64,000 nucleotides of DNA, from NCBI RefSeq assembly GCF_002954765.1, contig NZ_MTPW01000001.1, positions 3,175,501-3,239,500 on the forward strand, written 5' to 3'. Position 1 is the stretch's first letter, and the number at the start of each line of letters is the position of its first letter. The notes beneath the pieces were generated by a model that did not search any database, was not told the DNA's origin, and saw nothing but the letters and a program-made list of their open reading frames with translations. The position numbers and the translations under genes are program-made. The stretch is from Nonlabens arenilitoris (GTDB taxonomy: Bacteria; Bacteroidota; Bacteroidia; Flavobacteriales; Flavobacteriaceae). Shown one piece after another: positions 1 to 64,000 of this stretch.

Positions 1-2299
1 TAATACGTGCACGCTTAGCCGCAAGAATCTTTTCTTTGATTCCGCCTACAGGTAGTACTTTACCACGTAGGGTAATTTCTCCAGTCATGGCGATGCTTTT
101 CTTCACTTTACGTTGTGTAAACAAAGAAACTAGCGAAGTTAACATGGTGATACCAGCACTAGGACCATCCTTAGGTGTTGCTCCTTCAGGCACGTGAATG
201 TGGACGTTATATTTTTCAAACACTTCTGTAGGTATCCCTAGCTCATCTGCATTTGCCTTAATGTACTCCATAGCTATGGTAGCACTTTCCTTCATTACTT
301 TACCTAGGTTACCCGTTATGGTAAGACTTCCTTTTCCTTTAGAAAGAATAGATTCTATAAAAAGAATATCACCACCTACACGAGTCCATGCTAGTCCGGT
401 TACTACACCAGCCACATCGTTATTCTCATACTTATCACGTTCCATACGTGGTGCACCTAAAACCTCTACAACCGTTTCATTAGTCACCTTAAGATCATAA
501 GGCTCTTCCATGGCAATACTTTTTGCTGCATAACGCACCATTTTTGCCATTTGCTTATCTAGCGAACGCACACCACTCTCGCGAGTATAACCTTCTACTA
601 TTTTTTCTATCTGTGGCTTAGCTATTTTTAAATGCTCTTTGGTAAGACCATGTTCTTTCAATTGCTTAGGCAACAAATGCTGTTTCCCTATCTCTACTTT
701 TTCTTCAATAGTATAACCGGTCACATTGATAATCTCCATACGATCACGCAACGCTGGCTGAATTGTATTTAAAGAGTTACATGTCGCGACAAACATCACT
801 TTACTTAAGTCAAAGCCCATTTCTAGAAAGTTATCATAGAACGCATTATTCTGCTCTGGATCCAGTACTTCTAGCATTGCACTTGATGGGTCACCGTTAT
901 GAGAAGAACTAAGCTTATCAATCTCATCCAGTACAAAAACCGGATTAGACGTTTTTGCCTTTTTAATACTTTGTATTATACGACCTGGCATCGCACCTAT
1001 ATAGGTTTTACGATGTCCACGGATCTCTGCCTCGTCACGCAATCCACCTAGGGATATACGCACATATTCACGTCCTAGTGCCTCGGCCATAGATTTTCCT
1101 AGAGAGGTCTTCCCTACTCCAGGTGGTCCATAAAGACATAAGATAGGTGACTTCATATCATTACGCAGTTTTAAAACCGCTAGATATTCTATAATACGTT
1201 TCTTTACTTCATCTAGACCGTAGTGATCACGATCTAAGATCTTTTTAGCACGTTTAAGGTCAAAGTTATCTTTTGAAAACACATTCCACGGTAGATCTAG
1301 GAATAAATCTAGATAGTTGCGTTGTATAGAATACTCTGCCACTTGCGGATTCATGCGTTGCATTTTTGCAAGCTCTTTCTCAAAGTGTTCTTTTACCTTA
1401 TCATCCCATTTCTTAGACTTGGCACGTGTGCGCATTTCATCCAGCTCTTGATGTGCAGACACGCCACCACCTAGTTCATCCTGTATGGTTTTCATTTGCT
1501 GGTGCAAGAAATACTCACGCTGCTGCTTATTAATGTCTGAGTGTACCTTAGACTGAATATCATTTTTAAGCTCCAGTTTTTGTTGCTCAATATTCATAAA
1601 ACGCAAGGTCTCTAGTGCACGATCTTTAAGGTCATTCATTTCTAGCAACTGTTGCTTTTCTGACACCTTAAGGTTCATGTTAGATGACACAAAGTTCACT
1701 AAGAAAGAGTTGGACTCTATATTCTTAATTGCAAAGCTTGCCTCACTAGGAATATTAGGACTTTGCTTTATAATCTCTAGAGACAGTTCTTTAATAGAAT
1801 CTATGATAGCATTAAACTCTGTATGATCTGGTAGTGGTCTTGCCTCTGGTATGTCTGTGGTTTTAGCGGTGATATAAGGCTGCTCTGTCAGGATTTCGCC
1901 CATCTGGAAACGCTTCTTACCTTGTATAATCACTGTCGTATTACCATCAGGCATTTTTAAAATACGTAAGATGCGAGCGACCACTCCTATTTTGTGCAAG
2001 TCGTCTGCACCAGGCTCTTCAATAGATTCATCTTTTTGAGCGACGATACCTATGACCTTATTGGCTGCGTTTGCCTCTTGCAACAATTTAATAGAGCGAT
2101 CTCTACCAGCAGTGATAGGAATAACGACACCTGGGAAAAGTACCATGTTGCGCAATGGTAATATGGGCAACTCTTCAGGAACAGACTCATTATTCATCTC
2201 TTCCTCATCTTCTGTACTTAATAATGGAATCAACTCTGCCTCGTGATCTAGATCACCTAGTGACAAGTTGTCTATTTTAATCTTCTTTGGATTGAACAT
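1..2299 (-). CDS. lon: Lon ATP-dependent protease, 3' end outside window
   Basis: Cytoplasmic AAA+ serine protease that unfolds and degrades damaged and regulatory proteins. The reverse-strand frame is open from an ATG at 2299 (N-terminus [11 protein letters not shown], preceded by AGAAG) to the window edge, giving about 766 residues. Visible motifs are the Walker [10 protein letters not shown] near residue 391, Walker [10 protein letters not shown] near 452, the catalytic serine in PKDGPSAG (Ser714) and the catalytic lysine in PVGGIKEK (Lys755). Compared with the usual Lon length of about 780-820 residues, only the last few dozen residues lie outside. It diverges from the sigma-factor operon across a 218-base gap. 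The identification is very secure. Confidence 0.97.
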
Positions 2300-2385
2300 A
2301 TGCTTTCTTCTCGCCACTATGTCACAAAACACAGCAGCTTTTCAATTATTTTATTTTTATTTTATAGCAATAGATAGTTGTTGTT

Positions 2386-2401
2386 ACGCTTTCGCGAAAG
2401 C
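2386..2401. repeat. Genome palindrome copy 1 (ACGCTTTCGCGAAAGC)
   Basis: Copy of the palindrome seen nine times in this window, in the 218-base gap between divergent lon and the sigma-factor gene. I see nothing else definite in this gap. Confidence 0.85.
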
Positions 2402-2517
2402 AGAATAACCAGCACTAAAACACTTTAAATCAATATTTTAAACACCTTACAACACAAGGCTATGGTACTGGTCTACTTTAAACAAAGTATATTGCTATCA
2501 TTAGTTTTTCAAATTCA

Positions 2518-3132
2518 GTGCCAGTCCACTGTAACAAGTTGAAAAAAGCTGCATCTTTAAGACGTAACACTAACCAAGTGACATTAACAGAAACTGAAAT
2601 ATCCGTATACGACTTGTGCGAGCAAGGCGATCAAAGGGCACAAATGAAAGTGTATGACAGCTACTCACGTGGCATGTATCACGTGGCATTGCGCATCCTT
2701 AAAGACAGTGGCGAGGCAGAAGACGTCATGCAAGAAAGCATGATTGCGGCTTTTCATAAAATGAGCCAGTGGAATAGAGAGGCAACCTTTGGCAGCTGGT
2801 TAAAACGCATTGTGATTAATAACAGTCTATCGCGATTGCGCAAGACTAAAAAAATGGAAACCGTATCCTATGATGATGTAGCCTATCATCTAGAATCGCA
2901 AGCAGATGACCAACAAATCGATATGGAAAACGCTGGAATGACAGCAAAAAAAGTACTGCTGGTCATGAACGAATTAAAAGATAATTACAAGCAGATTTTA
3001 ACGCTGCATCTTATAGAAGGTATGGATAATGAAGAAATATGTGAGATCATGAAGATATCAAATGCGATGTGTCGCACGACGATCTCACGTGCCAAAGAAA
3101 GTTTAAGAACTAAAATTAAAGCTCATGAGTAA
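2518..3132 (+). CDS. ECF-type RNA polymerase sigma factor
   Basis: Sigma-70 family factor of the ECF class: region 2 spans about residues 42-110 (LRILKDSGEAEDVMQESM ... FGSWLKRIVINNSLSRLRK) and region 4 about 152-201 (LKDNYKQILTLHLIEGM, then a helix-turn-helix). It would direct core polymerase to its own regulon. The longest frame begins with GTG at 2518; a second GTG at 2578 (MTLTETEISVYDLCEQGDQ) fits the usual N-terminus of such proteins better, so the start is uncertain. It overlaps the next gene by 8 bases, a membrane protein with anti-sigma-like topology, which suggests translational coupling. The inducing signal cannot be read from the sequence. Confidence 0.93.
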   Translation: MPVHCNKLKKAASLRRNTNQVTLTETEISVYDLCEQGDQRAQMKVYDSYSRGMYHVALRILKDSGEAEDVMQESMIAAFHKMSQWNREATFGSWLKRIVINNSLSRLRKTKKMETVSYDDVAYHLESQADDQQIDMENAGMTAKKVLLVMNELKDNYKQILTLHLIEGMDNEEICEIMKISNAMCRTTISRAKESLRTKIKAHE

Positions 3133-3703
3133 ATCAATGGAAGACTGGTTTAAAGAGCAAGACTTTAATACCACAGAGTTACCTAGCGGTCACCGCAATA
3201 GATTTCTAGAACGTTTACAAGCGGCTCAAGAAGATGAAAAAGTGATCCCTATAGATCGAGATGGCCAGGCAGAAGGTCATGTCGATGCAAGAAAAAATAC
3301 ATGGTTTAAATGGTCTCTAGTCGCAGGACTGGCGCTATTAATGGGACTGGCTGGTTTCAATCTGGGATCTAGTAATGATACAGACCTGGCTAGTGTGTCA
3401 CCAGAAATGGCTAATGCACAAGACTTTTTCTCTAACACCATTGCCGAAGAGTTAAAACAACTAGAGTCTGAAAGCAGTCCAGAGACGGAACGATTAATTG
3501 CTGATACTAAAGTACAGTTACTAGAACTAGAAAATGATTATCAACAATTGAAACTAGACCTAGATAATAGCGGTAACAGTCGCAAGGTAATTGCAGCGAT
3601 GATACAGAATTTTCAAAACAGAATAGCATTGCTGGAAGCAGCACTAGAACATATAGAATCTCTTAAACAACTTAAACTGAATACAGATGCAACCATATTA
3701 TAA
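3125..3703 (+). CDS. Single-pass membrane protein, possible anti-sigma partner
   Basis: 192 residues with an acidic cytoplasmic N-terminus (about 1-58), one membrane segment (about 60-80, WSLVAGLALLMGLAGFNLG) and a periplasmic part rich in heptad-like Leu/Glu (about 100-185) that is probably a coiled coil. No catalytic motif is visible. The position directly after, and overlapping, an ECF sigma gene and the N-in topology fit an anti-sigma or sensor role, but no zinc-binding anti-sigma (ZAS) motif is present. Function is inferred from context only. Its 3' end overlaps the next gene by 17 bases. Confidence 0.7.
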   Translation: MSKSMEDWFKEQDFNTTELPSGHRNRFLERLQAAQEDEKVIPIDRDGQAEGHVDARKNTWFKWSLVAGLALLMGLAGFNLGSSNDTDLASVSPEMANAQDFFSNTIAEELKQLESESSPETERLIADTKVQLLELENDYQQLKLDLDNSGNSRKVIAAMIQNFQNRIALLEAALEHIESLKQLKLNTDATIL

Positions 3704-4775
3704 AATATTATTACTAGCTTTTTTATTGCCACTGGCAGTAGTTGCTGGTCCTGTAAAAGGTAAATACACTAAAAAGAAAAGTCTTAAAAAATCCTACACG
3801 GTAAATAAAGACGCCATGCTTTTATTAGATAATAAATATGGTAGCATGACCATTACCACATGGGATCAACCTACAGTATCGATTGAGGTTTATGTAGAGG
3901 TTACTGGTGATGATCAAGAAGATGTAGAAGAAAAACTGCGTGAGATTGACGTTAACTTTGAATCTAGCGCAAGCCGTGTGAGTGCAAAAACGATGGTAGA
4001 CGCTAGACGCAAGAACTGGAGCTGGAGCAGCTGGTTTGGCTCTAGTAATAACGTGAGTGTAGAAATTAATTATGTGGTTAAAATGCCTGTGACTAACGAC
4101 CTAGATGCTCGTAATGATTATGGTACACTATCCCTAGATAAACTACTAGGTCACGCACGATTAAATTGCGATTATGGTAGAATGGATATCGGTGAGTTAT
4201 GGCATGCAGATAATTACATTAAAATGGATTATACCAATAAGTCGACTTTAGACTATGTAAAATCTGCCAGTATTAACGCAGACTACAGCAGCTTTACAAT
4301 AGGCGAATCTGAAAAGATTGAGTTAAAAGCAGACTATACACATAGCGAGTTTAAGAAAGTCACAGATCTTAATATCAATACAGACTATGGTAGCATTACC
4401 ATAGGTGAAGCGGCAGACTTTGTAGGTCGTGGTGATTATGTAAGCTTTAAGATAGGTACCATTACCCATATGCTTGATTTAAACACAGATTATGGATCTA
4501 TAAGTGTCGCACGTTTACAGGCAGGATTTAAAGAAGTCACCATACGTAGTGATTTTACAGGAGTGAACCTTAGGTATGATGCCAGTGCCCGTTTTGACTT
4601 TACCATAGACACAGAGTTTGCAGGTATCTCTATAAGTGATGCGGCGACTGTAACCAGATCAGACAGTGATTATACTGATAAGTTAAAAGCCGGTTATAAC
4701 GGTTCAGAGAACAGTGGTAATACCATCAACATACGCACCTCTTATGGTGGTGTAAAGTTGAGAGCAATAGATTAA
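3687..4775 (+). CDS. Secreted DUF4097/adhesin-like beta-solenoid protein
   Basis: 362 residues with a signal peptide (about 1-20, KILLLAFLLPLAVVAG). The mature part carries many short beta repeats with alternating DYG/DYS turns (NDYGTLSLDKL, CDYGRMDIGEL, TDYGSITIGEA, TDYGSISVARL). That pattern is what DUF4097-type right-handed beta-helix proteins look like. It is the third gene of the sigma-factor operon (17-base overlap with the preceding gene), so it is probably made in response to the same envelope signal. A role as a periplasmic or surface scaffold is inference. Confidence 0.75.
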   Translation: MQPYYKILLLAFLLPLAVVAGPVKGKYTKKKSLKKSYTVNKDAMLLLDNKYGSMTITTWDQPTVSIEVYVEVTGDDQEDVEEKLREIDVNFESSASRVSAKTMVDARRKNWSWSSWFGSSNNVSVEINYVVKMPVTNDLDARNDYGTLSLDKLLGHARLNCDYGRMDIGELWHADNYIKMDYTNKSTLDYVKSASINADYSSFTIGESEKIELKADYTHSEFKKVTDLNINTDYGSITIGEAADFVGRGDYVSFKIGTITHMLDLNTDYGSISVARLQAGFKEVTIRSDFTGVNLRYDASARFDFTIDTEFAGISISDAATVTRSDSDYTDKLKAGYNGSENSGNTINIRTSYGGVKLRAID

Positions 4776-4936
4776 ACAATCAACTAGTACATCATTATAA
4801 ACGTTTAAGGCTTTAAAAACATTAATGATTGTGCACAACTCAATCACAGATAACGACAACTCAGTCACACTATATTTTATAAAAATCAATAATCGGTCAT
4901 ATTTGAACCATCCACTAATAAGCTAAAACAAAAATT

Positions 4937-5662
4937 ATGAAAAAGATACTTCTATTATGCATTGTAATATGCAGCACACAAATGGCCACAGCACAATGGT
5001 TTGGCAATAAATCTGTAAAAGGTAACGGTGATTTAACTACAAAGACTTTTAACACCAGCGACTATGATGGTGTTGCAGTTGCAGGCTCTATGGATGTGGT
5101 ATTAGTACCAGGAACTGAAGGCAAGATAAAAGTAGAGGCAGAATCTAACATCATGGAACATCTTAAGGTTGAAGTAAGTGGTGGCAAACTAATTATAGGT
5201 ACTAAAAATAATACCAACATCAACCCTAGAAAACCTATAACCGTGACCGTACCTGTAAAGTCTATAGACTATGCTAGTGTGTCTGGTAGTGGTGAGATTA
5301 AAAGCGACATGACACTTAAAGCACGCAACATGCGCTTAAAAGTATCTGGATCTGGAGATATGAATTTAACCATCGAGGCCGAAAATCTAAAAGCATCTGT
5401 TACTGGTAGCGGCGATATGAACATCGCTGGTCGTGCCGAAAATCTAGATGCAAGCGTTACAGGTAGTGGTGATTTAAACACTTATAAATTAAAGGCTAAC
5501 CATGTAGAAGCGTCAGTAACCGGTAGTGGCGATCTAGCCGTTTATATTAACGGTGGTGATCTTAAAGCACGTGTAACCGGTAGCGGCGACATACGTTATA
5601 AGGGAACTACTAGAAATGTAGATAAAAAAGTAACTGGTAGCGGAGACATTGATAAAATGTAA
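4937..5662 (+). CDS. Head GIN domain (DUF2807) exported protein
   Basis: 241 residues with a signal peptide (MKKILLLCIVICSTQMATAQ). The mature protein has the head-GIN fold signature: a start like GDLTTKTFNTSDYDGVAVAGSMDVVLVPG, then seven consecutive rungs ending in V(S/T)GSG(D/E) between about residues 112 and 241. The repeats are also visible in DNA as recurring GG(T/A)AGCGGCGA-like blocks. Proteins of this family are exported and common in Bacteroidota; the molecular role is not established. It lies 161 bases after the previous gene and ends at a strong terminator. It is probably part of the same envelope-stress locus. Confidence 0.88.
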   Translation: MKKILLLCIVICSTQMATAQWFGNKSVKGNGDLTTKTFNTSDYDGVAVAGSMDVVLVPGTEGKIKVEAESNIMEHLKVEVSGGKLIIGTKNNTNINPRKPITVTVPVKSIDYASVSGSGEIKSDMTLKARNMRLKVSGSGDMNLTIEAENLKASVTGSGDMNIAGRAENLDASVTGSGDLNTYKLKANHVEASVTGSGDLAVYINGGDLKARVTGSGDIRYKGTTRNVDKKVTGSGDIDKM

Positions 5663-5686
5663 ACACCTACTCTATTTTAAAAGAAC

Positions 5687-5715
5687 AAGCCTTGATATGT
5701 ATCAGGGCTTTTTTT
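5687..5715 (+). terminator. Rho-independent terminator of the sigma-factor locus
   Basis: The stem AAGCCTTGAT / ATCAGGGCTT (one wobble pair) with loop ATGT is followed by seven or more T. It lies 24 bases after the head-GIN stop codon and separates this locus from the convergent recombinase gene. Confidence 0.85.
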
Positions 5716-5717
5716 AT

Positions 5718-5735
5718 ACGCTTCCGCGAAAGCGA
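5718..5735. repeat. Genome palindrome copy 2 (one-base variant)
   Basis: ACGCTTCCGCGAAAGCGA, one substitution from the consensus, directly after the terminator. It is the last copy before the cassette array; the next is at 22844. Confidence 0.8.
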
Positions 5736-5755
5736 ATACACGACCAACCCTACAG

Positions 5756-6586
5756 TTATAGAAAGTCTAATGGTGACGCCACGTTTTGCATGGTGCGAGT
5801 GGTTACATGTGTATAAATTAATGTGGTTTTAAGATTAGTGTGTCCTAGTAATTCTTTAATGATGCGCACGTCTGTACCAGAATCCATTAAATGCGTTGCA
5901 TAAGCATGTCTTAAACTATGTAGGGTAACGTACTTTTTAATATTGGCTTTCTTGCATGCGATATGAAAAACTTTACGCAAACTTTGAGGACTGTACTGTG
6001 GTTTATTTTGCCCTTCAAATAAATATTCTTTGGGTTTGTATTCTAGATAATAAGCTTTTAAGACTGGCTTAAGTGATGCTGGTAAAGGCAGTACTCTATC
6101 TTTGCCATTTTTGGAATTTTTGATATGGACTTGTTGTCTTTGTTTATCTATGTCTGTAATTTTAAGAGCGATTAACTCACCACTGCGCAAACCTAATCCA
6201 TAAATAAAGGCAAGCATTGCTTTATGCTTTTTATTCACACAACTGTTTAATATAGCCTTTACCTCTACTGTAGATAAAACAGTGGGCAATGGTTGCGGTG
6301 TTGAACGTGGATAAACTTTTGAGAAATCATATTCTCGATTGTGCATTTCTTTAAAATATAATTTAATAGCACCTATCAATTGTTTTTGAGTGCCTAAAGC
6401 AAGGTTTTTGTGAGGTACTACTTTACTAATTGCATCATTAACCTGGTAGTTATCAAGACCATCAAGTGGTCTGTCCATCCCTAAGAATTTTTGAAAAGCA
6501 ATAAGATGTCCTGCATAAGATTCTATGGTATTATGAGCATACCTTTTAATGGTCAATAATTTCTTAAAATCATAAAAGGTTTGCAT
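5756..6586 (-). CDS. Tyrosine recombinase, candidate integrase of the cassette array
   Basis: 276-residue XerC/D-like site-specific recombinase. The N-terminal SAM-like DNA-binding domain spans about residues 1-85 and the catalytic domain about 100-276. Catalytic residues are visible: Arg134 (GLGLRSGEL), Lys159 or Lys162, His223 and Arg226 (LHSLRHAYATHL), His249 (LLGHTNLKTT) and the nucleophile Tyr258 (LIYTHV). The C-terminus ASPLDFL resembles the IntI ending (VRSPLDxL), but the insertion that marks canonical integron integrases, just before the HxxR box, is missing. It is transcribed away from the 13.5-kb cassette array, as intI genes are. The start codon at 6586 lies 25 bases downstream of a TACTTTTG -7 box and inside the first of three direct repeats. 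Driving cassette exchange here is inferred from position. Confidence 0.93.
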   Translation of the reverse strand: MQTFYDFKKLLTIKRYAHNTIESYAGHLIAFQKFLGMDRPLDGLDNYQVNDAISKVVPHKNLALGTQKQLIGAIKLYFKEMHNREYDFSKVYPRSTPQPLPTVLSTVEVKAILNSCVNKKHKAMLAFIYGLGLRSGELIALKITDIDKQRQQVHIKNSKNGKDRVLPLPASLKPVLKAYYLEYKPKEYLFEGQNKPQYSPQSLRKVFHIACKKANIKKYVTLHSLRHAYATHLMDSGTDVRIIKELLGHTNLKTTLIYTHVTTRTMQNVASPLDFL

Positions 6587-6692
6587 TTACTGCCATTTTT
6601 GAGTTATGTACAAAAGTAGTAAAAGGTTTGCATTAGGTTCATATACAGTATTGTAATGTTATACTATTTTACTTAGGTTTGTATTTACTAAC
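6574..6692. promoter_or_regulatory. Putative attI region with direct repeats and divergent promoters
   Basis: Three direct repeats of (A)AGGTTTG(C/T)ATT(T)A lie at 6574-6589, 6621-6635 and 6675-6687, spaced about 50 bases apart; the first covers the recombinase start codon. The reverse strand has a -7 box TACTTTTG (6618-6611) for the recombinase. The forward strand has TTG (6651-6653), a 20-base spacer and TAGGTTTG (6674-6681), a good Bacteroidota promoter whose start point would fall at about 6688, just before the first cassette junction at 6693. This matches the attI plus Pc layout of integrons, where direct repeats bind the integrase. The assignment is from layout only. Confidence 0.6.
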
Positions 6693-6745
6693 GTTCTAGT
6701 GAATGCCACACGATTGCGGTTAGAAAAGGTGGCACTCACAAGAAC
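6693..6745. repeat. Mini-cassette or palindrome at the array entrance
   Basis: GTTCTAGTGAATGCCAC (6693-6709) is followed after 19 bases by GTGGCACTCACAAGAAC (6729-6745), an inverted repeat of 17 bases with two mismatches. It begins with GTT and ends with AAC, so it has the same ends as the gene cassettes but no room for a gene. A second inverted pair flanks it: GTTCATATACAGT (6637-6649) and ACTGTATATAAAC (6746-6758). It may be an empty cassette or a structured part of attI. Confidence 0.6.
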
Positions 6746-7169
6746 ACTGTATATAAACTATTTTATAGGTAGTTTTACAAATGTTTGTACAGGCTCAGCA
6801 TCTTTTTTTGCCAACGCTTCTTTATCTAACATTGGTGCAAAAGAGCTTTTAGATATAATTTGCTCGTACATAAATACTTTAGCCTCTAAAACACCTTGTT
6901 TCTCATCTCTGTTATCAAATAAAAAAGCTCTAATAATGTTCTCTACATTTTGTCTACCTTCTTGTCTTATCACTTCACTTTTATATGTCGTTCCACCAGA
7001 ATTCCAGTCATATTTTAATTTGTATAAGCTGTCTAGTAGTTCTTGTATTTTTTGCTCGTTCATTAATTCTGTGATTTTTGCCAACGCTCAAAAAAGATGC
7101 GAGGACGGTTATTGTTTCTATTTTTATTTTGTGATTAATTGTATAAAACAGTTCATATACTTTACCGTT
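6743..7169 (+). other. attC-like site A, atypically long, enclosing an ORF
   Basis: The left arm AACACTGTATATAAAC (6743-6758) matches the right arm GTTCATATACTTTACCGTT (7151-7169) through GTATAT/ATATAC and flanking bases. The arms are about 430 bases apart, whereas other sites span 115-230, and the reverse-strand ORF 6758-7084 lies between them. Either DNA has inserted into the site, or the true left arm is lost and the pairing is secondary. Confidence 0.45.
6758..7084 (-). CDS. Hypothetical cassette protein A (reverse strand)
   Basis: 108 residues, soluble, with many charged residues and no signal peptide or recognisable domain (MAKITELMNEQ ... FVKLPIK). I prefer it to the overlapping forward frame 6699-7181, because this frame has ordinary amino-acid usage while the forward frame is rich in Cys, Phe and Ser. 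The stop codon lies inside the left arm of site A. It points back towards the recombinase, against the putative array promoter, so it would need its own promoter. A short segment TTTTTGCCAACGCT occurs both within the gene (near 6806) and around its start codon (near 7074). Function unknown. Confidence 0.55.
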   Translation of the reverse strand: MAKITELMNEQKIQELLDSLYKLKYDWNSGGTTYKSEVIRQEGRQNVENIIRAFLFDNRDEKQGVLEAKVFMYEQIISKSSFAPMLDKEALAKKDAEPVQTFVKLPIK

Positions 7170-7518
7170 AGGCAACATTAAAGTAGTTACTAAAGTCATA
7201 AGACAGTGCTTTTTTACCCCCAAAAACATCACTTGTTTGATAATATGTTGTACCAATATAGCTTTTACTACAATAACCTAATTCAACACAAGTATTCAAT
7301 GCTTTTCGAAACTTTCTTCTAATATTGGAATATGTTAAAGATTTGTTAGGCATTCTTTTTTCGTGAAATTCGTCTAAATAAAGCATTGAAACCGTATCTA
7401 AGAAAAGATGTTTTCTAGCTATATCTAAACACACTAATACATCTTCAGCCAAAACGTTGCCTAACAACGTATAAAGTTCATTGCTTATTTCTTTTTGCTC
7501 ACTAATTTCTGTACTCAT
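7168..7518 (-). CDS. Hypothetical cassette protein B (reverse strand)
   Basis: 116 residues, soluble, with no family I recognise (MSTEISEQKEISNELYTLLGNVLAEDVLVCLDIARK...). The stop codon overlaps the GTT that opens the cassette (7167), and the start codon at 7518 lies inside the downstream attC-like site B. The whole cassette is therefore filled by a gene reading towards the array entrance. Transcription would have to start inside the attC hairpin. An internal ATG (MLYLDEF...) would give a shorter product starting outside the site. Confidence 0.6.
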   Translation of the reverse strand: MSTEISEQKEISNELYTLLGNVLAEDVLVCLDIARKHLFLDTVSMLYLDEFHEKRMPNKSLTYSNIRRKFRKALNTCVELGYCSKSYIGTTYYQTSDVFGGKKALSYDFSNYFNVA

Positions 7519-7585
7519 AATTTCTGTTTTTTCAATTAAGTTAGTTGCTGTTCAAGGTCGCAACGAAACCTTATACAACTACGTT
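7463..7585 (+). other. attC-like site B
   Basis: Left arm AACAACGTATAAAG pairs with right arm CTTATACAACTACGTT, with inner ATTGC/GCAACG boxes; span 123 bases. The cassette it closes starts GTTAGGCAAC (7167) and ends GTTGCCTAAC (7456-7465), an exact reverse complement. Confidence 0.75.
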
Positions 7586-7970
7586 CTAGTCCATTGCCTG
7601 CGGCCGTAGGTCTTCGCTTTTGTAATTTATAATTACTCTATTGGGATTAGAAACTATAGCACTGCAATAACGCTGCAAAAGACCAACCAGCTATAGTAAT
7701 TATAAATCACAAGTCTCCCAACCTACTCAATGGACTAGAATGGCAAAGCTGTAAAACCTCTTGAGCAAATGTATTCTTGTACTTACTCAATTCACGCCAG
7801 CCGCTAGGAAACAAACAAGAACGTTGTATAATGGCGATTGAGACGTTTTAAAGGCTTATAGCGAGGCTGTGATTGTTCCAAAATTCTGTAACTTCACATC
7901 CATTAACCAACAACCAAAAGGTCTACGCGTACCGGCTAAAACGCCTCACTCGCCTTATACCTTTGCCATT
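7583..7970 (+). repeat. R element copy 1: non-coding structured cassette
   Basis: First of five copies of a 388-base (or 414-base) non-coding unit. The body (7583-7741) is a long imperfect hairpin: CTAGTCCATTG pairs with CAATGGACTAG, GTAGGT with ACCTAC, and TTTTGTAATTTATAATTACT with a near-complementary block at 7695-7713. Its attC-like half (7739-7970, 232 bases in every copy) opens AATGGCAAAG and closes CTTTGCCATT, so the usual AAC/GTT core is AAT/ATT. The end contains TACCTTTG, a perfect -7 box, 3 bases before the next cassette. No ORF of note is present. The next gene here is on the reverse strand, unlike after the other four copies. Confidence 0.8.
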
Positions 7971-7980
7971 AGTAGCAATA

Positions 7981-8244
7981 CTACCATTGTTCTTTGTCAA
8001 CCACTTTAGAGTATCTATTTATGTTATCGTATAAAGCCCACCAAGTTCCTACAAATGTTATTGATAATTCAAGTGCCTCTTTGGTAAATTCGTGTTTATA
8101 CCAAGTGCATTTTCTTTTTTTTCTGTACCACTTGTATTTATTTAAGTAATAGTCAGTCCAAATGGGTTTTTTCTTAACATCCGTACTGCTACTAACAACG
8201 TGTATATCACATTGCTTTTCGGTATTTTTATTATCTTCTATCAT
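7981..8244 (-). CDS. Hypothetical cassette protein C (reverse strand)
   Basis: 87 residues, basic and rich in aromatic residues in the middle (TDYYLNKYKWYRKKRKCTWYKHEF), with a hydrophobic stretch LELSITFVGTWWALYDNI near residues 59-76. No family recognised and no signal peptide. The start codon lies inside attC-like site C and the stop about 12 bases from the cassette opening, so it fills the cassette in reverse, like protein B. Small basic proteins on the reverse strand of cassettes could be toxin-antitoxin parts, but nothing here proves it. Confidence 0.5.
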   Translation of the reverse strand: MIEDNKNTEKQCDIHVVSSSTDVKKKPIWTDYYLNKYKWYRKKRKCTWYKHEFTKEALELSITFVGTWWALYDNINRYSKVVDKEQW

Positions 8245-8308
8245 AATTTCTAAAGTTGTTTATTATTAATTAAATTCTGTGAGAGCAACGTAGCATACAC
8301 AAAACGTT
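8194..8308 (+). other. attC-like site C
   Basis: AACAACGTGTATATCACATTGC pairs in part with GCAACGTAGCATACACAAAACGTT (GTGTAT/ATACAC, ATTGC/GCAAC); span 115 bases. The cassette it closes opens ATTAGTAGC (7968) and ends GCTACTAAC (8188-8196). The first base differs from the prediction because it belongs to the preceding R element. Confidence 0.75.
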
Positions 8309-8321
8309 GCCATTAATTTGA

Positions 8322-9086
8322 ATGAACTACGCGAACGAGAAAATAATTGAACGAATTGAATCAGGTGAAAACCTGAAATACCTTCTATTTTGGGGACATC
8401 AAAAGTCTGACCGAATTACGAAATCTTGTTTCAGTCAATGGTATGAATCTGAATTTGAAGTTAACGGAATTAAATTCTTGACAGCCGAACATTATATGAT
8501 GGCTGAAAAAGCTTTGTTGTTTAATGACAAAGACATTTATGAACAAATAATCAAAAGCTCAAAAGCTGGAAAAGTAAAAGAACTTGGCAGACAAGTAAAG
8601 AACTTTAACCAACGAATTTGGGAAGAAAATAGATTTGAAATAGTTGTAAGAGGTAATTTTCACAAGTTTAGTCAAAACCCAAAGCTATCGGAATTTTTAA
8701 GAAATACGAATGACAGAATTTTAGTTGAGGCAAGTCCAGTCGACAATATTTGGGGAATTGGACTCGCTCAAAATAATGAAGACGCTAAAAATCCATACTT
8801 TTGGAATGGACTGAATTTACTCGGATACGCTTTAATGGAAACAAGAGACATTCTAAATGAAGTTGGAGAATTTAAAACTCTCAAAAATCCGATTTTACCA
8901 CCTTGGTTAGCTTATCCAGAAATTGACAAATATAGTATTGGTTGGAGAATGGGTTATGGAGAAACTCATATAATGGAATTGAGTAAATATTTGGACAGTT
9001 TAAGTCCTTCTGAAAAGAGAATTTACGAATTGACTTATCCTGAAACTGGAGAATGGAAAGGTTGGTATAATGATGATTACGAATAA
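8322..9086 (+). CDS. NADAR family protein, cassette copy 1
   Basis: 254 residues with a NADAR (DUF1768, YbiA-like) domain over about residues 20-180: the motif FLTAEHYMMAEKALLF, then GRQVKNFNQRIWEENR, and the signature EASPVDNIWGIGLAQ with the WGIG core. NADAR proteins are known as N-glycosidases acting on riboflavin-pathway intermediates or on ADP-ribosylated substrates, and several sit in defence or toxin-antitoxin loci. A C-terminal part of about 70 residues follows (LPPWLAYPEIDKYSIGWRMGYGETHI) with no known name to me. The start follows the cassette junction GTTGCCATTA by only a few bases. An almost identical second cassette is at 12698-13611. Confidence 0.88.
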   Translation: MNYANEKIIERIESGENLKYLLFWGHQKSDRITKSCFSQWYESEFEVNGIKFLTAEHYMMAEKALLFNDKDIYEQIIKSSKAGKVKELGRQVKNFNQRIWEENRFEIVVRGNFHKFSQNPKLSEFLRNTNDRILVEASPVDNIWGIGLAQNNEDAKNPYFWNGLNLLGYALMETRDILNEVGEFKTLKNPILPPWLAYPEIDKYSIGWRMGYGETHIMELSKYLDSLSPSEKRIYELTYPETGEWKGWYNDDYE

Positions 9087-9098
9087 AAAACTAATGGC

Positions 9099-9222
9099 AA
9101 CAATGTGTATAATTCATTGCTAGTTATAGCTTACTTACGAAAGTCCTCTCGGACTTTCTATCTGTGATTTATTTGCTAACTTTAGTGCTTAAACACGCAA
9201 CGAAATCATACACTAGACCGTT
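9099..9222 (+). other. attC-like site D
   Basis: AACAATGTGTATAATTCATTGC pairs with GCAACGAAATCATACACTAGACCGTT; the centre forms the hairpin GAAAGTCC-TCTC-GGACTTTC. Span 124 bases. Cassette ends: GTTGCCATTA (8306) and TAATGGCAAC (9092-9101). Confidence 0.8.
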
Positions 9223-9248
9223 ACAGGATAATTTACCTGCGGCACAGA

Positions 9249-9425
9249 CTATTCCGCTTTTAAAAACCATTCACACCATGCTATAGCAAAACTGAGATTA
9301 AGCAAGCGACCTTTGACATAGTCTATATCTATATTCTCACTTGGGTTTTGTAAAGACTTCTCTAGTCCTTTTTTCTCAGTTTTACGCCATCTTATTTCAT
9401 CTAATACTTCTTGTTGACTTCTCAT
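9249..9425 (-). CDS. Small hypothetical cassette protein E (58 aa, reverse strand)
   Basis: A 58-residue reading frame from ATG at 9425 to TAG at 9249. The product starts MRSQQEVLDEIRWRKTEKKG and ends FAIAWCEWFLKAE. It is the only sizeable frame in a 255-base cassette, sits between the two cassette ends, and has normal codon use. It is amphipathic, with a basic middle (RWRKTEKK) and an aromatic end; no family recognised. Like proteins A-C it reads against the array direction. Its start lies 48 bases inside the cassette from site E, so site E could supply the promoter. Confidence 0.55.
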   Translation of the reverse strand: MRSQQEVLDEIRWRKTEKKGLEKSLQNPSENIDIDYVKGRLLNLSFAIAWCEWFLKAE

Positions 9426-9473
9426 AATTTAGTAATTGTTTTTAAAGACTCCCATAGTCTTAAATTATCCTGT

Positions 9474-9700
9474 AACGCCACCTGTAAATAAGCCTATTCA
9501 GTGGGCGTTGTGTGTTTGTTTTTTCAGTTGATGAGCAGTTAAACTATCCATAACACGATGTATATCGTATAAGGCTCATTTATGTCTACCTGTGAGGTGG
9601 CTTAATCCTCAATTAGTTGTTTACTTTGAACTGTTCGGAAATACCGAATAGTTGCTATTTACTTGCAAATGAACCTCACACGACATACACAGGTGGCGTT
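9474..9700 (+). other. attC-like site E, composite
   Basis: The outer arms AACGCCACCTGT (9474-9485) and ACAGGTGGCGTT (9689-9700) are a perfect 12-base inverted repeat. Two shorter sites are nested: AACGCC...GGCGTT at 9474-9511, and AACACGATGTATATCGT (from 9553), which pairs strongly with the right arm up to 9700 (TGTAT, TCGT, AGG and TCATTT blocks). The 227-base span and the nesting suggest two sites fused after loss of the cassette between them. Cassette E ends are GTTACAGGATAATTTA and TAAATTATCCTGTAAC, an exact 16-base match. Confidence 0.65.
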
Positions 9701-9749
9701 GTGCATAATGTAGAGCAACTAATCTAAAGTTGAAAAACGAACTATTGAA

Positions 9750-10214
9750 TTGAAAAGAAAAGAAATATTTTGGTTAATTGTAACAGCTCTATTTGTGCTA
9801 ATTTTGAATTTAATATTATTAGGTTTTGACGGATTTAAACCTGAATCTAATACTGACATCAATATTCACGACACTTATTTTGTGATTACCAATGTTCATT
9901 TTTTTCTACTATTATCAGTTCTGATTTTTTTTAGCGTTTACATTATACGAATGTTAAAGATGAATTTTAAAAACTTTACTGCGAATCTGATTTTTATGAT
10001 TAGCGGATTATTGTTTATTTGGGTTCTTACCGGAATAATTTCAATTGTAAATTCTCATATACAAGTAACAGATACAACTGAATATAACCTTACTGTTACA
10101 AATAACATCTTTGACAATCTTTCGACAGTTCTATATCTAACTCAAATAATAATAGTTGGATTAATAGCATATAGCGGATTTAAAACTGGACGGAACTATA
10201 AACAGACTAAATAA
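9750..10214 (+). CDS. Small membrane protein with a heme-copper-oxidase-like motif (cassette F)
   Basis: 154 residues from a TTG start (KRKEIFWLIVTALFVLILNLILLGF), with about four predicted membrane segments (near 7-25, 48-67, 80-100 and 128-145). Between segments 1 and 2 is NIHDTYFVITNVHFFLL, which resembles the DTYFVVAHFHYVL segment of cytochrome oxidase subunit I, but the protein is far too short for that subunit and the paired histidines are not preserved. It is a stand-alone membrane cassette gene of unknown function. The TTG start is chosen because no ATG precedes the first membrane segment. Confidence 0.6.
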   Translation: MKRKEIFWLIVTALFVLILNLILLGFDGFKPESNTDINIHDTYFVITNVHFFLLLSVLIFFSVYIIRMLKMNFKNFTANLIFMISGLLFIWVLTGIISIVNSHIQVTDTTEYNLTVTNNIFDNLSTVLYLTQIIIVGLIAYSGFKTGRNYKQTK

Positions 10215-10227
10215 AAACACTATGCAC

Positions 10228-10413
10228 AACACAGTGTATAAAACATAGCTATTAAGTGATCAATCGAATGGTTTGTATATGCTTGAAAAGTCCGCCAAAT
10301 TTTAAATTTGGCTTTTAAACTGAATAAATTAAAAACAAAATATAAAATTTAGCTAAGTGTTAATCCGAAAATTTAGTACTTTTAACACGCTACATTTTAT
10401 ACACATCAACGTT
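10228..10413 (+). other. attC-like site F
   Basis: AACACAGTGTATAAAACATAGC pairs with GCTACATTTTATACACATCAACGTT (GTGTATAAAA block); span 186 bases with an AT-rich middle. Cassette ends: GTTGTGCATAATG (9698) and CACTATGCACAAC (one mismatch in 13). Confidence 0.75.
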
Positions 10414-10432
10414 GTACAACATTTGACCAAAA

Positions 10433-10891
10433 ATGAAACTATTCCGATTTTTAAGGAAAAAACTGAACGAATTGGATAATATTCCAGAGGATAATCTGAC
10501 TGAAAAGATTACGGAAAAATCTACTATGGAAACTGAATCTAAAACAGAAATGAATAACAAAAAAATCGACAGAACAAATTGGACTGGAGAAAATTTTGAG
10601 TTTCTAATAATTGGAGTTGATGAAATTCCAAACGAGGAATATGACAAGATAATGACACCGAATTCATATAAATGGAAAAAAGTTATTAAAGATGAATGGC
10701 CATTTTATGTAGTTGGAGAAGATGAATTTAGTTTTTCTTGGGAAATGCCAGGAATCCAATTCACTTTTAATAAAGAAGTGGAGTATGAAAAAGCAAAAAA
10801 GATTGCGGACGAAATAATTGAGAATATTAACTCGATTGGACAAAAAGCGGAATTATTAACTCTTGAATCGAATAAAATTTATAAATTCTAA
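10433..10891 (+). CDS. Hypothetical soluble cassette protein G
   Basis: 152 residues with no signal peptide. The basic start (MKLFRFLRKKLNEL) is followed by a low-complexity Glu/Lys/Thr stretch (about 18-45) and a folded part from about residue 48 (TNWTGENFEFLIIGVDEIPNEEYDK ... VGEDEFSFSWEMPGIQFTF). I do not recognise a family. It opens 20 bases after the junction GTTGTACAAC and closes just before the matching TTGTACAAC at site G. Function unknown. Confidence 0.65.
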   Translation: MKLFRFLRKKLNELDNIPEDNLTEKITEKSTMETESKTEMNNKKIDRTNWTGENFEFLIIGVDEIPNEEYDKIMTPNSYKWKKVIKDEWPFYVVGEDEFSFSWEMPGIQFTFNKEVEYEKAKKIADEIIENINSIGQKAELLTLESNKIYKF

Positions 10892-10911
10892 CTGAATAAA
10901 AAACGTTGTAC

Positions 10912-11102
10912 AACACCGTATAAAAATAATAGGGCGATTAGTTGCTTAATTCAATGGATTGGGCACTTTTGCGAAGTCGCCAAGTTTTTAAATTTGGCTT
11001 ATTGAAAAAAAAAGATAATAAGAAAAATTTAAAAATTCGGCTTGTGTTTAACCGAATGATAGTCGCTTAATTTCAGCCCTACTATTCTTATACAAATCCG
11101 TT
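10912..11102 (+). other. attC-like site G
   Basis: AACACCGTATAAAAATAATAGGGC pairs with GCCCTACTATTCTTATACAAATCCGTT (split across 10912 and 11076-11102); span 191 bases. The cassette end words GTTGTACAAC are self-complementary, so both ends read the same. Confidence 0.75.
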
Positions 11103-11127
11103 AGAGCCAATATTTGAAACCAATAAA

Positions 11128-12009
11128 ATGACAGATGAAGAGAAAGCTAAAATCTTAATACAAGAAGCAAATAGTCTGAATTTGGAAACTTTGATTCCGA
11201 GTCTTGAACAGATTATTCAATCACATGCTTTTGTTGTAGATTCAATATACGAAGCGCAACCCAAATTTGAACATGGTGAAGTTTATCAAGAAACTTTACT
11301 AATCAAAATGATTTTCACTTCTAAAAGTATATTGGAATTATCTAAAGGAATTAACTTCTCAATATTAAACAGCGACAAAAAAATCCCAATCATTGATAGG
11401 TCATCAATTTATATTTTAACAAGGTCTCTACTTGAGACATTTTTAACTTTAGAATATTTGTTTTTCAATCAAATAAGTAGAAACGAACAAATATTTAGAT
11501 ATAATCTTTGGCGAATATCTGGTTTTATGTCTCGTCAAGATTTTGGTAAAACTCAGAATAAAGAATTCGCAGAAAAGATTGAAAGAGAAAAAGCTGAAAT
11601 TTCACAATTGAAGAAAGAAGTAAAATTGAGCCCTTTTTATAAAGAATTAAAGGAAAACCAGTTGTGGAAACTAGACAATTATGGACTTCCAAGAATAATC
11701 AGTTGGATACCTTTACTCAAACAAAGTGTATTAAAAAATGATTCATTCGAAAAGGTATACAAACTTTATTCTAATTACGCCCACTCAGAATTTATTTCAA
11801 TAATTCAATTGAATGAGGGAAAAGTATTCGCAAATGATGAATTTAATATAGGGACAACGATAACAACTTTAAACAATGTTAGAATTTTAAACTGTGTAGC
11901 TTTGATAATGATGACTAATAAATTTGAATTCGCTAAAAGTAAATTTGGTGAGTTAGATGAAAAGCAAAGATTTATTATTGAATTTTGGAATAAGTTAGCC
12001 GTTGAATAA
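11128..12009 (+). CDS. Hypothetical alpha-helical cassette protein H
   Basis: 293 residues, soluble and mostly helical. The spaced motifs TRSLLETFLTLEYLF (about residue 97) and VYKLYSNYAHSEF (about 210) resemble the RxxxE...YxxxxH pattern of DUF5677-like or HEPN-like helical proteins, but I would not assign the family without a profile search. Residues 145-175 look like a coiled coil (KIEREKAEISQLKKEVK). The ATG at 11128 lies 27 bases after the junction GTTAGAGCCA. Several HEPN-type families are RNases of toxin or defence systems; whether this is one is open. Confidence 0.65.
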   Translation: MTDEEKAKILIQEANSLNLETLIPSLEQIIQSHAFVVDSIYEAQPKFEHGEVYQETLLIKMIFTSKSILELSKGINFSILNSDKKIPIIDRSSIYILTRSLLETFLTLEYLFFNQISRNEQIFRYNLWRISGFMSRQDFGKTQNKEFAEKIEREKAEISQLKKEVKLSPFYKELKENQLWKLDNYGLPRIISWIPLLKQSVLKNDSFEKVYKLYSNYAHSEFISIIQLNEGKVFANDEFNIGTTITTLNNVRILNCVALIMMTNKFEFAKSKFGELDEKQRFIIEFWNKLAVE

Positions 12010-12023
12010 AACATACTGGCTCT

Positions 12024-12149
12024 AACAACGTGTATAATTCATTGTTCGGTTCGTGTGTACTCGGAAAATTCCTGCGGAATTTTCCTTAGGTCAGTTTTCT
12101 TTTACTAATTTAGTCCTAGCCAACACAACGAAATCATACACAACACGTT
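12024..12149 (+). other. attC-like site H
   Basis: AACAACGTGTATAATTCATTG pairs with CAACACAACGAAATCATACACAACACGTT; the inner hairpin is GGAAAATTCC-TGCG-GAATTTTCC. Span 126 bases. Cassette ends: GTTAGAGCCA (11100) and TGGCTCTAAC (12017-12026). Confidence 0.8.
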
Positions 12150-12172
12150 GTAGGTAATTTAAAATCAATATT

Positions 12173-12520
12173 ATGAAAAAAACATTAATGATTATTTGTT
12201 CGCTAATAATTGCTTTTTTGACATCGTGCGCAGAAAATACATCTGAAAATAAGTCAAAGAAGAAGACAGTAAATGAACTTGTAAAATACTCTTATTCATT
12301 TGATGAATTAAAAGATTCGCCAATTAATGACTACACAAATAAAATTAGCAAAGAGTTACGTGTATTTGCGAGAACAAAAATTGATGGCGAATTCGGAGCT
12401 AGAGGCAGGTTTGAAGACGATGAAAAAGTTGTTATATTTATTGCTCAAACGATTAATTCAAATCGGGATAAGAAGTTTTATGCCTTGATATATAATAAGA
12501 AAATCAAAATAAAGATTTAA
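12173..12520 (+). pseudogene. Lipoprotein cassette I, apparent C-terminal frameshift
   Basis: 115 residues up to the present stop. The lipoprotein signal ends at a lipobox (IIAFLTSC, Cys at about 19). The body is unknown (YSYSFDELKDSPINDYTNKISKELRVFART...). The last residues KKIKIKI are followed directly, in the +1 frame, by a natural-looking tail ENQNKDLIEVSEDLLKKSNKTDKNYLQQWL that runs to a stop inside site I. One extra A in the run at about 12496-12499 would join the two frames. The likely intact protein is thus about 30 residues longer. Either the cassette gene is decaying or the consensus lost a base. Confidence 0.6.
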
Positions 12521-12577
12521 TAGAAGTATCCGAAGATTTATTAAAAAAGTCAAACAAAACAGATAAAAACTACCTAC

Positions 12578-12699
12578 AACAATGGCTATAAACAATTGCT
12601 ATTAAGAGCTTATCCTGAAAATTCCTGCATAATTTTCAGCTTGTCGTATACTTGCAAAAGTCCGTGCTAACCCACGCAACTACTCATAGCCCAACCGTT
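12578..12699 (+). other. attC-like site I
   Basis: AACAATGGCTATAAACAATTGC pairs with GCAACTACTCATAGCCCAACCGTT (GGCTAT/ATAGCC); inner hairpin GAAAATTCC-TGCAT-AATTTTC. Span 122 bases. Cassette ends: GTTGTAGGTA (12147) and TACCTACAAC. The stem word differs from sites D and H (GTGTAT/ATACAC) but both arms changed together. Confidence 0.8.
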
Positions 12700-12712
12700 G
12701 CCATTAATTTGA

Positions 12713-13477
12713 ATGAACTACGCGAACGAGAAAATAATTGAACGAATTGAATCAGGTGAAAACCTGAAATACCTTCTATTTTGGGGACATCAAAAGTCTG
12801 ACCGAATTACGAAATCTTGTTTCAGTCAATGGTATGAATCTGAATTTGAAGTTAACGGAATTAAATTCTTGACAGCCGAACATTATATGATGGCTGAAAA
12901 AGCTTTGCTGTTTAATGACAAAAACATTTATGAACAAATAATCAAAAGCTCAAAAGCTGGAAAAGTAAAAGAACTTGGCAGACAAGTAAAGAACTTTAAC
13001 CAACGAATTTGGGAAGAAAATAGATTCGAAATAGTTGTAAGAGGTAATTTTCACAAGTTTAGTCAAAACCCAAAGCTATCGGAATTTTTAAGAAATACGA
13101 ATGACCGAATTTTAGTTGAGGCAAGTCCAGTCGACAATATTTGGGGAATTGGACTCGCTCAAAATAATGAAGACGCTAAAAATCCATACTTTTGGAATGG
13201 ACTGAATTTACTCGGATACGCTTTAATGGAAACAAGAGACATTCTAAATGAAGTTGGAGAATTTAAAACTCTCAAAAATCCGATTTTACCACCTTGGTTA
13301 GCTTATCCAGAAATTGACAAATATAGTATTGGTTGGAGAATGGGTTATGGAGAAACTCATATAATGGAATTGAGTAAATATTTGGACAGTTTAAGTCCTT
13401 CTGAAAAGAGAATTTACGAATTGACTTATCCTGAAACTGGAGAATGGAAAGGTTGGTATAATGATGATTACGAATAA
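12713..13477 (+). CDS. NADAR family protein, cassette copy 2
   Basis: 254 residues, identical to the protein at 8322-9086 except for one Asp-to-Asn change in LLFNDK(D/N)IYEQ; the other base differences are silent. It has the same NADAR motifs (FLTAEHYMMAEKA, ASPVDNIWGIG). The whole cassette, including its attC, is duplicated with the same length (914 bases). The two copies are separated by four other cassettes, so this is not a simple tandem duplication. The likely origin is re-insertion of an excised copy, or insertion of the same cassette twice. Confidence 0.88.
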   Translation: MNYANEKIIERIESGENLKYLLFWGHQKSDRITKSCFSQWYESEFEVNGIKFLTAEHYMMAEKALLFNDKNIYEQIIKSSKAGKVKELGRQVKNFNQRIWEENRFEIVVRGNFHKFSQNPKLSEFLRNTNDRILVEASPVDNIWGIGLAQNNEDAKNPYFWNGLNLLGYALMETRDILNEVGEFKTLKNPILPPWLAYPEIDKYSIGWRMGYGETHIMELSKYLDSLSPSEKRIYELTYPETGEWKGWYNDDYE

Positions 13478-13489
13478 AAAACTAATGGC

Positions 13490-13613
13490 AACAATGTGTA
13501 TAATTCATTGCTAGTTATAGCTTACTTACGAAAGTCATCTCGGACTTTCTATCTGTGATTTATTTGCTAACTTTAGTGCTTAAACACGCAACGAAATCAT
13601 ACACTAGACCGTT
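13490..13613 (+). other. attC-like site J (copy of site D)
   Basis: Same sequence as site D apart from one base in the central loop (TCATCTC for TCCTCTC). Span 124 bases. It closes the second NADAR cassette. Confidence 0.8.
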
Positions 13614-13622
13614 GCCAACAAT

Positions 13623-14072
13623 ATGAGAAAAGCAGTTTTCATAACAATATTTAGTCTTTTAATTATAAGTTGTGCAAACAAGAAAAAGAAAGAACCTGAA
13701 AACGAAATAAAAACGGAATTGAATAAAAAAACTCAGAATTTAGAATTGAAAAAGGAGGAATTCTTAAAATCGAAAATCTTCTTCGGACTTAAAAACTTGA
13801 ATGACGGATTCGACTCTGAATCTATATATTACTTTACTGAATCTGACTTTGAAATTGTGCTGAACAGAGTGAAAAAAAACGGAATAGGAATTTACGGAAT
13901 TGAACCTTGGCTGAATGGAGATTTTTATAATGTTAGAGTTCACGAACAACTGAACGCTGAACCAAATGACCCGAAATGGTATCGAGAAGCATTTTCTGAA
14001 TTTAAAAAAAGAGGAAAGAATTTACAATATTCTGCAACTTATGAAATCCCAAATGAATTAATAGTGGAATAA
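13623..14072 (+). CDS. Hypothetical lipoprotein (cassette K)
   Basis: 149 residues. The lipoprotein signal is MRKAVFITIFSLLIISC (lipobox LIIS-C, Cys 17), followed by a Lys/Glu-rich linker to about residue 48 and a small folded part (FFGLKNLNDGFDSESIYYFTESDFEIVLNRVKKNGIGIYGIEPW). I do not recognise a family. The start codon follows the junction GTTGCCAACA by one base. It is probably anchored to the inner leaflet of the outer membrane or to the inner membrane; function unknown. Confidence 0.65.
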   Translation: MRKAVFITIFSLLIISCANKKKKEPENEIKTELNKKTQNLELKKEEFLKSKIFFGLKNLNDGFDSESIYYFTESDFEIVLNRVKKNGIGIYGIEPWLNGDFYNVRVHEQLNAEPNDPKWYREAFSEFKKRGKNLQYSATYEIPNELIVE

Positions 14073-14084
14073 AATACTGTTGGC

Positions 14085-14208
14085 AACACCGTGTATAATT
14101 CATAGCTAGTTATAGCTTACTTACGAAAGTCCTAGCGGACTTTCTATCTGTGATTTATTTGCTAACTTTAGTGCTTAAACACGCAACGAAATCATACACA
14201 AACACGTT
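14085..14208 (+). other. attC-like site K
   Basis: AACACCGTGTATAATTCATAGC opens and ACGCAACGAAATCATACAC...CGTT closes; central hairpin GAAAGTCC-TAGC-GGACTTTC. Span 124 bases. Cassette ends: GTTGCCAACA (13611) and TGTTGGCAAC. It is followed directly by R element copy 2. Confidence 0.8.
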
Positions 14209-14593
14209 CTAGTCCATTGCCTGCGGCCGTAGGTCTTCGCTTTTGTAATTTATAATTACTCTATTGGGATTAGAAACTATAGCACTGCAATAACGCTGCA
14301 AAAGACCAACCAGCTATAGTAATTATAAATCACAAGTCTCCCAACCTACTCAATGGACTAGAATGGCAAAGCTGTAAAACCTCTTGAGCAAATGTATTCT
14401 TGTACTTACTCAATTCACGCCAGCCGCTAGGAAACAAACAAGAACGTTGTATAATGGCGATTGAGACGTTTTAAAGGCTTATAGCGAGGCTGTGATTATT
14501 CCAAAATTCTGTAACTTCACAACCATTAACCAACAAACAAAAGGTCAACGCGTACCGGCTAAAACGCCTCACTCGCCTTATACCTTTGCCATT
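14206..14593 (+). repeat. R element copy 2
   Basis: 388-base copy, nearly identical to copy 1 (GTTCTAGTCCATTG at the start, CAATGGACTAGAAT at 14351-14364, attC-like half 14362-14593). It ends TACCTTTGCCATT, so the -7 box lies about 30 bases upstream of the DUF6090 start codon. Confidence 0.85.
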
Positions 14594-14621
14594 GTGCTTC
14601 ATTATGACAAACCGCTAACCA

Positions 14622-15395
14622 ATGATAAAATTCTTTACAAAAATTAGACAAAAACTGATATCTGAAAATAAGTTCAGTAAATATCTGATTTATGCCATTG
14701 GCGAAATTATTCTTGTCGTTATTGGAATTTTGATTGCTTTGCAGATTAATAATTGGAATGAAAACAGAAAGAATAAGGATTTGGAATTGGCCTATCTTAA
14801 AGGGATACAAAGCAATCTCGTAAATGATATCGATGAACTTGAAAGGCATTTTAAAGGAGATACGCTAAAATTAGATGCGTTATCTGTTTTATTAAGGACT
14901 ACGGAAACAGGCGTAGAAAATTCGCAGGTGCAAACCCATATTTCAAATTCACTACTTGTATCAAGAGAACATTGGTTTGAAGGGCAAAACGTTGTTTTTG
15001 AGGATATGAAATCGTCTGGAAAACTTAACCTTTTGCAATCAGAAAGAATTAAGCTATCAACTCAAATTTACTATAGGCTTTTTGTAGAGACTATAAAGCA
15101 TGAAGATATTAATAACCAATTTTACAGAAATTATATCAAAAATAATTCTGAATTGGTCAAAGTGTATCCTTTAGTAGAAGAAATGTTTCCAAAGAGATGG
15201 AAATCAGGTATAAAACCCGTAAAGTTTTCATCTACTTACTTCGATTTATCCGAAACTGAAAATGATAAAGTACTTGATAACTACAGTTTGATGAAAGCAA
15301 GATTATACAGTTCTCACATGGCACGCTTGCGTCTATACCAAAATGCAAAACAACTTGAAGAATTAATTGAAGTATATCTTGAAGAAAAAAAATAA
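14622..15395 (+). CDS. DUF6090 family membrane protein (cassette L)
   Basis: 257 residues. The N-terminus is the DUF6090 signature: a short basic helix (MIKFFTKIRQKLISENKFSKY), one membrane segment (AIGEIILVVIGILIALQI, about 24-42) and NNWNENRKNKDLELAYLKGI. The C-terminal part is a long helical periplasmic or cytoplasmic domain. The family is abundant in Flavobacteria; its function is not established. It is the first gene after R copy 2, so it may be read from the TACCTTTG box at that end. Confidence 0.85.
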   Translation: MIKFFTKIRQKLISENKFSKYLIYAIGEIILVVIGILIALQINNWNENRKNKDLELAYLKGIQSNLVNDIDELERHFKGDTLKLDALSVLLRTTETGVENSQVQTHISNSLLVSREHWFEGQNVVFEDMKSSGKLNLLQSERIKLSTQIYYRLFVETIKHEDINNQFYRNYIKNNSELVKVYPLVEEMFPKRWKSGIKPVKFSSTYFDLSETENDKVLDNYSLMKARLYSSHMARLRLYQNAKQLEELIEVYLEEKK

Positions 15396-15404
15396 CGAAA
15401 GCAC

Positions 15405-15529
15405 AACAATGGCTATAAGTAATTGCTTGTTCTCGCCTACTTCTGAAAATCCTCACGGATTTTTTCAGTTTGGTGTGTACTTGTAAAGTTGAGTGCTAAC
15501 CCACGCAACTACTCATAGCCGAGACCGTT
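15405..15529 (+). other. attC-like site L
   Basis: AACAATGGCTATAAGTAATTGC pairs with GCAACTACTCATAGCCGAGACCGTT; inner hairpin GAAAATCC-TCAC-GGATTTTTTC. Span 125 bases. Cassette ends: ATTGTGCTTC (14591) and AAGCACAAC. The A in place of G again follows an R element. Confidence 0.8.
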
Positions 15530-15914
15530 CTAGTCCATTGCCTGCGGCCGTAGGTTTTCGCTTTTGTAATTTATAATTACTCACTTGGGATTAGAAACTA
15601 TAGCACTGCAACAACGCTGCAAAAGATCAACCAGCTTTAGTAATTATAAATCACAAGTCTCCCAACCTACTCAATGGACTAGAATGGCAAAGCTGTAAAA
15701 CCTCTTGAGCAATAGTCAGCTTGTACTTACACAATAAACGCCAGCCGCTAGGAAACAAACAAGAACGTTGTATAATGGCGATTGAGACGTTTTAAAGGCT
15801 TATAGCGAGGCTGTGATTATTCCAAAAATCTGTAACTTCACAACCATTAACCAACAACCAAAAGGTCAACGCGTACCGGCTAAAACGCCTCACTCGCCTT
15901 ATACCTTTGCCATT
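15527..15914 (+). repeat. R element copy 3
   Basis: 388-base copy with start GTTCTAGTCCATTG and internal end CAATGGACTAGAAT; attC-like half 15683-15914. It differs from copies 1 and 2 at the loop (CTCACTTGGG) and in CAGCTTTAG, changes that are not compensated on the other strand. It ends TACCTTTGCCATT. Confidence 0.85.
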
Positions 15915-15930
15915 ACCATACATTTAAGAA

Positions 15931-16515
15931 ATGAGCATAATCGGAACTAATTTAATGTTTGTACTTATAAAAGTCGTGAGCGAAAATAACGCTGACGAAG
16001 TAAAATTATATTTAAGTTCGAGCAACTTCTTTTCAAAAGAGTTTAATCTAACTGATTTTAAAAAAAACGAACTAACTCTTATCGGAATTGAAAACCGAGA
16101 AAAACTGATTTCGGAATTAAACAATTATCTGAATTGCTATATTGACATAGAGAAGTTAGAAAACGGAAAACTTGACTTTTGGAGTGACCAAACTCAAATC
16201 GGAGAATTTATAGTAGACAAATTTGAAGAAAAGACAACTAATTTTGATAAATCGGATTGGATTGAAAGTTATGAATACTTGCTAAATGAGTATTTTAAAA
16301 AAGAGGAAATAAGTTCCAAAGAGATTAGATTAAATAATGGATTTATAAGTAAACTTGAAAATTTTATTGAACAAGAACGAATTAAGAATGAGCAGAAATC
16401 TGAATTTTTCAAAACGGATTCGATTAAACTGAATTCAATAAAAGAAAAATCGGATTTGATTGACAAATTTGAAAACATAAAAAATCAATATCTGTCTGAA
16501 CTACGAAAAATATAA
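15931..16515 (+). CDS. Hypothetical soluble cassette protein M
   Basis: 194 residues with no signal peptide (MSIIGTNLMFVLIKVVSENNADEVKLYLSS...). It is rich in Glu, Lys and Asn. The N-terminal 70 residues look like a mixed alpha-beta domain and the C-terminal half is helical (LENFIEQERIKNEQKSEFFK). No family recognised. The ATG lies 19 bases after the R3 junction ATTACCATAC, so transcription from the R3 end box would give a very short leader. Function unknown. Confidence 0.65.
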   Translation: MSIIGTNLMFVLIKVVSENNADEVKLYLSSSNFFSKEFNLTDFKKNELTLIGIENREKLISELNNYLNCYIDIEKLENGKLDFWSDQTQIGEFIVDKFEEKTTNFDKSDWIESYEYLLNEYFKKEEISSKEIRLNNGFISKLENFIEQERIKNEQKSEFFKTDSIKLNSIKEKSDLIDKFENIKNQYLSELRKI

Positions 16516-16526
16516 AAACGTATGGT

Positions 16527-16650
16527 AACACCGTGTATAATTCATTGCTAGTCCTAGCCTACTTACGAAAATCCTCGCGGATTTTCTATTCGGTTTGTAT
16601 TTGCTAAATTAGTTGCTTAAACACGCAACGAAATCATACACAATCACGTT
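16527..16650 (+). other. attC-like site M
   Basis: AACACCGTGTATAATTCATTGC pairs with ACGCAACGAAATCATACACAATCACGTT; inner hairpin GAAAATCC-TCGC-GGATTTTC. Span 124 bases. Cassette ends: ATTACCATAC (15912) and GTATGGTAAC. Confidence 0.8.
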
Positions 16651-17061
16651 CTAGTCCATTGCCTGCGGCCGTAGGTTTTCGCTTTTGTAATTTATAATTA
16701 CACTCTTGGGATTAGAAACTATAGCACTGCAATAACGCTGCAAAAGATCAACCAGCCATAGTAATTATAAATCACAAGTCTCCCAACCTACTCAACTGTC
16801 TTCCTCTCGTTGTGCTCGTCGGAGACAATAATGGCAAAGCTGTAAAACCTCTTGAGCAATAGTCAGCTTGTACTTACACAATTCACGCCAGCCGCTAGGA
16901 AACAAACAAGAACGTTATATAATGGCGATTGAGACGTTTTAAAGGCTTATAGCGAGGCTGTGATTATTCCAAAATTCTGTAACTTCACAACCATTAACCA
17001 ACAAACAAAAGGTCAACGCGTACCGGCTAAAACGCCTCACTCGCCTTATACCTTTGCCATT
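16648..17061 (+). repeat. R element copy 4 (variant with 26 extra bases)
   Basis: 414 bases. It is the same as copies 1-3 except that the end of the body (CAATGGACTAGA) is replaced by a block that folds on itself (TGTCTtCC...GG-AGACA, about 16798-16827). As a result the body end no longer complements the GTTCTAGTCCATTG start. The attC-like half (16830-17061) keeps the exact 232-base length and ends TACCTTTGCCATT. Confidence 0.85.
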
Positions 17062-17106
17062 GGTAGCCATATATGAAAACCGACTAAAAAACATTACTTT
17101 TGAACT

Positions 17107-17493
17107 GTGTTAAGTCGAATAAGAAATAGCGTATTTACGAAAATCCTTTGGGGACTAATGGGTTTATATCTTCTCAACATAAGTGTTGATTCTGCAGACC
17201 CAAACCCTGAACATATTCTTGAAGATTTATCATTCAATGACCAAGAAAGTATTATTGAATTAATTCTTGAAAAAGTACTGGGTTATGAAGATGCTATTAA
17301 AGAATACGATGACCACGACACCGAAGACCACAACAAGCAGAAAAATATTAAAATAGACTTTTTAGTGCACGTTATTCAGGCAGATAAATTCGAACAAAGC
17401 CTAATTGACGAAAGAAAAAAACTTTATCCTGATTTTGCAGCTCGATTATCAAAAGGCTTCAATAAAATAGACAGTCCACCACCCAAGATTTGA
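17107..17493 (+). CDS. Hypothetical protein, first gene of two-gene cassette N
   Basis: 128 residues from a GTG start (MLSRIRNSVFTKILWGLMGLYLLNISVDSADP). The N-terminus has one hydrophobic segment (about 12-27), an uncleaved anchor or a signal peptide; the rest is acidic and helical with DDHDTEDHNKQ near 70 and a Pro-rich end. It is the only cassette here with two genes: the HAEPLYID protein follows 57 bases later. The pairing suggests a shared envelope function, not known to me. Confidence 0.65.
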   Translation: MLSRIRNSVFTKILWGLMGLYLLNISVDSADPNPEHILEDLSFNDQESIIELILEKVLGYEDAIKEYDDHDTEDHNKQKNIKIDFLVHVIQADKFEQSLIDERKKLYPDFAARLSKGFNKIDSPPPKI

Positions 17494-17571
17494 TTTGTTT
17501 TACAATTTGACTAATTCTCACCTATTTAATAGTAGTGGGAATATTTCTTAATGCTTAAAAAACAAATCAAA

Positions 17572-18432
17572 ATGAATTTAAAAAAATTATTAGTGCTAAT
17601 AATACTTTTGGCATCTTCAACATATTCAATTGCACAAATTACAAAGACTGAAAAAGACAGTATTTATATCCAACAAGTAGAAGACCATAAAGAACCTGAC
17701 AAAGTTCTACACGCTGAACCACTCTATATTGACTTAATTCGAGATTTAGGGGCAAGAAAAGGAGAAAAAGAGTGGAACGTTGGTTTAGGCTTAACAGATA
17801 ACTTAAAATTTGATGCTTATGAAGCTCTAATTGAATATGAATGGGCACCTATCAACAGATTAGGATTTGAAGTTGAACTACCATTCACTTTTTATTCCCC
17901 ACAAAGTGGTGTAAGTCGAGATTCAATACCTTCAAATAGATTAAATAGCATTAAAATAGCTACTCAATGGTCTTTTTTTGTTAGTGAGCCAATGGCAACA
18001 TCAATGGCAATTGGATATATCAACGAGTTTGAATTGTCGGATTTCAGAAACTTTGGAAGTCCTTTCATTAAAGGAAATATCTATAATCCGTTTTTTGTTG
18101 TTGCAAAACGTTGGGGTAACAATTTTCATTCATTGATATATACAGGTCCAATGATTGAACAGAATTTCATTACCAATGAATTTCATACGACTTATGATAT
18201 CAACACAAGTTTTCATTATATGATTACAGGCACAAGAAATTTCATAGGTATTGAATTTAACAAAACTATTGACAATAGCGACTTTGATATGACAATACGA
18301 CCACAAATGCGTTTAGGAATAGCCGACAACTTATTGGTTGGAATTGTAGCAGGAATTCCTGTAAGTAGAGAAAATGAAAGGTTTAGTTCTTTCGTAAGAC
18401 TCATTTGGGAGCCGAAACATAAGCATAAATAA
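17572..18432 (+). CDS. HAEPLYID family outer-membrane-like protein (cassette N)
   Basis: 286 residues from ATG 17572; an in-frame ATG at 17551 adds seven residues and fits a signal peptide less well. The signal peptide MNLKKLLVLIILLASSTYSIAQ is followed by VLHAEPLYIDLIRDLGARKGEKEWNVGLGL, the motif that gives the family its name. The rest alternates polar and aromatic residues like a small beta-barrel (EYEWAPINRLGFEVELPFTFY, ATQWSFFVSEPMATSMAIGYINEF). Location in the outer membrane is inferred. Function unknown. Confidence 0.8.
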   Translation: MNLKKLLVLIILLASSTYSIAQITKTEKDSIYIQQVEDHKEPDKVLHAEPLYIDLIRDLGARKGEKEWNVGLGLTDNLKFDAYEALIEYEWAPINRLGFEVELPFTFYSPQSGVSRDSIPSNRLNSIKIATQWSFFVSEPMATSMAIGYINEFELSDFRNFGSPFIKGNIYNPFFVVAKRWGNNFHSLIYTGPMIEQNFITNEFHTTYDINTSFHYMITGTRNFIGIEFNKTIDNSDFDMTIRPQMRLGIADNLLVGIVAGIPVSRENERFSSFVRLIWEPKHKHK

Positions 18433-18445
18433 AAATACGGCTACC

Positions 18446-18569
18446 AACAATGTATATAAAAAATAGCGGTTTAGGTACAAATCTGAACCGCTATTACCTT
18501 TAATTTAAGTATATTGTTTTCCGAAAATCTAGTATTTAAAACCCGCTACTTTTCATATACGAGACCGTT
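18446..18569 (+). other. attC-like site N
   Basis: AACAATGTATATAAAAAATAGCGG pairs with CCGCTACTTTTCATATACGAGACCGTT (split: opens 18446, closes 18569); the central block GGTTTAG...CTGAACC also folds. Span 124 bases. Cassette ends: ATTGGTAGCC (17059) and GGCTACCAAC. Confidence 0.8.
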
Positions 18570-18980
18570 CTAGTCCATTGCCTGCGGCCGTAGGTTTTCG
18601 CTTTTGTAATTTATAATTACGCTCTTGGGATTAGAAACTATAGAACTGCAATAACGCTGCAAAAGATCAACCAGCTATAGTAATTATAAATCACAAGTCT
18701 CCCAACCTACTCAACTATCTTCCTCTCGCTGTGCTTGTCGGAGACAATAATGGCAAAGCTGTAAAACCTCTTGAGCAATAGTCAGCTTGTACTTACCCAA
18801 TTACCGCCAGCCGCTAGGAAACAAACAAGAACGTTGTATAATGGCGATTGAGACGTTTTAAAGGCTTATAGCGAGGCTGTGATTATTCCAAAATTCTGTA
18901 ACTTCACAACCATTAACCAACAACCAAAAGGTCAACGCGTACCGGCTAAAACGCCTCACTCGCCTTATACCTTTGCCATT
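18567..18980 (+). repeat. R element copy 5 (variant like copy 4)
   Basis: 414 bases with the same replaced block as copy 4, differing in a few bases (CTCGCTGTGCTTGTCGG). The attC-like half is 18749-18980. It ends TACCTTTGCCATT, about 30 bases before the next start codon. Confidence 0.85.
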
Positions 18981-19010
18981 GGCAACAAGCTAAAAACATT
19001 ACGCTGAAAA

Positions 19011-19526
19011 ATGAACCGAATAACAAAAAACATAACATTACTTCTGATTTTTGTCTGTATTTCCTGCAACCAAAAGAAATCTGACAAAACTTACTTGGCG
19101 AATTATATTAATTCCGTGAAAGTCGATAATTCACTTACGGAAAACCCTTTGCTGATTATCGATGGATATGCAGTTGAATATGAAACAATGAATGACGGTT
19201 GGTTCCTGTTACTTGAAGAGGATATTTCAAAGGTTAAGTATTTGAAAAAAGAAAACGCTGAAAAAATATACGGAGGAAAAGGTAAAAACGGAGTTGTTTT
19301 ATTAACGACCAAATTACAAGAAAGAGAAATAGCAAATACAAAGTCGGACAAGAAAACTCTATATGTTCTTGACGGAGAAATAATATCTGTCGATGAATAT
19401 AGAAAAATTGACCAAAGCAAAATAATTGGAGTTGGAACAATAACGGAACAGAGCGCAATAAAAGAATTTACATCGGACAATTATGATGAACTGATTTACG
19501 TATCGACAAAAATGACGACTGAATAG
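19011..19526 (+). CDS. Lipoprotein with TonB-plug-like motifs (cassette O)
   Basis: 171 residues. The lipoprotein signal is KNITLLLIFVCISC (Cys about 19). Two segments resemble TonB-dependent receptor plug domains: PLLIIDGYAVEYE...DISKVKYLKKENAEKIYGGKGKNGVVLLTTK, where receptors have a xxYG.RGANGVxxITTK motif, and a second half-repeat TLYVLDGEIISVDEYRKIDQSKI. It is much too short to be a receptor. A plug-only lipoprotein could bind or mimic a TonB partner; that is inference. Confidence 0.65.
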   Translation: MNRITKNITLLLIFVCISCNQKKSDKTYLANYINSVKVDNSLTENPLLIIDGYAVEYETMNDGWFLLLEEDISKVKYLKKENAEKIYGGKGKNGVVLLTTKLQEREIANTKSDKKTLYVLDGEIISVDEYRKIDQSKIIGVGTITEQSAIKEFTSDNYDELIYVSTKMTTE

Positions 19527-19542
19527 ATAAAAGCCAGTTGCC

Positions 19543-19669
19543 AACACCGTGTATAATTAATTGCTTTGGCAAGTGCTTATTTGGAAAATTCCTTCGGAAT
19601 TTTCTCGCGTTCGTTTTTGTTTACTAAATTAGTTGCTTAAACACGCAACTAACCATACACAAAACCGTT
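19543..19669 (+). other. attC-like site O, last clear site
   Basis: AACACCGTGTATAATTAATTGC pairs with ACGCAACTAACCATACACAAAACCGTT; inner hairpin GGAAAATTCC-TTCG-GAATTTTC. Span 127 bases. Cassette ends: ATTGGCAAC (18978) and GTTGCCAAC. Confidence 0.8.
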
Positions 19670-19694
19670 GTAAAACATTTGAGGAAACAGAACT

Positions 19695-20144
19695 ATGAAA
19701 AAATATTTATTGACTATTATGTTACTTCTTTTCGTTTTGAACTCATTTGCTCAAAAGAAAACAAAAGAGGAAAGACAAGCGGAATTGGACGCTAAAAAAG
19801 AAGGGAATTATATAGCAAGAGAAAAATTAGATTATTCACCATCATTTGCTTTGTTACTTGCTCAAGGACAAATGTTCACCAAAAAGGTTAATGTAACTAT
19901 TGATTTTGGACAAAAATCAGGCTTTTTCGAGCAAAGTTATATACGTGACGAAAATGGAAAGAAAATAAAATTTTATACTGTCATTGACGCTCTAAACTAT
20001 ATGAAATCCTTAGGATGGGAATTTATAGACGCTTACGCAATTACAATCGGCAATTCGAATGTCTATCATTATTTATTCAAGAATGACGGAAATGCAAAAA
20101 TTCCGAATGTTAATGTTGACGGAGAAGAAAATGATGATAATTAA
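19695..20144 (+). CDS. Hypothetical exported protein (last cassette, P)
   Basis: 149 residues with a signal peptide (MKKYLLTIMLLLFVLNSFAQ) followed by a Lys/Glu-rich stretch and a small folded part (KVNVTIDFGQKSGFFEQSYIRDENGKKIKFYTVIDALNYMKSLGWEFIDAYAI). The tail EENDDN is acidic. No family recognised. It opens after GTTGTAAAACATTTG, but no complementary GTTTTACAAC follows it, so this cassette has lost its attC or marks the end of the array. From 20145 to 20309 I see no site with the regular arms. Confidence 0.65.
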   Translation: MKKYLLTIMLLLFVLNSFAQKKTKEERQAELDAKKEGNYIAREKLDYSPSFALLLAQGQMFTKKVNVTIDFGQKSGFFEQSYIRDENGKKIKFYTVIDALNYMKSLGWEFIDAYAITIGNSNVYHYLFKNDGNAKIPNVNVDGEENDDN

Positions 20145-20309
20145 TAATTGTTTAAGTAAACGGATTTATAAAATAGAATTAATAAAAACGTTTTAGAGCA
20201 TAAAATATAATGCGATAAAATCATTTCTTATCTTCATAAATAAGACAGCATATTATTGATGGATACACTTTACTTATCGGCTGCCTAACTAAGTCTATTA
20301 TTTTAAAAA

Positions 20310-20645
20310 ATGAAAAACAAAACTTTTGGATATACCGAAGATTGGAAAACGAGTCACATGGCCTATTGGGTTCATATCGAGGCAGATGATAAGCCTTGGT
20401 ACACATCTCAAAAATTTAATCCACCAGCACCAGTTCGTCACGGCAGTTTAGGTTATCCTTACTTGACTATTGAATTAGATGGATTTAGATTTTCGTTTAC
20501 TAGTGAAGCTCAATTTGAAGAATTTAAAACGATAATGGCTAGAAAACTACTTCCTACGACTATAGAGCTATCCAGTAAAAGACCAGGACGTAAAGGGCCT
20601 AATGGTCACTGGTTAAGTCGTTTACCAGCCAAAACAAAACCATGA
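20310..20645 (+). CDS. Conserved-looking hypothetical protein (111 aa)
   Basis: 111 residues, soluble, with aromatic and Pro-rich sequence (YTEDWKTSHMAYWVHIEADDKPWYTSQKFNPPAPVRHGSLGYPYLTIELDGFRFSFTSEAQFEEFKTIM) and a basic C-terminus (SSKRPGRKGPNGHWLSRLPAKTKP). The phrase LTIELDGFRFSFTSEAQFEEFKTIMARK suggests a complete small domain. I do not recognise the family. It is the first gene after the cassette array and lacks flanking att-like sites, so I take it as a chromosomal gene. Confidence 0.65.
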   Translation: MKNKTFGYTEDWKTSHMAYWVHIEADDKPWYTSQKFNPPAPVRHGSLGYPYLTIELDGFRFSFTSEAQFEEFKTIMARKLLPTTIELSSKRPGRKGPNGHWLSRLPAKTKP

Positions 20646-20728
20646 AAATACCGAGAAAAGTTGATAAAGTACTGTAACCAAATAGATTTTAACGAGAACT
20701 GAACAACTCACAAAGGCAAAGCTTAAAA

Positions 20729-21310
20729 ATGAACTATCCAGAAATAGCTCATAAAGTCATCCAATTAAAAGACGCTGATCTAGCCTTGCGTGATGAGCTT
20801 ATTCAAAAAGGCCAACTAAGCAATGGTTATGATACAGCTATGGAGCAGTTACATATCAAAAATGCTGACCAATTAGATGAAATCATCAACCTGATCGGCT
20901 ATCCTACCATTGAAAAAGTAGGACAAGAAGCCAGTGAAGCGGCTTGGCTTATCATACAACACGCGATTAGCAAACCAGACTTTATAAAAAAGTGTGTACA
21001 GCTATTGCAACATACAGATCATAACGATACCGTAAAATTAAATATAGATTACTTAACAGATCGCATTGCTGTTTTTGAAGAAAAACAACAGCTCTATGGA
21101 ACTCAGTTTGATTGGGATGAAAACGGAGAATTATCACCACAGGCATTTGACGACCTCAACAAAGTAAATGAAAGAAGAAAAGCATTAGGCCTTCATGCTT
21201 TAGAAGAGCAAACACAAATCATCAGACAACGAGCTAAAGAAGAAAACCAATCGCCACCAACAGATCTTGAAAAACGAAAGAAAGAAATAAGAGCGTGGAA
21301 AAAAAGGTAG
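20729..21310 (+). CDS. DUF6624 domain protein
   Basis: 193 residues. The central and C-terminal motifs IEKVGQEASEAAWLIIQHA, LTDRIAVFEEKQQLYGTQFDW and VNERRKALGLHALEEQ fit DUF6624, where a polar DRI...GxxQxYGTQ core is conserved. No signal peptide, so probably cytoplasmic. The family has no established activity. It stands alone, 83 bases after the preceding gene. Confidence 0.75.
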   Translation: MNYPEIAHKVIQLKDADLALRDELIQKGQLSNGYDTAMEQLHIKNADQLDEIINLIGYPTIEKVGQEASEAAWLIIQHAISKPDFIKKCVQLLQHTDHNDTVKLNIDYLTDRIAVFEEKQQLYGTQFDWDENGELSPQAFDDLNKVNERRKALGLHALEEQTQIIRQRAKEENQSPPTDLEKRKKEIRAWKKR

Positions 21311-21463
21311 GTTGGATTAAAAAATAATACCATCACTTAACACCTTATAATTCAACACCTCTTTTATAAGAGTGGTATTTCTTTTTAATAGTGATACAAA
21401 AAGATGATCAATTGAAATCACTAATCTAAATTTGCATCCAGATAGCAAACGATAAAAAACACC

Positions 21464-22186
21464 TTGCAAGAAGAATTAAAAAAGTATCGAGATCAGTGTT
21501 ATACTTGCATGAGACCTGCAAGCACTTGCGTTTGTAAACTTATCAAACCGTTGCAAACCAACACTAGGTTTGTAATTTTAATGCATCCCAAAGAGTATAA
21601 GAAACAAAAAAACGGTACCGGTCACATGACCAACCTACAGCTAGAAAATGCAGAAATCATAGTAGGTGTTGATTTTAATAAACATCAACGCGTTAATGAA
21701 ATTCTGGCAAATCAAAATAACGCTTCTTTCCTACTCTATCCTGGCAAACAAAGTTTCAACTTATCTACCAGTAATGGTACAGAAATAAAGACATTTATGG
21801 GACAGCATCCCTATCTATTTATACTAGATGGTACCTGGCCATGCGCTCGTAAAATGCTTAAACTAAGTAAGAACTTACAACAGCTTAAAAGAGTAAGCTT
21901 TGACAATTCCATAAAATCAAAGTTTATCATCAAGCAACAACCAGAATCTCTATGTTTGAGTACAATTGAATCTGTTTACACCGTATTGAACTTACTTAAA
22001 ACTGGCGGACTAGAAAATTGCGATACGAGTAAATTTCTCGTTCCGTTTGAAAAAATGATTGAATATCAACTGGATTATATGTTGAATCCAGATAGTAAAA
22101 ACTATTCTTTAACGGCAAGTAGAGAAATCGCTCCAAAGTTTCAATACAAGAAAAAGACCCAAAGAAGCACCATTCTAGAATCATAG
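21464..22186 (+). CDS. DTW domain tRNA-uridine aminocarboxypropyltransferase
   Basis: 240 residues from a TTG start. The DTW domain enzymes make acp3U in tRNA from S-adenosylmethionine. Visible here are the N-terminal Cys cluster (QCYTCMRPASTCVCKLI), HPKEYKKQKNGTGHMTNLQLENAEIIVGVDF, and the signature LDGTWPCARKMLKLS (DxTW core) near residue 125, then ESLCLSTIESVYTVL. The length fits the family. The substrate position (47 or 20) cannot be told from sequence. Cytoplasmic and apparently monocistronic. Confidence 0.85.
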   Translation: MQEELKKYRDQCYTCMRPASTCVCKLIKPLQTNTRFVILMHPKEYKKQKNGTGHMTNLQLENAEIIVGVDFNKHQRVNEILANQNNASFLLYPGKQSFNLSTSNGTEIKTFMGQHPYLFILDGTWPCARKMLKLSKNLQQLKRVSFDNSIKSKFIIKQQPESLCLSTIESVYTVLNLLKTGGLENCDTSKFLVPFEKMIEYQLDYMLNPDSKNYSLTASREIAPKFQYKKKTQRSTILES

Positions 22187-22307
22187 ATTCACTTCTTAAT
22201 GTGAATCGCTCTATACTGCCACTTCTCTATCCTTTATAACAATTACTTAAAACGACTGAAAAGTCATCAATTTTAGATAATTTCACAGCCTCAAAAAACG
22301 TATCGCA

Positions 22308-22733
22308 ATGGATTTTAATGTAGGAGATCAAGTAGACCTCATCATCGTAAATGAAACACCGCTAGGTTACACGGTAATGATCAATGGTGTCCATGAAGGA
22401 TTACTATATAGAAATGAGGTTTATGTAGAGTTAGAAGATAATTCTAAACACACAGGCTATATCAAAAACATAAGAGAAGACGGCAAAATTGACGTTTCTC
22501 TAAGGCCGCAAGGCTTCCTTAACGTGATCGATAGTGATGTTGATAAGGTGATGTCATTGCTCAACGAGAGTCCTTATGGCTATTTACTCTTAACAGATAA
22601 AAGTCCGCCAGACCATATACGCTATCACCTTAATATGAGTAAAAAAGCTTATAAGAAAGCCCTAGGTCATCTCTACAAGCAAAAACTGATTACCATTTCT
22701 GATGAAAAAGTGGCGCTGGTAGATAAGAAATAA
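22308..22733 (+). CDS. S1-like RNA-binding protein, CvfB C-terminal type
   Basis: 141 residues. Residues 1-70 form an S1/OB-like RNA-binding domain (FNVGDQVDLIIVNETPLGYTVMINGVHEGLLYRNEVY...GYIKNIREDGKIDVSLRP) and 75-141 a winged-helix-like end (VMSLLNESPYGYLLLTDKSPPDHIRYHLNMSKKAYKKALGHLYKQKLI). This is the arrangement of the C-terminal half of CvfB, which is normally about 280 residues with extra S1 domains. The short form may be complete, since the start is well placed and no upstream frame continues it. Confidence 0.8.
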   Translation: MDFNVGDQVDLIIVNETPLGYTVMINGVHEGLLYRNEVYVELEDNSKHTGYIKNIREDGKIDVSLRPQGFLNVIDSDVDKVMSLLNESPYGYLLLTDKSPPDHIRYHLNMSKKAYKKALGHLYKQKLITISDEKVALVDKK

Positions 22734-22762
22734 GTGATCTCTACCATATGAAAACCTATACT

Positions 22763-22794
22763 AAACCCTACTGGCTAGCACTGGTAGGGTTTTA
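22763..22794 (+). terminator. Rho-independent terminator after the CvfB-like gene
   Basis: AAACCCTACtGG...CtGGTAGGGTTT hairpin followed by TTTATTTTTAT, starting 30 bases after the stop codon. Confidence 0.8.
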
Positions 22795-22843
22795 TTTTTA
22801 TGTAATCCACGATAGATTGTGAATAGATAAAGATGTTTTAATT

Positions 22844-22860
22844 ACGCTTTCGCGAAAGCG
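22844..22860. repeat. Genome palindrome copy 3
   Basis: ACGCTTTCGCGAAAGCG in the gap between the CvfB-like gene and the cupin lipoprotein; first copy after the cassette array. Confidence 0.85.
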
Positions 22861-22963
22861 ATAACCAACTGTCCTACAATTATTTGAACTATATAACTCT
22901 TTTATCATACTTTAGGAACTGTGATAAGTTGTACCTTTTTTAAAATCTAAAAATGGTTGTACG

Positions 22964-23788
22964 ATGAAAAGAATTTTGTTCTCACTGTTATTACTAGGAT
23001 CTTTATTATTAACCTCTTGTGGATCAGAGATTCCGATAGAATATTTAGACGTCAGTCCAGATAAAAACACATACACCAAAACCATTTTAGAGAATGAAAT
23101 AAAAGGTATTCATGTAGAGCACATTGCTCTTACAGGAGAACATCATCTAGAAGATCAATCGCAAAATGGATTCAAGTACATCTATTTATTTGTAAAAGGT
23201 AATGGTACAGTAAACGCTGCAAATAAGGATTATGACATCGTACCAGAGACCATACTATTGCCTAATGCAGCTCCATCCATTACGGTGCATACCACAGTAA
23301 AAGACACTTTACATTATCTTAAAATATCGAGCCAGTTAACAGATCAAGATCTTAAGGATCTAGAAGAGTTTCCTGCAGAAAACACACAACAGGTGTACTA
23401 TGCAAAGTTTACCGATTGTAAATCCTATACTGAGCCTATAAAGAGCCCTAACACGGTAAGTCGTACCATATTGCCTAATCAATATATCCCAAGAATTGCA
23501 ATGGGAACGGTACAAACGACTGGACCAGATCAAGTAGGTGCACATGAACATCCTATGTTAGAGCAGTTATTTTTAGGCCTATCAGATAACAACTGCACCG
23601 TTTATGCAGATGATGCACAGGTAGATTTCCCTGAGTATTCTGTACTACACATTCCGTTAGGTTCTAGTCATTCTGTATCTGTAGAACAAGATGAATTGAT
23701 GTATTATGTATGGATGGACTTTTTCAGAGATAAAAAAGGGAAGAATGGCTTAAAACTCATAATCAAGATGAGGATGAAGAATAAGTAA
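22964..23788 (+). CDS. Cupin-domain lipoprotein
   Basis: 274 residues. The signal MKRILFSLLLLGSLLLTSCGS has a lipobox (LLTS-C, Cys 19). Two cupin-like halves are visible: residues about 45-120 (HVEHIALTGEHHLEDQS ... YLFVKGNGTVNAANKDYDIVPETILLP) and about 170-255 (GTVQTTGPDQVGAHEHPMLEQLFLGLSDNNCTVYADDAQVDFPEYSVLHIPLGSSHSV), the second with a metal-type HEH...E...H set. A periplasmic or surface metal-binding or sugar-binding role is inferred. Confidence 0.75.
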   Translation: MKRILFSLLLLGSLLLTSCGSEIPIEYLDVSPDKNTYTKTILENEIKGIHVEHIALTGEHHLEDQSQNGFKYIYLFVKGNGTVNAANKDYDIVPETILLPNAAPSITVHTTVKDTLHYLKISSQLTDQDLKDLEEFPAENTQQVYYAKFTDCKSYTEPIKSPNTVSRTILPNQYIPRIAMGTVQTTGPDQVGAHEHPMLEQLFLGLSDNNCTVYADDAQVDFPEYSVLHIPLGSSHSVSVEQDELMYYVWMDFFRDKKGKNGLKLIIKMRMKNK

Positions 23789-23939
23789 GTCTGCTGATAA
23801 TCAAATAGAAATAGCTCCAAGCACCTGTAAAAAGATAATTGGAGTTTGATTATGTTTTATTGATATTTTTAAGAGCATAAAACGAGAGTAAGAATAAACT
23901 GCTTTTATGTAAATTCACTGCTTCTATACTTAAGTTATT

Positions 23940-24749
23940 TTGAAAATTCACCTCATTCTTTTTTTATGCGTGGTTAGTCTTAAAGGCTATACTCAAGAAT
24001 ATCCTGCACAGACTAAACATATTAAAACTATAGAGTCTGTAGTCTATGAAAAGAAGGACACCGTTGATCATAGAACATCTGTCACTTATTATGATAAGGA
24101 TTGGAATCTATTATCTAACACCAACACACTTTCTTCTGTGTTAGATAAAGGATCTAAAACAGTAACTATTTTAGACACAGAAGAAAAATTTGTTCAAGCA
24201 ATTTTAACTTCAGAAAAAGACACCTTAGACTACATTGTGTATTTATATGATGATCAAGGTAATAGAACGCATAATTATCAAATCAGAAAAGGAGACACTA
24301 TTACCAGTCAAAAAAGAACCTATGATGATCAAGGAAACAATACTGCACTACATAACAAAAAGAACGGAGAATACTATTTGAGTTTTAAAGCAAAGTATAA
24401 CGATGCTAATCAAATCATTTCTAGACACTGGTACAATCCTTCAAACCGATTGACAAGAATTGAAAAGTATGAATATTCAAAAGACGGGAAAGAAATAAAA
24501 TATTTTAAAACGAACAGAAAAGGAATCCTGAAATTAAACAGAAAAACGGTTGAAATAGGATTGAGAACACATCGTATCGATCATTATGCCGATTCAAAAG
24601 GAATCAACTATGGCATTACCCTAGAAAAGAAAAAAGGATATTACACCATAGAAGAAAAGGATGAAAATGATAAGTTGATTTCGCTAGAAATATTTAATAA
24701 ACGAGATCAATTAACAACATCTGTCTACATAAGATATACTGAGATCTAA
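23940..24749 (+). CDS. Exported hypothetical protein with YD-like repeats
   Basis: 269 residues from a TTG start with a signal peptide (MKIHLILFLCVVSLKGYTQ). The body has repeated polar beta strands of the YxDxGN type (IVYLYDDQGNRTHNYQIRKGDT, QKRTYDDQGNNTALHNKKNG, KAKYNDANQIISRHWYN), similar to RHS/YD or MORN-like strand repeats. No enzymatic motif. Probably periplasmic or surface exposed; function unknown. Confidence 0.6.
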   Translation: MKIHLILFLCVVSLKGYTQEYPAQTKHIKTIESVVYEKKDTVDHRTSVTYYDKDWNLLSNTNTLSSVLDKGSKTVTILDTEEKFVQAILTSEKDTLDYIVYLYDDQGNRTHNYQIRKGDTITSQKRTYDDQGNNTALHNKKNGEYYLSFKAKYNDANQIISRHWYNPSNRLTRIEKYEYSKDGKEIKYFKTNRKGILKLNRKTVEIGLRTHRIDHYADSKGINYGITLEKKKGYYTIEEKDENDKLISLEIFNKRDQLTTSVYIRYTEI

Positions 24750-24842
24750 AATCAACGATTGCCTGAATATCTATTTATTCTATTGTCGAGATTGTAAGCT
24801 TAGTAATTCTATAAAAGTTACCTATTACAATGTATGACTCAT

Positions 24843-25781
24843 TTACTTTTTTGAAATAGGACTTACAATTTGTACGTTAGAAAATGCGATGGCACCTTTT
24901 ATAACTCCTGCGATTACATTTTGTAAGGCATCTATGATTTGTAATTTCAATTCGCTGTGATGGTAAATCAAACTCACCTCGCGCGCTGGTGATGGATCTT
25001 CAAAAAAGCGCAGGTTTTCTTTTTTACGATCGCTTAAATCCATGGTATTTAAATAAGGTAATAAAGTCATTCCTAGACCTTCATCTGCTAGTTTTATAAG
25101 TGTTTCAAAACTACCACTTTCTAGCATGAAATGTTCGTCTTCAGTATCTCTGGTGTTGCGACATAGATTAAGCACACTGTCTTTAAAACAATGTCCATCT
25201 TCTAATAGTAAAAGCTCATCTGCATTAAGATCTTCAACCTTTATTTTAGATTTTTCTTGAGTAGCATATCTAGGATCATACACTACAAAAGGCTCATAGT
25301 ATAAAATGCGTTCTTTAATCATGTCATTATTAAGAGGTGTTGCTGCAATGGCTGCATCGATACTACCGTCTTGTAATGCATCTATAATACTGTCTGTAGT
25401 CAACTCTTCAATACGCAGTTTAACCTTTGGATATTTATTGACAAAATTGCGCAAAAACATAGGCAACAATGTAGGCATCACTGTAGGGATCACTCCTATT
25501 TTAAATTCACCACCTATATAACCTTTTTCTTGATCAACTATATCTTGTATACGGTCACTTTCATTGACAATATTACGCGCTTGATTCACGATTTTCTTTC
25601 CTGTTTCAGTAAGTTCAATAGGCTTTTTAGAACGGTCAAATATCTGAATATCTAACTCGTCTTCCAGTTTTTGAATTTGCATACTTAAGGTAGGTTGCGT
25701 CACAAAAACCTTCTCTGCTGCCTTAGTAAAATTTTGATATTGTGCTACAGCAAGAACGTATTTCAGTTGGGTAATAGTCAT
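24843..25781 (-). CDS. oxyR: OxyR-type LysR family regulator
   Basis: 312 residues from the ATG at 25781 (MTITQLKYVLAVAQYQNFTKAAEKVFVTQPTLSMQIQKLED); an upstream in-frame ATG at 25799 adds MLKISI and is less likely. N-terminal winged helix-turn-helix (1-60) and a periplasmic-binding-like sensor domain. The peroxide-sensing pair of OxyR is present as GHCFKDSVLNLC, two cysteines nine residues apart (Cys199/Cys208 in E. coli). OxyR activates peroxide defence genes when these form a disulfide. The thiol peroxidase gene tpx lies 2 kb away on the other strand and is a plausible target. Confidence 0.88.
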   Translation of the reverse strand: MTITQLKYVLAVAQYQNFTKAAEKVFVTQPTLSMQIQKLEDELDIQIFDRSKKPIELTETGKKIVNQARNIVNESDRIQDIVDQEKGYIGGEFKIGVIPTVMPTLLPMFLRNFVNKYPKVKLRIEELTTDSIIDALQDGSIDAAIAATPLNNDMIKERILYYEPFVVYDPRYATQEKSKIKVEDLNADELLLLEDGHCFKDSVLNLCRNTRDTEDEHFMLESGSFETLIKLADEGLGMTLLPYLNTMDLSDRKKENLRFFEDPSPAREVSLIYHHSELKLQIIDALQNVIAGVIKGAIAFSNVQIVSPISKK

Positions 25782-25894
25782 TATAGATATTTTCAACAAA
25801 AATAAATGATCCTATGTGATTTCTCTATTGTAAAAACTTCCTTTTTTCTGGTCTATTTAACGTTTGGGTCGTATTTTTAATAGGCTCTTTAATA

Positions 25895-25913
25895 ATGCTT
25901 TCGCGTAAGCGTA
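25895..25913. repeat. Genome palindrome copy 4 (variant)
   Basis: ATGCTTTCGCGTAAGCGTA, a CGCG-T-AAGC variant, in the divergent gap between oxyR and the cytochrome gene. Confidence 0.8.
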
Positions 25914-25984
25914 CTAAAAGATTAACAATAAGGTTTTTAAAGAATAAAAAGGTGTGATAAAAGACACGTTATAAATATAAAATT

Positions 25985-26434
25985 ATGCTAGAACCATTAA
26001 CTAAAATCATCGCTTACACCTTTACTTTTATGATCCTTGCTGTAGGAATATGTGCTGGAGTTGTACTTTACGTAGATCACACTGCGACGTCCTATCAAAA
26101 CGACCTAGCCATACAAACTGGTCCAGATTTACCACCTAAACCACAGTTCAATGAACAACAATTACTAGGACAAAATTTATTTAAAGCAAATTGTGCCACA
26201 TGCCATAAACCTAACAAACGTGCCGTAGGACCAGCACTAGCTGGTGTATCTAGTAAATATGACCGAGACTGGATTTATTCGTGGATTGAAGATCCACAAG
26301 CAAAAATAGCAAGCGGTGACGCCGATGCGCTTAAAATCTATAATGAGTACAATCAAACTAATATGAATGCGTTTCCACAATTGTCTCATGACGATATAGA
26401 TGCTATACTTGCATATGCAGATTACTATCTATAA
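25985..26434 (+). CDS. Membrane-anchored c-type cytochrome
   Basis: 149 residues. An uncleaved N-terminal membrane segment (about 9-31, IIAYTFTFMILAVGICAGVVLYV) is followed by a single cytochrome c domain. The heme site is CATCH (ANCATCHKPNKRAVGPALAGV) and the Met ligand is probably in TNMNAFPQLSHDDIDAILAYADYYL. It would sit on the periplasmic face and carry one electron in respiration. It overlaps the next start codon by one base (TAATG), so the two are co-translated. Confidence 0.88.
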   Translation: MLEPLTKIIAYTFTFMILAVGICAGVVLYVDHTATSYQNDLAIQTGPDLPPKPQFNEQQLLGQNLFKANCATCHKPNKRAVGPALAGVSSKYDRDWIYSWIEDPQAKIASGDADALKIYNEYNQTNMNAFPQLSHDDIDAILAYADYYL

Positions 26435-27093
26435 TGAAACATGGAAAAACAGCCTGTGAATGGTGCCTTACTGAGTGTGATAACGATCATTTACAATGTA
26501 AAAAGTGTGGTGGACCTATTACTGTATTAGAACCTTGGGTTTTACAATGCGGCTGGTGCAGCTCTTCTAACCGACGAGATTTAACCACAAATTGTAACAG
26601 TTGTGGTGGTGAGTTGCCTCACATACCTGGCACACCTAGATTACCTGAGCCGCCAGTGGCACCACGATTTCTAGCACCAGGATATGAGAATAGAATTAGG
26701 TATTGGAAAAATCCATCTTTTCTAGTAGGAGCTATTTTTTGCATTTTTCTTTTTCCAGGTTTGTGTGTATGGCCCATGTTAATCTTTCCATTAATAGGCC
26801 TTTTTATCTTGCGATGGAGTATAAAAAAATCTAATCATAAATTGAATGCTCTTAAATCTGGTGTGCCTACACGTGGTATTATTCTAGATGTTTTTATTGA
26901 CATGAATCAACATATTAATAATAGAAATCCGGTGCGTATCGATTATGAATTTGATACACCAGATGGAAATTATACTGATTATGTTAATGTGTGGGATGAA
27001 ACAAACTTACGTAGACCAGCAGGTGAACATCTTTGGATTGTTTTTAATCCTAAGAATCCAGCCGAGAATAATATATGGCCACCGTTAAGTTAA
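26434..27093 (+). CDS. Zinc-ribbon plus DUF3592-like membrane protein
   Basis: 219 residues. The N-terminal 70 residues hold four zinc-ribbon-type CxxC pairs (CEWCLTEC, CKKC, CGWC, CNSC). Two membrane segments follow (about 92-128, FLVGAIFCIFLFPGLCVWPMLIFPLIGLFIL), then a cytoplasmic or periplasmic beta domain (TRGIILDVFIDMNQHINNRNPVRIDYEFDTPDGNYTDYVNVW...GEHLWIVFNPKNP) that resembles DUF3592. Function unknown; the family assignment needs a profile search. Confidence 0.65.
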   Translation: MKHGKTACEWCLTECDNDHLQCKKCGGPITVLEPWVLQCGWCSSSNRRDLTTNCNSCGGELPHIPGTPRLPEPPVAPRFLAPGYENRIRYWKNPSFLVGAIFCIFLFPGLCVWPMLIFPLIGLFILRWSIKKSNHKLNALKSGVPTRGIILDVFIDMNQHINNRNPVRIDYEFDTPDGNYTDYVNVWDETNLRRPAGEHLWIVFNPKNPAENNIWPPLS

Positions 27094-27175
27094 TGGCAAT
27101 TGATAGATAAATTAACATTTTGCCAACTCATTATTGCTGTAGGTACATCTATTTTTAACCTATTATTTAATTCTT

Positions 27176-27715
27176 ATGAAGATTACAGCATTTGCAGGTA
27201 GTAATAGTAGATCCTCAATTAACAAAAAACTGGTTACTTATACGGCCTCATTATTCAATCAACCAAATACGACTATACTTGATCTTAATGATTATGACAT
27301 ACCATTATATGGTTTGGACCTAGAGCTTGAAAAGGGAATCCCTAACGATGTGCTACGATTCTCAAATGTTCTTAAAGAATCTGATTTGTTAATCATATCG
27401 CTAGCAGAGCATAATGGAGCTTATGCAACCGTTTTTAAAAATTTATTTGACTGGTTATCTCGTGTTGATGGTACAAAAGGTTTTCATAACAAACCTATAT
27501 TTTTAATGGCTAGTTCACCTGGTGGTCGTGGTGGTGCCAGTGTTTTAGAAATTGCCAAAGCTAGATTACCATTCAATGATGGTGAAGTTATAGACACTTA
27601 TAGTTTTCCTAATTTCCCGTCTAATTTCAATGACACAGATGGTATTACAGATGCAGAGCTTAAATCAATACTACTCGATAAAATAGAAAACGTAAAATCA
27701 CAACTTAAATTTTAA
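27176..27715 (+). CDS. NADPH-dependent FMN reductase family protein
   Basis: 179-residue flavodoxin-like fold. The FMN phosphate loop is FAGSNSRSSINKKL (residues 5-18), the middle has LIISLAEHNGAYATVFKNLFDWLSRVDG and the end carries MASSPGGRGGASVLE. Such enzymes reduce FMN, quinones or azo compounds with NAD(P)H. It precedes tpx by 4 bases, so a shared redox-stress transcript is likely. Confidence 0.88.
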   Translation: MKITAFAGSNSRSSINKKLVTYTASLFNQPNTTILDLNDYDIPLYGLDLELEKGIPNDVLRFSNVLKESDLLIISLAEHNGAYATVFKNLFDWLSRVDGTKGFHNKPIFLMASSPGGRGGASVLEIAKARLPFNDGEVIDTYSFPNFPSNFNDTDGITDAELKSILLDKIENVKSQLKF

Positions 27716-27719
27716 TATT

Positions 27720-28220
27720 ATGGCAACTATAACAATAGGTGGAAATGAAATATCTACCAGCGGTACCCTTCCAGAAGTAGGAAGTCAGGCACCAGACTTT
27801 AAACTAAAAAAAGCAGACTTATCTGAGGCTTCTCTTAGTGATTATAAAGGTAAAAGAGTTATCCTTAACATCTTCCCTAGTGTTGATACTGATGTGTGTG
27901 CTACATCTGTAAAAAACTTCAATAAAAGAGCTACAGAACTAGACAACACAGCAGTACTATGTATTTCTAGAGACACACCATTTGCACAAAAGCGATTTGC
28001 AAGTGATGAAGGATTAGAAAACGTTGTTAATTTGAGTGATGTGATCGATGGATCTTTTGGTAAAGACTATGGATTAACGATGACATCTGGACCGTTAGCC
28101 GGTTTTCATTCTAGAGCAGTAGTAGTACTTAATGAAGAAGGAAAAGTTATTTATAACGAGCAAGTACCTGAAATTGCAGATGAACCTAACTATCTTGCAG
28201 CTTTAAAGACATTACTATAA
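27720..28220 (+). CDS. tpx: Thiol peroxidase
   Basis: 166-residue peroxiredoxin of the Tpx type, which reduces peroxides using thioredoxin. The peroxidatic cysteine is in FPSVDTDVCATS (about Cys60) and the resolving cysteine in VLCISRDTPFAQKRF (about Cys94), the 34-residue spacing usual for Tpx. PLAGFHSRAVVVLNEEGKVIYNEQVPEI completes the family pattern. Full length. It is coupled to the FMN reductase upstream and overlaps no gene; a DgkA-like gene begins directly at its stop. Confidence 0.95.
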   Translation: MATITIGGNEISTSGTLPEVGSQAPDFKLKKADLSEASLSDYKGKRVILNIFPSVDTDVCATSVKNFNKRATELDNTAVLCISRDTPFAQKRFASDEGLENVVNLSDVIDGSFGKDYGLTMTSGPLAGFHSRAVVVLNEEGKVIYNEQVPEIADEPNYLAALKTLL

Positions 28221-28601
28221 TTGGCACTAGGTACATTTTTACATAAAAGATTAAAAGGTTGCGGCTATGCTTTTAAAGGCGCCGTGACCTTATTAAAAAC
28301 AGAAGCTAGTATTCAAGTGCAAGCTTTTATTGCTGTGGTCATGACTATTGCAGGATTTTATTTTAACATTACCGCCACAGAGTGGATGATTCAAATTATA
28401 GCCATAGGCCTTATTATGAGTCTAGAAGGTATGAATACTGCAGTAGAAGCCATAGCAGATTTTATTCACCCAGATTTTCATGTGAAAATAGGTCATATTA
28501 AAGATATAGCCGCTGGTGCGGTTTTTATTACAGCGATCACAGCAGTAGTCATAGGATTGATCATTTATATACCCTATTTTAAAGAGCTTATATTTTCATA
28601 A
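28221..28601 (+). CDS. Diacylglycerol kinase (DgkA) family protein
   Basis: 126 residues from TTG directly after the tpx stop. Three membrane segments and the family motifs are present: the amphipathic start (RLKGCGYAFKGAVTLLKTEASIQVQAF) and SLEGMNTAVEAIADFIHPDFHVKIGHIKDIAAGAVFITA with the catalytic ExxNTAVE core. In Gram-positive-like members the substrate is undecaprenol, in E. coli diacylglycerol; the sequence does not decide. Inner membrane. Confidence 0.88.
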   Translation: MALGTFLHKRLKGCGYAFKGAVTLLKTEASIQVQAFIAVVMTIAGFYFNITATEWMIQIIAIGLIMSLEGMNTAVEAIADFIHPDFHVKIGHIKDIAAGAVFITAITAVVIGLIIYIPYFKELIFS

Positions 28602-28689
28602 TATTTTAATTGACAACTACTTAAGTTAATTATCAAATTATTTTTTATTCTATTCCTATCTTCGTTAATTATTAACTGATAACTATCTA

Positions 28690-28718
28690 TTGATAAGAGT
28701 ACAATATTGTTATTTTTG
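28690..28718 (+). promoter_or_regulatory. ftsK promoter
   Basis: TTG at 28690-28692, an 18-base spacer and TATTTTTG at 28711-28718 match the Bacteroidota TTTG/TAnnTTTG promoter. A GTG at 28718 lies inside the -7 box, so translation must start at the ATG 28736. Confidence 0.65.
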
Positions 28719-28735
28719 TGCGTTCACCTAAGTAT

Positions 28736-31165
28736 ATGGCCAAAAAGAAAATCACCAAACCTAAATCTCCTAAAAAACCACTAATACCTAGCTTTACATT
28801 AAGCAGAAGGCAAGAGGTCATTATAGGATTATTATTGATGGGACTAGGTGTTATCCTTTTATTTTCATTTATCTCTTTCTTTTTTACATGGCGTGAAGAT
28901 CAAAGTATATTGGGCAACATCTCTGACCGTGAGATCGTCGCTCAAAACTGGCTTAGTAAAATAGGCGCTGGTTTAAGTGATTTTTTTATCTATGATGGCT
29001 TTGGTATAGCTGCACTATCGATACCGGTATTAATCATTATAACTGGTATATTCTTATTTGCTCCAAAGAAGGATGTATTTACGCTTTCGCGAAAGCGTAT
29101 CCTCAATCTATGGTTTTGGGGATTATTATTAATGTTATGGCTGTCCATGACTATGGGCTTTTTTCATGCCTCTAACCCTTTACTAGGTGGTAAAGTAGGA
29201 ATGGAATTAAATGACTTTCTACAAGATTATATAGGACTGCTAGGTACCATAGTGGTAATGATTATACTGGCTATCATCTACATGGTATTGCGCTTAAATA
29301 TAACGCCTGAAAAAGTAAGTGCTTATTTTAATAAAAAAGCTAGTGAAGTAAAAGATAGCTTTGAGCCGGACTTAGTAGCGTCTGATGAAGAACAAGACTG
29401 GGAAAAAGCAACTATTGAAGGTCAAAAAGCGGTAGAAGATGTGGTAAAGCCTGCTCCTATTATCACTGAAGAAATGGAAGTTAGCATTTCAGAACCTGAG
29501 ATCATTCCAGAACCAGAAATTATTCCTGAACCTGTTTTAAAAACGATTCCTAAAACAGATGAGGACGATGTAGATGTTGAAATTAATGCTGTTATTGATG
29601 AGGACGAGGATATTAATAGTAAGGCAGAAAAAATAGTTGAGGATTTTGGCGAATTTGACCCAACACTTGAGTTGAGTAATTTTAAATTTCCACCTCTAGA
29701 ACTACTTAAAGATTATTCGCAAGGTAAAACCATCACTATAAATGAGGAGGAATTACAAGCTAATAAATTAAAAATTGTTGAAACACTCAACAATTATAAA
29801 ATAGGTATTGCCAAAATTACCGCAACAATAGGACCAACGGTTACTTTATATGAAATTGTACCTGAGGCTGGTGTACGTATTTCAAAAATTAAAAACTTAG
29901 AAGATGATATCGCATTATCGCTAGCGGCACTAGGTATACGTATTATTGCTCCTATACCTGGTAAAGGGACTATAGGTATTGAGGTTCCTAATCAAAATCC
30001 TTCTATCGTATCCATGCGATCTGTTATCGCGTCACCTAAGTTTCAAAAAGCTGAAATGGAATTACCGATCGCCTTTGGGAAAACGATTAGTAATGAAACT
30101 TTTGTTGTAGATCTTGCAAAAATGCCTCACTTACTTATGGCTGGTGCGACAGGTCAAGGTAAGTCCGTAGGTCTCAATGCAGTTTTAACTTCCCTACTCT
30201 ACTCTAAGCATCCTGCTGAGGTAAAATTTGTACTAGTAGATCCTAAAAAAGTAGAATTAACTCTATTTAATAAAATTGAACGCCATTACCTAGCAAAACT
30301 ACCTGATAGCGGTGAGGCGATTATTACAGACAATTCGTTAGTGATCAATACTCTTAATAGTTTATGTATTGAGATGGATCAACGATATGACATCCTAAAA
30401 GAAGCGATGTGTCGTAATATTAAGGAGTATAATGCAAAGTTTAAAGCAAGAAAGTTAAACCCAGCAAACGGTCACAAATTTCTTCCATATATCGTACTGG
30501 TAGTCGATGAGTTTGCAGATCTAATTATGACCGCTGGAAAAGAAGTTGAAACTCCTATAGCCCGACTAGCACAACTGGCACGTGCCATTGGGATTCATTT
30601 AATTATCGCGACACAACGACCATCTGTAAATGTCATTACAGGTATGATTAAAGCAAACTTCCCTGCTCGTGTTTCTTTTAGAGTACAACAAAAAGTGGAT
30701 TCTAGAACGATACTAGATAGTGGTGGTGCAGATCAACTTATAGGACGTGGAGATATGCTGTATACATCTGGTAATGAAATTATAAGAATACAATGTGCCT
30801 TTGTAGACACTCCAGAAGTTGAAAAAATTACCGATTTTATAGGCTCGCAAAAAGCTTATCCTGATGCTTATTTACTGCCTGAATATGTAGGTGAAGAAGG
30901 TGGCACAAGTCTTGATATAAGCATAGACGAAAGAGATAGTAAGTTCAGAGAAGCTGCAGAAGTGCTCGTTATCGCACAACAAGGTAGTGCCTCATTATTG
31001 CAACGTAAATTAAAATTGGGTTACAATAGAGCTGGTCGTATTATTGATCAATTAGAGGCCGCTGGAATTGTAGGTGGTTTTGAAGGTAGTAAGGCTAGAC
31101 AGGTGTTAATTCCAGATCTTGCATCTCTAGAGGTATTTTTAAACGAAGAAAAAAACAAAGGTTAA
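28736..31165 (+). CDS. ftsK: DNA translocase FtsK
   Basis: 809 residues from ATG 28736 (MAKKKITKPKSPKK). Four N-terminal membrane segments (about 20-170), an acidic Pro-rich linker (about 205-300), then the motor: Walker A GATGQGKSVGLN, Walker B YIVLVVDEFADLI, and the C-terminal gamma domain (QQGSASLLQRKLKLGYNRAGRIIDQLEAAGIVG). It pumps DNA at the division septum and aids dimer resolution by XerCD at dif. One copy of the genome palindrome lies inside the coding region (29081-29098), read as TLSRKR between two membrane segments. lolA follows 4 bases later. Confidence 0.96.
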   Translation: MAKKKITKPKSPKKPLIPSFTLSRRQEVIIGLLLMGLGVILLFSFISFFFTWREDQSILGNISDREIVAQNWLSKIGAGLSDFFIYDGFGIAALSIPVLIIITGIFLFAPKKDVFTLSRKRILNLWFWGLLLMLWLSMTMGFFHASNPLLGGKVGMELNDFLQDYIGLLGTIVVMIILAIIYMVLRLNITPEKVSAYFNKKASEVKDSFEPDLVASDEEQDWEKATIEGQKAVEDVVKPAPIITEEMEVSISEPEIIPEPEIIPEPVLKTIPKTDEDDVDVEINAVIDEDEDINSKAEKIVEDFGEFDPTLELSNFKFPPLELLKDYSQGKTITINEEELQANKLKIVETLNNYKIGIAKITATIGPTVTLYEIVPEAGVRISKIKNLEDDIALSLAALGIRIIAPIPGKGTIGIEVPNQNPSIVSMRSVIASPKFQKAEMELPIAFGKTISNETFVVDLAKMPHLLMAGATGQGKSVGLNAVLTSLLYSKHPAEVKFVLVDPKKVELTLFNKIERHYLAKLPDSGEAIITDNSLVINTLNSLCIEMDQRYDILKEAMCRNIKEYNAKFKARKLNPANGHKFLPYIVLVVDEFADLIMTAGKEVETPIARLAQLARAIGIHLIIATQRPSVNVITGMIKANFPARVSFRVQQKVDSRTILDSGGADQLIGRGDMLYTSGNEIIRIQCAFVDTPEVEKITDFIGSQKAYPDAYLLPEYVGEEGGTSLDISIDERDSKFREAAEVLVIAQQGSASLLQRKLKLGYNRAGRIIDQLEAAGIVGGFEGSKARQVLIPDLASLEVFLNEEKNKG
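29081..29098. repeat. Genome palindrome copy 5, inside ftsK
   Basis: Perfect ACGCTTTCGCGAAAGCGT inside the ftsK reading frame, encoding TLSRKR in a cytoplasmic loop between membrane segments. Confidence 0.85.
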
Positions 31166-31169
31166 GACC

Positions 31170-31808
31170 ATGAAAAAGATTTTCATTTTATTACTATTAT
31201 CCGTTGCTTCCATAAGTAACGCACAATCGTCAAAAGCAGAACAGCTTTTAAAAGAAGTAGCGACTAAGTTTAAGAGTTATGAGAATGTAGTGTTTACTTA
31301 TAAAGGTAACTTACAGAATTCAAGATCACAATTGAACATGGACGTTCAAGGAGAAGCGACCTTAAGTGGAGAGAATTATAACGTAGAATTTTTAGGAAGC
31401 ACTTATGTTTTTAACGGTGACAAACTTTATGTTATTAATCGTGAAGATGAGCAAGTAACCATTTCTAATCAAACTGATAAAGAAGATGGACTGATCTCTC
31501 CAACTAATATCTTGACATTTTACGAAAAAGGATACCGTGCAGAATGGGATATTGAGCAAAATGTAAGAGGTCGTAAGATCCAATACATTAAGTTAACACC
31601 TATTAAATCAGATTCTGAATATAAACAAGTATTATTAGGTATAGACATTAATACAAAGCACATTTATAATGCTATTGTAACTGAAGTGAGTGGTACCAAA
31701 GCTACTTTTACCTTATTATCACTTAAGACTAATCAGCCTTTATCAAAGAAGTGTTTCTACTTTGATCCTAAAGATTATGATGGTTGGGACATAGAGAATC
31801 TAGACTAA
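31170..31808 (+). CDS. lolA: LolA-like outer membrane lipoprotein carrier
   Basis: 212 residues with a signal peptide (MKKIFILLLLSVASISNAQ). The mature part has the LolA/LolB half-barrel pattern (KAEQLLKEVATKFKSYENVVFTYKGNLQN...GEATLSGENYNVEFLGSTYVFNGDKLYVINREDEQVTI, and FYEKGYRAEWDIEQNVRGRKIQYIKLTPI). It would carry lipoproteins through the periplasm. It lies between ftsK and an LptF/G permease, 1 base before the latter, so all three are likely one transcript. Confidence 0.85.
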   Translation: MKKIFILLLLSVASISNAQSSKAEQLLKEVATKFKSYENVVFTYKGNLQNSRSQLNMDVQGEATLSGENYNVEFLGSTYVFNGDKLYVINREDEQVTISNQTDKEDGLISPTNILTFYEKGYRAEWDIEQNVRGRKIQYIKLTPIKSDSEYKQVLLGIDINTKHIYNAIVTEVSGTKATFTLLSLKTNQPLSKKCFYFDPKDYDGWDIENLD

Positions 31809-31809
31809 C

Positions 31810-33255
31810 TTGAAAATACTGGATAGATACATATTGACTTCATTTATAAAGACGTTTTTAAGCGTCTTTATTGTCATTATGTTTATTCTTATCCTACAAG
31901 CCATATGGCTTTACATTAAAGATCTTGCAGGTAAAGATTTAGATATGATTACCATAGCTAAATTTATGATGTACACCATTCCTGTAATTGTACCTCTAGC
32001 CCTACCCTTAAGTATTATTCTGGCTTCGATTATGGTTTTCGGTAATATGGCCGAAAATTATGAGTTTGCTGCCATGAAATCAAATGGTATCTCTTTACAG
32101 CGTGCCATGCGATCCTTAATTATAGTCGTAGGTACTTTGGGAGTTACCTCCTTTTTCTTTGCAAACACAGTAATTCCATGGGGACATTTTAAACAAGGAA
32201 ATTTAAGACGCAATATAGTTAACAGTAAACCAGCAATGGCTATAGGTGTTGGGAACTTCAATCAGTTAGGAGACATCAATATTAAAGTAGATCAAAAATC
32301 TGGTGATCGTGGGCAGTATCTGGATAATGTTTTAATCCATAAAAAAAATCCAAAACGCAACGGTAACTTTACCGTAATTAAAAGTAGAAAAGGTGAATTG
32401 AAGAGCTCTTTAAAATCTAATATTATACAGCTGGTATTGACTGATGGTAATTATTATGATGACCTATTCCCAGAAAATGCTCAAAAAAGAAGAAGTTCTC
32501 CGTTTGTACGCAGTTATTTTGATACTTACACACTTAATGTCGATGTGTCTGGATTAAACAATGTAGATCTCAATAAGGCAGATGTTACTGATAATCATCG
32601 CATGCTTAAGATTCATGAATTGCAAACCAGTATCGATTCATTCACAACTAAGTTTAACGACAACCTATCTTTATATCACAAGGCACAACATAAAAAGTGG
32701 GCTCCAGAATTGATGAAATCCAGAATACCCGATACCATTATTGCTGGAGACATTAAGGACAATTTTATAAGCGAATTGAAGATATACGATCAACGACGAA
32801 CTATTGAGAATACCATCAATAAATTAAAACAGCAACGGTCTACCTTAGAAAATAGAATGTTTCAATTAGGTGAAGAATCTAAGCGTATTGCTAAACATGA
32901 GATTGAAATACAGAAAAAATTTGTTCTAGGAGCGGCCTGTATTATTTTGTTTTTTATAGGTGCGCCACTAGGTGCCATTATAAGAAAAGGTGGCATGGGA
33001 TTACCGCTAGTGATTGCTACTTTATTCTTCTTATCCTACCATTTCATCAATATTTTTGCCGAGAAAGCCGCTGTAGAAGGTGCCTTTCCTACTTGGGTAG
33101 GCGCATGGATGGGCACATTAATTATTTTCCCATTAGGGATACTACTTACCTACAGAGCTACCACAGATCAAGGATTCTTTGATTTAGGTGGCGCGGTAGA
33201 ATCCTTACTATCTAGGTTTAAAAAAAAGCCAAAGAATCCTAGCACAGCAGTCTAA
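31810..33255 (+). CDS. LptF/LptG family permease
   Basis: 481 residues from a TTG start (KILDRYILTSFIKTFLSVFIVIMF). YjgP/YjgQ-type topology: three membrane segments in the first 120 residues, a large periplasmic domain (about 130-360, with a coiled-coil-like stretch near its end) and three more at the C-terminus (FVLGAACIILFFIGAPLGAIIRKGGMGLPLV...). With its partner and LptB it extracts lipopolysaccharide from the inner membrane. Whether it is LptF or LptG I cannot decide. Confidence 0.9.
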   Translation: MKILDRYILTSFIKTFLSVFIVIMFILILQAIWLYIKDLAGKDLDMITIAKFMMYTIPVIVPLALPLSIILASIMVFGNMAENYEFAAMKSNGISLQRAMRSLIIVVGTLGVTSFFFANTVIPWGHFKQGNLRRNIVNSKPAMAIGVGNFNQLGDINIKVDQKSGDRGQYLDNVLIHKKNPKRNGNFTVIKSRKGELKSSLKSNIIQLVLTDGNYYDDLFPENAQKRRSSPFVRSYFDTYTLNVDVSGLNNVDLNKADVTDNHRMLKIHELQTSIDSFTTKFNDNLSLYHKAQHKKWAPELMKSRIPDTIIAGDIKDNFISELKIYDQRRTIENTINKLKQQRSTLENRMFQLGEESKRIAKHEIEIQKKFVLGAACIILFFIGAPLGAIIRKGGMGLPLVIATLFFLSYHFINIFAEKAAVEGAFPTWVGAWMGTLIIFPLGILLTYRATTDQGFFDLGGAVESLLSRFKKKPKNPSTAV

Positions 33256-33259
33256 TTCT

Positions 33260-33267
33260 TATCTTTG
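33260..33267 (+). promoter_or_regulatory. -7 box upstream of ribB
   Basis: TATCTTTG matches TAnnTTTG. A TTG at 33265 overlaps it, which rules against that upstream start and favours the ATG at 33286. Confidence 0.5.
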
Positions 33268-33285
33268 TACAAAAGATCAAGACCT

Positions 33286-34440
33286 ATGACTGCGAGTACA
33301 GCAATTCAAAAAAACACCTCATTTAAACTGGACTCTATTGAAGATGCCATTGAGGATATCAAAAAGGGGAAAGTTATCATTGTTGTAGATGATGAAAACA
33401 GGGAAAATGAAGGTGACTTTTTAGCTTCTGCACAATCTGTTACTCCTGAAATGATCAATTTTATGGCTACTCATGGTCGTGGATTAATATGCATGCCTAT
33501 CACTGAATCGCGTTGTAAAGAATTAGAGTTAGACATGATGGTTACAAATAATTCTGATCCTATGGAAACTGCATTTACAGTTTCTGTTGATTTAAGAGGT
33601 CATGGTGTAACTACTGGTATAAGTGCTAGCGATAGAGCAAAAACTATACAAGCGATGATTCACAAAGACACGAGAAGTCATGACTTAAGTAAACCAGGTC
33701 ATATCTTTCCTTTAAGAGCTCGTGACGGTGGCGTTTTAAGAAGAACTGGTCATACTGAAGCTGCTATTGATTTTGCAAGATTAGCTGGACATGAACCTGC
33801 TGGTGTGATTGTAGAAATCATGAATGAAGATGGAACCATGGCTCGCCTTCCACAATTAATAGAAGTCGCAAAAAAGTTTGACGTTAAACTGGTCTCTATT
33901 GAAGACTTAGTTGCTTATCGTATGAAAAACGATAGTCTCATAGAAAAGAAAGAAGACTTTAATCTACGTACCCGTTTTGGTGAATATAGATTAAGAGCTT
34001 ATCAACAAACTACTAATCAACAAATACATCTCGCTTTAACTTTAGGTGATTGGGATGAAAATGAAGAAGTGCTCACCCGTATGAATTCTACACAGGTAAA
34101 CAATGACTTATTTAGTACGCTTACCTCTGAGGCAGATCGTAAATTAGACGCCATGTTTGAACGTTTGAATAAAGAAGGTAAAGGAGCAATTGTATTCATT
34201 AATCAACAATTTCAACCAGAAAATATGTTGAGTAGATTAGAACAATTAAAAGCGTTACAAGAAAATGGCGAGGTAAAAGCGCCGCGTAAGAATTTAGATA
34301 ATAGAGATTACGGTATAGGTGCTCAAATTTTACATGATTTAAAAATCTCAAAATTAAAACTGTTAACTAACAGTGAGCAAAGCAAGCGAATAGGTATGAT
34401 AGGTTATGGTCTAGAAATTACTGAAACCATAAGCTATTAA
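33286..34440 (+). CDS. ribB: 3,4-dihydroxy-2-butanone 4-phosphate synthase with degenerate GTP cyclohydrolase II domain
   Basis: 384 residues from ATG 33286 (MTASTAIQKN). Residues about 15-215 are the RibB domain, which makes the four-carbon unit of riboflavin: VVDDENRENEGDF, HGRGLICMPIT, SASDRAKTIQAM, GHIFPLRARDGGVLRRTGHTEAAIDFARLAG. The C-terminal half has the RibA fold (LRTRFGEYRLRAYQ ... NRDYGIGAQILHDLKISKLKLLTNSEQSKRIGMIGYGLEI), but the zinc site of RibA (three cysteines in CLTGDxFxSxRCDCG) reads RMNSTQVNNDLFSTLTSEADRK, without cysteine. The cyclohydrolase half should therefore be inactive and another RibA must supply that step. Confidence 0.92.
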   Translation: MTASTAIQKNTSFKLDSIEDAIEDIKKGKVIIVVDDENRENEGDFLASAQSVTPEMINFMATHGRGLICMPITESRCKELELDMMVTNNSDPMETAFTVSVDLRGHGVTTGISASDRAKTIQAMIHKDTRSHDLSKPGHIFPLRARDGGVLRRTGHTEAAIDFARLAGHEPAGVIVEIMNEDGTMARLPQLIEVAKKFDVKLVSIEDLVAYRMKNDSLIEKKEDFNLRTRFGEYRLRAYQQTTNQQIHLALTLGDWDENEEVLTRMNSTQVNNDLFSTLTSEADRKLDAMFERLNKEGKGAIVFINQQFQPENMLSRLEQLKALQENGEVKAPRKNLDNRDYGIGAQILHDLKISKLKLLTNSEQSKRIGMIGYGLEITETISY

Positions 34441-34442
34441 AC

Positions 34443-35255
34443 ATGTTTACTAAAACTACAGAGCAAGACTCCTTATATGATGGACTAGAAAACATGTCCA
34501 CGATAGATTTGCTCAATAACATCAATCGTGAAGATCAAAAAGTAGCTCTCGCAGTACAGCAAGTGATTCCTCAAATAGAATCTTTTGTAGAAGTTATAGT
34601 TAATAAGATGAAAACTGGTGGTCGTCTATTTTATATAGGTGCAGGAACTAGTGGTAGATTAGGAATACTAGACGCAAGTGAATGTCCTCCTACTTTTGGT
34701 GTTTCACCAGAAAAAATCATAGGCCTTATTGCAGGTGGCGATACAGCCATTAGACATGCTGTTGAGAACGCAGAAGATGATTCTAAACAAGCCATTAAGG
34801 ATCTTCAAGAGCATTCCGTTAATGACAATGATACAGTCCTAGGTATCGCAGCTAGTGGTACGACACCCTACGTATTAGGCGGTTTACAAAGCTGTAATCA
34901 ATTAAACATAACTACAGGAGCTATTACTTGTAATAATAATAGCCCTATCGCTGTTGAGGCACAATTCCCTATTACACCTATTGTAGGACCAGAATTTGTA
35001 ACTGGTAGTAGTCGTATGAAGGCTGGTACCGCTCAAAAAATGATTCTAAATATGATAAGTACAACGGTAATGATAAAATTAGGTCACATTAAGGGTAATA
35101 AAATGGTAGACATGCAATTGAGTAATGATAAACTGGTTGATCGTGGTACTAGAATGATTATGGAACAAACTGGGATCAATTATGATAATGCTCACAAAGC
35201 ATTGCTAGAATATGGTAGTGTACGATCTGCTGTTAACCATATAGAGAGCTGTTAA
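34443..35255 (+). CDS. murQ: N-acetylmuramic acid 6-phosphate etherase
   Basis: 270-residue SIS-domain enzyme that cleaves the lactyl ether of MurNAc-6-phosphate in cell-wall recycling. Motifs seen: GGRLFYIGAGTSGRLGILDASECPPTFG, GGDTAIRHAVENAEDD, GIAASGTTPYVLGGL, TGSSRMKAGTAQKMILNMISTTVMIKLGHIKGNKMVDM. Length is slightly below the usual 300. It starts 2 bases after the ribB stop and overlaps the next gene by one base; no anhydro-MurNAc kinase gene is adjacent. Confidence 0.94.
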   Translation: MFTKTTEQDSLYDGLENMSTIDLLNNINREDQKVALAVQQVIPQIESFVEVIVNKMKTGGRLFYIGAGTSGRLGILDASECPPTFGVSPEKIIGLIAGGDTAIRHAVENAEDDSKQAIKDLQEHSVNDNDTVLGIAASGTTPYVLGGLQSCNQLNITTGAITCNNNSPIAVEAQFPITPIVGPEFVTGSSRMKAGTAQKMILNMISTTVMIKLGHIKGNKMVDMQLSNDKLVDRGTRMIMEQTGINYDNAHKALLEYGSVRSAVNHIESC

Positions 35256-35494
35256 TGGACCAGCAACAACCATCTACTGATAAAGAAGTTCTAGGTAAAG
35301 GGATCACTAGACTATTAACCGCAATACCATTTTTAATCGCTGGACCTATTTTAACTTATTTAGGTGCAGGAAGTGATCATCCTATCATTTTTTTAATGCC
35401 AGGAATTGCATTTTGCATATTAGCAGTGGTTTTTATTTTTCAAGGAATCAATACAATATTAGACTCCATGTTTAAAACAGATAAAAGAAGATAA
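35255..35494 (+). CDS. DUF6095 family small membrane protein
   Basis: 79 residues with two membrane segments (about 17-37 and 43-65: RLLTAIPFLIAGPILTYLGAGSDHPIIFLMPGIAFCILAVVFIFQGINTIL). It fits the Flavobacterial DUF6095 pattern. Its start overlaps the murQ stop (TAATG). Function unknown; inner membrane. Confidence 0.8.
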   Translation: MDQQQPSTDKEVLGKGITRLLTAIPFLIAGPILTYLGAGSDHPIIFLMPGIAFCILAVVFIFQGINTILDSMFKTDKRR

Positions 35495-35533
35495 TATTTT
35501 TTTTATTTGATCGTTAACAATAGATATTCAATT

Positions 35534-35552
35534 CTGCTTTCGCGTAAGCGTA
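35534..35552. repeat. Genome palindrome copy 6 (variant)
   Basis: CTGCTTTCGCGTAAGCGTA, the same CGCG-T variant as copy 4, just before the ATG at 35555. It argues that the gene starts at 35555 and not at the upstream 35507. Confidence 0.8.
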
Positions 35553-35554
35553 AA

Positions 35555-36328
35555 ATGACCAACACAATGCTTAGATTAAATACAGTTCTATTAATAACAA
35601 TCTTATTACTTTCTATCTCTTGTAAAGATCAATCTGCGACCACGAAAGAGACTTCTTATAAAATTACTGGCAATGTGATGGATTATGAAGGCCATGATGC
35701 GCAAGTGAATATCATGGGCTTTTTTGTAGATCCTTTATTTAAAGGTAGCATAGATGAAAGTGGAACCTTGATAATTGAGTTACCAAATGAATTTAATAAG
35801 ACGTCTCAAAAAGCATTTGACGATTACAACTCCTTAAGCGACGCTGCTTATGAATTAAGTTCCATAGGAATAGAAGATATTTTCAGTCCATTAGAAAATC
35901 TTACCATTTCTAATCCAGATGTAAACATTGCTTTAGCAGGTAAATATTACGGGTTTGAAACGTATGAAGATGGCGTTAGAACAGGACGCATATTTCCCGG
36001 ATCCTCTAAAGAATTTATTACCTATAACATTAATCCAGAAAAACATGAACCTATAAAAGGTCATTTTTATATGTGGCTATATTGTGACGGTAAAACAAGT
36101 ATACGTGGAAATAATAAATTACCTATTGAAGTAAATGCATCTGGTGAGGTCATCAAAGAATCAACGAGAGAATATAATATCACTTTAAAGAAAGGATGGA
36201 ATGTAGTTAAATATACTGTTATAGCTACAGAAAAAGATTCTAATGGAATTGAACAAGTGATGAAATCTTCATTTACTACCGAAGAAAATTATGAAAATGA
36301 AATATATTGGCATTATTTTCAATTGTAA
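35555..36328 (+). CDS. Hypothetical lipoprotein (257 aa)
   Basis: Lipoprotein signal MTNTMLRLNTVLLITILLLSISC (lipobox LSIS-C). The upstream frame to 35507 is rejected because it would translate the palindrome and spoil the signal. The mature part begins with a small beta domain (SYKITGNVMDYEGHDAQVNIMGFFVDPLFKGSIDESGTLIIELP), as in carboxypeptidase-regulatory-like or DUF4369-like lipoproteins; the rest is unassigned (GWNVVKYTVIATEKDSNGIEQVMKSSF). Function unknown. Confidence 0.65.
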   Translation: MTNTMLRLNTVLLITILLLSISCKDQSATTKETSYKITGNVMDYEGHDAQVNIMGFFVDPLFKGSIDESGTLIIELPNEFNKTSQKAFDDYNSLSDAAYELSSIGIEDIFSPLENLTISNPDVNIALAGKYYGFETYEDGVRTGRIFPGSSKEFITYNINPEKHEPIKGHFYMWLYCDGKTSIRGNNKLPIEVNASGEVIKESTREYNITLKKGWNVVKYTVIATEKDSNGIEQVMKSSFTTEENYENEIYWHYFQL

Positions 36329-36516
36329 CACTTTAAGCAATCGACAAGTGGTGTTTAAAATCAGATTAAGAGAATCATTAACAGATTGACAATGAAACGC
36401 ATAAAGAAATAAGTGTTTGTTAACGATTATTAAAGTCCCGATAGCGAAAACTTAACAGAATTTTCAGAAGTGCTATTAAATAGGAGTAGTTTTGTGTACC
36501 TCAAATTAATAGGAAC

Positions 36517-37239
36517 ATGAAAAAAATATTTACTTTTTTTGTATTAGGAATTATAGCAGCAGCTTGTTCCACTGAAGACGCAAACGTAGATCAATATGAA
36601 GCTCAAAATATCGATAAGATGACTGAAGCTGAATTTGTTGATTTTATGCAAAACATAGCTATTAGTCGTGACGTTTTACCTAGTGAATTAAATCCAGAAG
36701 AATCTGTTTATCCTTTACCTATTGAATCGATCAGTACTATTGGAGAAGAAAAATTTCTTATTGAAGATCCAGATTTCGGAGCATGTTTAGTAAGAGACAT
36801 CAATTTACCAGGTACTGGTACTGTTGGTAACTTTGAAGTAACAAAGTTTAACGATAATAATGGTGAAGGAATCAGTAACACTAAATTTGATTTTAAATAT
36901 ACCGCTGCTCCAGGATGGTACATTTCTTCTATCTCTATGAATGTTGTAGGTGATTGTAGCTTAACGCCTTTAGTTAATGGTATCCCAGATGTATGTGCTT
37001 TTAACATTAGAAATTGTTTTTCTGGAAGACGTACCGGTGTAACTTATAGATTTAGAGATAACTGTTTACCTGACTGTACTTGTCTTGCTGCTTATGTAGT
37101 AATGTATACTTTAAAAGATAATGGTTGTGTAGATCGTTGTGTAGGTGTATGGGTAGATGGTGAACAATTAGGTCTTAGTGATACTGCAAAATCTAACACA
37201 TTCTGTCAAGATGATTGTGGAGAAGTTCAAGATAACTAG
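36517..37239 (+). CDS. Cysteine-rich lipoprotein (240 aa)
   Basis: Lipoprotein signal MKKIFTFFVLGIIAAAC (lipobox IAAA-C). The mature part has about a dozen further cysteines, several in pairs (DNCLPDCTCLAAY, NGCVDRCVGVWVDG, TFCQDDCGEV), which suggests disulfides and a surface location. I recognise no family. A strong terminator follows 11 bases after the stop, so it is transcribed alone. Confidence 0.65.
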   Translation: MKKIFTFFVLGIIAAACSTEDANVDQYEAQNIDKMTEAEFVDFMQNIAISRDVLPSELNPEESVYPLPIESISTIGEEKFLIEDPDFGACLVRDINLPGTGTVGNFEVTKFNDNNGEGISNTKFDFKYTAAPGWYISSISMNVVGDCSLTPLVNGIPDVCAFNIRNCFSGRRTGVTYRFRDNCLPDCTCLAAYVVMYTLKDNGCVDRCVGVWVDGEQLGLSDTAKSNTFCQDDCGEVQDN

Positions 37240-37250
37240 AACATACTTTT

Positions 37251-37285
37251 AAAAAAAAGCGCTCCAAATGGAGCGCTTTTTTTTT
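37251..37285 (+). terminator. Strong rho-independent terminator
   Basis: AAAAAAAAGCGCTCC-AAAT-GGAGCGCTTTTTTTT, a perfect stem with A and T flanks; it can work in both directions. Confidence 0.93.
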
Positions 37286-37350
37286 GCGCTATATTTAATA
37301 ATAATAAATCAAGATTATCCGTTAATTAAATAATCATGGCATCGTTTTAG

Positions 37351-37358
37351 TAACTTTG
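37351..37358 (+). promoter_or_regulatory. -7 box of the OstA-like gene
   Basis: TAACTTTG matches TAnnTTTG. It ends 1 base before the ATG at 37360, so that ATG would precede the transcript; the TTG at 37378 (KIIISSLIFVISFLGFSQ) is the better start. Confidence 0.55.
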
Positions 37359-37377
37359 TATGTTAAAATCAATTCTA

Positions 37378-39089
37378 TTGAAAATTATAATTAGCTCTCT
37401 AATATTTGTTATATCATTTCTTGGTTTTAGTCAGGATATACCATTAAAAAGTAATGACCTAGCTCCTACTGAAAATGATTCTATCATTAATGTAATTTCT
37501 GAATATCAGTTCATTGATGAAGAAAATTATCCGGACGCTATTATATATGCAAAATCTGATGCCCAACAAGTCTATGTTGTACATCAAGGTATTAAAATGT
37601 GGTGTGACCAGGCTGTTTTTTATAAAAAAGACAATTTTTTAAGAGCTCTAGGCTCTGTACGTATGAATCAAGGCGACAGCGTTCTTATGAATTCAAAATA
37701 TGCAGAGTACAATGGTAATACTCAATTAGCCTTTGCAGCAGGTAAAGTGAATATGCGCAGTCCAGAGACCACTTTATCTACAGATACCTTATACTTTGAT
37801 CGTAATAAACAACAAGCTTATTATAGAAGCGGTGGAACTGTAAAAGATACGGCTAGCACACTTACCAGTCGTGTGGGACGTTTTTTTATGCAAGAAAAAA
37901 AATATCAATTCATCGATGATGTAGTAATTGTCAATCCAGATTATACCATTAATTCTAGTCAGGTAAATTTTATACTGAAACGGGACATGCTTATTTATAT
38001 GGTCCATCGACCATAAAAGGTAAAGCGAGTACCGTCTATTGTGAACGTGGTTTTTATGATACACGCAATGACTATGGACATTTTGTAAAAAAATCTAAAA
38101 TAGATTATAATAATAGAACTGTTACTGGAGATAGTTTATACTTTAATCGTGTCACTAATTTTGCTAGCGCGACAAATAATATAGTCGTAACAGACACCAT
38201 AAATAATTCTATTATTAAAGGCCATTATGCCGAAGTCTTTAGAGACAAAGATTCTGTTTTTATAACAAAAAGAGCTGTTGCTATATCGTTGCAAGAGGCA
38301 GATTCTGTATACATACATGCAGATACTCTAATGGTAACAGGTCCAGAAGATAATCGCATTGTACGAGGTTTTAGAGACGTAAGACTTTTTAAAAGTGATT
38401 TAAGCGGTCGTTGTGACTCTATTCACACCAGGCAATCTACTGGACTTACTAAAATGATAAAAAAACCTGTTTTATGGAGTGGTAAAAGTCAAATAACAGG
38501 AGATTCAATTCATCTACAAAGCAATGTAGAAACAGAAAAACTAGATTCTTTAAGAGTGTTTTATAATGCCTTTATAGTTGATAAGGATACCATTCATGAT
38601 GGTTATAACCAGATAAAAGGTAAAGAACTCATAGGATTATTTAAGGACAATGAATTAAATAAAGTAAAAATAGATAAGAATGTAGAAAATCTATTGTATG
38701 TTTCTAATGAATCTGATGAACTAGTTGGGATTAATAAAGGGACCAGTAGTAAGTTAGAAATCACCTTTAAAAATGGTGATATTGCCATTATAAAACCTAT
38801 CGGGAATCCTAAAGATGAAACCATTCCACCTGATGAGCTTCCTGAAAACGCTAGAAGGTTAAGAGGCTTCAATTGGCGAGGTGAAGAACAGCTCAATTCT
38901 GTAGATGATCTATTTATGGGGAAACCTAAACCGGTACTTACAAAAATTCAAGGGCTACCGCTGCCTTTACAAGAAGAAGATTTCTTTGATGAGAACAACT
39001 CTTCTCAAATTAACGAAAACTCACGATTGAAGGATAAAAAGTTAATTGATAAAAAAGAAGATCAACAATTAATAGGTAAAAAGAAATAA
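37378..39089 (+). pseudogene. OstA-like protein, apparent single-base frameshift
   Basis: Signal peptide and an OstA/LptA-like beta-jellyroll repeat protein (YAKSDAQQVYVVHQGIKMWCDQAVFYKKDNFLRALGSVRMNQGDSVLMNSKYAEYNG...). The first frame stops at 38016, but the coding pattern continues in another frame from about 37970 (FYTETGHAYLYGPSTIKGKASTVYCERGFYDT...) without a break to 39089. One T more in the run TTTT at 37968-37971 joins the two into about 570 residues. LPS transport proteins of this fold carry lipopolysaccharide across the periplasm; LptF/G lies nearby. Either the gene is broken or the consensus is one base short. Confidence 0.85.
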
Positions 39090-39091
39090 CA

Positions 39092-40273
39092 TTGAAGAAA
39101 GACTTTTTTCAATATCAAGCTCCTACTACCCCATTTGCTCCAGCTCTTGAGGTATCGCATGCGCGTGGAAATTACATTTATGATGTCCACGGAAATAAAT
39201 ACTTAGATTGTGTGGCAGGAGTCAGTGCATTACCACTAGGACATTGTCATCCAGCGGTCACTACCGCCATTAAAAAACAAGTAGACTTATACATGCACGT
39301 GATGGTCTATGGAGAATATGCTCAAGAACCAGCAGTCGAGCTGTGTAAAAAAATAGCACAACACATGCCTGAACCACTCCAAATGACCTACCTGGTCAAC
39401 AGTGGTACAGAAGCTATGGAAGCAGCTATAAAGCTAGCACGTAGAGTAACCGGTAGAAGTGAATTGATCTCTATGCAACATGCATATCATGGTAACACCA
39501 TGGGATCTTTAAGTTTAATGGACTATGAAGAGCGCAAGGCACCTTTTAGACCATTAATACCTCAAATAAAACACATTAAGTTTAATTGTATGTCTCAATT
39601 AAATTTAATTACTTCCCAAACTGCTGCAGTAATCATAGAGTCGATTCAAGGCGGCGCTGGTTTTATAATTCCACACGCGTCGTGGTTAAAATCATTAAAG
39701 GCAAAATGTAATCAAACAGGTGCTTTACTTATTATAGATGAAATACAGCCCGGAATGGGCCGTACAGGCACAATGTTTTATTTCACCCAGCATGATATTA
39801 TTCCAGATATGGTGATTACTGGTAAAGGACTTGCAGGTGGTTTACCCATAGGTGCTCTTACCGCTAGTGCTACACATCTCAATCACTTTAAAGAAGCTCC
39901 CATGTTGGGACATATCACCACATTTGGCGGTAATCCAGTAATAGCCTCAGCGGCACTTGCCACAATGACTGAACTGGAAAAAGGAGACCTTATTAAGTCT
40001 GTAAGCCTTAAAGAATTACGCTTTCGCGAAAGCTTAAAAAACAAACACATTTTAGAAATAAGAGGTACAGGATTGATGCTAGCAGCCATACTGTCAGATG
40101 ATCAACACACTGCAGCCATAGTTGATGAATGTCGCAACCGTGGTGTTATTTTCTTTTTACTACTCTTTGAAAAAAGAGCCATAAGAATAACGCCACCACT
40201 AACAATAACAATAGATGAGATTGAAAAAGCGTGCAATATTTTAAATCAAGTTATTAACGAATTTTATAAATAA
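39092..40273 (+). CDS. Class III PLP-dependent aminotransferase
   Basis: 393 residues from a TTG start. Ornithine/acetylornithine-type fold: VHGNKYLDCVAGVSALPLGHCHP, the phosphate-binding VNSGTEAMEAAIKLAR, QHAYHGNTMGS, LLIIDEIQPGMGRTG (PLP-binding Asp), and the Schiff-base lysine in VITGKGLAGGLPIGA. Substrate undecided. A genome palindrome lies in frame at 40018-40035 (LRFRES). It begins 2 bases after the OstA-like gene. Confidence 0.9.
   Translation: MKKDFFQYQAPTTPFAPALEVSHARGNYIYDVHGNKYLDCVAGVSALPLGHCHPAVTTAIKKQVDLYMHVMVYGEYAQEPAVELCKKIAQHMPEPLQMTYLVNSGTEAMEAAIKLARRVTGRSELISMQHAYHGNTMGSLSLMDYEERKAPFRPLIPQIKHIKFNCMSQLNLITSQTAAVIIESIQGGAGFIIPHASWLKSLKAKCNQTGALLIIDEIQPGMGRTGTMFYFTQHDIIPDMVITGKGLAGGLPIGALTASATHLNHFKEAPMLGHITTFGGNPVIASAALATMTELEKGDLIKSVSLKELRFRESLKNKHILEIRGTGLMLAAILSDDQHTAAIVDECRNRGVIFFLLLFEKRAIRITPPLTITIDEIEKACNILNQVINEFYK
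40018..40035. repeat. Genome palindrome copy 7, inside the aminotransferase
   Basis: ACGCTTTCGCGAAAGCTT, read in frame as LRFRES near the end of the large domain. Confidence 0.8.
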
Positions 40274-40383
40274 TAACAGAATTTTAGACTGTTTATAAAA
40301 TGTTTATAACAGATTTTCAACTCTAATGGAAAGAATGGCAAATATTTTGAACTTAGTAAGAGTACAATTCTTAAAAACGATAT

Positions 40384-41763
40384 ATGCATTTTGAACTTAA
40401 TAGTGATGGCTTTATGAGCGTTAAAAAGTTTGAATTAATGCTTAAATCTAACGAGGTTGGATTTTTTGATAGTGAAGAATTTGAACAGATAGTTGAGCAT
40501 TATCTTGAGACAGGCAAAATGATTATGGCGCGTAAAGCCGTTCAGTTAGGCCTTTCACAACATCCTAGTTCTGTTGAAATTAGATTGTTACAAGCAGAGA
40601 TTCTCGTATTTGATAATGAGTTTGAACAAGCTCACGAATTATTAAACACTTTATACGAATTACAACCCCACAACTCTGAAATTTATATTCAGAAAGCTAA
40701 TATTTTTTCTAAATGTGATGATCATGAAAAAGCGATAGAACTTTTAAATCAAGCATTAAAACTTACTGAAGATCAAGCAGATGTATATAACTTAATAGGT
40801 ATGGAATACCTATTTATTGAAGATTATAATTTTGCTAAAGACAATTTTATAAAATGTCTAGAATTAGATGAGACAGACTATTCTGCCTTATACAACATCA
40901 TATATTGTTTTGATTTCTTAAAGCAGAATAAAGAAGCAATAACGTTTTTAAATAAATTTCTTAATTCTAATCCATATAGTGAGGTCGCCTGGCACCAGAT
41001 AGGTAAGCAATATTTTGATCTCAAAATGTATGACAAGGCTTTAGCAGCCTTTGATTTTGCCATCATATCAGATGAATTATTTGTGGGTGCTTATTTAGAG
41101 AAAGGTAAAGTCTTAGAAAAATTAGGGAAATATAATGAGGCGATAGAGAATTATCAAATCACTCTAGAACTGGATGATCCTACATCTTTTGCTTATTTAA
41201 GGTTAGGAAAGTGCTATCAAAAACTAGGTGCATTTGATCTAGCTGTAAAGTTCTATAAGAAAACCGTAAAAGAAGACCCTTTATTAGATAAAGGTTGGAT
41301 TGCATTAGTTGATTTTTACACAAAACAATTGAATTATCAAAAGGCTTTGAGTTATATAGAAAAAGCAACTGAAATAGATAGTGAAAATGCCCTATACTGG
41401 ATCAGATATGCAAAATTGAATAAGAAATTAAACTTTTTTGAAGAGGCAGAGTACGGATATCGCAAAGCAATCGATCTGGGTAATTATGAATTAGAAACCT
41501 GGTTACAACGTTCAGATATTTTATTATACCTAGGTGAAATTGATGGGCAAATTTCTAATTTAGAACATGGATTAGAATTTTATCCCGATGATGCTGAACT
41601 TGAATATAGACTAGCTGGTGCTTATTTTAAACAGCACAATATAACCAAAGGCAGATTTCATTTACAAAATGCTTTTAAAAATGATCCAGAATTCTTAATC
41701 ATTATAGAAGAGTTATATCCTGAAATATTGCAACTGGAAGAAGTCAAACATATCATTACATAA
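40384..41763 (+). CDS. Tetratricopeptide repeat protein
   Basis: 459 residues with no signal peptide. About ten TPR-like helix pairs run from residue 40 to the end (e.g. DVYNLIGMEYLFIEDYNFAKDNFIKCLELDETDYSALYNIIYCF, AYLEKGKVLEKLGKYNEAIENYQITLELDDPTSFAYLRLGKCYQKLG). TPR proteins bind partner proteins. It lies 10 bases before the CpsB-type phosphatase; what it binds is unknown. Confidence 0.88.
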   Translation: MHFELNSDGFMSVKKFELMLKSNEVGFFDSEEFEQIVEHYLETGKMIMARKAVQLGLSQHPSSVEIRLLQAEILVFDNEFEQAHELLNTLYELQPHNSEIYIQKANIFSKCDDHEKAIELLNQALKLTEDQADVYNLIGMEYLFIEDYNFAKDNFIKCLELDETDYSALYNIIYCFDFLKQNKEAITFLNKFLNSNPYSEVAWHQIGKQYFDLKMYDKALAAFDFAIISDELFVGAYLEKGKVLEKLGKYNEAIENYQITLELDDPTSFAYLRLGKCYQKLGAFDLAVKFYKKTVKEDPLLDKGWIALVDFYTKQLNYQKALSYIEKATEIDSENALYWIRYAKLNKKLNFFEEAEYGYRKAIDLGNYELETWLQRSDILLYLGEIDGQISNLEHGLEFYPDDAELEYRLAGAYFKQHNITKGRFHLQNAFKNDPEFLIIIEELYPEILQLEEVKHIIT

Positions 41764-41772
41764 ATACATTTC

Positions 41773-42504
41773 ATGTTATTTTTCTCAAAGAAAAGTTTCC
41801 TTGTAGACCACCTAGAAGGACTAATAGATATACATAACCATATCCTACCTAGTATTGACGATGGATCGCCTGATTTAATTACGACCTTAAAGATGATTGA
41901 ATTGTATCAAGAAATAGGATACAAAGGTTGTATAGCGACACCTCATACCATGGAAGACTATTATGGTAATGATATATCCACTATCACGTCAACTTATAAA
42001 GATACTATAGAGAATTTAAAAGAATTTAATCAAGATACATTTATCTACAATGCATCATCAGAGTATATGATGGATAGTGGTTTTGAACAACTAATTGAAA
42101 ATGAAAATCTACTTTTTTTAAAAGATCGTATTTTACTTACCGAGTTTTCCTATTTTCAAAAACCGGAATATGTAAATGAAGTTGTCTTTAACATGTTACA
42201 AAAAGACATCTCACCTATTCTAGCTCATCCCGAAAGATATAGATATATAAAAGGAATAGAAGAATATAAAGACTTAAAAGATAGAGGATTCTTATTTCAA
42301 CTTAATCTTCTCTCTATAGATGGACATTACGGTAAAGATGCTCAGAAAAAGGCAATTCTTCTATTAGAACATAACTTATACGATCTAGTAGGAACAGATG
42401 CTCATAAACCAGAACATTTGAGAAAAATAAGGGAAATACAAATTAAATCTAATATCCTTACTAATATTCAACCTGTAATAGAAAATAGCAAGCTAAACTT
42501 TTAA
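41773..42504 (+). CDS. CpsB/CapC-type tyrosine-protein phosphatase (PHP fold)
   Basis: 243 residues. PHP-type metal site: GLIDIHNHILPSIDDGSPDL (first His pair and Asp), ATPHTMEDYYG, LAHPERYRYI and VGTDAHKP near the end. This family removes phosphate from the tyrosine cluster of BY-kinases controlling polysaccharide chain length. The convergent gene on the other strand is exactly such a kinase. Its last five codons are shared by a palindrome with that gene. Confidence 0.9.
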   Translation: MLFFSKKSFLVDHLEGLIDIHNHILPSIDDGSPDLITTLKMIELYQEIGYKGCIATPHTMEDYYGNDISTITSTYKDTIENLKEFNQDTFIYNASSEYMMDSGFEQLIENENLLFLKDRILLTEFSYFQKPEYVNEVVFNMLQKDISPILAHPERYRYIKGIEEYKDLKDRGFLFQLNLLSIDGHYGKDAQKKAILLLEHNLYDLVGTDAHKPEHLRKIREIQIKSNILTNIQPVIENSKLNF

Positions 42505-42522
42505 TGTTTAAAAGTTTAGCTT
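42490..42522. terminator. Bidirectional hairpin shared by convergent gene ends
   Basis: Perfect 14-base inverted repeat AAGCTAAACTTTTA (42490-42503) and its complement (42509-42522), loop 5 bases. It contains the last codons and stop of both the phosphatase and the kinase, so both proteins end in KLNF. Probably terminates both transcripts. Confidence 0.75.
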
Positions 42523-44892
42523 AGCCTTTAATCTTTCCATAAAGGTTTTCTTATCTGCTGAATATGAATACCCATATTTATTACCATATCCAAAATTAGT
42601 CAACTTAACACTGTTAATAACTGCAGCTACATTAGTTAATTTACCATCTTTAATGGTATCTGAGATAAATTCTAAAAGACCACGATCTGTATGATTTGCT
42701 CTAGTAACATATACAGTTACATCAGCAAACTTATTAATTAAGAATGTATCTGTAACAACGATGGTTGGTGCAGAATCAATAATAACTAAATCATACATTC
42801 CTTTTGCTTCCTCAATCATATCTTTAGTCCTACTCTGCATCCACAACTCAGCAGGATTAGGAGGAATAGAACCAGATAATAGCATATGTAGATTACTATT
42901 ATCATCTACAGGAACTACAAGATCTACTAATTTTAAATCAGAATTGACTAAGTACTCAGTAACTCCTTTTTTACGTTTTAAACTAGCATCAAAGAAACGA
43001 TGAAGTTGCGGATTACGTATATCACCACCTATTAATAATACTTTTTTTCCACTGTAGGCAAAAGTACTTGCTAGATTAAATGCTGTTGTGGTTTTACCTT
43101 CACCCTTTACGGTAGAAGTTACCAAAACTACTTTAGTATCATCATGATTTAATGCTCCTAATTTATACTGTAAATTAGTTCTAATAATTCTGAAGGATTC
43201 AGCGAGAACACTACGGTCATTAGGAATAATTCTATCTTTAGCATCACTCTCTAATTTAGGTACTTCACCTAAAATAGATACCTGAGGTAAATTTCTCTCT
43301 AAGTCTTTTCTAGATTCAATTTTATTGTAGAAAATTTGTTTCAAATAAACCAGACCTAACGGAATTAAAACTCCTAGAACTAAAGCAGCGAGTAATATAA
43401 TCTTAGGCTTAGGTGAAACAGGCGTCTCTGGTGCATATCCAGAATCAACAATTTTTGCCTTAGGTGCAGTTACCGCAAGAGATATAGCTGTTGTTTCTTG
43501 TTTCTCTCTCAACAATAAATAGATGGCTTCAACAACTTCACGATTTCTCTCAACGCTACGACTGGTTTTCTCGTTATTCGGTACCTGAGAAATGTTAGTA
43601 TTTATTTGATTAGACTTTCTTAGTAGATTGTTTTGTTCCACTTTTAAGCCATTGATATAAGCATCAAGCGAATTAAATATACCTCTTTTTAAAGAGTTTA
43701 ACTCAGTCGATAGCTTAACCATTACAGGGCTTTCTGATGTTGAGGTCTGCCCTACTCTTTGATAAGTAGTCAATACTTCATTATAGTTATTAATGAGACC
43801 TATCAATGAAGGGTCATTAATTCCAAGTCCTGAAGTAGTAACGCTTTTTTCAATATCGGTAATCATGAATTCTTTCAAGGACCTTCCTATAGATAATTGC
43901 GTCTCTACTTTTAAAAGTTCAGACTCAATTTCATTTACTTTTTGCAAATCAAGTGATGTTTCCACACCAATGTCGGTAAGGCCTTTATTGGTTTTAAAAG
44001 ATTCAATACCTGTCTCTACGCTATCAAGATCTTTAGTAATATCGTTAAGGCGTTCTTCGATAAACTTTGCAGTATTAAGAGCTACAATATTTTTATCATT
44101 TATAGCGTCCTTGTTATACTCTTCAATGAGCTGATTTAAAACATCTTCAGCACGCTCACCTACTACGTCCGTTATAGATAAGTTAACCACACTACCTCTT
44201 TTACCAGAGGTATTAACAGTAAGTCGTGAATGATAATCCTGCACCACTAACTCAATAGGTCTTATCACAATTTTTAAATCTGTAGCTTCTTCACTATTTC
44301 CTTCAGTACTGACATTATTGTCATAAGATTTTGGAGAAAAAATTAGTGATTGATCATTAATATTTATAATCTCACCATATTCTTTAGTCATCCACTGAGA
44401 ATCGGCTTCTAATTTAAGCCCAAATAAAGAATCGTTAACCTCTTTTACATAAAATGTAATTGGAGTTTTAAACTGAACAATGGAATCATTTTTTAAATGA
44501 TTAACATCTAAAAATCTATTAGTGTAAACATCACTTTCTTTAACATTTCCTTTTCTAGAATAAGTCGTTGTTAAATTAAAATGATCTATAACATTTGACA
44601 ATAACCTTTTAGATTTTAATATTTCGATCTCATTCTCTACACTATTGAAATTGCTCCCGAATAACCCCATATCACCAAGCACACCCGTTTCAGACAAGCC
44701 ACCACCCATTTGAGTGTCTTTAATGATGATCGATGCTGTAGCTTGATACTTTTTTGTGGCATATCTTAAATATAGTTGAGAGACCACTATACAAAACAAA
44801 ACAGATAGGATGACCCAAGGCCACGCTTTTATAAACGGCTTCAGCTGATCCCTTAAAGATTGTTCGTTTGTATTATTATCTTGATTATTCAT
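42508..44892 (-). CDS. Polysaccharide co-polymerase / BY tyrosine kinase (Wzc type)
   Basis: 794 residues. Two membrane segments (about 30-48 and 497-518) flank a Wzz-type periplasmic domain with long coiled coils. The C-terminal kinase has Walker A STVKGEGKTTTAFNLAS, the A' region VLLIGGDIRNPQL, Walker B DLVIIDSAPT, and a C-terminal tyrosine cluster (FGYGNKYGYSYSADKK). It sets polysaccharide length and is reset by the convergent CpsB-type phosphatase. Its start is 3 bases after the stop of the Wza-like gene. Confidence 0.93.
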   Translation of the reverse strand: MNNQDNNTNEQSLRDQLKPFIKAWPWVILSVLFCIVVSQLYLRYATKKYQATASIIIKDTQMGGGLSETGVLGDMGLFGSNFNSVENEIEILKSKRLLSNVIDHFNLTTTYSRKGNVKESDVYTNRFLDVNHLKNDSIVQFKTPITFYVKEVNDSLFGLKLEADSQWMTKEYGEIININDQSLIFSPKSYDNNVSTEGNSEEATDLKIVIRPIELVVQDYHSRLTVNTSGKRGSVVNLSITDVVGERAEDVLNQLIEEYNKDAINDKNIVALNTAKFIEERLNDITKDLDSVETGIESFKTNKGLTDIGVETSLDLQKVNEIESELLKVETQLSIGRSLKEFMITDIEKSVTTSGLGINDPSLIGLINNYNEVLTTYQRVGQTSTSESPVMVKLSTELNSLKRGIFNSLDAYINGLKVEQNNLLRKSNQINTNISQVPNNEKTSRSVERNREVVEAIYLLLREKQETTAISLAVTAPKAKIVDSGYAPETPVSPKPKIILLAALVLGVLIPLGLVYLKQIFYNKIESRKDLERNLPQVSILGEVPKLESDAKDRIIPNDRSVLAESFRIIRTNLQYKLGALNHDDTKVVLVTSTVKGEGKTTTAFNLASTFAYSGKKVLLIGGDIRNPQLHRFFDASLKRKKGVTEYLVNSDLKLVDLVVPVDDNSNLHMLLSGSIPPNPAELWMQSRTKDMIEEAKGMYDLVIIDSAPTIVVTDTFLINKFADVTVYVTRANHTDRGLLEFISDTIKDGKLTNVAAVINSVKLTNFGYGNKYGYSYSADKKTFMERLKAKLNF

Positions 44893-44895
44893 TAA

Positions 44896-45687
44896 TTATT
44901 TATTCAAATTTGAAAACACCACCACAGTTGTCAGTAACAAGGACGCGATAGAAACATAAACCGAGATATTTCTATTAAATCCAGAAGCCTGAATTTGAGC
45001 ACCATTAGGTTCAACAATTATCGTATCGTTCTGATTTAGATAATAGAATGGTGAATAAATAAAATCGGCACTTGTTAAATCTACTCTAGTTGATGTTTGA
45101 ATTCCATTCATATCCCTAATAACAACAATATTGTCTCTTCTACCATAGACCGTCAAATCGCCTGCAAGTCCTATTGCCTGAAGCAGTGTAATTCTATTGT
45201 CATCAACTTTATAGGTACCAGGTCTATTGACCTCACCTAATAGAGTAATCTTATAATTTATAATACGAACATCAACAACAGCATCCTTAACGTATTGAAG
45301 CATTTTATTTTTTAGAAGTTCTTGAAATTCAATACGAGTATTACCGCTAGCTTTCACTTTGCCTAACAAAGGATAATTAATAAAACCTTCATCATCAACA
45401 AGATAACTCTGTAAGGTTTCTTGGGATCTGATAGAAAGTTCTTGATTTACAACAGGACTTACCACTTTATTAAATGGTTGAACACTTTCCATATTTTCAC
45501 TGGTGACGATAATTTTTAAAATATCATCGTTCGTGATAACCGCATCATATTTAGACGATTGGGATTCAGATAAAGCTGTATCAATATCTTGTACGTATAT
45601 AATGTCTTTCTTAGAAACACAAGATGAAGTCACCATCGCAACAAGCATTACAATGAAACTGAATTTTAAAAGTGTGATTTTTCCCAT
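44896..45687 (-). CDS. Polysaccharide export lipoprotein (Wza type)
   Basis: 263 residues. Lipoprotein signal (LKFSFIVMLVAMVTSSC, Cys about 23), the poly-export domain (YDAVITNDDILKIIVTSENMESVQPFN...) and SLBB-type segments (VDVRIINYKITLLGEVNRPGTYKVDDNRITLLQAIGLAGDLTVYGRRDNIVVIR). A hydrophobic C-terminal segment (YVSIASLLLTTVVVF) could cross the outer membrane. It forms the export channel with the kinase downstream. Confidence 0.92.
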   Translation of the reverse strand: MGKITLLKFSFIVMLVAMVTSSCVSKKDIIYVQDIDTALSESQSSKYDAVITNDDILKIIVTSENMESVQPFNKVVSPVVNQELSIRSQETLQSYLVDDEGFINYPLLGKVKASGNTRIEFQELLKNKMLQYVKDAVVDVRIINYKITLLGEVNRPGTYKVDDNRITLLQAIGLAGDLTVYGRRDNIVVIRDMNGIQTSTRVDLTSADFIYSPFYYLNQNDTIIVEPNGAQIQASGFNRNISVYVSIASLLLTTVVVFSNLNK

Positions 45688-45704
45688 TTTGCAAATATAA
45701 GATT

Positions 45705-47701
45705 TTAGGTACTTATTTTGACATCTTTATCCAGCTCTTCATAAATACTATTTTGACTCAAGAATTCCGGTATTAATTCTTTAAGTTTTTGAACAACCAG
45801 TGTATTATTTTGTTGTTCTGCTGCGGCAGCGATTTCTATAATAAAATTATTCACCTCTTCCATACCAATCACCTGATCTTTTGCTCTCATAATTTTTTAT
45901 GATGAGTAGGTAGCGTTTTTGCAGAATCATTTAATAATTCTTCAAATAACTTTTCACCTGGTCTTAATCCTATGACTTTAATATCAATTTGATTATAAGG
46001 TACAAAACCAGAAAGTTTAATCATTTTCTCAGCAAGATCCATTATACGAACAGGTTTCCCCATATCAAAAACAAAAACTTCTCCTCCTTGCCCCATGGTT
46101 CCTGCCTGTAATACCAATTGACATGCCTCTGGAATAGTCATGAAATAGCGAATAATATCTTGATGCGTTACCGTTACTGGACCGCCAGCAGCAATTTGCT
46201 TTTTAAAATGCGGAATAACAGATCCATTGGAACCCAATACGTTACCGAATCGAGTTGTAATAAAACACGTTCCGGACTCTTCAGCTTGCAACGCCTGAAC
46301 ATAAATCTCGGCTGCACGTTTTGAAGCTCCCATCACATTGGTAGGATTAACAGCCTTATCTGTGGAAACCATTACAAAACGATCCACACCAAATTGAGTG
46401 CTAAGATTAGCAAGATGCATTGTTCCAATTATATTAACAAATACAGCTTCAGATGGATTATTTTCAATAAGTGGTACATGCTTATAAGCAGCAGCGTGAA
46501 AAATAACCGAAATTTTCTCCTTGTTAAACAGATTTGTAAGTCTCTTCAAGTTTCCCACATCAGCAAGAACAAACTCAAAGTCAACGTCATTAAATTTTGA
46601 CCTTAGCTCTAACTCAAGCTCATGTAGAGGTGATTCAGCTTGATCTAGTACAATCAGTTTTCTAGGCTTAAATTGAGAAACTTGTCTAACGATCTCGCTT
46701 CCTATCGAACCTGCACCACCAGTGACTAATATTATTCTATTATTGAGATATTCATTGATGAGAGAATCATCTAATACTATTGGATTACGCTCTAATAAAT
46801 CTTCAATTTGAATCTCCTTTATGTTACCTTGAACACTCTCAGAATCATTCCATTCCTTGATCACTGGAGCATTATATATTTGAATCCCATAATTGAGGCA
46901 TTCATCAACAATATTATTTTTTTGTTTGTTAGAAATAGTATCTCCTACGATAACGATACCATCAATATCATAAGGCTGTAAATTCTCGTATAAGTCGCTA
47001 CTATATTTAAAAATCGGTTTTCCTAAAATTTTGATTTTTGAATGTGATTTAGTAAAAGAAACAAAGCCCGCTAAATCAAAATCCTGATTTCTAGAAATGG
47101 TCATGGCTTCTCCTACTGAAATAGTATCATCATTTACTCCTAATAATAGCACTCTTTTTTTCTCTGAAGTATTAAGATTTGTAAAAAGTTGATAAACCGA
47201 CTTTACCACCATTCTGAACAATAACATTAAACCAAAAGTAATCGTGGCGAATATTGCTAAAAAAGGAACTAAGAAAAGTTTTTTATCAAAAAGAAAATGA
47301 TAACCATAACTAATCATCATCAAAGCTACCGCTGCTGATATAGCGGCTAAAGCTATTTTTAAAATATCAACGGTCGTACTATGTCTTATTAAACCGGCAT
47401 AAGTGCTAAAAACGAAAAAAAACGAAAACTGGACTAAGCAGACTACTAATCCTTGCTGAAATATGGTTAAAGATGGATAAAATGAAACCGATAAATTCTT
47501 AACTAATAAAAAGCTTATTAAAAAAGATATCATGACAATACATGAATCTATTGCAACAACAGCCCAACGCGGTAAATAGGAGATATTTCTAAATTTTAGA
47601 TCATTATCTCCTTTAAGCAATACATGTGACAATCTTTTTTTAAAATAATCCCAAGTCATTTGACTAATATTAATTGGTTTAAAAAAGGGTAATGCTACCA
47701 T
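45705..47701 (-). pseudogene. CapD/WbpM-type nucleotide-sugar 4,6-dehydratase, apparent frameshift near its end
   Basis: The first frame (47701-45887, 604 residues) has four membrane segments, a Rossmann domain TGGAGSIGSEIVRQVSQFKP, and DKAVNPTNVMGASKRAAEIY with the catalytic set. It stops after LPTHHKKL, whereas family members go on with about 60 helical residues. These follow in the next frame (45890-45705: MRAKDQVIGMEEVNNFIIEI...KELIPEFLSQNSIYEELDK). One more A in the six-base run at 45893-45898 joins them. The enzyme core is intact even if the frameshift is real. It converts UDP-GlcNAc-type sugars for the polysaccharide. Confidence 0.87.
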
Positions 47702-47788
47702 TACCCTTTTTAATTCTTATATGATGAATATAAATCTACTGTATAATCCAGTCTATAAATAAGACGTGAGGATTAAATGAGCTATACT

Positions 47789-50700
47789 TTATTGGATAAC
47801 AATCTTTTCAACTAAGCGATTATTCCCTTGTTTTACAGTTAACAAATATACACCCATATTTAAATTATCCAAATTAGTCACTATGACTTGCCCGTTAGAC
47901 GTGTTAAAATCTCGATGAATTAACAATTGTCCCGACAAATTGTGAATTTCAACTGATGAATCAACATTGTTACTTAAACCATTAACTTGTATTCTTCCAT
48001 CAGTAACCGGATTTGGATAAATGGTCATTAACTCACTTCTCTCGATGTCTAATTCGCTCAAGGTCACATTTGAAAAATAAATAGAGAAACGATCAGATGC
48101 AACACTTGACAAAATTCCGTTGTTAAAATTCAAGGTAATTGTAGTAAGTACATCAGCAGCGATCAGATGATACTGATTTGTATGAGCATCATATAAATAG
48201 GTGTTCAAATTATTTACACCAGACAATCTAGTTTTGAAATTATAGTTCCCATCATTAAATCTCTTGATCTCTAAAGGAATTATAGTTCCGTCAGTAGGAT
48301 TAGAACGACTCTCTATTGCAAGTCTATTAGTATTGTTGATAATCGAAATATTTTCATCTAAATTCTCAATCTTCAATAAGTCAAACGAATCTATTCCGTC
48401 AAGACCATTTATATCAAAATTTAATTTAAGACCATCTAATGCTGTAGAGTTCGAATTGTAAACATCTAAAGTTAAAAACCCTTGTGGTGAGCTAAACGTA
48501 GATGTTAAGTTAGAACCAGATACTTTATAGCTTTCTTTAAAAGTTACACTAGGCACATCTGCATCTGAATCATTTAATATTTGTAAAAACATAGATTGAC
48601 CAGGTTGCAACACTCCATCAACTTCTGTATCTGTAGGTGTGCTAGAATCTGTTGAAAAATCATAAGCTCGATAAGCACCTCTAGTACCAGCTTGTGGATT
48701 CCATATATACATAAAGTTAGGATTCATGTCTTCTTGAGTACTAGTCATGGTATTAAAAATCATAGCGCCAACATCCACCTTTGCTTGATAAGGATTACCG
48801 ACAAATACAAAATCACCAGTCGACAAACTAGCATCAAAAGTTTGAATGGCATCGTTTAGTTTTAGTTCACCTGTAGTGGTTAACTTGGTATCATTAGGCA
48901 TATCACTAATCGTTAAATCTATGGAACGATCTCCTCTTATAAATAATCGGTAAGGTGTTCCTGCGATTAAAGATGCATTCATATCATCAGTAGCAGTTGG
49001 AGTTTGCCAGACTTGTGTTCCATCATTACTAAAAGTAAAAGCAGATGGATTATTAGAACCCGAAATATCAAATCCACCAGATGTTCCTCCCGTAATTTGT
49101 GTTCCTATTCCTGCTTGATATCCTGCATCACCAGGATTTAATCCACCTTGCTGCCAATTATCAAAAATAGTACCCGTCATATCTACTGGTGAACTTACAA
49201 ACCTAAAAGCTCGTTGTGCTGGGTAAAATTGTTCAACCGTAACATCACCAGTTATTGACCCAGAAATCACCTCTTCAATAACGGCACTTTTACCATCAAT
49301 GGATTTAAAAGTCAATTGATCATTTGTGATTAGATTTCCTGAAACTAACTTTAAATGACTATTCAATTCAGTTTCATCTATTAAAGATACTGAACTCAAC
49401 AAAGTCATCGATTCATAAATACCTTCTGCTACGATAGTTTCTATGCTAGGATTAGCCAAAATTTGTATATTATCTAAAGCAATTTCATCAGAAGAATTAC
49501 TTCCGCTATCTGCAGAAGACCATGCTAGAACATAAGTAGCACCGTTAGCTATATTTAAGCCTGTCATATCCAAAGCTACCATATTGCGTTTCCATTCTTC
49601 AATCACATCTTGACCTAACATAGATGTAAGAGCAACATCAGTTATTTCAGTAAGTGAGTTGATATCTGTTCCATGGGAGAATCTAAAATCATTTGCTCGA
49701 TTTTCGTTATCTAATACATAAAAGTCATAAGCTATTGATAAATCTGTAATCGTGACTCCAGTATTATTGGTAAATTGAAAATGGATAGTTCCTGGAGTAA
49801 AATCACTTGCTGTAGGCTGCACACCTAGTGCAAAATCACCTGGTGCTACTTCAAAAGCATAAATTCCACCGCTACTCACGCCACCATCAGAGGTTCCTTT
49901 ACCAAAATCATTGCCAGATTGTTCATCGCCAAAAGAGGTGGTTCCATCTTGTAAACCTGTTATAGCAAAAGCATCAGCATCTAATTGTCCTGCAGTAGGT
50001 ACCATTGCAAAACCAGAACCATTAAATGCTCCATTATTAACATTTGCTACCGTATTATCAAAATCAATAAGATAGTTGGTATCTACCATATCCACTTGCA
50101 ATCCTTGTGGTTGCGGATCTGTTACCGTATAAGATTGTTCGGTTGTCGTTGTAGTTTCTGGTGCCGCGTTAGCATCTGTGGCAACTATTTGATAATAAAC
50201 TGTAGTACCATCAGCAACCGCTGGTATACTAGCTGTGTAAGTATCACCACTACTTAATGTCATCACTACTGAAGGCTGATCATAAACACCTGTTGCAAAC
50301 CCATATTCTAATACCACACTAGCAAGACCATCTGCATCAATAACATCTGCATTGATAGTTACTGTTTCAGTAGAAGCTGGTACTAATGGACTGTTTGAAA
50401 TATTAGTTACCGATGGAGCCAGATTACCACCAACCATTAATCCTTCAACTCTAAAATTATCAAAACCAGCATGGTCTCCACCATTTTGAGTAATACGTAA
50501 TTGAAATGCTACTGAAGAACTTCCGTCAGGAATAGAAATAGAAGAAGTTACATAACCAGGCGTTGTGAAATTTGAGCCACCATCGACAAGTTGAACTTCT
50601 GATTGAGCTATTCCATCTATAGTTACAGTATAAAAAACATCATCATTATTATCAAAACCTAAAATGTTGTAGTCAAATTTGATATTTACATTTGTAAACC

Positions 50701-50983
50701 CATTTGTACTAATACTTCCAAAATTAAGAGTTTCACCAGAGGCAGAACCACAATTCCCATTTAAATCTGAAACTCCCCATAACTGAATTCCTTGAGAAGG
50801 ATTAATTGAACTCTGACTAGCAACATAATCCCAAACATCTCCTCCACTAGAACATGCCGGAGTAGAAAGTGTTAGAGGCCATGTGTCACTCATATTTTGT
50901 TCAAATCCTTGACTAGCTATTGTCGATTGACCATAGCTCAATAGCGTAAAAAGAAATGCACTAAATAGTAATATTTTTTTCAT
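47789..50983 (-). CDS. Large secreted protein with T9SS C-terminal sorting domain
   Basis: 1064 residues. Signal peptide (MKKILLFSAFLFTLLSYGQ), an N-terminal jellyroll-like part (GFEQNMSDTWPLTLSTPACSSGGDVWDY), an Ig-like unit (about 190-285) and a second jellyroll region (about 300-510). The last 80 residues are a type A sorting domain: MTIYPNPVTDGRIQVNGLSNN ... NLSGQLLIHRDFN ... GVYLLTVKQGNNRLVEKIVIQ. It is exported through the type IX system and anchored or released at the surface. It lies inside the polysaccharide locus in the same direction but looks like an unrelated cargo. Confidence 0.9.
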   Translation of the reverse strand: MKKILLFSAFLFTLLSYGQSTIASQGFEQNMSDTWPLTLSTPACSSGGDVWDYVASQSSINPSQGIQLWGVSDLNGNCGSASGETLNFGSISTNGFTNVNIKFDYNILGFDNNDDVFYTVTIDGIAQSEVQLVDGGSNFTTPGYVTSSISIPDGSSSVAFQLRITQNGGDHAGFDNFRVEGLMVGGNLAPSVTNISNSPLVPASTETVTINADVIDADGLASVVLEYGFATGVYDQPSVVMTLSSGDTYTASIPAVADGTTVYYQIVATDANAAPETTTTTEQSYTVTDPQPQGLQVDMVDTNYLIDFDNTVANVNNGAFNGSGFAMVPTAGQLDADAFAITGLQDGTTSFGDEQSGNDFGKGTSDGGVSSGGIYAFEVAPGDFALGVQPTASDFTPGTIHFQFTNNTGVTITDLSIAYDFYVLDNENRANDFRFSHGTDINSLTEITDVALTSMLGQDVIEEWKRNMVALDMTGLNIANGATYVLAWSSADSGSNSSDEIALDNIQILANPSIETIVAEGIYESMTLLSSVSLIDETELNSHLKLVSGNLITNDQLTFKSIDGKSAVIEEVISGSITGDVTVEQFYPAQRAFRFVSSPVDMTGTIFDNWQQGGLNPGDAGYQAGIGTQITGGTSGGFDISGSNNPSAFTFSNDGTQVWQTPTATDDMNASLIAGTPYRLFIRGDRSIDLTISDMPNDTKLTTTGELKLNDAIQTFDASLSTGDFVFVGNPYQAKVDVGAMIFNTMTSTQEDMNPNFMYIWNPQAGTRGAYRAYDFSTDSSTPTDTEVDGVLQPGQSMFLQILNDSDADVPSVTFKESYKVSGSNLTSTFSSPQGFLTLDVYNSNSTALDGLKLNFDINGLDGIDSFDLLKIENLDENISIINNTNRLAIESRSNPTDGTIIPLEIKRFNDGNYNFKTRLSGVNNLNTYLYDAHTNQYHLIAADVLTTITLNFNNGILSSVASDRFSIYFSNVTLSELDIERSELMTIYPNPVTDGRIQVNGLSNNVDSSVEIHNLSGQLLIHRDFNTSNGQVIVTNLDNLNMGVYLLTVKQGNNRLVEKIVIQ

Positions 50984-51183
50984 TTGTACGATTTTATAGA
51001 ATTACAAAAATATCGTTATTACTACAAATTCATAATGGATTTACATTAAGCCTAGGTTAAGTTATTAAGTTTTATTTGATAACTGAACAATTCCTTCTAC
51101 TGATAATAAATGACTTGCATGCTTATAGAACCCTTCATGAAACGAATAAACTTCTTCAACACCATCTAATAGTGGTACCCGAT

Positions 51184-51221
51184 AAAAAAGCCGATAGCAC
51201 TAGTTGAGTGTTACCGACTTT
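51184..51221 (-). terminator. Terminator of the polysaccharide operon
   Basis: On the reverse strand AAGTCGGTAACACT-CAACT-AGTGCTATCGGCTT forms a stem with wobble pairs followed by TTTTTT. It lies 50 bases after the DegT aminotransferase stop. The rest of the 287-base gap (50984-51270) holds only the palindrome. Confidence 0.7.
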
Positions 51222-51244
51222 CTAAATCTAGAAATTATTTTTAA

Positions 51245-51264
51245 TACGCTTTCGCGAAAGCGTA
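51245..51264. repeat. Genome palindrome copy 8 (perfect)
   Basis: TACGCTTTCGCGAAAGCGTA, the full 20-base palindrome, between the DegT gene and its terminator. Confidence 0.88.
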
Positions 51265-51270
51265 CCACAA

Positions 51271-52404
51271 CTACTTATTAAAAATAGTATGAATAGAGGT
51301 TGTAATGCGTTGTCTATCTTCATCTGTCAGATTAGAACCAGAAGGTAAGCACAATCCATTTTCAAATAAAGTTTCACAAACTTTATTACCATAATAAGGA
51401 TAGTCCTTATAAAGTGGTTGCATGTGCATAGGCTTCCATAATGGTCTGGACTCTATATTGTCTTTTTCTAAGGAAAGTCTGACATCTTCTCGAGTAATTC
51501 CACCTGTTTTTGAAGGATCTACTAGAATAGCACTGAGCCAGTGGTTGGAAATAAAATGACCATCGGGTTCTTTATGGACATATATTCCACTAATATGTTT
51601 AAATAGCTCTTCATAGAATTTATGGTTGGCCTTTCTTTTCTTAAGGTTATTTTCTAATTCTTTAAATTGTATTACTCCTAGGGCTGCATTTATATGACCT
51701 AACCTATAGTTGTATCCTAAGGTGTCATGATGATAGTATTGTAAATTTGATTTGGCCTGAGTTGCTAGATGAAGTACTTTTTGCTTCTCTTCTATTGAGT
51801 TTACAACTAAAATCCCACCACCAGCTGTTGTGATTATTTTATTTAAATTAAAAGACAAAATTCCGTAATCTCCAATGGTGGACAGTTTTTGATTTCTATA
51901 CGCTGCACCTAAAGCTTCAGCACTGTCCTCAATTAACTTTATACTTTTTTTTCTAGCAAAGCTTCCAATAGCATCCATATTACTGGACATACCATAAAGG
52001 CTGGTTACAATTATAGCTTTGGGGATTTTTCCTTTTTTAACGCACTCTAGGTAAGCTAGTTCTAAAGCTTCTGGACACATATTCCAGGTACTCTCTTCAC
52101 TACCAACAAACACTGGTTTTGCTCTTTGATATAGAATAGGGTTTGCACAGGCAACAAAAGTCATAGATTGACACAGTACAATATCATCTTCTTCAACACC
52201 TGCAAGAATTAAAGCCATATGAATTGCTGATGTACCAGAATTGAGAGCAACAACCTGCTTATCCGTATTTAAATACTCTTTGACTATTTTCTCAAAACCA
52301 TCAATATCTTTATAGATGCCATCATAAACATTTATACTTGATGGTGTAGATAAAATAGTCTGATCACCATAAATTGGCGGTGATAAATAAATACGTTTTT
52401 TCAT
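51271..52404 (-). CDS. DegT/DnrJ-type sugar aminotransferase
   Basis: 377 residues. PLP enzyme of the DegT/DnrJ/EryC1 family: VALNSGTSAIHMALILAG, QSMTFVACANPI, LIEDSAEALGAAYRNQ, and the Schiff-base lysine in FNLNKIITTAGGG. The sequence GDQTILSTPSSINVYDGIYKDIDGFEKIV resembles PglE-like UDP-4-keto-sugar transaminases, so it probably forms a 4-amino-dideoxy sugar with the CapD dehydratase. Last gene of the operon, 3 bases after the WecA-like gene. Confidence 0.92.
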   Translation of the reverse strand: MKKRIYLSPPIYGDQTILSTPSSINVYDGIYKDIDGFEKIVKEYLNTDKQVVALNSGTSAIHMALILAGVEEDDIVLCQSMTFVACANPILYQRAKPVFVGSEESTWNMCPEALELAYLECVKKGKIPKAIIVTSLYGMSSNMDAIGSFARKKSIKLIEDSAEALGAAYRNQKLSTIGDYGILSFNLNKIITTAGGGILVVNSIEEKQKVLHLATQAKSNLQYYHHDTLGYNYRLGHINAALGVIQFKELENNLKKRKANHKFYEELFKHISGIYVHKEPDGHFISNHWLSAILVDPSKTGGITREDVRLSLEKDNIESRPLWKPMHMQPLYKDYPYYGNKVCETLFENGLCLPSGSNLTDEDRQRITTSIHTIFNK

Positions 52405-52407
52405 ATT

Positions 52408-53370
52408 TTATGATGCTTTCACACGCATTTTAAGAAAGTAACGAACAAAGAAAATATAACAAAAAGTAATCGAAAGTAAAACTAGCGTAACAATTAATAG
52501 TTGCTCCCACAATCCCAACTGAAAGCTGTAATAAACTATGATGCAGCACAATAACTGAATTACACTATACATTAATGAAGTAGTGATATGAGAAAACCGT
52601 TTTGAATCAACAAATAATTGATAAAGATGATGTCTATGTGCTTCTGAAATTTTTTCTTTCATCTTAATTCTGCGTATGATCGTTAGTACAGTATCTACCC
52701 CATAAACTGCGACTAGCAAAATAGCTACTGGTGCTTTTAATGTAAAGTAAAATTGATAAACTAGAAAAAACAAAACCACCGCTATAGAAATACTACCTAC
52801 ATCTCCAGAAAAAAACAGCGCCTTTTTTCTGAAATTATAAAAACCAAAAACAATTAGAGAAAAAAGTAAATAATATAGCAAGTCTAAGTTTACAAAAGTA
52901 GCTTCATAAATATTGAAAAAAAGTAAAAAACTTACGATGACTATCGAATACATTCCGGTTATCCCATTAATCCCATCCATAAAATTAAATGCATTTACAA
53001 ACCCTACACCTACTATCAATAATAGAATTAATGATATTAAAGGGAAATCTAAACTTACCTGATAAATAGCCAAAGCTATAGCAATAAATTGAACGGGTAA
53101 ACGTAACGCTGGTGGTTGTGGCCTTAAATCATCTACAAAACTTACCAATGCAATAATGGTTGTGCCTATAAATAAATATGGGTATTCAAAACCACTGGTA
53201 ATAAAAAAAATAAGCAACGCAATGTAGAATATGATACCACCACCTCTTATAGTAATCTGAGTATGTGAACTTCTGTGATTAGGTTTATCTATGATGTTGA
53301 ATCTATCTGCTAGTTTTAGATAGACGTAGGAAAGAGATAATAAAACTAAAAATACAAAAATATACAGCAT
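52408..53370 (-). CDS. MraY/WecA family sugar-phosphate transferase
   Basis: 320 residues with about ten membrane segments. Family motifs: RSSHTQITIRGGGIIFY, SFVDDLRPQPP (DDxxD-type), FNFMDGINGITG, FFSGDVGSISIAVVLFF, and the cytoplasmic loop SEAHRHHLYQ. It moves a sugar phosphate onto undecaprenyl phosphate to begin the repeat unit, probably the amino sugar made by its neighbours. It shares one base with the next gene. Confidence 0.92.
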   Translation of the reverse strand: MLYIFVFLVLLSLSYVYLKLADRFNIIDKPNHRSSHTQITIRGGGIIFYIALLIFFITSGFEYPYLFIGTTIIALVSFVDDLRPQPPALRLPVQFIAIALAIYQVSLDFPLISLILLLIVGVGFVNAFNFMDGINGITGMYSIVIVSFLLFFNIYEATFVNLDLLYYLLFSLIVFGFYNFRKKALFFSGDVGSISIAVVLFFLVYQFYFTLKAPVAILLVAVYGVDTVLTIIRRIKMKEKISEAHRHHLYQLFVDSKRFSHITTSLMYSVIQLLCCIIVYYSFQLGLWEQLLIVTLVLLSITFCYIFFVRYFLKMRVKAS

Positions 53371-54302
53371 TATTTAATATTAAATGATTTTACAGTTGCT
53401 GTTAAACCAGCTTTAGTATCATAAGGCTTAGATATGTTTAGTACTTTTCTAATCTTACTATTACTTACTTCATAAGATTCAGTTAGCTTTTGCAATCTTT
53501 CTCTATTTAAAGGTAATCCCAATAAAGTACCAACACTAGCCATCCATCGTATGAAAGTAGAATTAATAGAAATCAAATTAGGTTTTTTATCAATTGCAAG
53601 AGCCATTACTTTTATCAATTCATTAGTTGAAATTGAATAATCATCTGCCATATTAAATACGTCAGAATCAGGCCGTCTAGTTAACAAATTCTCTATTACC
53701 TCAGTAATTGTAGTAATAGAAACAAAAGATCTCTTATTATCAAAAGATGCTAGTGGATATGGAATTCCCTTAGAAACTACTTTATACAATAAATTTAAAT
53801 TTCCTTTATTACCTGGACCATGAATCATACAAGGTCTAAGGATGTATAATTTTTTATCTGACGGTATGGTCTTACTCAATAAATACTGTTCAGCGAGTGC
53901 TTTTGATTTACCGTAAACAGTTCCTGGCTCATAAGGATGATCCTCTTTTAAGATTCCTTTTACTTCATCTGCAACTGCTTTTACTGAGCTAAAATATATA
54001 AACACTTTAGAGTCGGACTGCAAAAATAAGTCAAATAAGCTCTTAGTAAGCTCTGTATTTACTTCGTAATATTCATCATCTAGAGAAGTTTTCTTTAAAT
54101 CATGTGCTTTTCCCGCAAGGTGAATGAATGCATAGGCAGCATTAAAATCGTCTATAGTTAAATTTTCATAGTTCAATGAAGTATTATTCTGTTCTAGCTT
54201 TCGCGAAAGCGGAATAATAGACCAATTTTTATTTTCTAAAAAGGGAACTAAATTTTGACCTACGAAACCTGTTGCACCAGATACAATAATTTTATTCTTC
54301 AT
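53370..54302 (-). CDS. NAD-dependent epimerase/dehydratase (SDR)
   Basis: 310 residues. N-terminal Rossmann motif SGATGFVGQNLVPFL, IHLAGKAHDL, catalytic YGKSKALAEQYL, and GPGNKGNLNLL. Members beside WecA-like genes often act on UDP-sugars in O-antigen synthesis. A genome palindrome lies in its reading frame (54196-54210). It overlaps the upstream glycosyltransferase gene by 11 bases. Confidence 0.88.
   Translation of the reverse strand: MKNKIIVSGATGFVGQNLVPFLENKNWSIIPLSRKLEQNNTSLNYENLTIDDFNAAYAFIHLAGKAHDLKKTSLDDEYYEVNTELTKSLFDLFLQSDSKVFIYFSSVKAVADEVKGILKEDHPYEPGTVYGKSKALAEQYLLSKTIPSDKKLYILRPCMIHGPGNKGNLNLLYKVVSKGIPYPLASFDNKRSFVSITTITEVIENLLTRRPDSDVFNMADDYSISTNELIKVMALAIDKKPNLISINSTFIRWMASVGTLLGLPLNRERLQKLTESYEVSNSKIRKVLNISKPYDTKAGLTATVKSFNIK
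54196..54210. repeat. Genome palindrome copy 9, inside the epimerase
   Basis: AGCTTTCGCGAAAGC within the epimerase gene (reverse-strand frame reading PLSRKLE). Confidence 0.8.
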
Positions 54303-55470
54303 GAGCCTTGATGATAGACATAGACATTAATTGATTGATACTGGCACGATTGAATTTACTAATGAAACTTGATTTATCAGTAATCAATCCATTAAAGTTT
54401 TTCAATAAATTTACTAATTCAACTGAGTCTGTAGGTTTAAATAGTAAAGTGTCCGGTAATTCTTCTTTAATAAATTGAGCTGCATATCCACCAACTCCTG
54501 CCACTATCGGTTTATTAAAAGTTGCATATTCAAAAAGCTTAGAAGGTAGAACCCTTTCAAAAGCCTTGTAATCATTGAGATGTAGGAAAAGAAAACCGGC
54601 TTCTTGATATAACTCAATCAGTTGTTTTCTTGTAACAGGATCACGCAGTTCAACATTAATAAGTCCTAATCTTTGAATTTCTTCCCTTAATTTTACTTTT
54701 GTCCCACCATCACCGATTAAAATAAAAGTATATTCAGGAAGTTTAGAAGCTGCTTGCGGTATTATTTTATCCAATCCTTGCCCTTCACCCATATTCCCAG
54801 CGTAGATTAAGGTTTTTTTATGTACATGATTAACAACAGGTATTGTTGCTTCAAACTGATCTATAAAAATCTGATCTATACCGTTAGTGTAATAAGTAAA
54901 TGAGGCTTGATTATATTTTTTAAAATATGTTTGAAACCCTTTAGAAACTAAGTTGATGTGATTTGCTCGACTAAATGTATACTTTTCAATAGGTCTCAAA
55001 AACAAATTTAATCCAAACTTTAAGGCTTTAGAATTAAATATCTCAACAACACTTTCTCTAAAAATATCTCTAATATCTAGGTATAATGTTGCTTTATTTT
55101 TACGAGCAATTTTAGAGCCTAAAAAAGCTGTAAACAACCTTGAGGAAGATGCATAAACTAAATCATATTCCCTATCACGAACTAATTGACGCGCCTGATT
55201 ATAAAAATATTTAAAGGCAATGATTTGACCTTTAAGGCCACTACCATGTTTAGGTAATTGGACTCTATGCACAACTACTCCTTCTTCATATACCTCTCTA
55301 GCTTTTGCGTTTGCATCAAAGGAATCATATCTATTAGGAAAAGTAGTAATCACATCAATCGTAGTATCTACTGACTTACTCTTAATCAGAGCTTTGAATA
55401 ATGAAGTGTTACGAAAAGATCCTGCACACAAATCTGGTTCAAAATAGTAAGTTAAAAAAAGGATTCTCAT
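54292..55470 (-). CDS. Glycosyltransferase, GT4-like (WbuB type)
   Basis: 392 residues with a GT-B fold: N-terminal FLTYYFEPDLCAGSFRNTSLFKAL, then IYAGNMGEGQGLDKIIPQAASKLPEYTFILIGDGGTKVKL and a donor site VLPSKLFEYATFNKPIVAG with the conserved Glu. Adds a sugar to the lipid-linked repeat unit on the cytoplasmic side. It overlaps both neighbours by a few bases. Confidence 0.9.
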   Translation of the reverse strand: MRILFLTYYFEPDLCAGSFRNTSLFKALIKSKSVDTTIDVITTFPNRYDSFDANAKAREVYEEGVVVHRVQLPKHGSGLKGQIIAFKYFYNQARQLVRDREYDLVYASSSRLFTAFLGSKIARKNKATLYLDIRDIFRESVVEIFNSKALKFGLNLFLRPIEKYTFSRANHINLVSKGFQTYFKKYNQASFTYYTNGIDQIFIDQFEATIPVVNHVHKKTLIYAGNMGEGQGLDKIIPQAASKLPEYTFILIGDGGTKVKLREEIQRLGLINVELRDPVTRKQLIELYQEAGFLFLHLNDYKAFERVLPSKLFEYATFNKPIVAGVGGYAAQFIKEELPDTLLFKPTDSVELVNLLKNFNGLITDKSSFISKFNRASINQLMSMSIIKAHEE

Positions 55471-57026
55471 AAGTCAATAGTGGTCTTCAATTGATTTGCA
55501 AAAGTAACAACTATTTTCGAAGCCTCTTTTGTTTTATTAAAGCCTATCGTTTGATTATATTTTTGAAGCTGTATAGATGTGAAATGTTCAAAACTTATTA
55601 AAATTTTACCATCTATAATAAAGGTATTCTCTTGTGTTCCATTGTCCACATTTCTATTATAATCAATATGAAAATGGGCTTCGTGTGGCACGTTATACTT
55701 AGAATTGACTCGATCATTAATAATCAAAGTTTTATTTAGAAATTCGAAAGTACGATAATGTGTTCCTCCAAAAAACAAGTTGAGTTCAGCTTCTATTTTA
55801 TCATCCGAATCTTCATGAAGTTTTAATTCAGACCTCTCACCTACTCTAAATCCACCCCAGACATCATAAGAGTTTCTTCCACCAATCGCTACTGTATTAT
55901 GAGCAGCAGAAGATCTTTGATTATTACGTAACTTGTTTTTTTCGTATGTAGAAGTTCCCGTTTCAACAAACAGTGGTCTACCCCTAAAATACATAATAAA
56001 TTGCAAGGTATCAGAATGTAAATGTCCCGGTTGATAATTAGAAGCAATATTGGCAACATCCACTACGACTTCATAATTTGAAGTATTCACTTTGCGATAG
56101 CCAGAATCTGACAAAGGTAATTGCAGATAATTAATATCTAAATATTTAGCGTAATTTAAAAGCTCTACAGTTGTAGGAGCAATGTCCGGTGCGGCATCAT
56201 TTATGTAGGGAATGTCACCATTAGAAAAAGAAATTTTTTCTAACCAAGAGAGCATTTTCTTAACCTTTGAGATCAACAATTTATCAATATCAATCTTATT
56301 ACTAATATTAAAATTTATAACATCTAACAAACGATAAAGAATGATTTGATGATACATAGGTGATTGTTCAAAATGTCCACCATCCTTCAAAATCTGTTCA
56401 TTTAATTCCTCTTTTAAAAGCTTTAAACTTTTTGTGTACAAAACTTTATCGTCTAAAAAGATACTAGCCATGTACAAAGCAAAAATGTTTTCAAGAAGAT
56501 GATTTGCAAGAATATGAAATTCGAGATGGTCTCTTAAAATTTTTGTGTCATTTGCAATAACGCCATTAATGTAAGAATCATTAATTTTATGAAATGCTAA
56601 AAACTTAACCCAATTCATTATGCGTAATGAAATTGGATAAGGCTCTAAACCGTCTATTAACTTGTCTCGTTGTAGACTATGATCTTTGATTAATTTATAA
56701 CCGTCTTGTGAGCTGCATTCTTTAGAGTTTAAAAATTCAAAGTAGTTTAAGTTATATGTCCATAGTTTCCCATGATCAGAAAAGTTCCAATTAATTGTGT
56801 TTTCAAAAGTTTCTTCAACATTTAAAAAACAGAAAATACCGTTTTCATAGGATTTACTATTAAATAATACAGGTTTCCAAATGGGAAGCTTATCCAATTT
56901 TACATCAACAAGATTTGGTGCTTTATAATAAAGCGCCTTAAACCTGTACAATAATTGAAACTTTACTTGTTTCCACTTTAAGTATTTAATTGTATGATAA
57001 ATTCGAAGTGCATTTTTCAAGTTCAT
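55467..57026 (-). CDS. Heparinase II/III-like protein
   Basis: 519 residues. An alpha-helical toroid in the first 300 residues (NWNFSDHGKLWTYNLNYFEFL, HILANHLLENIFALYMASIFL, GGHFEQSPMYHQIILYRLLDV) is followed by a beta-sandwich (GHLHSDTLQFIMYFRGRPLFVETGTSTYEKNKLRNNQRSSAAHNTV), the heparinase II/III layout. In surface polysaccharide loci such proteins may cut or edit uronic-acid polymers. No signal peptide, so it may act in the cytoplasm, which is odd for a lyase. Confidence 0.85.
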   Translation of the reverse strand: MNLKNALRIYHTIKYLKWKQVKFQLLYRFKALYYKAPNLVDVKLDKLPIWKPVLFNSKSYENGIFCFLNVEETFENTINWNFSDHGKLWTYNLNYFEFLNSKECSSQDGYKLIKDHSLQRDKLIDGLEPYPISLRIMNWVKFLAFHKINDSYINGVIANDTKILRDHLEFHILANHLLENIFALYMASIFLDDKVLYTKSLKLLKEELNEQILKDGGHFEQSPMYHQIILYRLLDVINFNISNKIDIDKLLISKVKKMLSWLEKISFSNGDIPYINDAAPDIAPTTVELLNYAKYLDINYLQLPLSDSGYRKVNTSNYEVVVDVANIASNYQPGHLHSDTLQFIMYFRGRPLFVETGTSTYEKNKLRNNQRSSAAHNTVAIGGRNSYDVWGGFRVGERSELKLHEDSDDKIEAELNLFFGGTHYRTFEFLNKTLIINDRVNSKYNVPHEAHFHIDYNRNVDNGTQENTFIIDGKILISFEHFTSIQLQKYNQTIGFNKTKEASKIVVTFANQLKTTIDL

Positions 57027-57089
57027 GGAGCTATATTTACTAGAATTTAGCTAATCTTATTCTACTTTTGTAAAAGAGATAATAAAAAG

Positions 57090-59219
57090 CTAATTCATTA
57101 CGTCTACCCAAGATTGAGATTTTAAGCTCTCAATGGCAGCAAATGATGCTTGAGTAGTATTGACCAATGACTCAAATTCTATTAACGAATCACCTCCTGA
57201 ATTAATCTGTTGAGCAAGTAAAGTAAACTGACTCTTATGACCTTTATCCAACTTTGACTTCATCCCTTTAAACCCTTTAAAGCCATAAGCTTTAAGTTTT
57301 CTCCAATTGTCTAAAACGAGAGTGCGCTCCTGACTATAGATTTCAACACGCTCTTTAGAGTAAGCTTTACTTCCATTTGCAAAGTAATTTATTACCCCAT
57401 TCGATCCGTTTTCATACTTTAATAATATACTTGCATTATCGGTATTTTCTTCAGGATTTATACCCATTGCATTCATACAAACAGAGACTACTTTACTTCC
57501 TGTAAAGTAAGAAATTAAATCTATGAAATGACATGCCTCTCCTATAATACGCCCACCACCAACTTTAAGATCATGCACCCATACATCTGGTGGTATCGCT
57601 CCCGCATTCATCGTGGCAATTACATTAATTGGTGTATCTCCATAACCGATTGCTTTTTTCATTTTTAAAGCATGAGGAGAAAATCTACGATTAAATCCGA
57701 CAGTTAGCGTAGCCTTACTATTATTGTAGGCATTAATAATCTCTTTAAGTTCTTCATTATTAAGCGCGAGAGGTTTCTCTACAAAGACATTCTTACCAGC
57801 CATTAGAGCAGCTTTTACCATCGGAGCATGTAAGTGATGTCTAGTGGTAATCATTACCGTATTAATATTAGCGTCTTTAAGAACTTGGTCATAATCCGTC
57901 GTACTTTGAATGATCTGAAACTTTTTTGCAAGAGTAGTTCCAGATAAACCACCTGAACTTACTATATATTGTAAATCCATACCAAGATTCATCATGGCTG
58001 GTAACATAGTCATTTTTGTGAAATTTCCAGCTCCAACAATAGCAACTCCTTTATTTGATTTATTACTAGAATTACCCCTATTTTGAGAAACAGTTATGGT
58101 ATTAGAATAGGTGATATCACTGTAGTTAAGCAGTGAGGCTATTGATTTAGAACTTCCAATTTCTCCATAGATCTTAAGATAATCCTTTAATTCAACAACT
58201 TCAGTTATTAAAGGATCCACCTCTATATACTTTTTAGAAATCGAACTCAGTATAGTTTCAAAATTGCGTTTTTCTGTCCATCTTACAAAAGGAAGAGGAT
58301 AATCGTTTCCTTTAGTCTCATAATCTTCATCATAACGTCCTGGTCCATAAGAACAGGAAACTTGAAATGATAATTCTTTTTCATAGAATTCTGCTCTACT
58401 TAACTCCAAACCTATCACACCAACTAAAATGATTCGACCTCTCTTACGAGACATTTGTGCAGCTTGCGAAATAACATCATTAGATTTAGTTGATGCGGTG
58501 ATAATAACTCCATCAGCTCCAACACCATCGGTAAGTTGCATTACGGTTTTAACAGGATCTTCTCCTTGAGCTGGATTGATTGTAGTAATTCCCCATTTTT
58601 TAGCAAGATCAAGTTTCATTTGATCAAAATCTATTCCTATAACATTACATCCATTTGCTTTTAAAAGTTGTGCTGTCATTAAACCTATAAGACCTAATCC
58701 GGTAACTACAATAGTTTCGCCTAGCGTAGGTTCACACAATCTGATTCCTTGAAGACCTATACTACCTATAACAGTAAAAGCAGCTTGCTCATCTGTTACA
58801 TTATCTGGAATAGAGGCTACCAGGTTTTTTGGAATACATACAAATTCCGCATGTCCACCATTTGAAGCAACGCGATCACCTACTTTAAATTCTGAAACAC
58901 CTTCTCCTACTTCTATAACCTTTCCTACGTTACAATAACCTAACGGAAGTGGCTCTCCCAATTTATTAAAAACGGCTTCTAATGTAGGCATCAAACCCTC
59001 GGTCTTGATTTTATCAAGTACCATTTTCACTTTATCTGGTTGTTGACGAGCTTTGGAAATCAAATTAGATTTCCCAAATTCTACCAACATGCGCTCAGTT
59101 CCAAGAGAAACTAGAGATTTAGTAGTTTGTATAAGTACATGACCACGTTTTACTTGTGGTGCAGGCAATTCTTCTAATATAGTTTCTCCCGTTTTAAAGG
59201 ATTGTATGATTTGCTTCAT
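57090..59219 (-). CDS. Bi-domain oxidoreductase (zinc-type dehydrogenase plus Gfo/Idh/MocA)
   Basis: 709 residues formed by two enzymes. Residues about 1-370 are a zinc-type alcohol dehydrogenase fold (VGDRVASNGGHAEFVCIP, IVVTGLGLIGLMTAQLLKANGCNVIGID). Residues about 390-709 are a Gfo/Idh/MocA oxidoreductase (VAIVGAGNFTKMTMLPAMMNLG, NVFVEKPLALNNEELK, GGGRIIGEACHFIDLISYFTG). This fusion recurs beside heparinase-like genes in polysaccharide loci, as here. It probably oxidises a sugar nucleotide. Confidence 0.9.
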   Translation of the reverse strand: MKQIIQSFKTGETILEELPAPQVKRGHVLIQTTKSLVSLGTERMLVEFGKSNLISKARQQPDKVKMVLDKIKTEGLMPTLEAVFNKLGEPLPLGYCNVGKVIEVGEGVSEFKVGDRVASNGGHAEFVCIPKNLVASIPDNVTDEQAAFTVIGSIGLQGIRLCEPTLGETIVVTGLGLIGLMTAQLLKANGCNVIGIDFDQMKLDLAKKWGITTINPAQGEDPVKTVMQLTDGVGADGVIITASTKSNDVISQAAQMSRKRGRIILVGVIGLELSRAEFYEKELSFQVSCSYGPGRYDEDYETKGNDYPLPFVRWTEKRNFETILSSISKKYIEVDPLITEVVELKDYLKIYGEIGSSKSIASLLNYSDITYSNTITVSQNRGNSSNKSNKGVAIVGAGNFTKMTMLPAMMNLGMDLQYIVSSGGLSGTTLAKKFQIIQSTTDYDQVLKDANINTVMITTRHHLHAPMVKAALMAGKNVFVEKPLALNNEELKEIINAYNNSKATLTVGFNRRFSPHALKMKKAIGYGDTPINVIATMNAGAIPPDVWVHDLKVGGGRIIGEACHFIDLISYFTGSKVVSVCMNAMGINPEENTDNASILLKYENGSNGVINYFANGSKAYSKERVEIYSQERTLVLDNWRKLKAYGFKGFKGMKSKLDKGHKSQFTLLAQQINSGGDSLIEFESLVNTTQASFAAIESLKSQSWVDVMN

Positions 59220-59221
59220 CT

Positions 59222-59746
59222 CTAATTTCTTTTTTTAATCAATTTAGCGGGAACTCCTCCAACTATAGTAAATGGTTCTACGTCTTTTGTCACTACACTG
59301 CCGGCTGCGATCACAGCACCTTCACCTATAATTACTCCTGCAACAATGGTGCAATTACCACCAATCCATACATCACACTCTATAATAACTTTTTCTTTGT
59401 TATGTCCAGAACCAAAAATATGGCCTTTATTTTCAGGAATCACATGATTGGCTGAAGAAATTATTGTTCGATATCCAATTAAGGTTCGGTCTCCAATTTC
59501 CACTTGACCTCCCGTTGTTATAATGACTCCCCATGCTAAATCAACGTGATTACCCAGTTTAAGTTTGCGACAAGGATTAATTTTAATTCCTGGATAATAT
59601 GTGATTGATTTCCCTATTTTGGCCCCTTGAAGTCTCAAATAATTAGATTTTATAACATTAAAAACCTGATGTCTAGGCAAAGAAAAAACTATGGAAGACA
59701 TAGATTCATAAGTACAAACAAGAAAGTTTTTGATTAAATTATTCAT
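59222..59746 (-). CDS. Hexapeptide-repeat acyltransferase
   Basis: 174 residues with left-handed beta-helix repeats ([69 protein letters not shown]), the pattern of WcaF/CapG-type O-acetyltransferases. It likely acetylates one sugar of the polymer. Overlaps the upstream gene by 8 bases. Confidence 0.9.
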
Positions 59747-60881
59747 TTAAAAATCTTTGTATGAATTCAAATTGTAGTTGCACTTTTGCTTTTGGAGATG
59801 GATAAGTACTTGATATTTCGACTCCACGATCAACAATTTTTTTTAAGAACGAAGGTTCGTTTTTTAATTTCAAAATCATCTTTGCAATATGTTTGGTATT
59901 CATCCTTTCCACATATACCGCGGCATCCTTACAAATCGCTCTAGACCACTCTTCATCAGAAATTATTAATGGTTTTTTGAAATACCAAGCTTCAATTATA
60001 TTATTACTAAAACTTTCTAAAAGACTGAACAATCCAATAGCGTTAGAGTTTTGAATAACTGAAGGAATCTCAGCGGGAAGTACTCCTCCTATTAATTCAA
60101 TATTCTCAGAAACTTGCAAATCTTGAGCTATTTCCTTTAACTGCTTACTCTTCTCATGCTTCTCATCTAGTGTCAAACGAAATTTTACAGATGTGCACCC
60201 CTCATCTTTTAAAGATTTTAATATATAGGGAATAACCTCTATGTTTTTATTCGGGTGCCAACCGGTCAATAATAGAACTACGAATGGTTTTTCAACATTA
60301 AAAACATCTGCGTCTATGTTTTGTGTGTCGTTATTATTTGGATAAGTCGAAATCGAAGGCAATATTAAAGTAGTTTTATGTCTTGGGTAATTGAACAACT
60401 CACTACACCTTTTTTGCATAGCTTCATTCTCGAAAATAATAGCATCCGATTTCAAAGTATTTTTCAATCTATACCAATCAATTAGTTTATGTTTTATTTT
60501 TTTTAATCCTTTATAAGAAAACCAAAAATCAATTTCAGGGAAAAATAGATTAGAGTAAGCACAACCGGTAATAGAGGGGATACCTTTGACAAAAATACCT
60601 GGACCGAAAAGTGTATAAATAACATCTATATTATGAGTGAAAACAATCTTTTTTAAATTGAAATAACTAAATAAAAACCTGCCTATTAAACTCGTTTCAA
60701 CTTCAATAAAATTAGCCCCTTTACTTTGAAGAAGTAACGCTGTATGACTTCCTTTCGTTGTTAGATACAATAGTTCATCACAGTATACCAATGGAGCTTG
60801 TGTTATAAAGTTTGCCGCAACCTGTTGACCTCCTCCGCTTTTAATCGGAATTAGATTTATTAATATTTTTACTGAATTCAT
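59739..60881 (-). CDS. Glycosyltransferase, GT-B fold
   Basis: 380 residues. Opens [19 protein letters not shown], with the C-terminal half [22 protein letters not shown]...[49 protein letters not shown], a GT1/GT4-like donor site in which the usual Glu is present. Transfers a sugar during repeat-unit assembly; specificity unknown. Confidence 0.87.
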
Positions 60882-60894
60882 TTCAATTTCATAA

Positions 60895-62055
60895 TTATTC
60901 AGATTCGGAAAACTTTAAAATTTTATTCATCCATTTTTCAGATGAATAATTTTCTAATACGTTAACGTAAGCAGTTTCTTTTATTTTTTCGATATCGTAT
61001 GTTCCTTTTTCAATTTCAAAAATAATCTCGGTAATTTGCTCATGTTCTCTAGGCTCTACTAAAAAACCATTTTTCAAATGATTTATAGTATCTGCTAAGC
61101 CTCCAATATTACTTGCTATTAGTGGAGTTTTTAAGTACATAGATTCCAGCATGGTAAGTGAGGTGGCTTCAATATAATTTCCAACAGGGATAGATGGCAC
61201 GATACTAATCTCAGCATTTTTAATAAAACTTAAAGCCTCCATATTGGACAAAGAACCTTTAAATTCTATCAAATTAGCTTTTATGTCTTCATGAAATTCT
61301 TTGTGCAACTTTTCTTTCAAAGGTCCACTACCAATAACCAAAAGTTTATCAAAAATTGGATTTGAGCTTTTACTAATATAATTGATTGCTCCTCTTACGC
61401 CATATTCGACTCCATTTTTCTCGTGTAAATGTCGAACAATTACAGCGTATTTATTTCTACCAAACGCAGAAGTGTTAACTAGATCTAATTTTTTAACATC
61501 AATAGCATTAGGAACAACAATATATTTCTTATCAGTATTATCGCACTCAATTTTTTTCTCTAAATCAATCTGTAATTGATCAACACCTATTACCTTATCA
61601 ATTTGTTTCGATATCGCTATATCAAGAAATTTTGCCATTGCATAAATAGTCTTATTATTAGAAGTAATTAAAAATTGTTCAGAAAAAGGAGCATGAAGAA
61701 CTTGAGTAATCGAAATTTTATCTTTATTCCTATATTTTGCAATTATAGCCGCTAATGCAGAATATCGATCATGTGTAATGATATCATAAGAATGAGTTCC
61801 AATATTCTTCTGCAAAACATTATTTAATTCTTTATAAAGAGATAAAGATTTAACAATCAAACTAACGGATTCAAATCCAATAAGGTTTAAAAATGTAGAA
61901 ATAACCTTAGCAACAAATGACTCTTTTTTTGATAATCCAAGGATAAAAGTATGATTCTTATTGCTAAGACTTGACTTCATTGTCGCTAAATGAGTCCCCA
62001 CACCTCCACTTTCAAAGGTCGAATGACTTGTTAAAATTATAAGTTTAGATTTCAT
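60895..62055 (-). CDS. Glycosyltransferase, GT4-like
   Basis: 386 residues. N-terminal TSHSTFESGGVGTHLATMKSSL and the C-terminal site PSIPVGNYIEATSLTMLESMYLKTPLIASNIGGLADTINHLKNGFLVEP with the E-x7-E motif of GT4 enzymes. The gene begins 11 bases after the polymerase-like gene. Cytoplasmic face of the inner membrane. Confidence 0.9.
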   Translation of the reverse strand: MKSKLIILTSHSTFESGGVGTHLATMKSSLSNKNHTFILGLSKKESFVAKVISTFLNLIGFESVSLIVKSLSLYKELNNVLQKNIGTHSYDIITHDRYSALAAIIAKYRNKDKISITQVLHAPFSEQFLITSNNKTIYAMAKFLDIAISKQIDKVIGVDQLQIDLEKKIECDNTDKKYIVVPNAIDVKKLDLVNTSAFGRNKYAVIVRHLHEKNGVEYGVRGAINYISKSSNPIFDKLLVIGSGPLKEKLHKEFHEDIKANLIEFKGSLSNMEALSFIKNAEISIVPSIPVGNYIEATSLTMLESMYLKTPLIASNIGGLADTINHLKNGFLVEPREHEQITEIIFEIEKGTYDIEKIKETAYVNVLENYSSEKWMNKILKFSESE

Positions 62056-62066
62056 AGATGTGTGAA

Positions 62067-63428
62067 TTAAATAATTCCAGAATTCATTAAATTATAAAAG
62101 ACTAAAATTATTAAAATTATAATATGGAATGGTTTTAATTTGTAATATGCATAATCTTTAAATCGCGTCGCTGCTATAGCAGATAGAGGTATTAAAAATA
62201 ATATTCGATGCCTAGGCACAAAACTTATAAATGAAATTGATAGCATAAAAACTAATGATATTATGATTAATGCAAAACTCTCCGGTGAATAATTAAAATA
62301 TTTCTTTACATTAATGACTAACAAGGGAAGAAAAATACTTAAAACAAATAAATGAGATATTTGAAAAAAATTAGAAAAATCAAAGTATTCATTTAAATAT
62401 TGTATTTGATATTTAAAGCTAACCCTTTTATTATCTATTACTAAACCCGAATATTTAACCGGTGTGATTATATTGACAGTAGGTAAGGCAATAACTTTAA
62501 CTATCCAGCTTTGTTGCATAATTTTATAAGTTACTTGATCCTGTATTTCTTCATTCGATTCTACAAAATTAGTTCGCTTATCAAGAAAAGAAACGATATC
62601 TGCATTTGAATCATTTCCTTCAATATTGCCAAATCGACTGATGTATGGAACAATATATACGAAAGCACCAGAAAGAATGATAGCTAAAAAAGTTAAAATT
62701 GATATTTTTACTGATTTAATAAAAAGTGTAGAACCATTTAGTAATAACTCTCTATATCTAAATAAAAAACACGCAAAAGTTACAGAAAAAAATGTTGCAC
62801 CCCTAAGAAAAAAAACGGGTATCATAATAATAAAAACAATTAAATATTTTTTGTTTAACAAGTAATTAATACCTAAAAAAACTAGATAAAATAGGATTAA
62901 ATCACGATAAACATGCACAAAAGACCATTGTATAAGATAAAGTCCAATTAAAAAAGTAGAATATAATGATAGATTTATTCGTAGTTTAACCACCCTTTCA
63001 AAAACCTTGTGACTCAAATTAATTAGTAATGCATATAGAATCCAAGATGATAAGTATGCAACATAGAGAAAATCTTGGTCATTAAAATCAAAGATATCAG
63101 TGATAAACCTCAAGGTCTTTAAAAACGTCGGGAAAATATTTAAATAACTCAAATCCTGATTTTTACTTTCTCTCAGAAAAAGAGCATCATCACCATATGG
63201 TGATAAAAAATTATCATAATTAAAACTATAAGTTAACAAGTAAACAAAACCAATTCCGCTAATCAAAAGCAAGTTTGTTAAATTTAACTTATCATTTTTA
63301 TAGAAATAACCTGCAGATAGGCATAAAACTAATATAAATATGATCATAAGTGGATTTTGCCCACCTACAAATAAATAAGAAGAGCACCATATTAAACATA
63401 GTAAGAAAACTTTAATCATTTGATTCAA
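62067..63428 (-). CDS. Wzy-like polysaccharide polymerase
   Basis: 453 residues with about ten to twelve membrane segments and a large loop of about 80 residues (about 255-340, RFGNIEGNDSNADIVSFLDKRTNFVESNEEIQD) before the last ones. No sequence signature is strong, as usual for Wzy and EpsG proteins. The role as repeat-unit polymerase is inferred from topology and position. It overlaps the pyruvyltransferase gene by 17 bases. Confidence 0.75.
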   Translation of the reverse strand: MNQMIKVFLLCLIWCSSYLFVGGQNPLMIIFILVLCLSAGYFYKNDKLNLTNLLLISGIGFVYLLTYSFNYDNFLSPYGDDALFLRESKNQDLSYLNIFPTFLKTLRFITDIFDFNDQDFLYVAYLSSWILYALLINLSHKVFERVVKLRINLSLYSTFLIGLYLIQWSFVHVYRDLILFYLVFLGINYLLNKKYLIVFIIMIPVFFLRGATFFSVTFACFLFRYRELLLNGSTLFIKSVKISILTFLAIILSGAFVYIVPYISRFGNIEGNDSNADIVSFLDKRTNFVESNEEIQDQVTYKIMQQSWIVKVIALPTVNIITPVKYSGLVIDNKRVSFKYQIQYLNEYFDFSNFFQISHLFVLSIFLPLLVINVKKYFNYSPESFALIIISLVFMLSISFISFVPRHRILFLIPLSAIAATRFKDYAYYKLKPFHIIILIILVFYNLMNSGII

Positions 63429-63999
63429 TATAGGTAACCATAGAGTCTATCATAATCTTATATCTATTAACAAAAAAGTCAGCAACTTTGATATCTGATA
63501 CATCTATATTCTTAGCCTTTAAAGTAGAATTAATAAGATTTAAAACTATTTCTTCATTTTCACCTATTTCAATAGTCTTTAAATAAGGAGAGTCAAATTC
63601 CTTTGTAAACTGTTCAATTTTTGGGTCAATATTTAAGCCTATTGATGGTATGTTTAAGATTGAAGCAAAAACTAATCCATGATATCTCATAGAAATAACC
63701 ATATTCATATTTGATATTTGACGAACAAATTGAAAAAAATGATTTTTCCTACTATCATAAATAATCTCGTCATCATAATTAACAAGTACCGATCGATATT
63801 GAAAATCAAGAACACTACAGAAATTTATTATGGTTATTTTATAGAATGGATTTAAAATATTAATATATTTTTGAATAGAATCTAATATTTCCTTATTTCT
63901 TTCAAAATCATGATACCAGTCCCTAACAACTATTCCGATATTTGGTTTAACATTATCTTTTAAAACCTCCTTATCCTTAATAATTTTATCAATGAATAA
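63412..63999 (-). CDS. Polysaccharide pyruvyl transferase family, 5' end outside window
   Basis: The frame is open from the stop at 63412 to the window edge, about 195 codons. The visible part includes IGIVVRDWYHDFERNKEILDSIQKYINIL and, near residue 95, SNMNMVISMRYHGLVFASILNIPSIGLNIDPKI, the R-x-H-xx-F/L motif of CsaB/WcaK-type pyruvyltransferases. It adds a ketal pyruvate to a sugar, giving the polymer charge. The ATG at 63708 is internal and not the real start. Confidence 0.85.
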   Translation of the reverse strand, partial: LFIDKIIKDKEVLKDNVKPNIGIVVRDWYHDFERNKEILDSIQKYINILNPFYKITIINFCSVLDFQYRSVLVNYDDEIIYDSRKNHFFQFVRQISNMNMVISMRYHGLVFASILNIPSIGLNIDPKIEQFTKEFDSPYLKTIEIGENEEIVLNLINSTLKAKNIDVSDIKVADFFVNRYKIMIDSMVTYIESND

Positions 64000-64000
64000 T

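Follow-up and report, generated by a model that had tools for sequence, protein, structure and literature searches.

Can a tyrosine recombinase serve an integron-like cassette array when it has no IntI-specific insertion? The question is raised by a locus on the chromosome of Nonlabens arenilitoris. A preliminary description of the window (the whole stretch of 64,000 nucleotides that was analysed) had reported a cassette array beside a 276-residue recombinase, and both were found where it had placed them, the recombinase gene at 5756-6586 on the minus strand and the array at window positions 6693-20190. The array runs from the G^TT of a putative attI to a G^TT at 20190 and consists of 21 units; 16 of them hold at least one ORF (c1-c16) and five are copies of one non-coding unit (u1-u5). 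The features are as follows.

5756-6586, minus: P0001, tyrosine recombinase lacking the I2 insertion of IntI, 276 aa
6587-6695, plus: putative attI with repeats of type AGGTTTGCATTTACT (by eye), the first overlapping the recombinase start; ends at the insertion point G^TT 6693-6695
6694-7167, minus: cassette 1, ORF of about 102 aa; unusual end, with R'' just 49 nt from the start
7168-7583, minus: cassette 2, 116 aa ORF, attC 7463-7585
7584-7968, plus: non-coding unit u1, about 387 nt, end A^TT
7969-8306, minus: cassette 3, 87 aa ORF, attC 8194-8308
8307-9220, plus: cassette 4, NADAR-domain protein (Pfam PF08719, PADLOC PDC-M42C), attC 9099-9222
9221-9698, minus: cassette 5, short ORF (read by eye), attC 9474-9700
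9699-10411, plus: cassette 6, 154 aa, attC 10228-10413
10412-11100, plus: cassette 7, 152 aa, attC 10912-11102
11101-12147, plus: cassette 8, 293 aa, DUF5677, attC 12024-12149
12148-12697, plus: cassette 9, 115 aa, attC 12578-12699
12698-13611, plus: cassette 10, nearly the same as cassette 4 (909/914 bases), attC 13490-13613
13612-14206, plus: cassette 11, 149 aa, attC 14085-14208
14207-14591, plus: non-coding unit u2
14592-15527, plus: cassette 12, 257 aa, DUF6090, attC 15405-15529
15528-15912, plus: non-coding unit u3
15913-16648, plus: cassette 13, 194 aa, attC 16527-16650
16649-17059, plus: non-coding unit u4, variant of about 413 nt
17060-18567, plus: cassette 14, two ORFs of 128 aa and 293 aa, attC 18446-18569
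18568-18978, plus: non-coding unit u5, variant of about 413 nt
18979-19667, plus: cassette 15, 171 aa, attC 19543-19669
19668-20190, plus: cassette 16, 149 aa, degenerate at its end; the final G^TT is at 20190

P0001 carries R134, K159, H223, R226, H249 and Y258, which are invariant across 11 aligned rows and which we take to be the catalytic residues of the family. In profile searches it stayed below each cut-off, with 190.7 bits for the integron-integrase profile TIGR02249 (cut-off 265), 188.2 bits for the archaeal XerA profile NF040815 (220), 167.2 bits for XerD (329.6) and 148.6 bits for XerC (335.15). The absence of the IntI-specific insertion, claimed in the preliminary description, was confirmed by the span from KDR to HxLRH: it is 61 residues in P0001, 61-62 in 107/107 family members (a count that excludes L006 and L010, both with a TGA in frame, and L085, a record of L010) and 103 in 19 of 20 IntI proteins, the remaining IntI having 41. 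The span could be measured in only two of five Xer proteins (110 in both, probably from a wrong anchor), and therefore no comparison with Xer is claimed. IntI4 aligns to P0001 in two pieces, skipping IntI4 residues 181-244. Among Foldseek's ranked chains XerA was the top structural match, and the fold is near that of XerA. In the tree the P0001 family stands apart from the tested IntI and Xer rows, with moderate, unstarred support for the uniting branch (89/94); Xer was sampled there by five Bacteroidota rows, with archaeal XerA absent. The earlier label "XerD-like" can be refined, in that the profile scores are somewhat higher for integron-integrase and XerA than for XerD. The host genome encodes at least two other Xer-like genes.

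Own-end pairing was scored by setting the 7 bases that follow a unit's opening TT against the 7 that precede its closing AAC or AAT. Pairing at 6-7 of the 7 positions was found in 18 of the 21 units (7/7 in 15), pairing of unit ends with the starts of other units averaged 2.2, and none of 100,000 permutations matched the observed sum. Three units missed: u4 and u5 pair at 4/7, and c16, which closes the array and seems to have a degenerate end, pairs at 1/7. A covariance-model scan for attC, suggested in the preliminary description, gave 14 window matches at E<=0.1 with a model made from 13 window sites, all within the array; a second model, made only from sites of other genera, recovered nine of the 13 window sites at E<0.05 and missed four. 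The sites have the AAC...GTT arms, the hairpin and the cassette-specific outer arms of integron attC sites. The inner arms had been described as ATTGC/GCAAC; their TTGC/GCAA core does pair, but the outer A and C form a conserved A.C mismatch instead of a pair. This mismatch is nearly invariant in four site sets (13/13, 29/29, 83/83 and 148/149); alignments A4 and A5 (the latter holding 150 of 183 matches) were fitted to their own models and can lean towards them, and their model-searched sources were picked among loci that already had matches. The stem of cassette 5 is nearly perfect (by eye).

The attC-like sites are covarying hairpins, with two of five covariation measures not distinct from shuffles (both-side changes were as high in 48 of 500, further pair types in 86 of 500). 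In the predicted circle form, 13 of 14 cassettes fold more stably as the bottom strand than as the top strand. As to the single-strand step taken by itself, we consider it fairly likely that attC reacts in folded, single-stranded form, as the bottom strand; the conserved mismatch, T.G on that strand, may aid the choice of strand or orientation, replacing the I2 contacts. An alternative that concerns only the mechanism, and that we rate as possible though doubtful, is that the recombinase exchanges two strands at a double-stranded attC, which would make the system integron-like without the central reaction of the integron. The missing I2 helix, which the available part of PMC7790495 says gives IntI its single-strand pathway, would fit such an exchange, as would nearly perfect stems of the kind seen in cassette 5; against it, stem pairs covary among distant sites, although recognition in double-stranded form would not evidently require this, and the bottom strand folds more stably in 13 of the 14 predicted circles.

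The non-coding unit was not matched to a known RNA in an Rfam search of positions 5500-22000. Its end, TACCTTTG, resembles the Bacteroidetes -7 element and a promoter role was considered; by eye, no upstream promoter element to match TACCTTTG was seen. A group IIC intron or an attC-targeting IS element was considered as a candidate identity, and neither a noteworthy ORF nor an Rfam match was found for the unit. At least 17 copies are present in genome G003, 17 being the most candidates scored per genome.

Cassettes 4 and 5 recur separately, at 100% and 99.8% identity, in a second array of the host genome about 0.52 Mb away that has no recombinase close by. Both copies break off at ^TT on both sides and have unrelated neighbours. 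Together with the own-end pairing, these shared cassettes bear out the earlier reading as an integron-like array. A fixed order of the units in relatives, which the preliminary description had weighed, was not seen in sister genome G012: among the best 40 of 92 candidate matches, it shares with the window array only units, attC sites and stretches of a single gene, DUF6090 (76-78%, plus 85% over 54 nt). Homology between the two genomes stops at the attI G^TT and the content beyond differs; an inversion was sought through the partial gene lying left of the right-hand junction, but among the best 40 of 55 candidates the host genome showed no match to the 741 bases that precede the G012 breakpoint on its left. 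Cassettes appear to be gained, lost or moved singly, as expected of an integron. The repeated units and attC sites do supply homology for recombination, and one could suppose that homologous recombination of the ordinary kind, or transposition, has spread a fixed repeat array, with no exchange of cassettes; the ^TT breaks at either end of c4 and of c5 amid unrelated neighbours, and the almost wholly different content of the sister genome, make this highly improbable.

The distance from P0001 to the first insertion point is 107 bp. In the long members of the family the recombinase has the same direction as the array and the insertion point lies about 100 nt past its stop; in 16 of 80 named loci a chain of sites begins 94-106 nt past the recombinase. 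The chain test comprised 117 sequences, some overlapping, as L173/L174 and L041/L042, with first-order resamplings as shuffles. Judged from the sequence, the putative attI adjoining the recombinase gene appears to be the insertion point, again as in integrons.

AttC-like sites were detected in 73 of 99 sampled genomes of the host's class and in 59 of 75 genera; these counts are lower bounds, since the filters were stricter and recovered only one site in the host genome. The recombinase is not found widely without an array, the other outcome that had been weighed: where 2 kb was available, sites adjoin 29 of 33 long and eight of nine short members, leaving four long and one short locus with no site, and where less sequence was available a site was present in 7 of 32 long and none of six short loci. 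The recombinase frame holds a TGA in G004 and G017. Sites of this kind are not peculiar to one chromosome. Not all arrays are served in cis: arrays without a close recombinase occur in the near-complete genomes G003, G007 and G016, in the less complete G001 and G013, and as the second array of the host.

Such arrays would also suit the view that all of them are attC clusters without an integrase of their own, mobilised in trans by a distant IntI or by host XerC/XerD, the adjoining recombinase being incidental; a protein above the integron-integrase cut-off is indeed encoded in 46 of 148 Bacteroidota genomes. No protein passes that cut-off in the host genome or in the 14 other sampled genomes of the same family, however, and the recombinase keeps a steady neighbourhood and spacing to the sites. 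Covariance model R2 found no site in 20 loci around true IntI, a weak control at only about 3-4 kb per locus. We therefore regard mobilisation in trans as improbable.

The locus is very probably a sedentary chromosomal integron whose tyrosine recombinase has no I2 helix of the IntI kind, a type widespread among Bacteroidota, and P0001 is presumably the enzyme that moves the cassettes. The recombinase would bind the attI repeats adjoining its own gene and also the hairpins of the folded attC from a circular cassette, and would join attI and attC at G^TT; single cassettes could then be inserted, excised and reordered.

According to the available part of PMC7790495, the I2 helix of IntI is necessary for cassette capture and is found in no other protein, and its origin was presented as a chicken-and-egg paradox (PMC4792948): how could selection have favoured I2 while there was no attC, or attC while there was no I2? 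We give about even chances to the reading that cassettes are captured at folded attC without I2 by a separate Bacteroidota recombinase branch, at attC marked by the A.C mismatch, with a cassette system that either is older than I2 or has dispensed with it. If true, both options bear on the paradox, and a cassette system that occurs naturally and widely in the absence of I2 would make the origin of I2 testable with living enzymes. IntI-based surveys have probably overlooked a large pool of cassettes. That Bacteroidota can harbour integrons is already known (for the phylum or its group, in the available parts of PMC9668308, PMC2426708 and PMC8618304), in line with the 46 genomes with true IntI; the available part of PMC9024848, in contrast to the present sites in most genomes of the class, names Salinibacter ruber as the only case of a complete integron in Bacteroidetes. 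In the open-licence papers searched, we found no description of an integron without the I2 helix.

The locus resembles the sedentary chromosomal integrons of IntI (PMC7790495; PMC9024848, as far as its available part goes) in having the recombinase gene beside the insertion point, cassettes that mostly hold one gene, attC hairpins with AAC and G^TT as their bounds, differences by single cassettes and recombinase-less arrays elsewhere in the genome. It differs from them in a recombinase without the I2 insertion that marks integron integrases, in attC with the nearly invariant mismatch, and in the long members being co-directional with their arrays. P0001 resembles XerC/XerD and archaeal XerA in lacking the IntI insertion, but unlike XerC/XerD its family lies apart from the Bacteroidota Xer rows and is accompanied by cassette arrays. 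For the integron-like tyrosine recombinase subgroup, the available part of PMC8138268 regards the insertion as essential for integron function and reports no cassette arrays from members that lack it, whereas arrays are present here despite the missing insertion. The second array of the host fits the CALIN class (attC clusters without an integron-integrase, in the available part of PMC9024848); the window array, unlike CALIN, is adjoined by a recombinase, of a family that searches with the IntI cut-off do not count.

The array comprises 21 units over 13.5 kb, of which 16 contain at least one ORF and five are copies of one non-coding unit. The recombinase gene and the non-coding units are located as follows:

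5756-6586, minus strand: tyrosine recombinase of 276 aa, pointing away from the array
7584-7968: non-coding unit, first copy (u1)
14207-14591: non-coding unit, second copy (u2)
15528-15912: non-coding unit, third copy (u3)
16649-17059: non-coding unit, fourth copy (u4)
18568-18978: non-coding unit, fifth copy (u5)

In 18 of the 21 units, 6-7 of the 7 bases before the closing AAC or AAT are complementary to those following the TT that opens the same unit; pairing with the ends of other units averages 2.2 of 7, and the observed sum was reached by none of 100,000 permutations. Own-end pairing is lacking in u4 and u5, and also in the array's last unit, which is degenerate. Such own-end complementarity is the trace that circular cassettes opened at ^TT (^ marks the joint) would leave in the sequence. 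The non-coding unit is ∼387 or 413 nt long and begins with G^TTCTAGTCC; at its end, the base preceding the following cassette's TT is A rather than G (A^TT). This change is compensated in u1-u3, whose ends pair as AAT/ATT rather than AAC/GTT. For the unit, 11 matches were counted in the window's own genome and no fewer than 17 in G003, another genome compared, and matches were detected in 13 of 39 genomes searched, every one of the same genus. Nonlabens arrays carry many copies of this unit, and its 31-nt end is conserved across several species. The cassettes also bear NADAR proteins, one at 8322-9086, which matches the candidate anti-phage defence model PDC-M42C, and a near-identical copy at 12713-13477.

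Pair-keeping changes on both sides were found in 8 of the 13 predicted pairs in the alignment of 13 window attC sites (A1), and in 16 of 16 predicted pairs in that of 29 sites from other genera (A3). In 85 out-of-sample sites fitted to their model (A4), 91.3% of cells were paired, vs. 54.5% in shuffled and 30.9-39.0% in slid alignments; cells changed on both sides numbered 423 (134.6 in shuffles) and the covariation score was 0.789 (0.170 in shuffles). Two other counts in A4 do not stand out from the shuffles, namely the number of pairs in which both sides change (16 vs. 14.9) and further pair types (50 vs. 47.1). Amid the varying pairs, one position with A opposite C is almost fixed: 13/13 in A1, 29/29 in A3 and, among rows that carry a letter at each of the two positions, 83/83 in A4 (85 rows) and 148/149 in a further model-fitted alignment, A5 (150 rows). 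Read on the bottom strand, this position has T facing G. For the predicted circle form, folding is more stable on the bottom strand than on the top one in 13 of 14 window cassettes, cassette 5 being the exception, with folding z-scores of -2.0 to -5.9 relative to shuffles.

A second attC array lies ∼0.52 Mb away on the same chromosome (G000:C1:2648320-2663998; loci L173, L174, and L189). No recombinase family member lies there among the matches listed from a whole-genome protein search (the window's recombinase copy and two Xer-like genes, of four matches). Cassettes 4 and 5 recur in the second array at 100% identity over 921 nt and 99.8% over 485 nt, respectively; they are not adjacent there, and their identity stops at ^TT at both ends. 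Upstream of cassette 5 is an attC in the window vs. the end of the non-coding unit in the second array. Within the window, cassettes 4 and 10 are identical at 909 of 914 bases, and their neighbours past the shared joints differ.

The left flank of the window is 95.7-95.9% identical to the sister genome G012 as far as the attI G^TT, past which G012 has a copy of the non-coding unit where the window has cassette 1. The G012 contig stops shortly past attI, so that its array is known in pieces only. With 40 of 92 first-look candidates scored, the window array has at least 27 matches in the whole of G012, and these fall in the units, in attC sites, and in portions of cassette 12's DUF6090 gene (76-78% identity, and 85% over 54 nt). 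G012 homology restarts at the last G^TT (window 20186-20205), within a stretch that in G012 forms the 3' end of a gene of 202 aa, which suggests that the array end is joined to a chromosomal gene at a GTT; the same G012 piece has one site of R1, the attC covariance model built from the 13 window sites, ∼2 kb off (L188 6726-6921). Beyond the far side of the recombinase, G012:C3 (L031 18091-18906) has ∼815 additional bases with stretches resembling the non-coding unit. In another genome, G004 (L035), several identical 1217-nt blocks occupy separate positions of one array, which points to recent cassette copying.

R1 sites occur in all 21 searched genomes of the genus, at 2-83 per genome. In a model-free test that joined GTT-X7 ... 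X7'-AAC links via an L-box-like stem, chains of at least four were found in 29 of 117 sequences (some overlapping) vs. 1 of 1170 resampled sequences; in the two pieces of the window that lie outside the array, chain lengths were below three. Eighty named loci were retrieved by a search with 11 aligned short recombinases. R1 detected sites in 28 of them at E<0.05, and R2, a model made only from sites of other genera, detected 154 sites across 44 loci at E<=0.01. Relative to the recombinase, 123 of the 154 are downstream on the same strand, 28 upstream on the opposite strand, and 3 elsewhere. Where at least 2 kb downstream was available, 29 of 33 long members (>300 aa) had sites, or 19 of 23 after removal of the 10 model-supplying loci; with 2 kb on both sides, 8 of 9 short members did. 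Where the flanking sequence was shorter, sites were present for 7 of 32 long members and for none of 6 short ones. The flank is shorter than 1.5 kb downstream in 34 of the 80 loci vs. upstream in 7, a pattern that contig breaks at repeats would cause. At 16 loci, a chain of at least two begins 94-106 nt past the recombinase stop, and a motif near TATANACTA, read by eye, precedes the insertion point at GTT in both long and short types. Across the class, R2 sites were found in 73 of 99 genomes and 59 of 75 genera; on 20 loci around true IntI, all of them short, R2 gave no site. Beside two arrays the recombinase frame contains one TGA (G004:C4:1857671-1858492 and G017:C16:136564-137385), and these recombinases have possibly been inactivated with the arrays remaining. 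In Maribacter halichondriae (L131 6757-7650), a second recombinase-like ORF adjoins the array end, ∼2-3 kb from the family member.

Earlier papers describe I2, the insertion helix of IntI, as necessary for cassette capture and present in no other protein (PMC7790495), and call its origin a paradox (PMC4792948); in an integron-like subgroup, the insertion is described as not fully conserved, yet essential (PMC8138268). Bacteroidota, or its group, is listed as carrying integrons or intI in PMC9668308, PMC2426708, and PMC8618304, and PMC9024848 reports no complete integron in Bacteroidetes other than that of Salinibacter ruber. In the open-licence literature without preprints, we found no description of cassette arrays with an I2-less recombinase; an account may exist elsewhere. 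We infer that the recombinase is the enzyme acting on the cassettes and that its substrates are folded single strands. The system is integron-like in all that sequence can show, and it differs from known integrons in that its recombinase is without the one protein feature that defines IntI.
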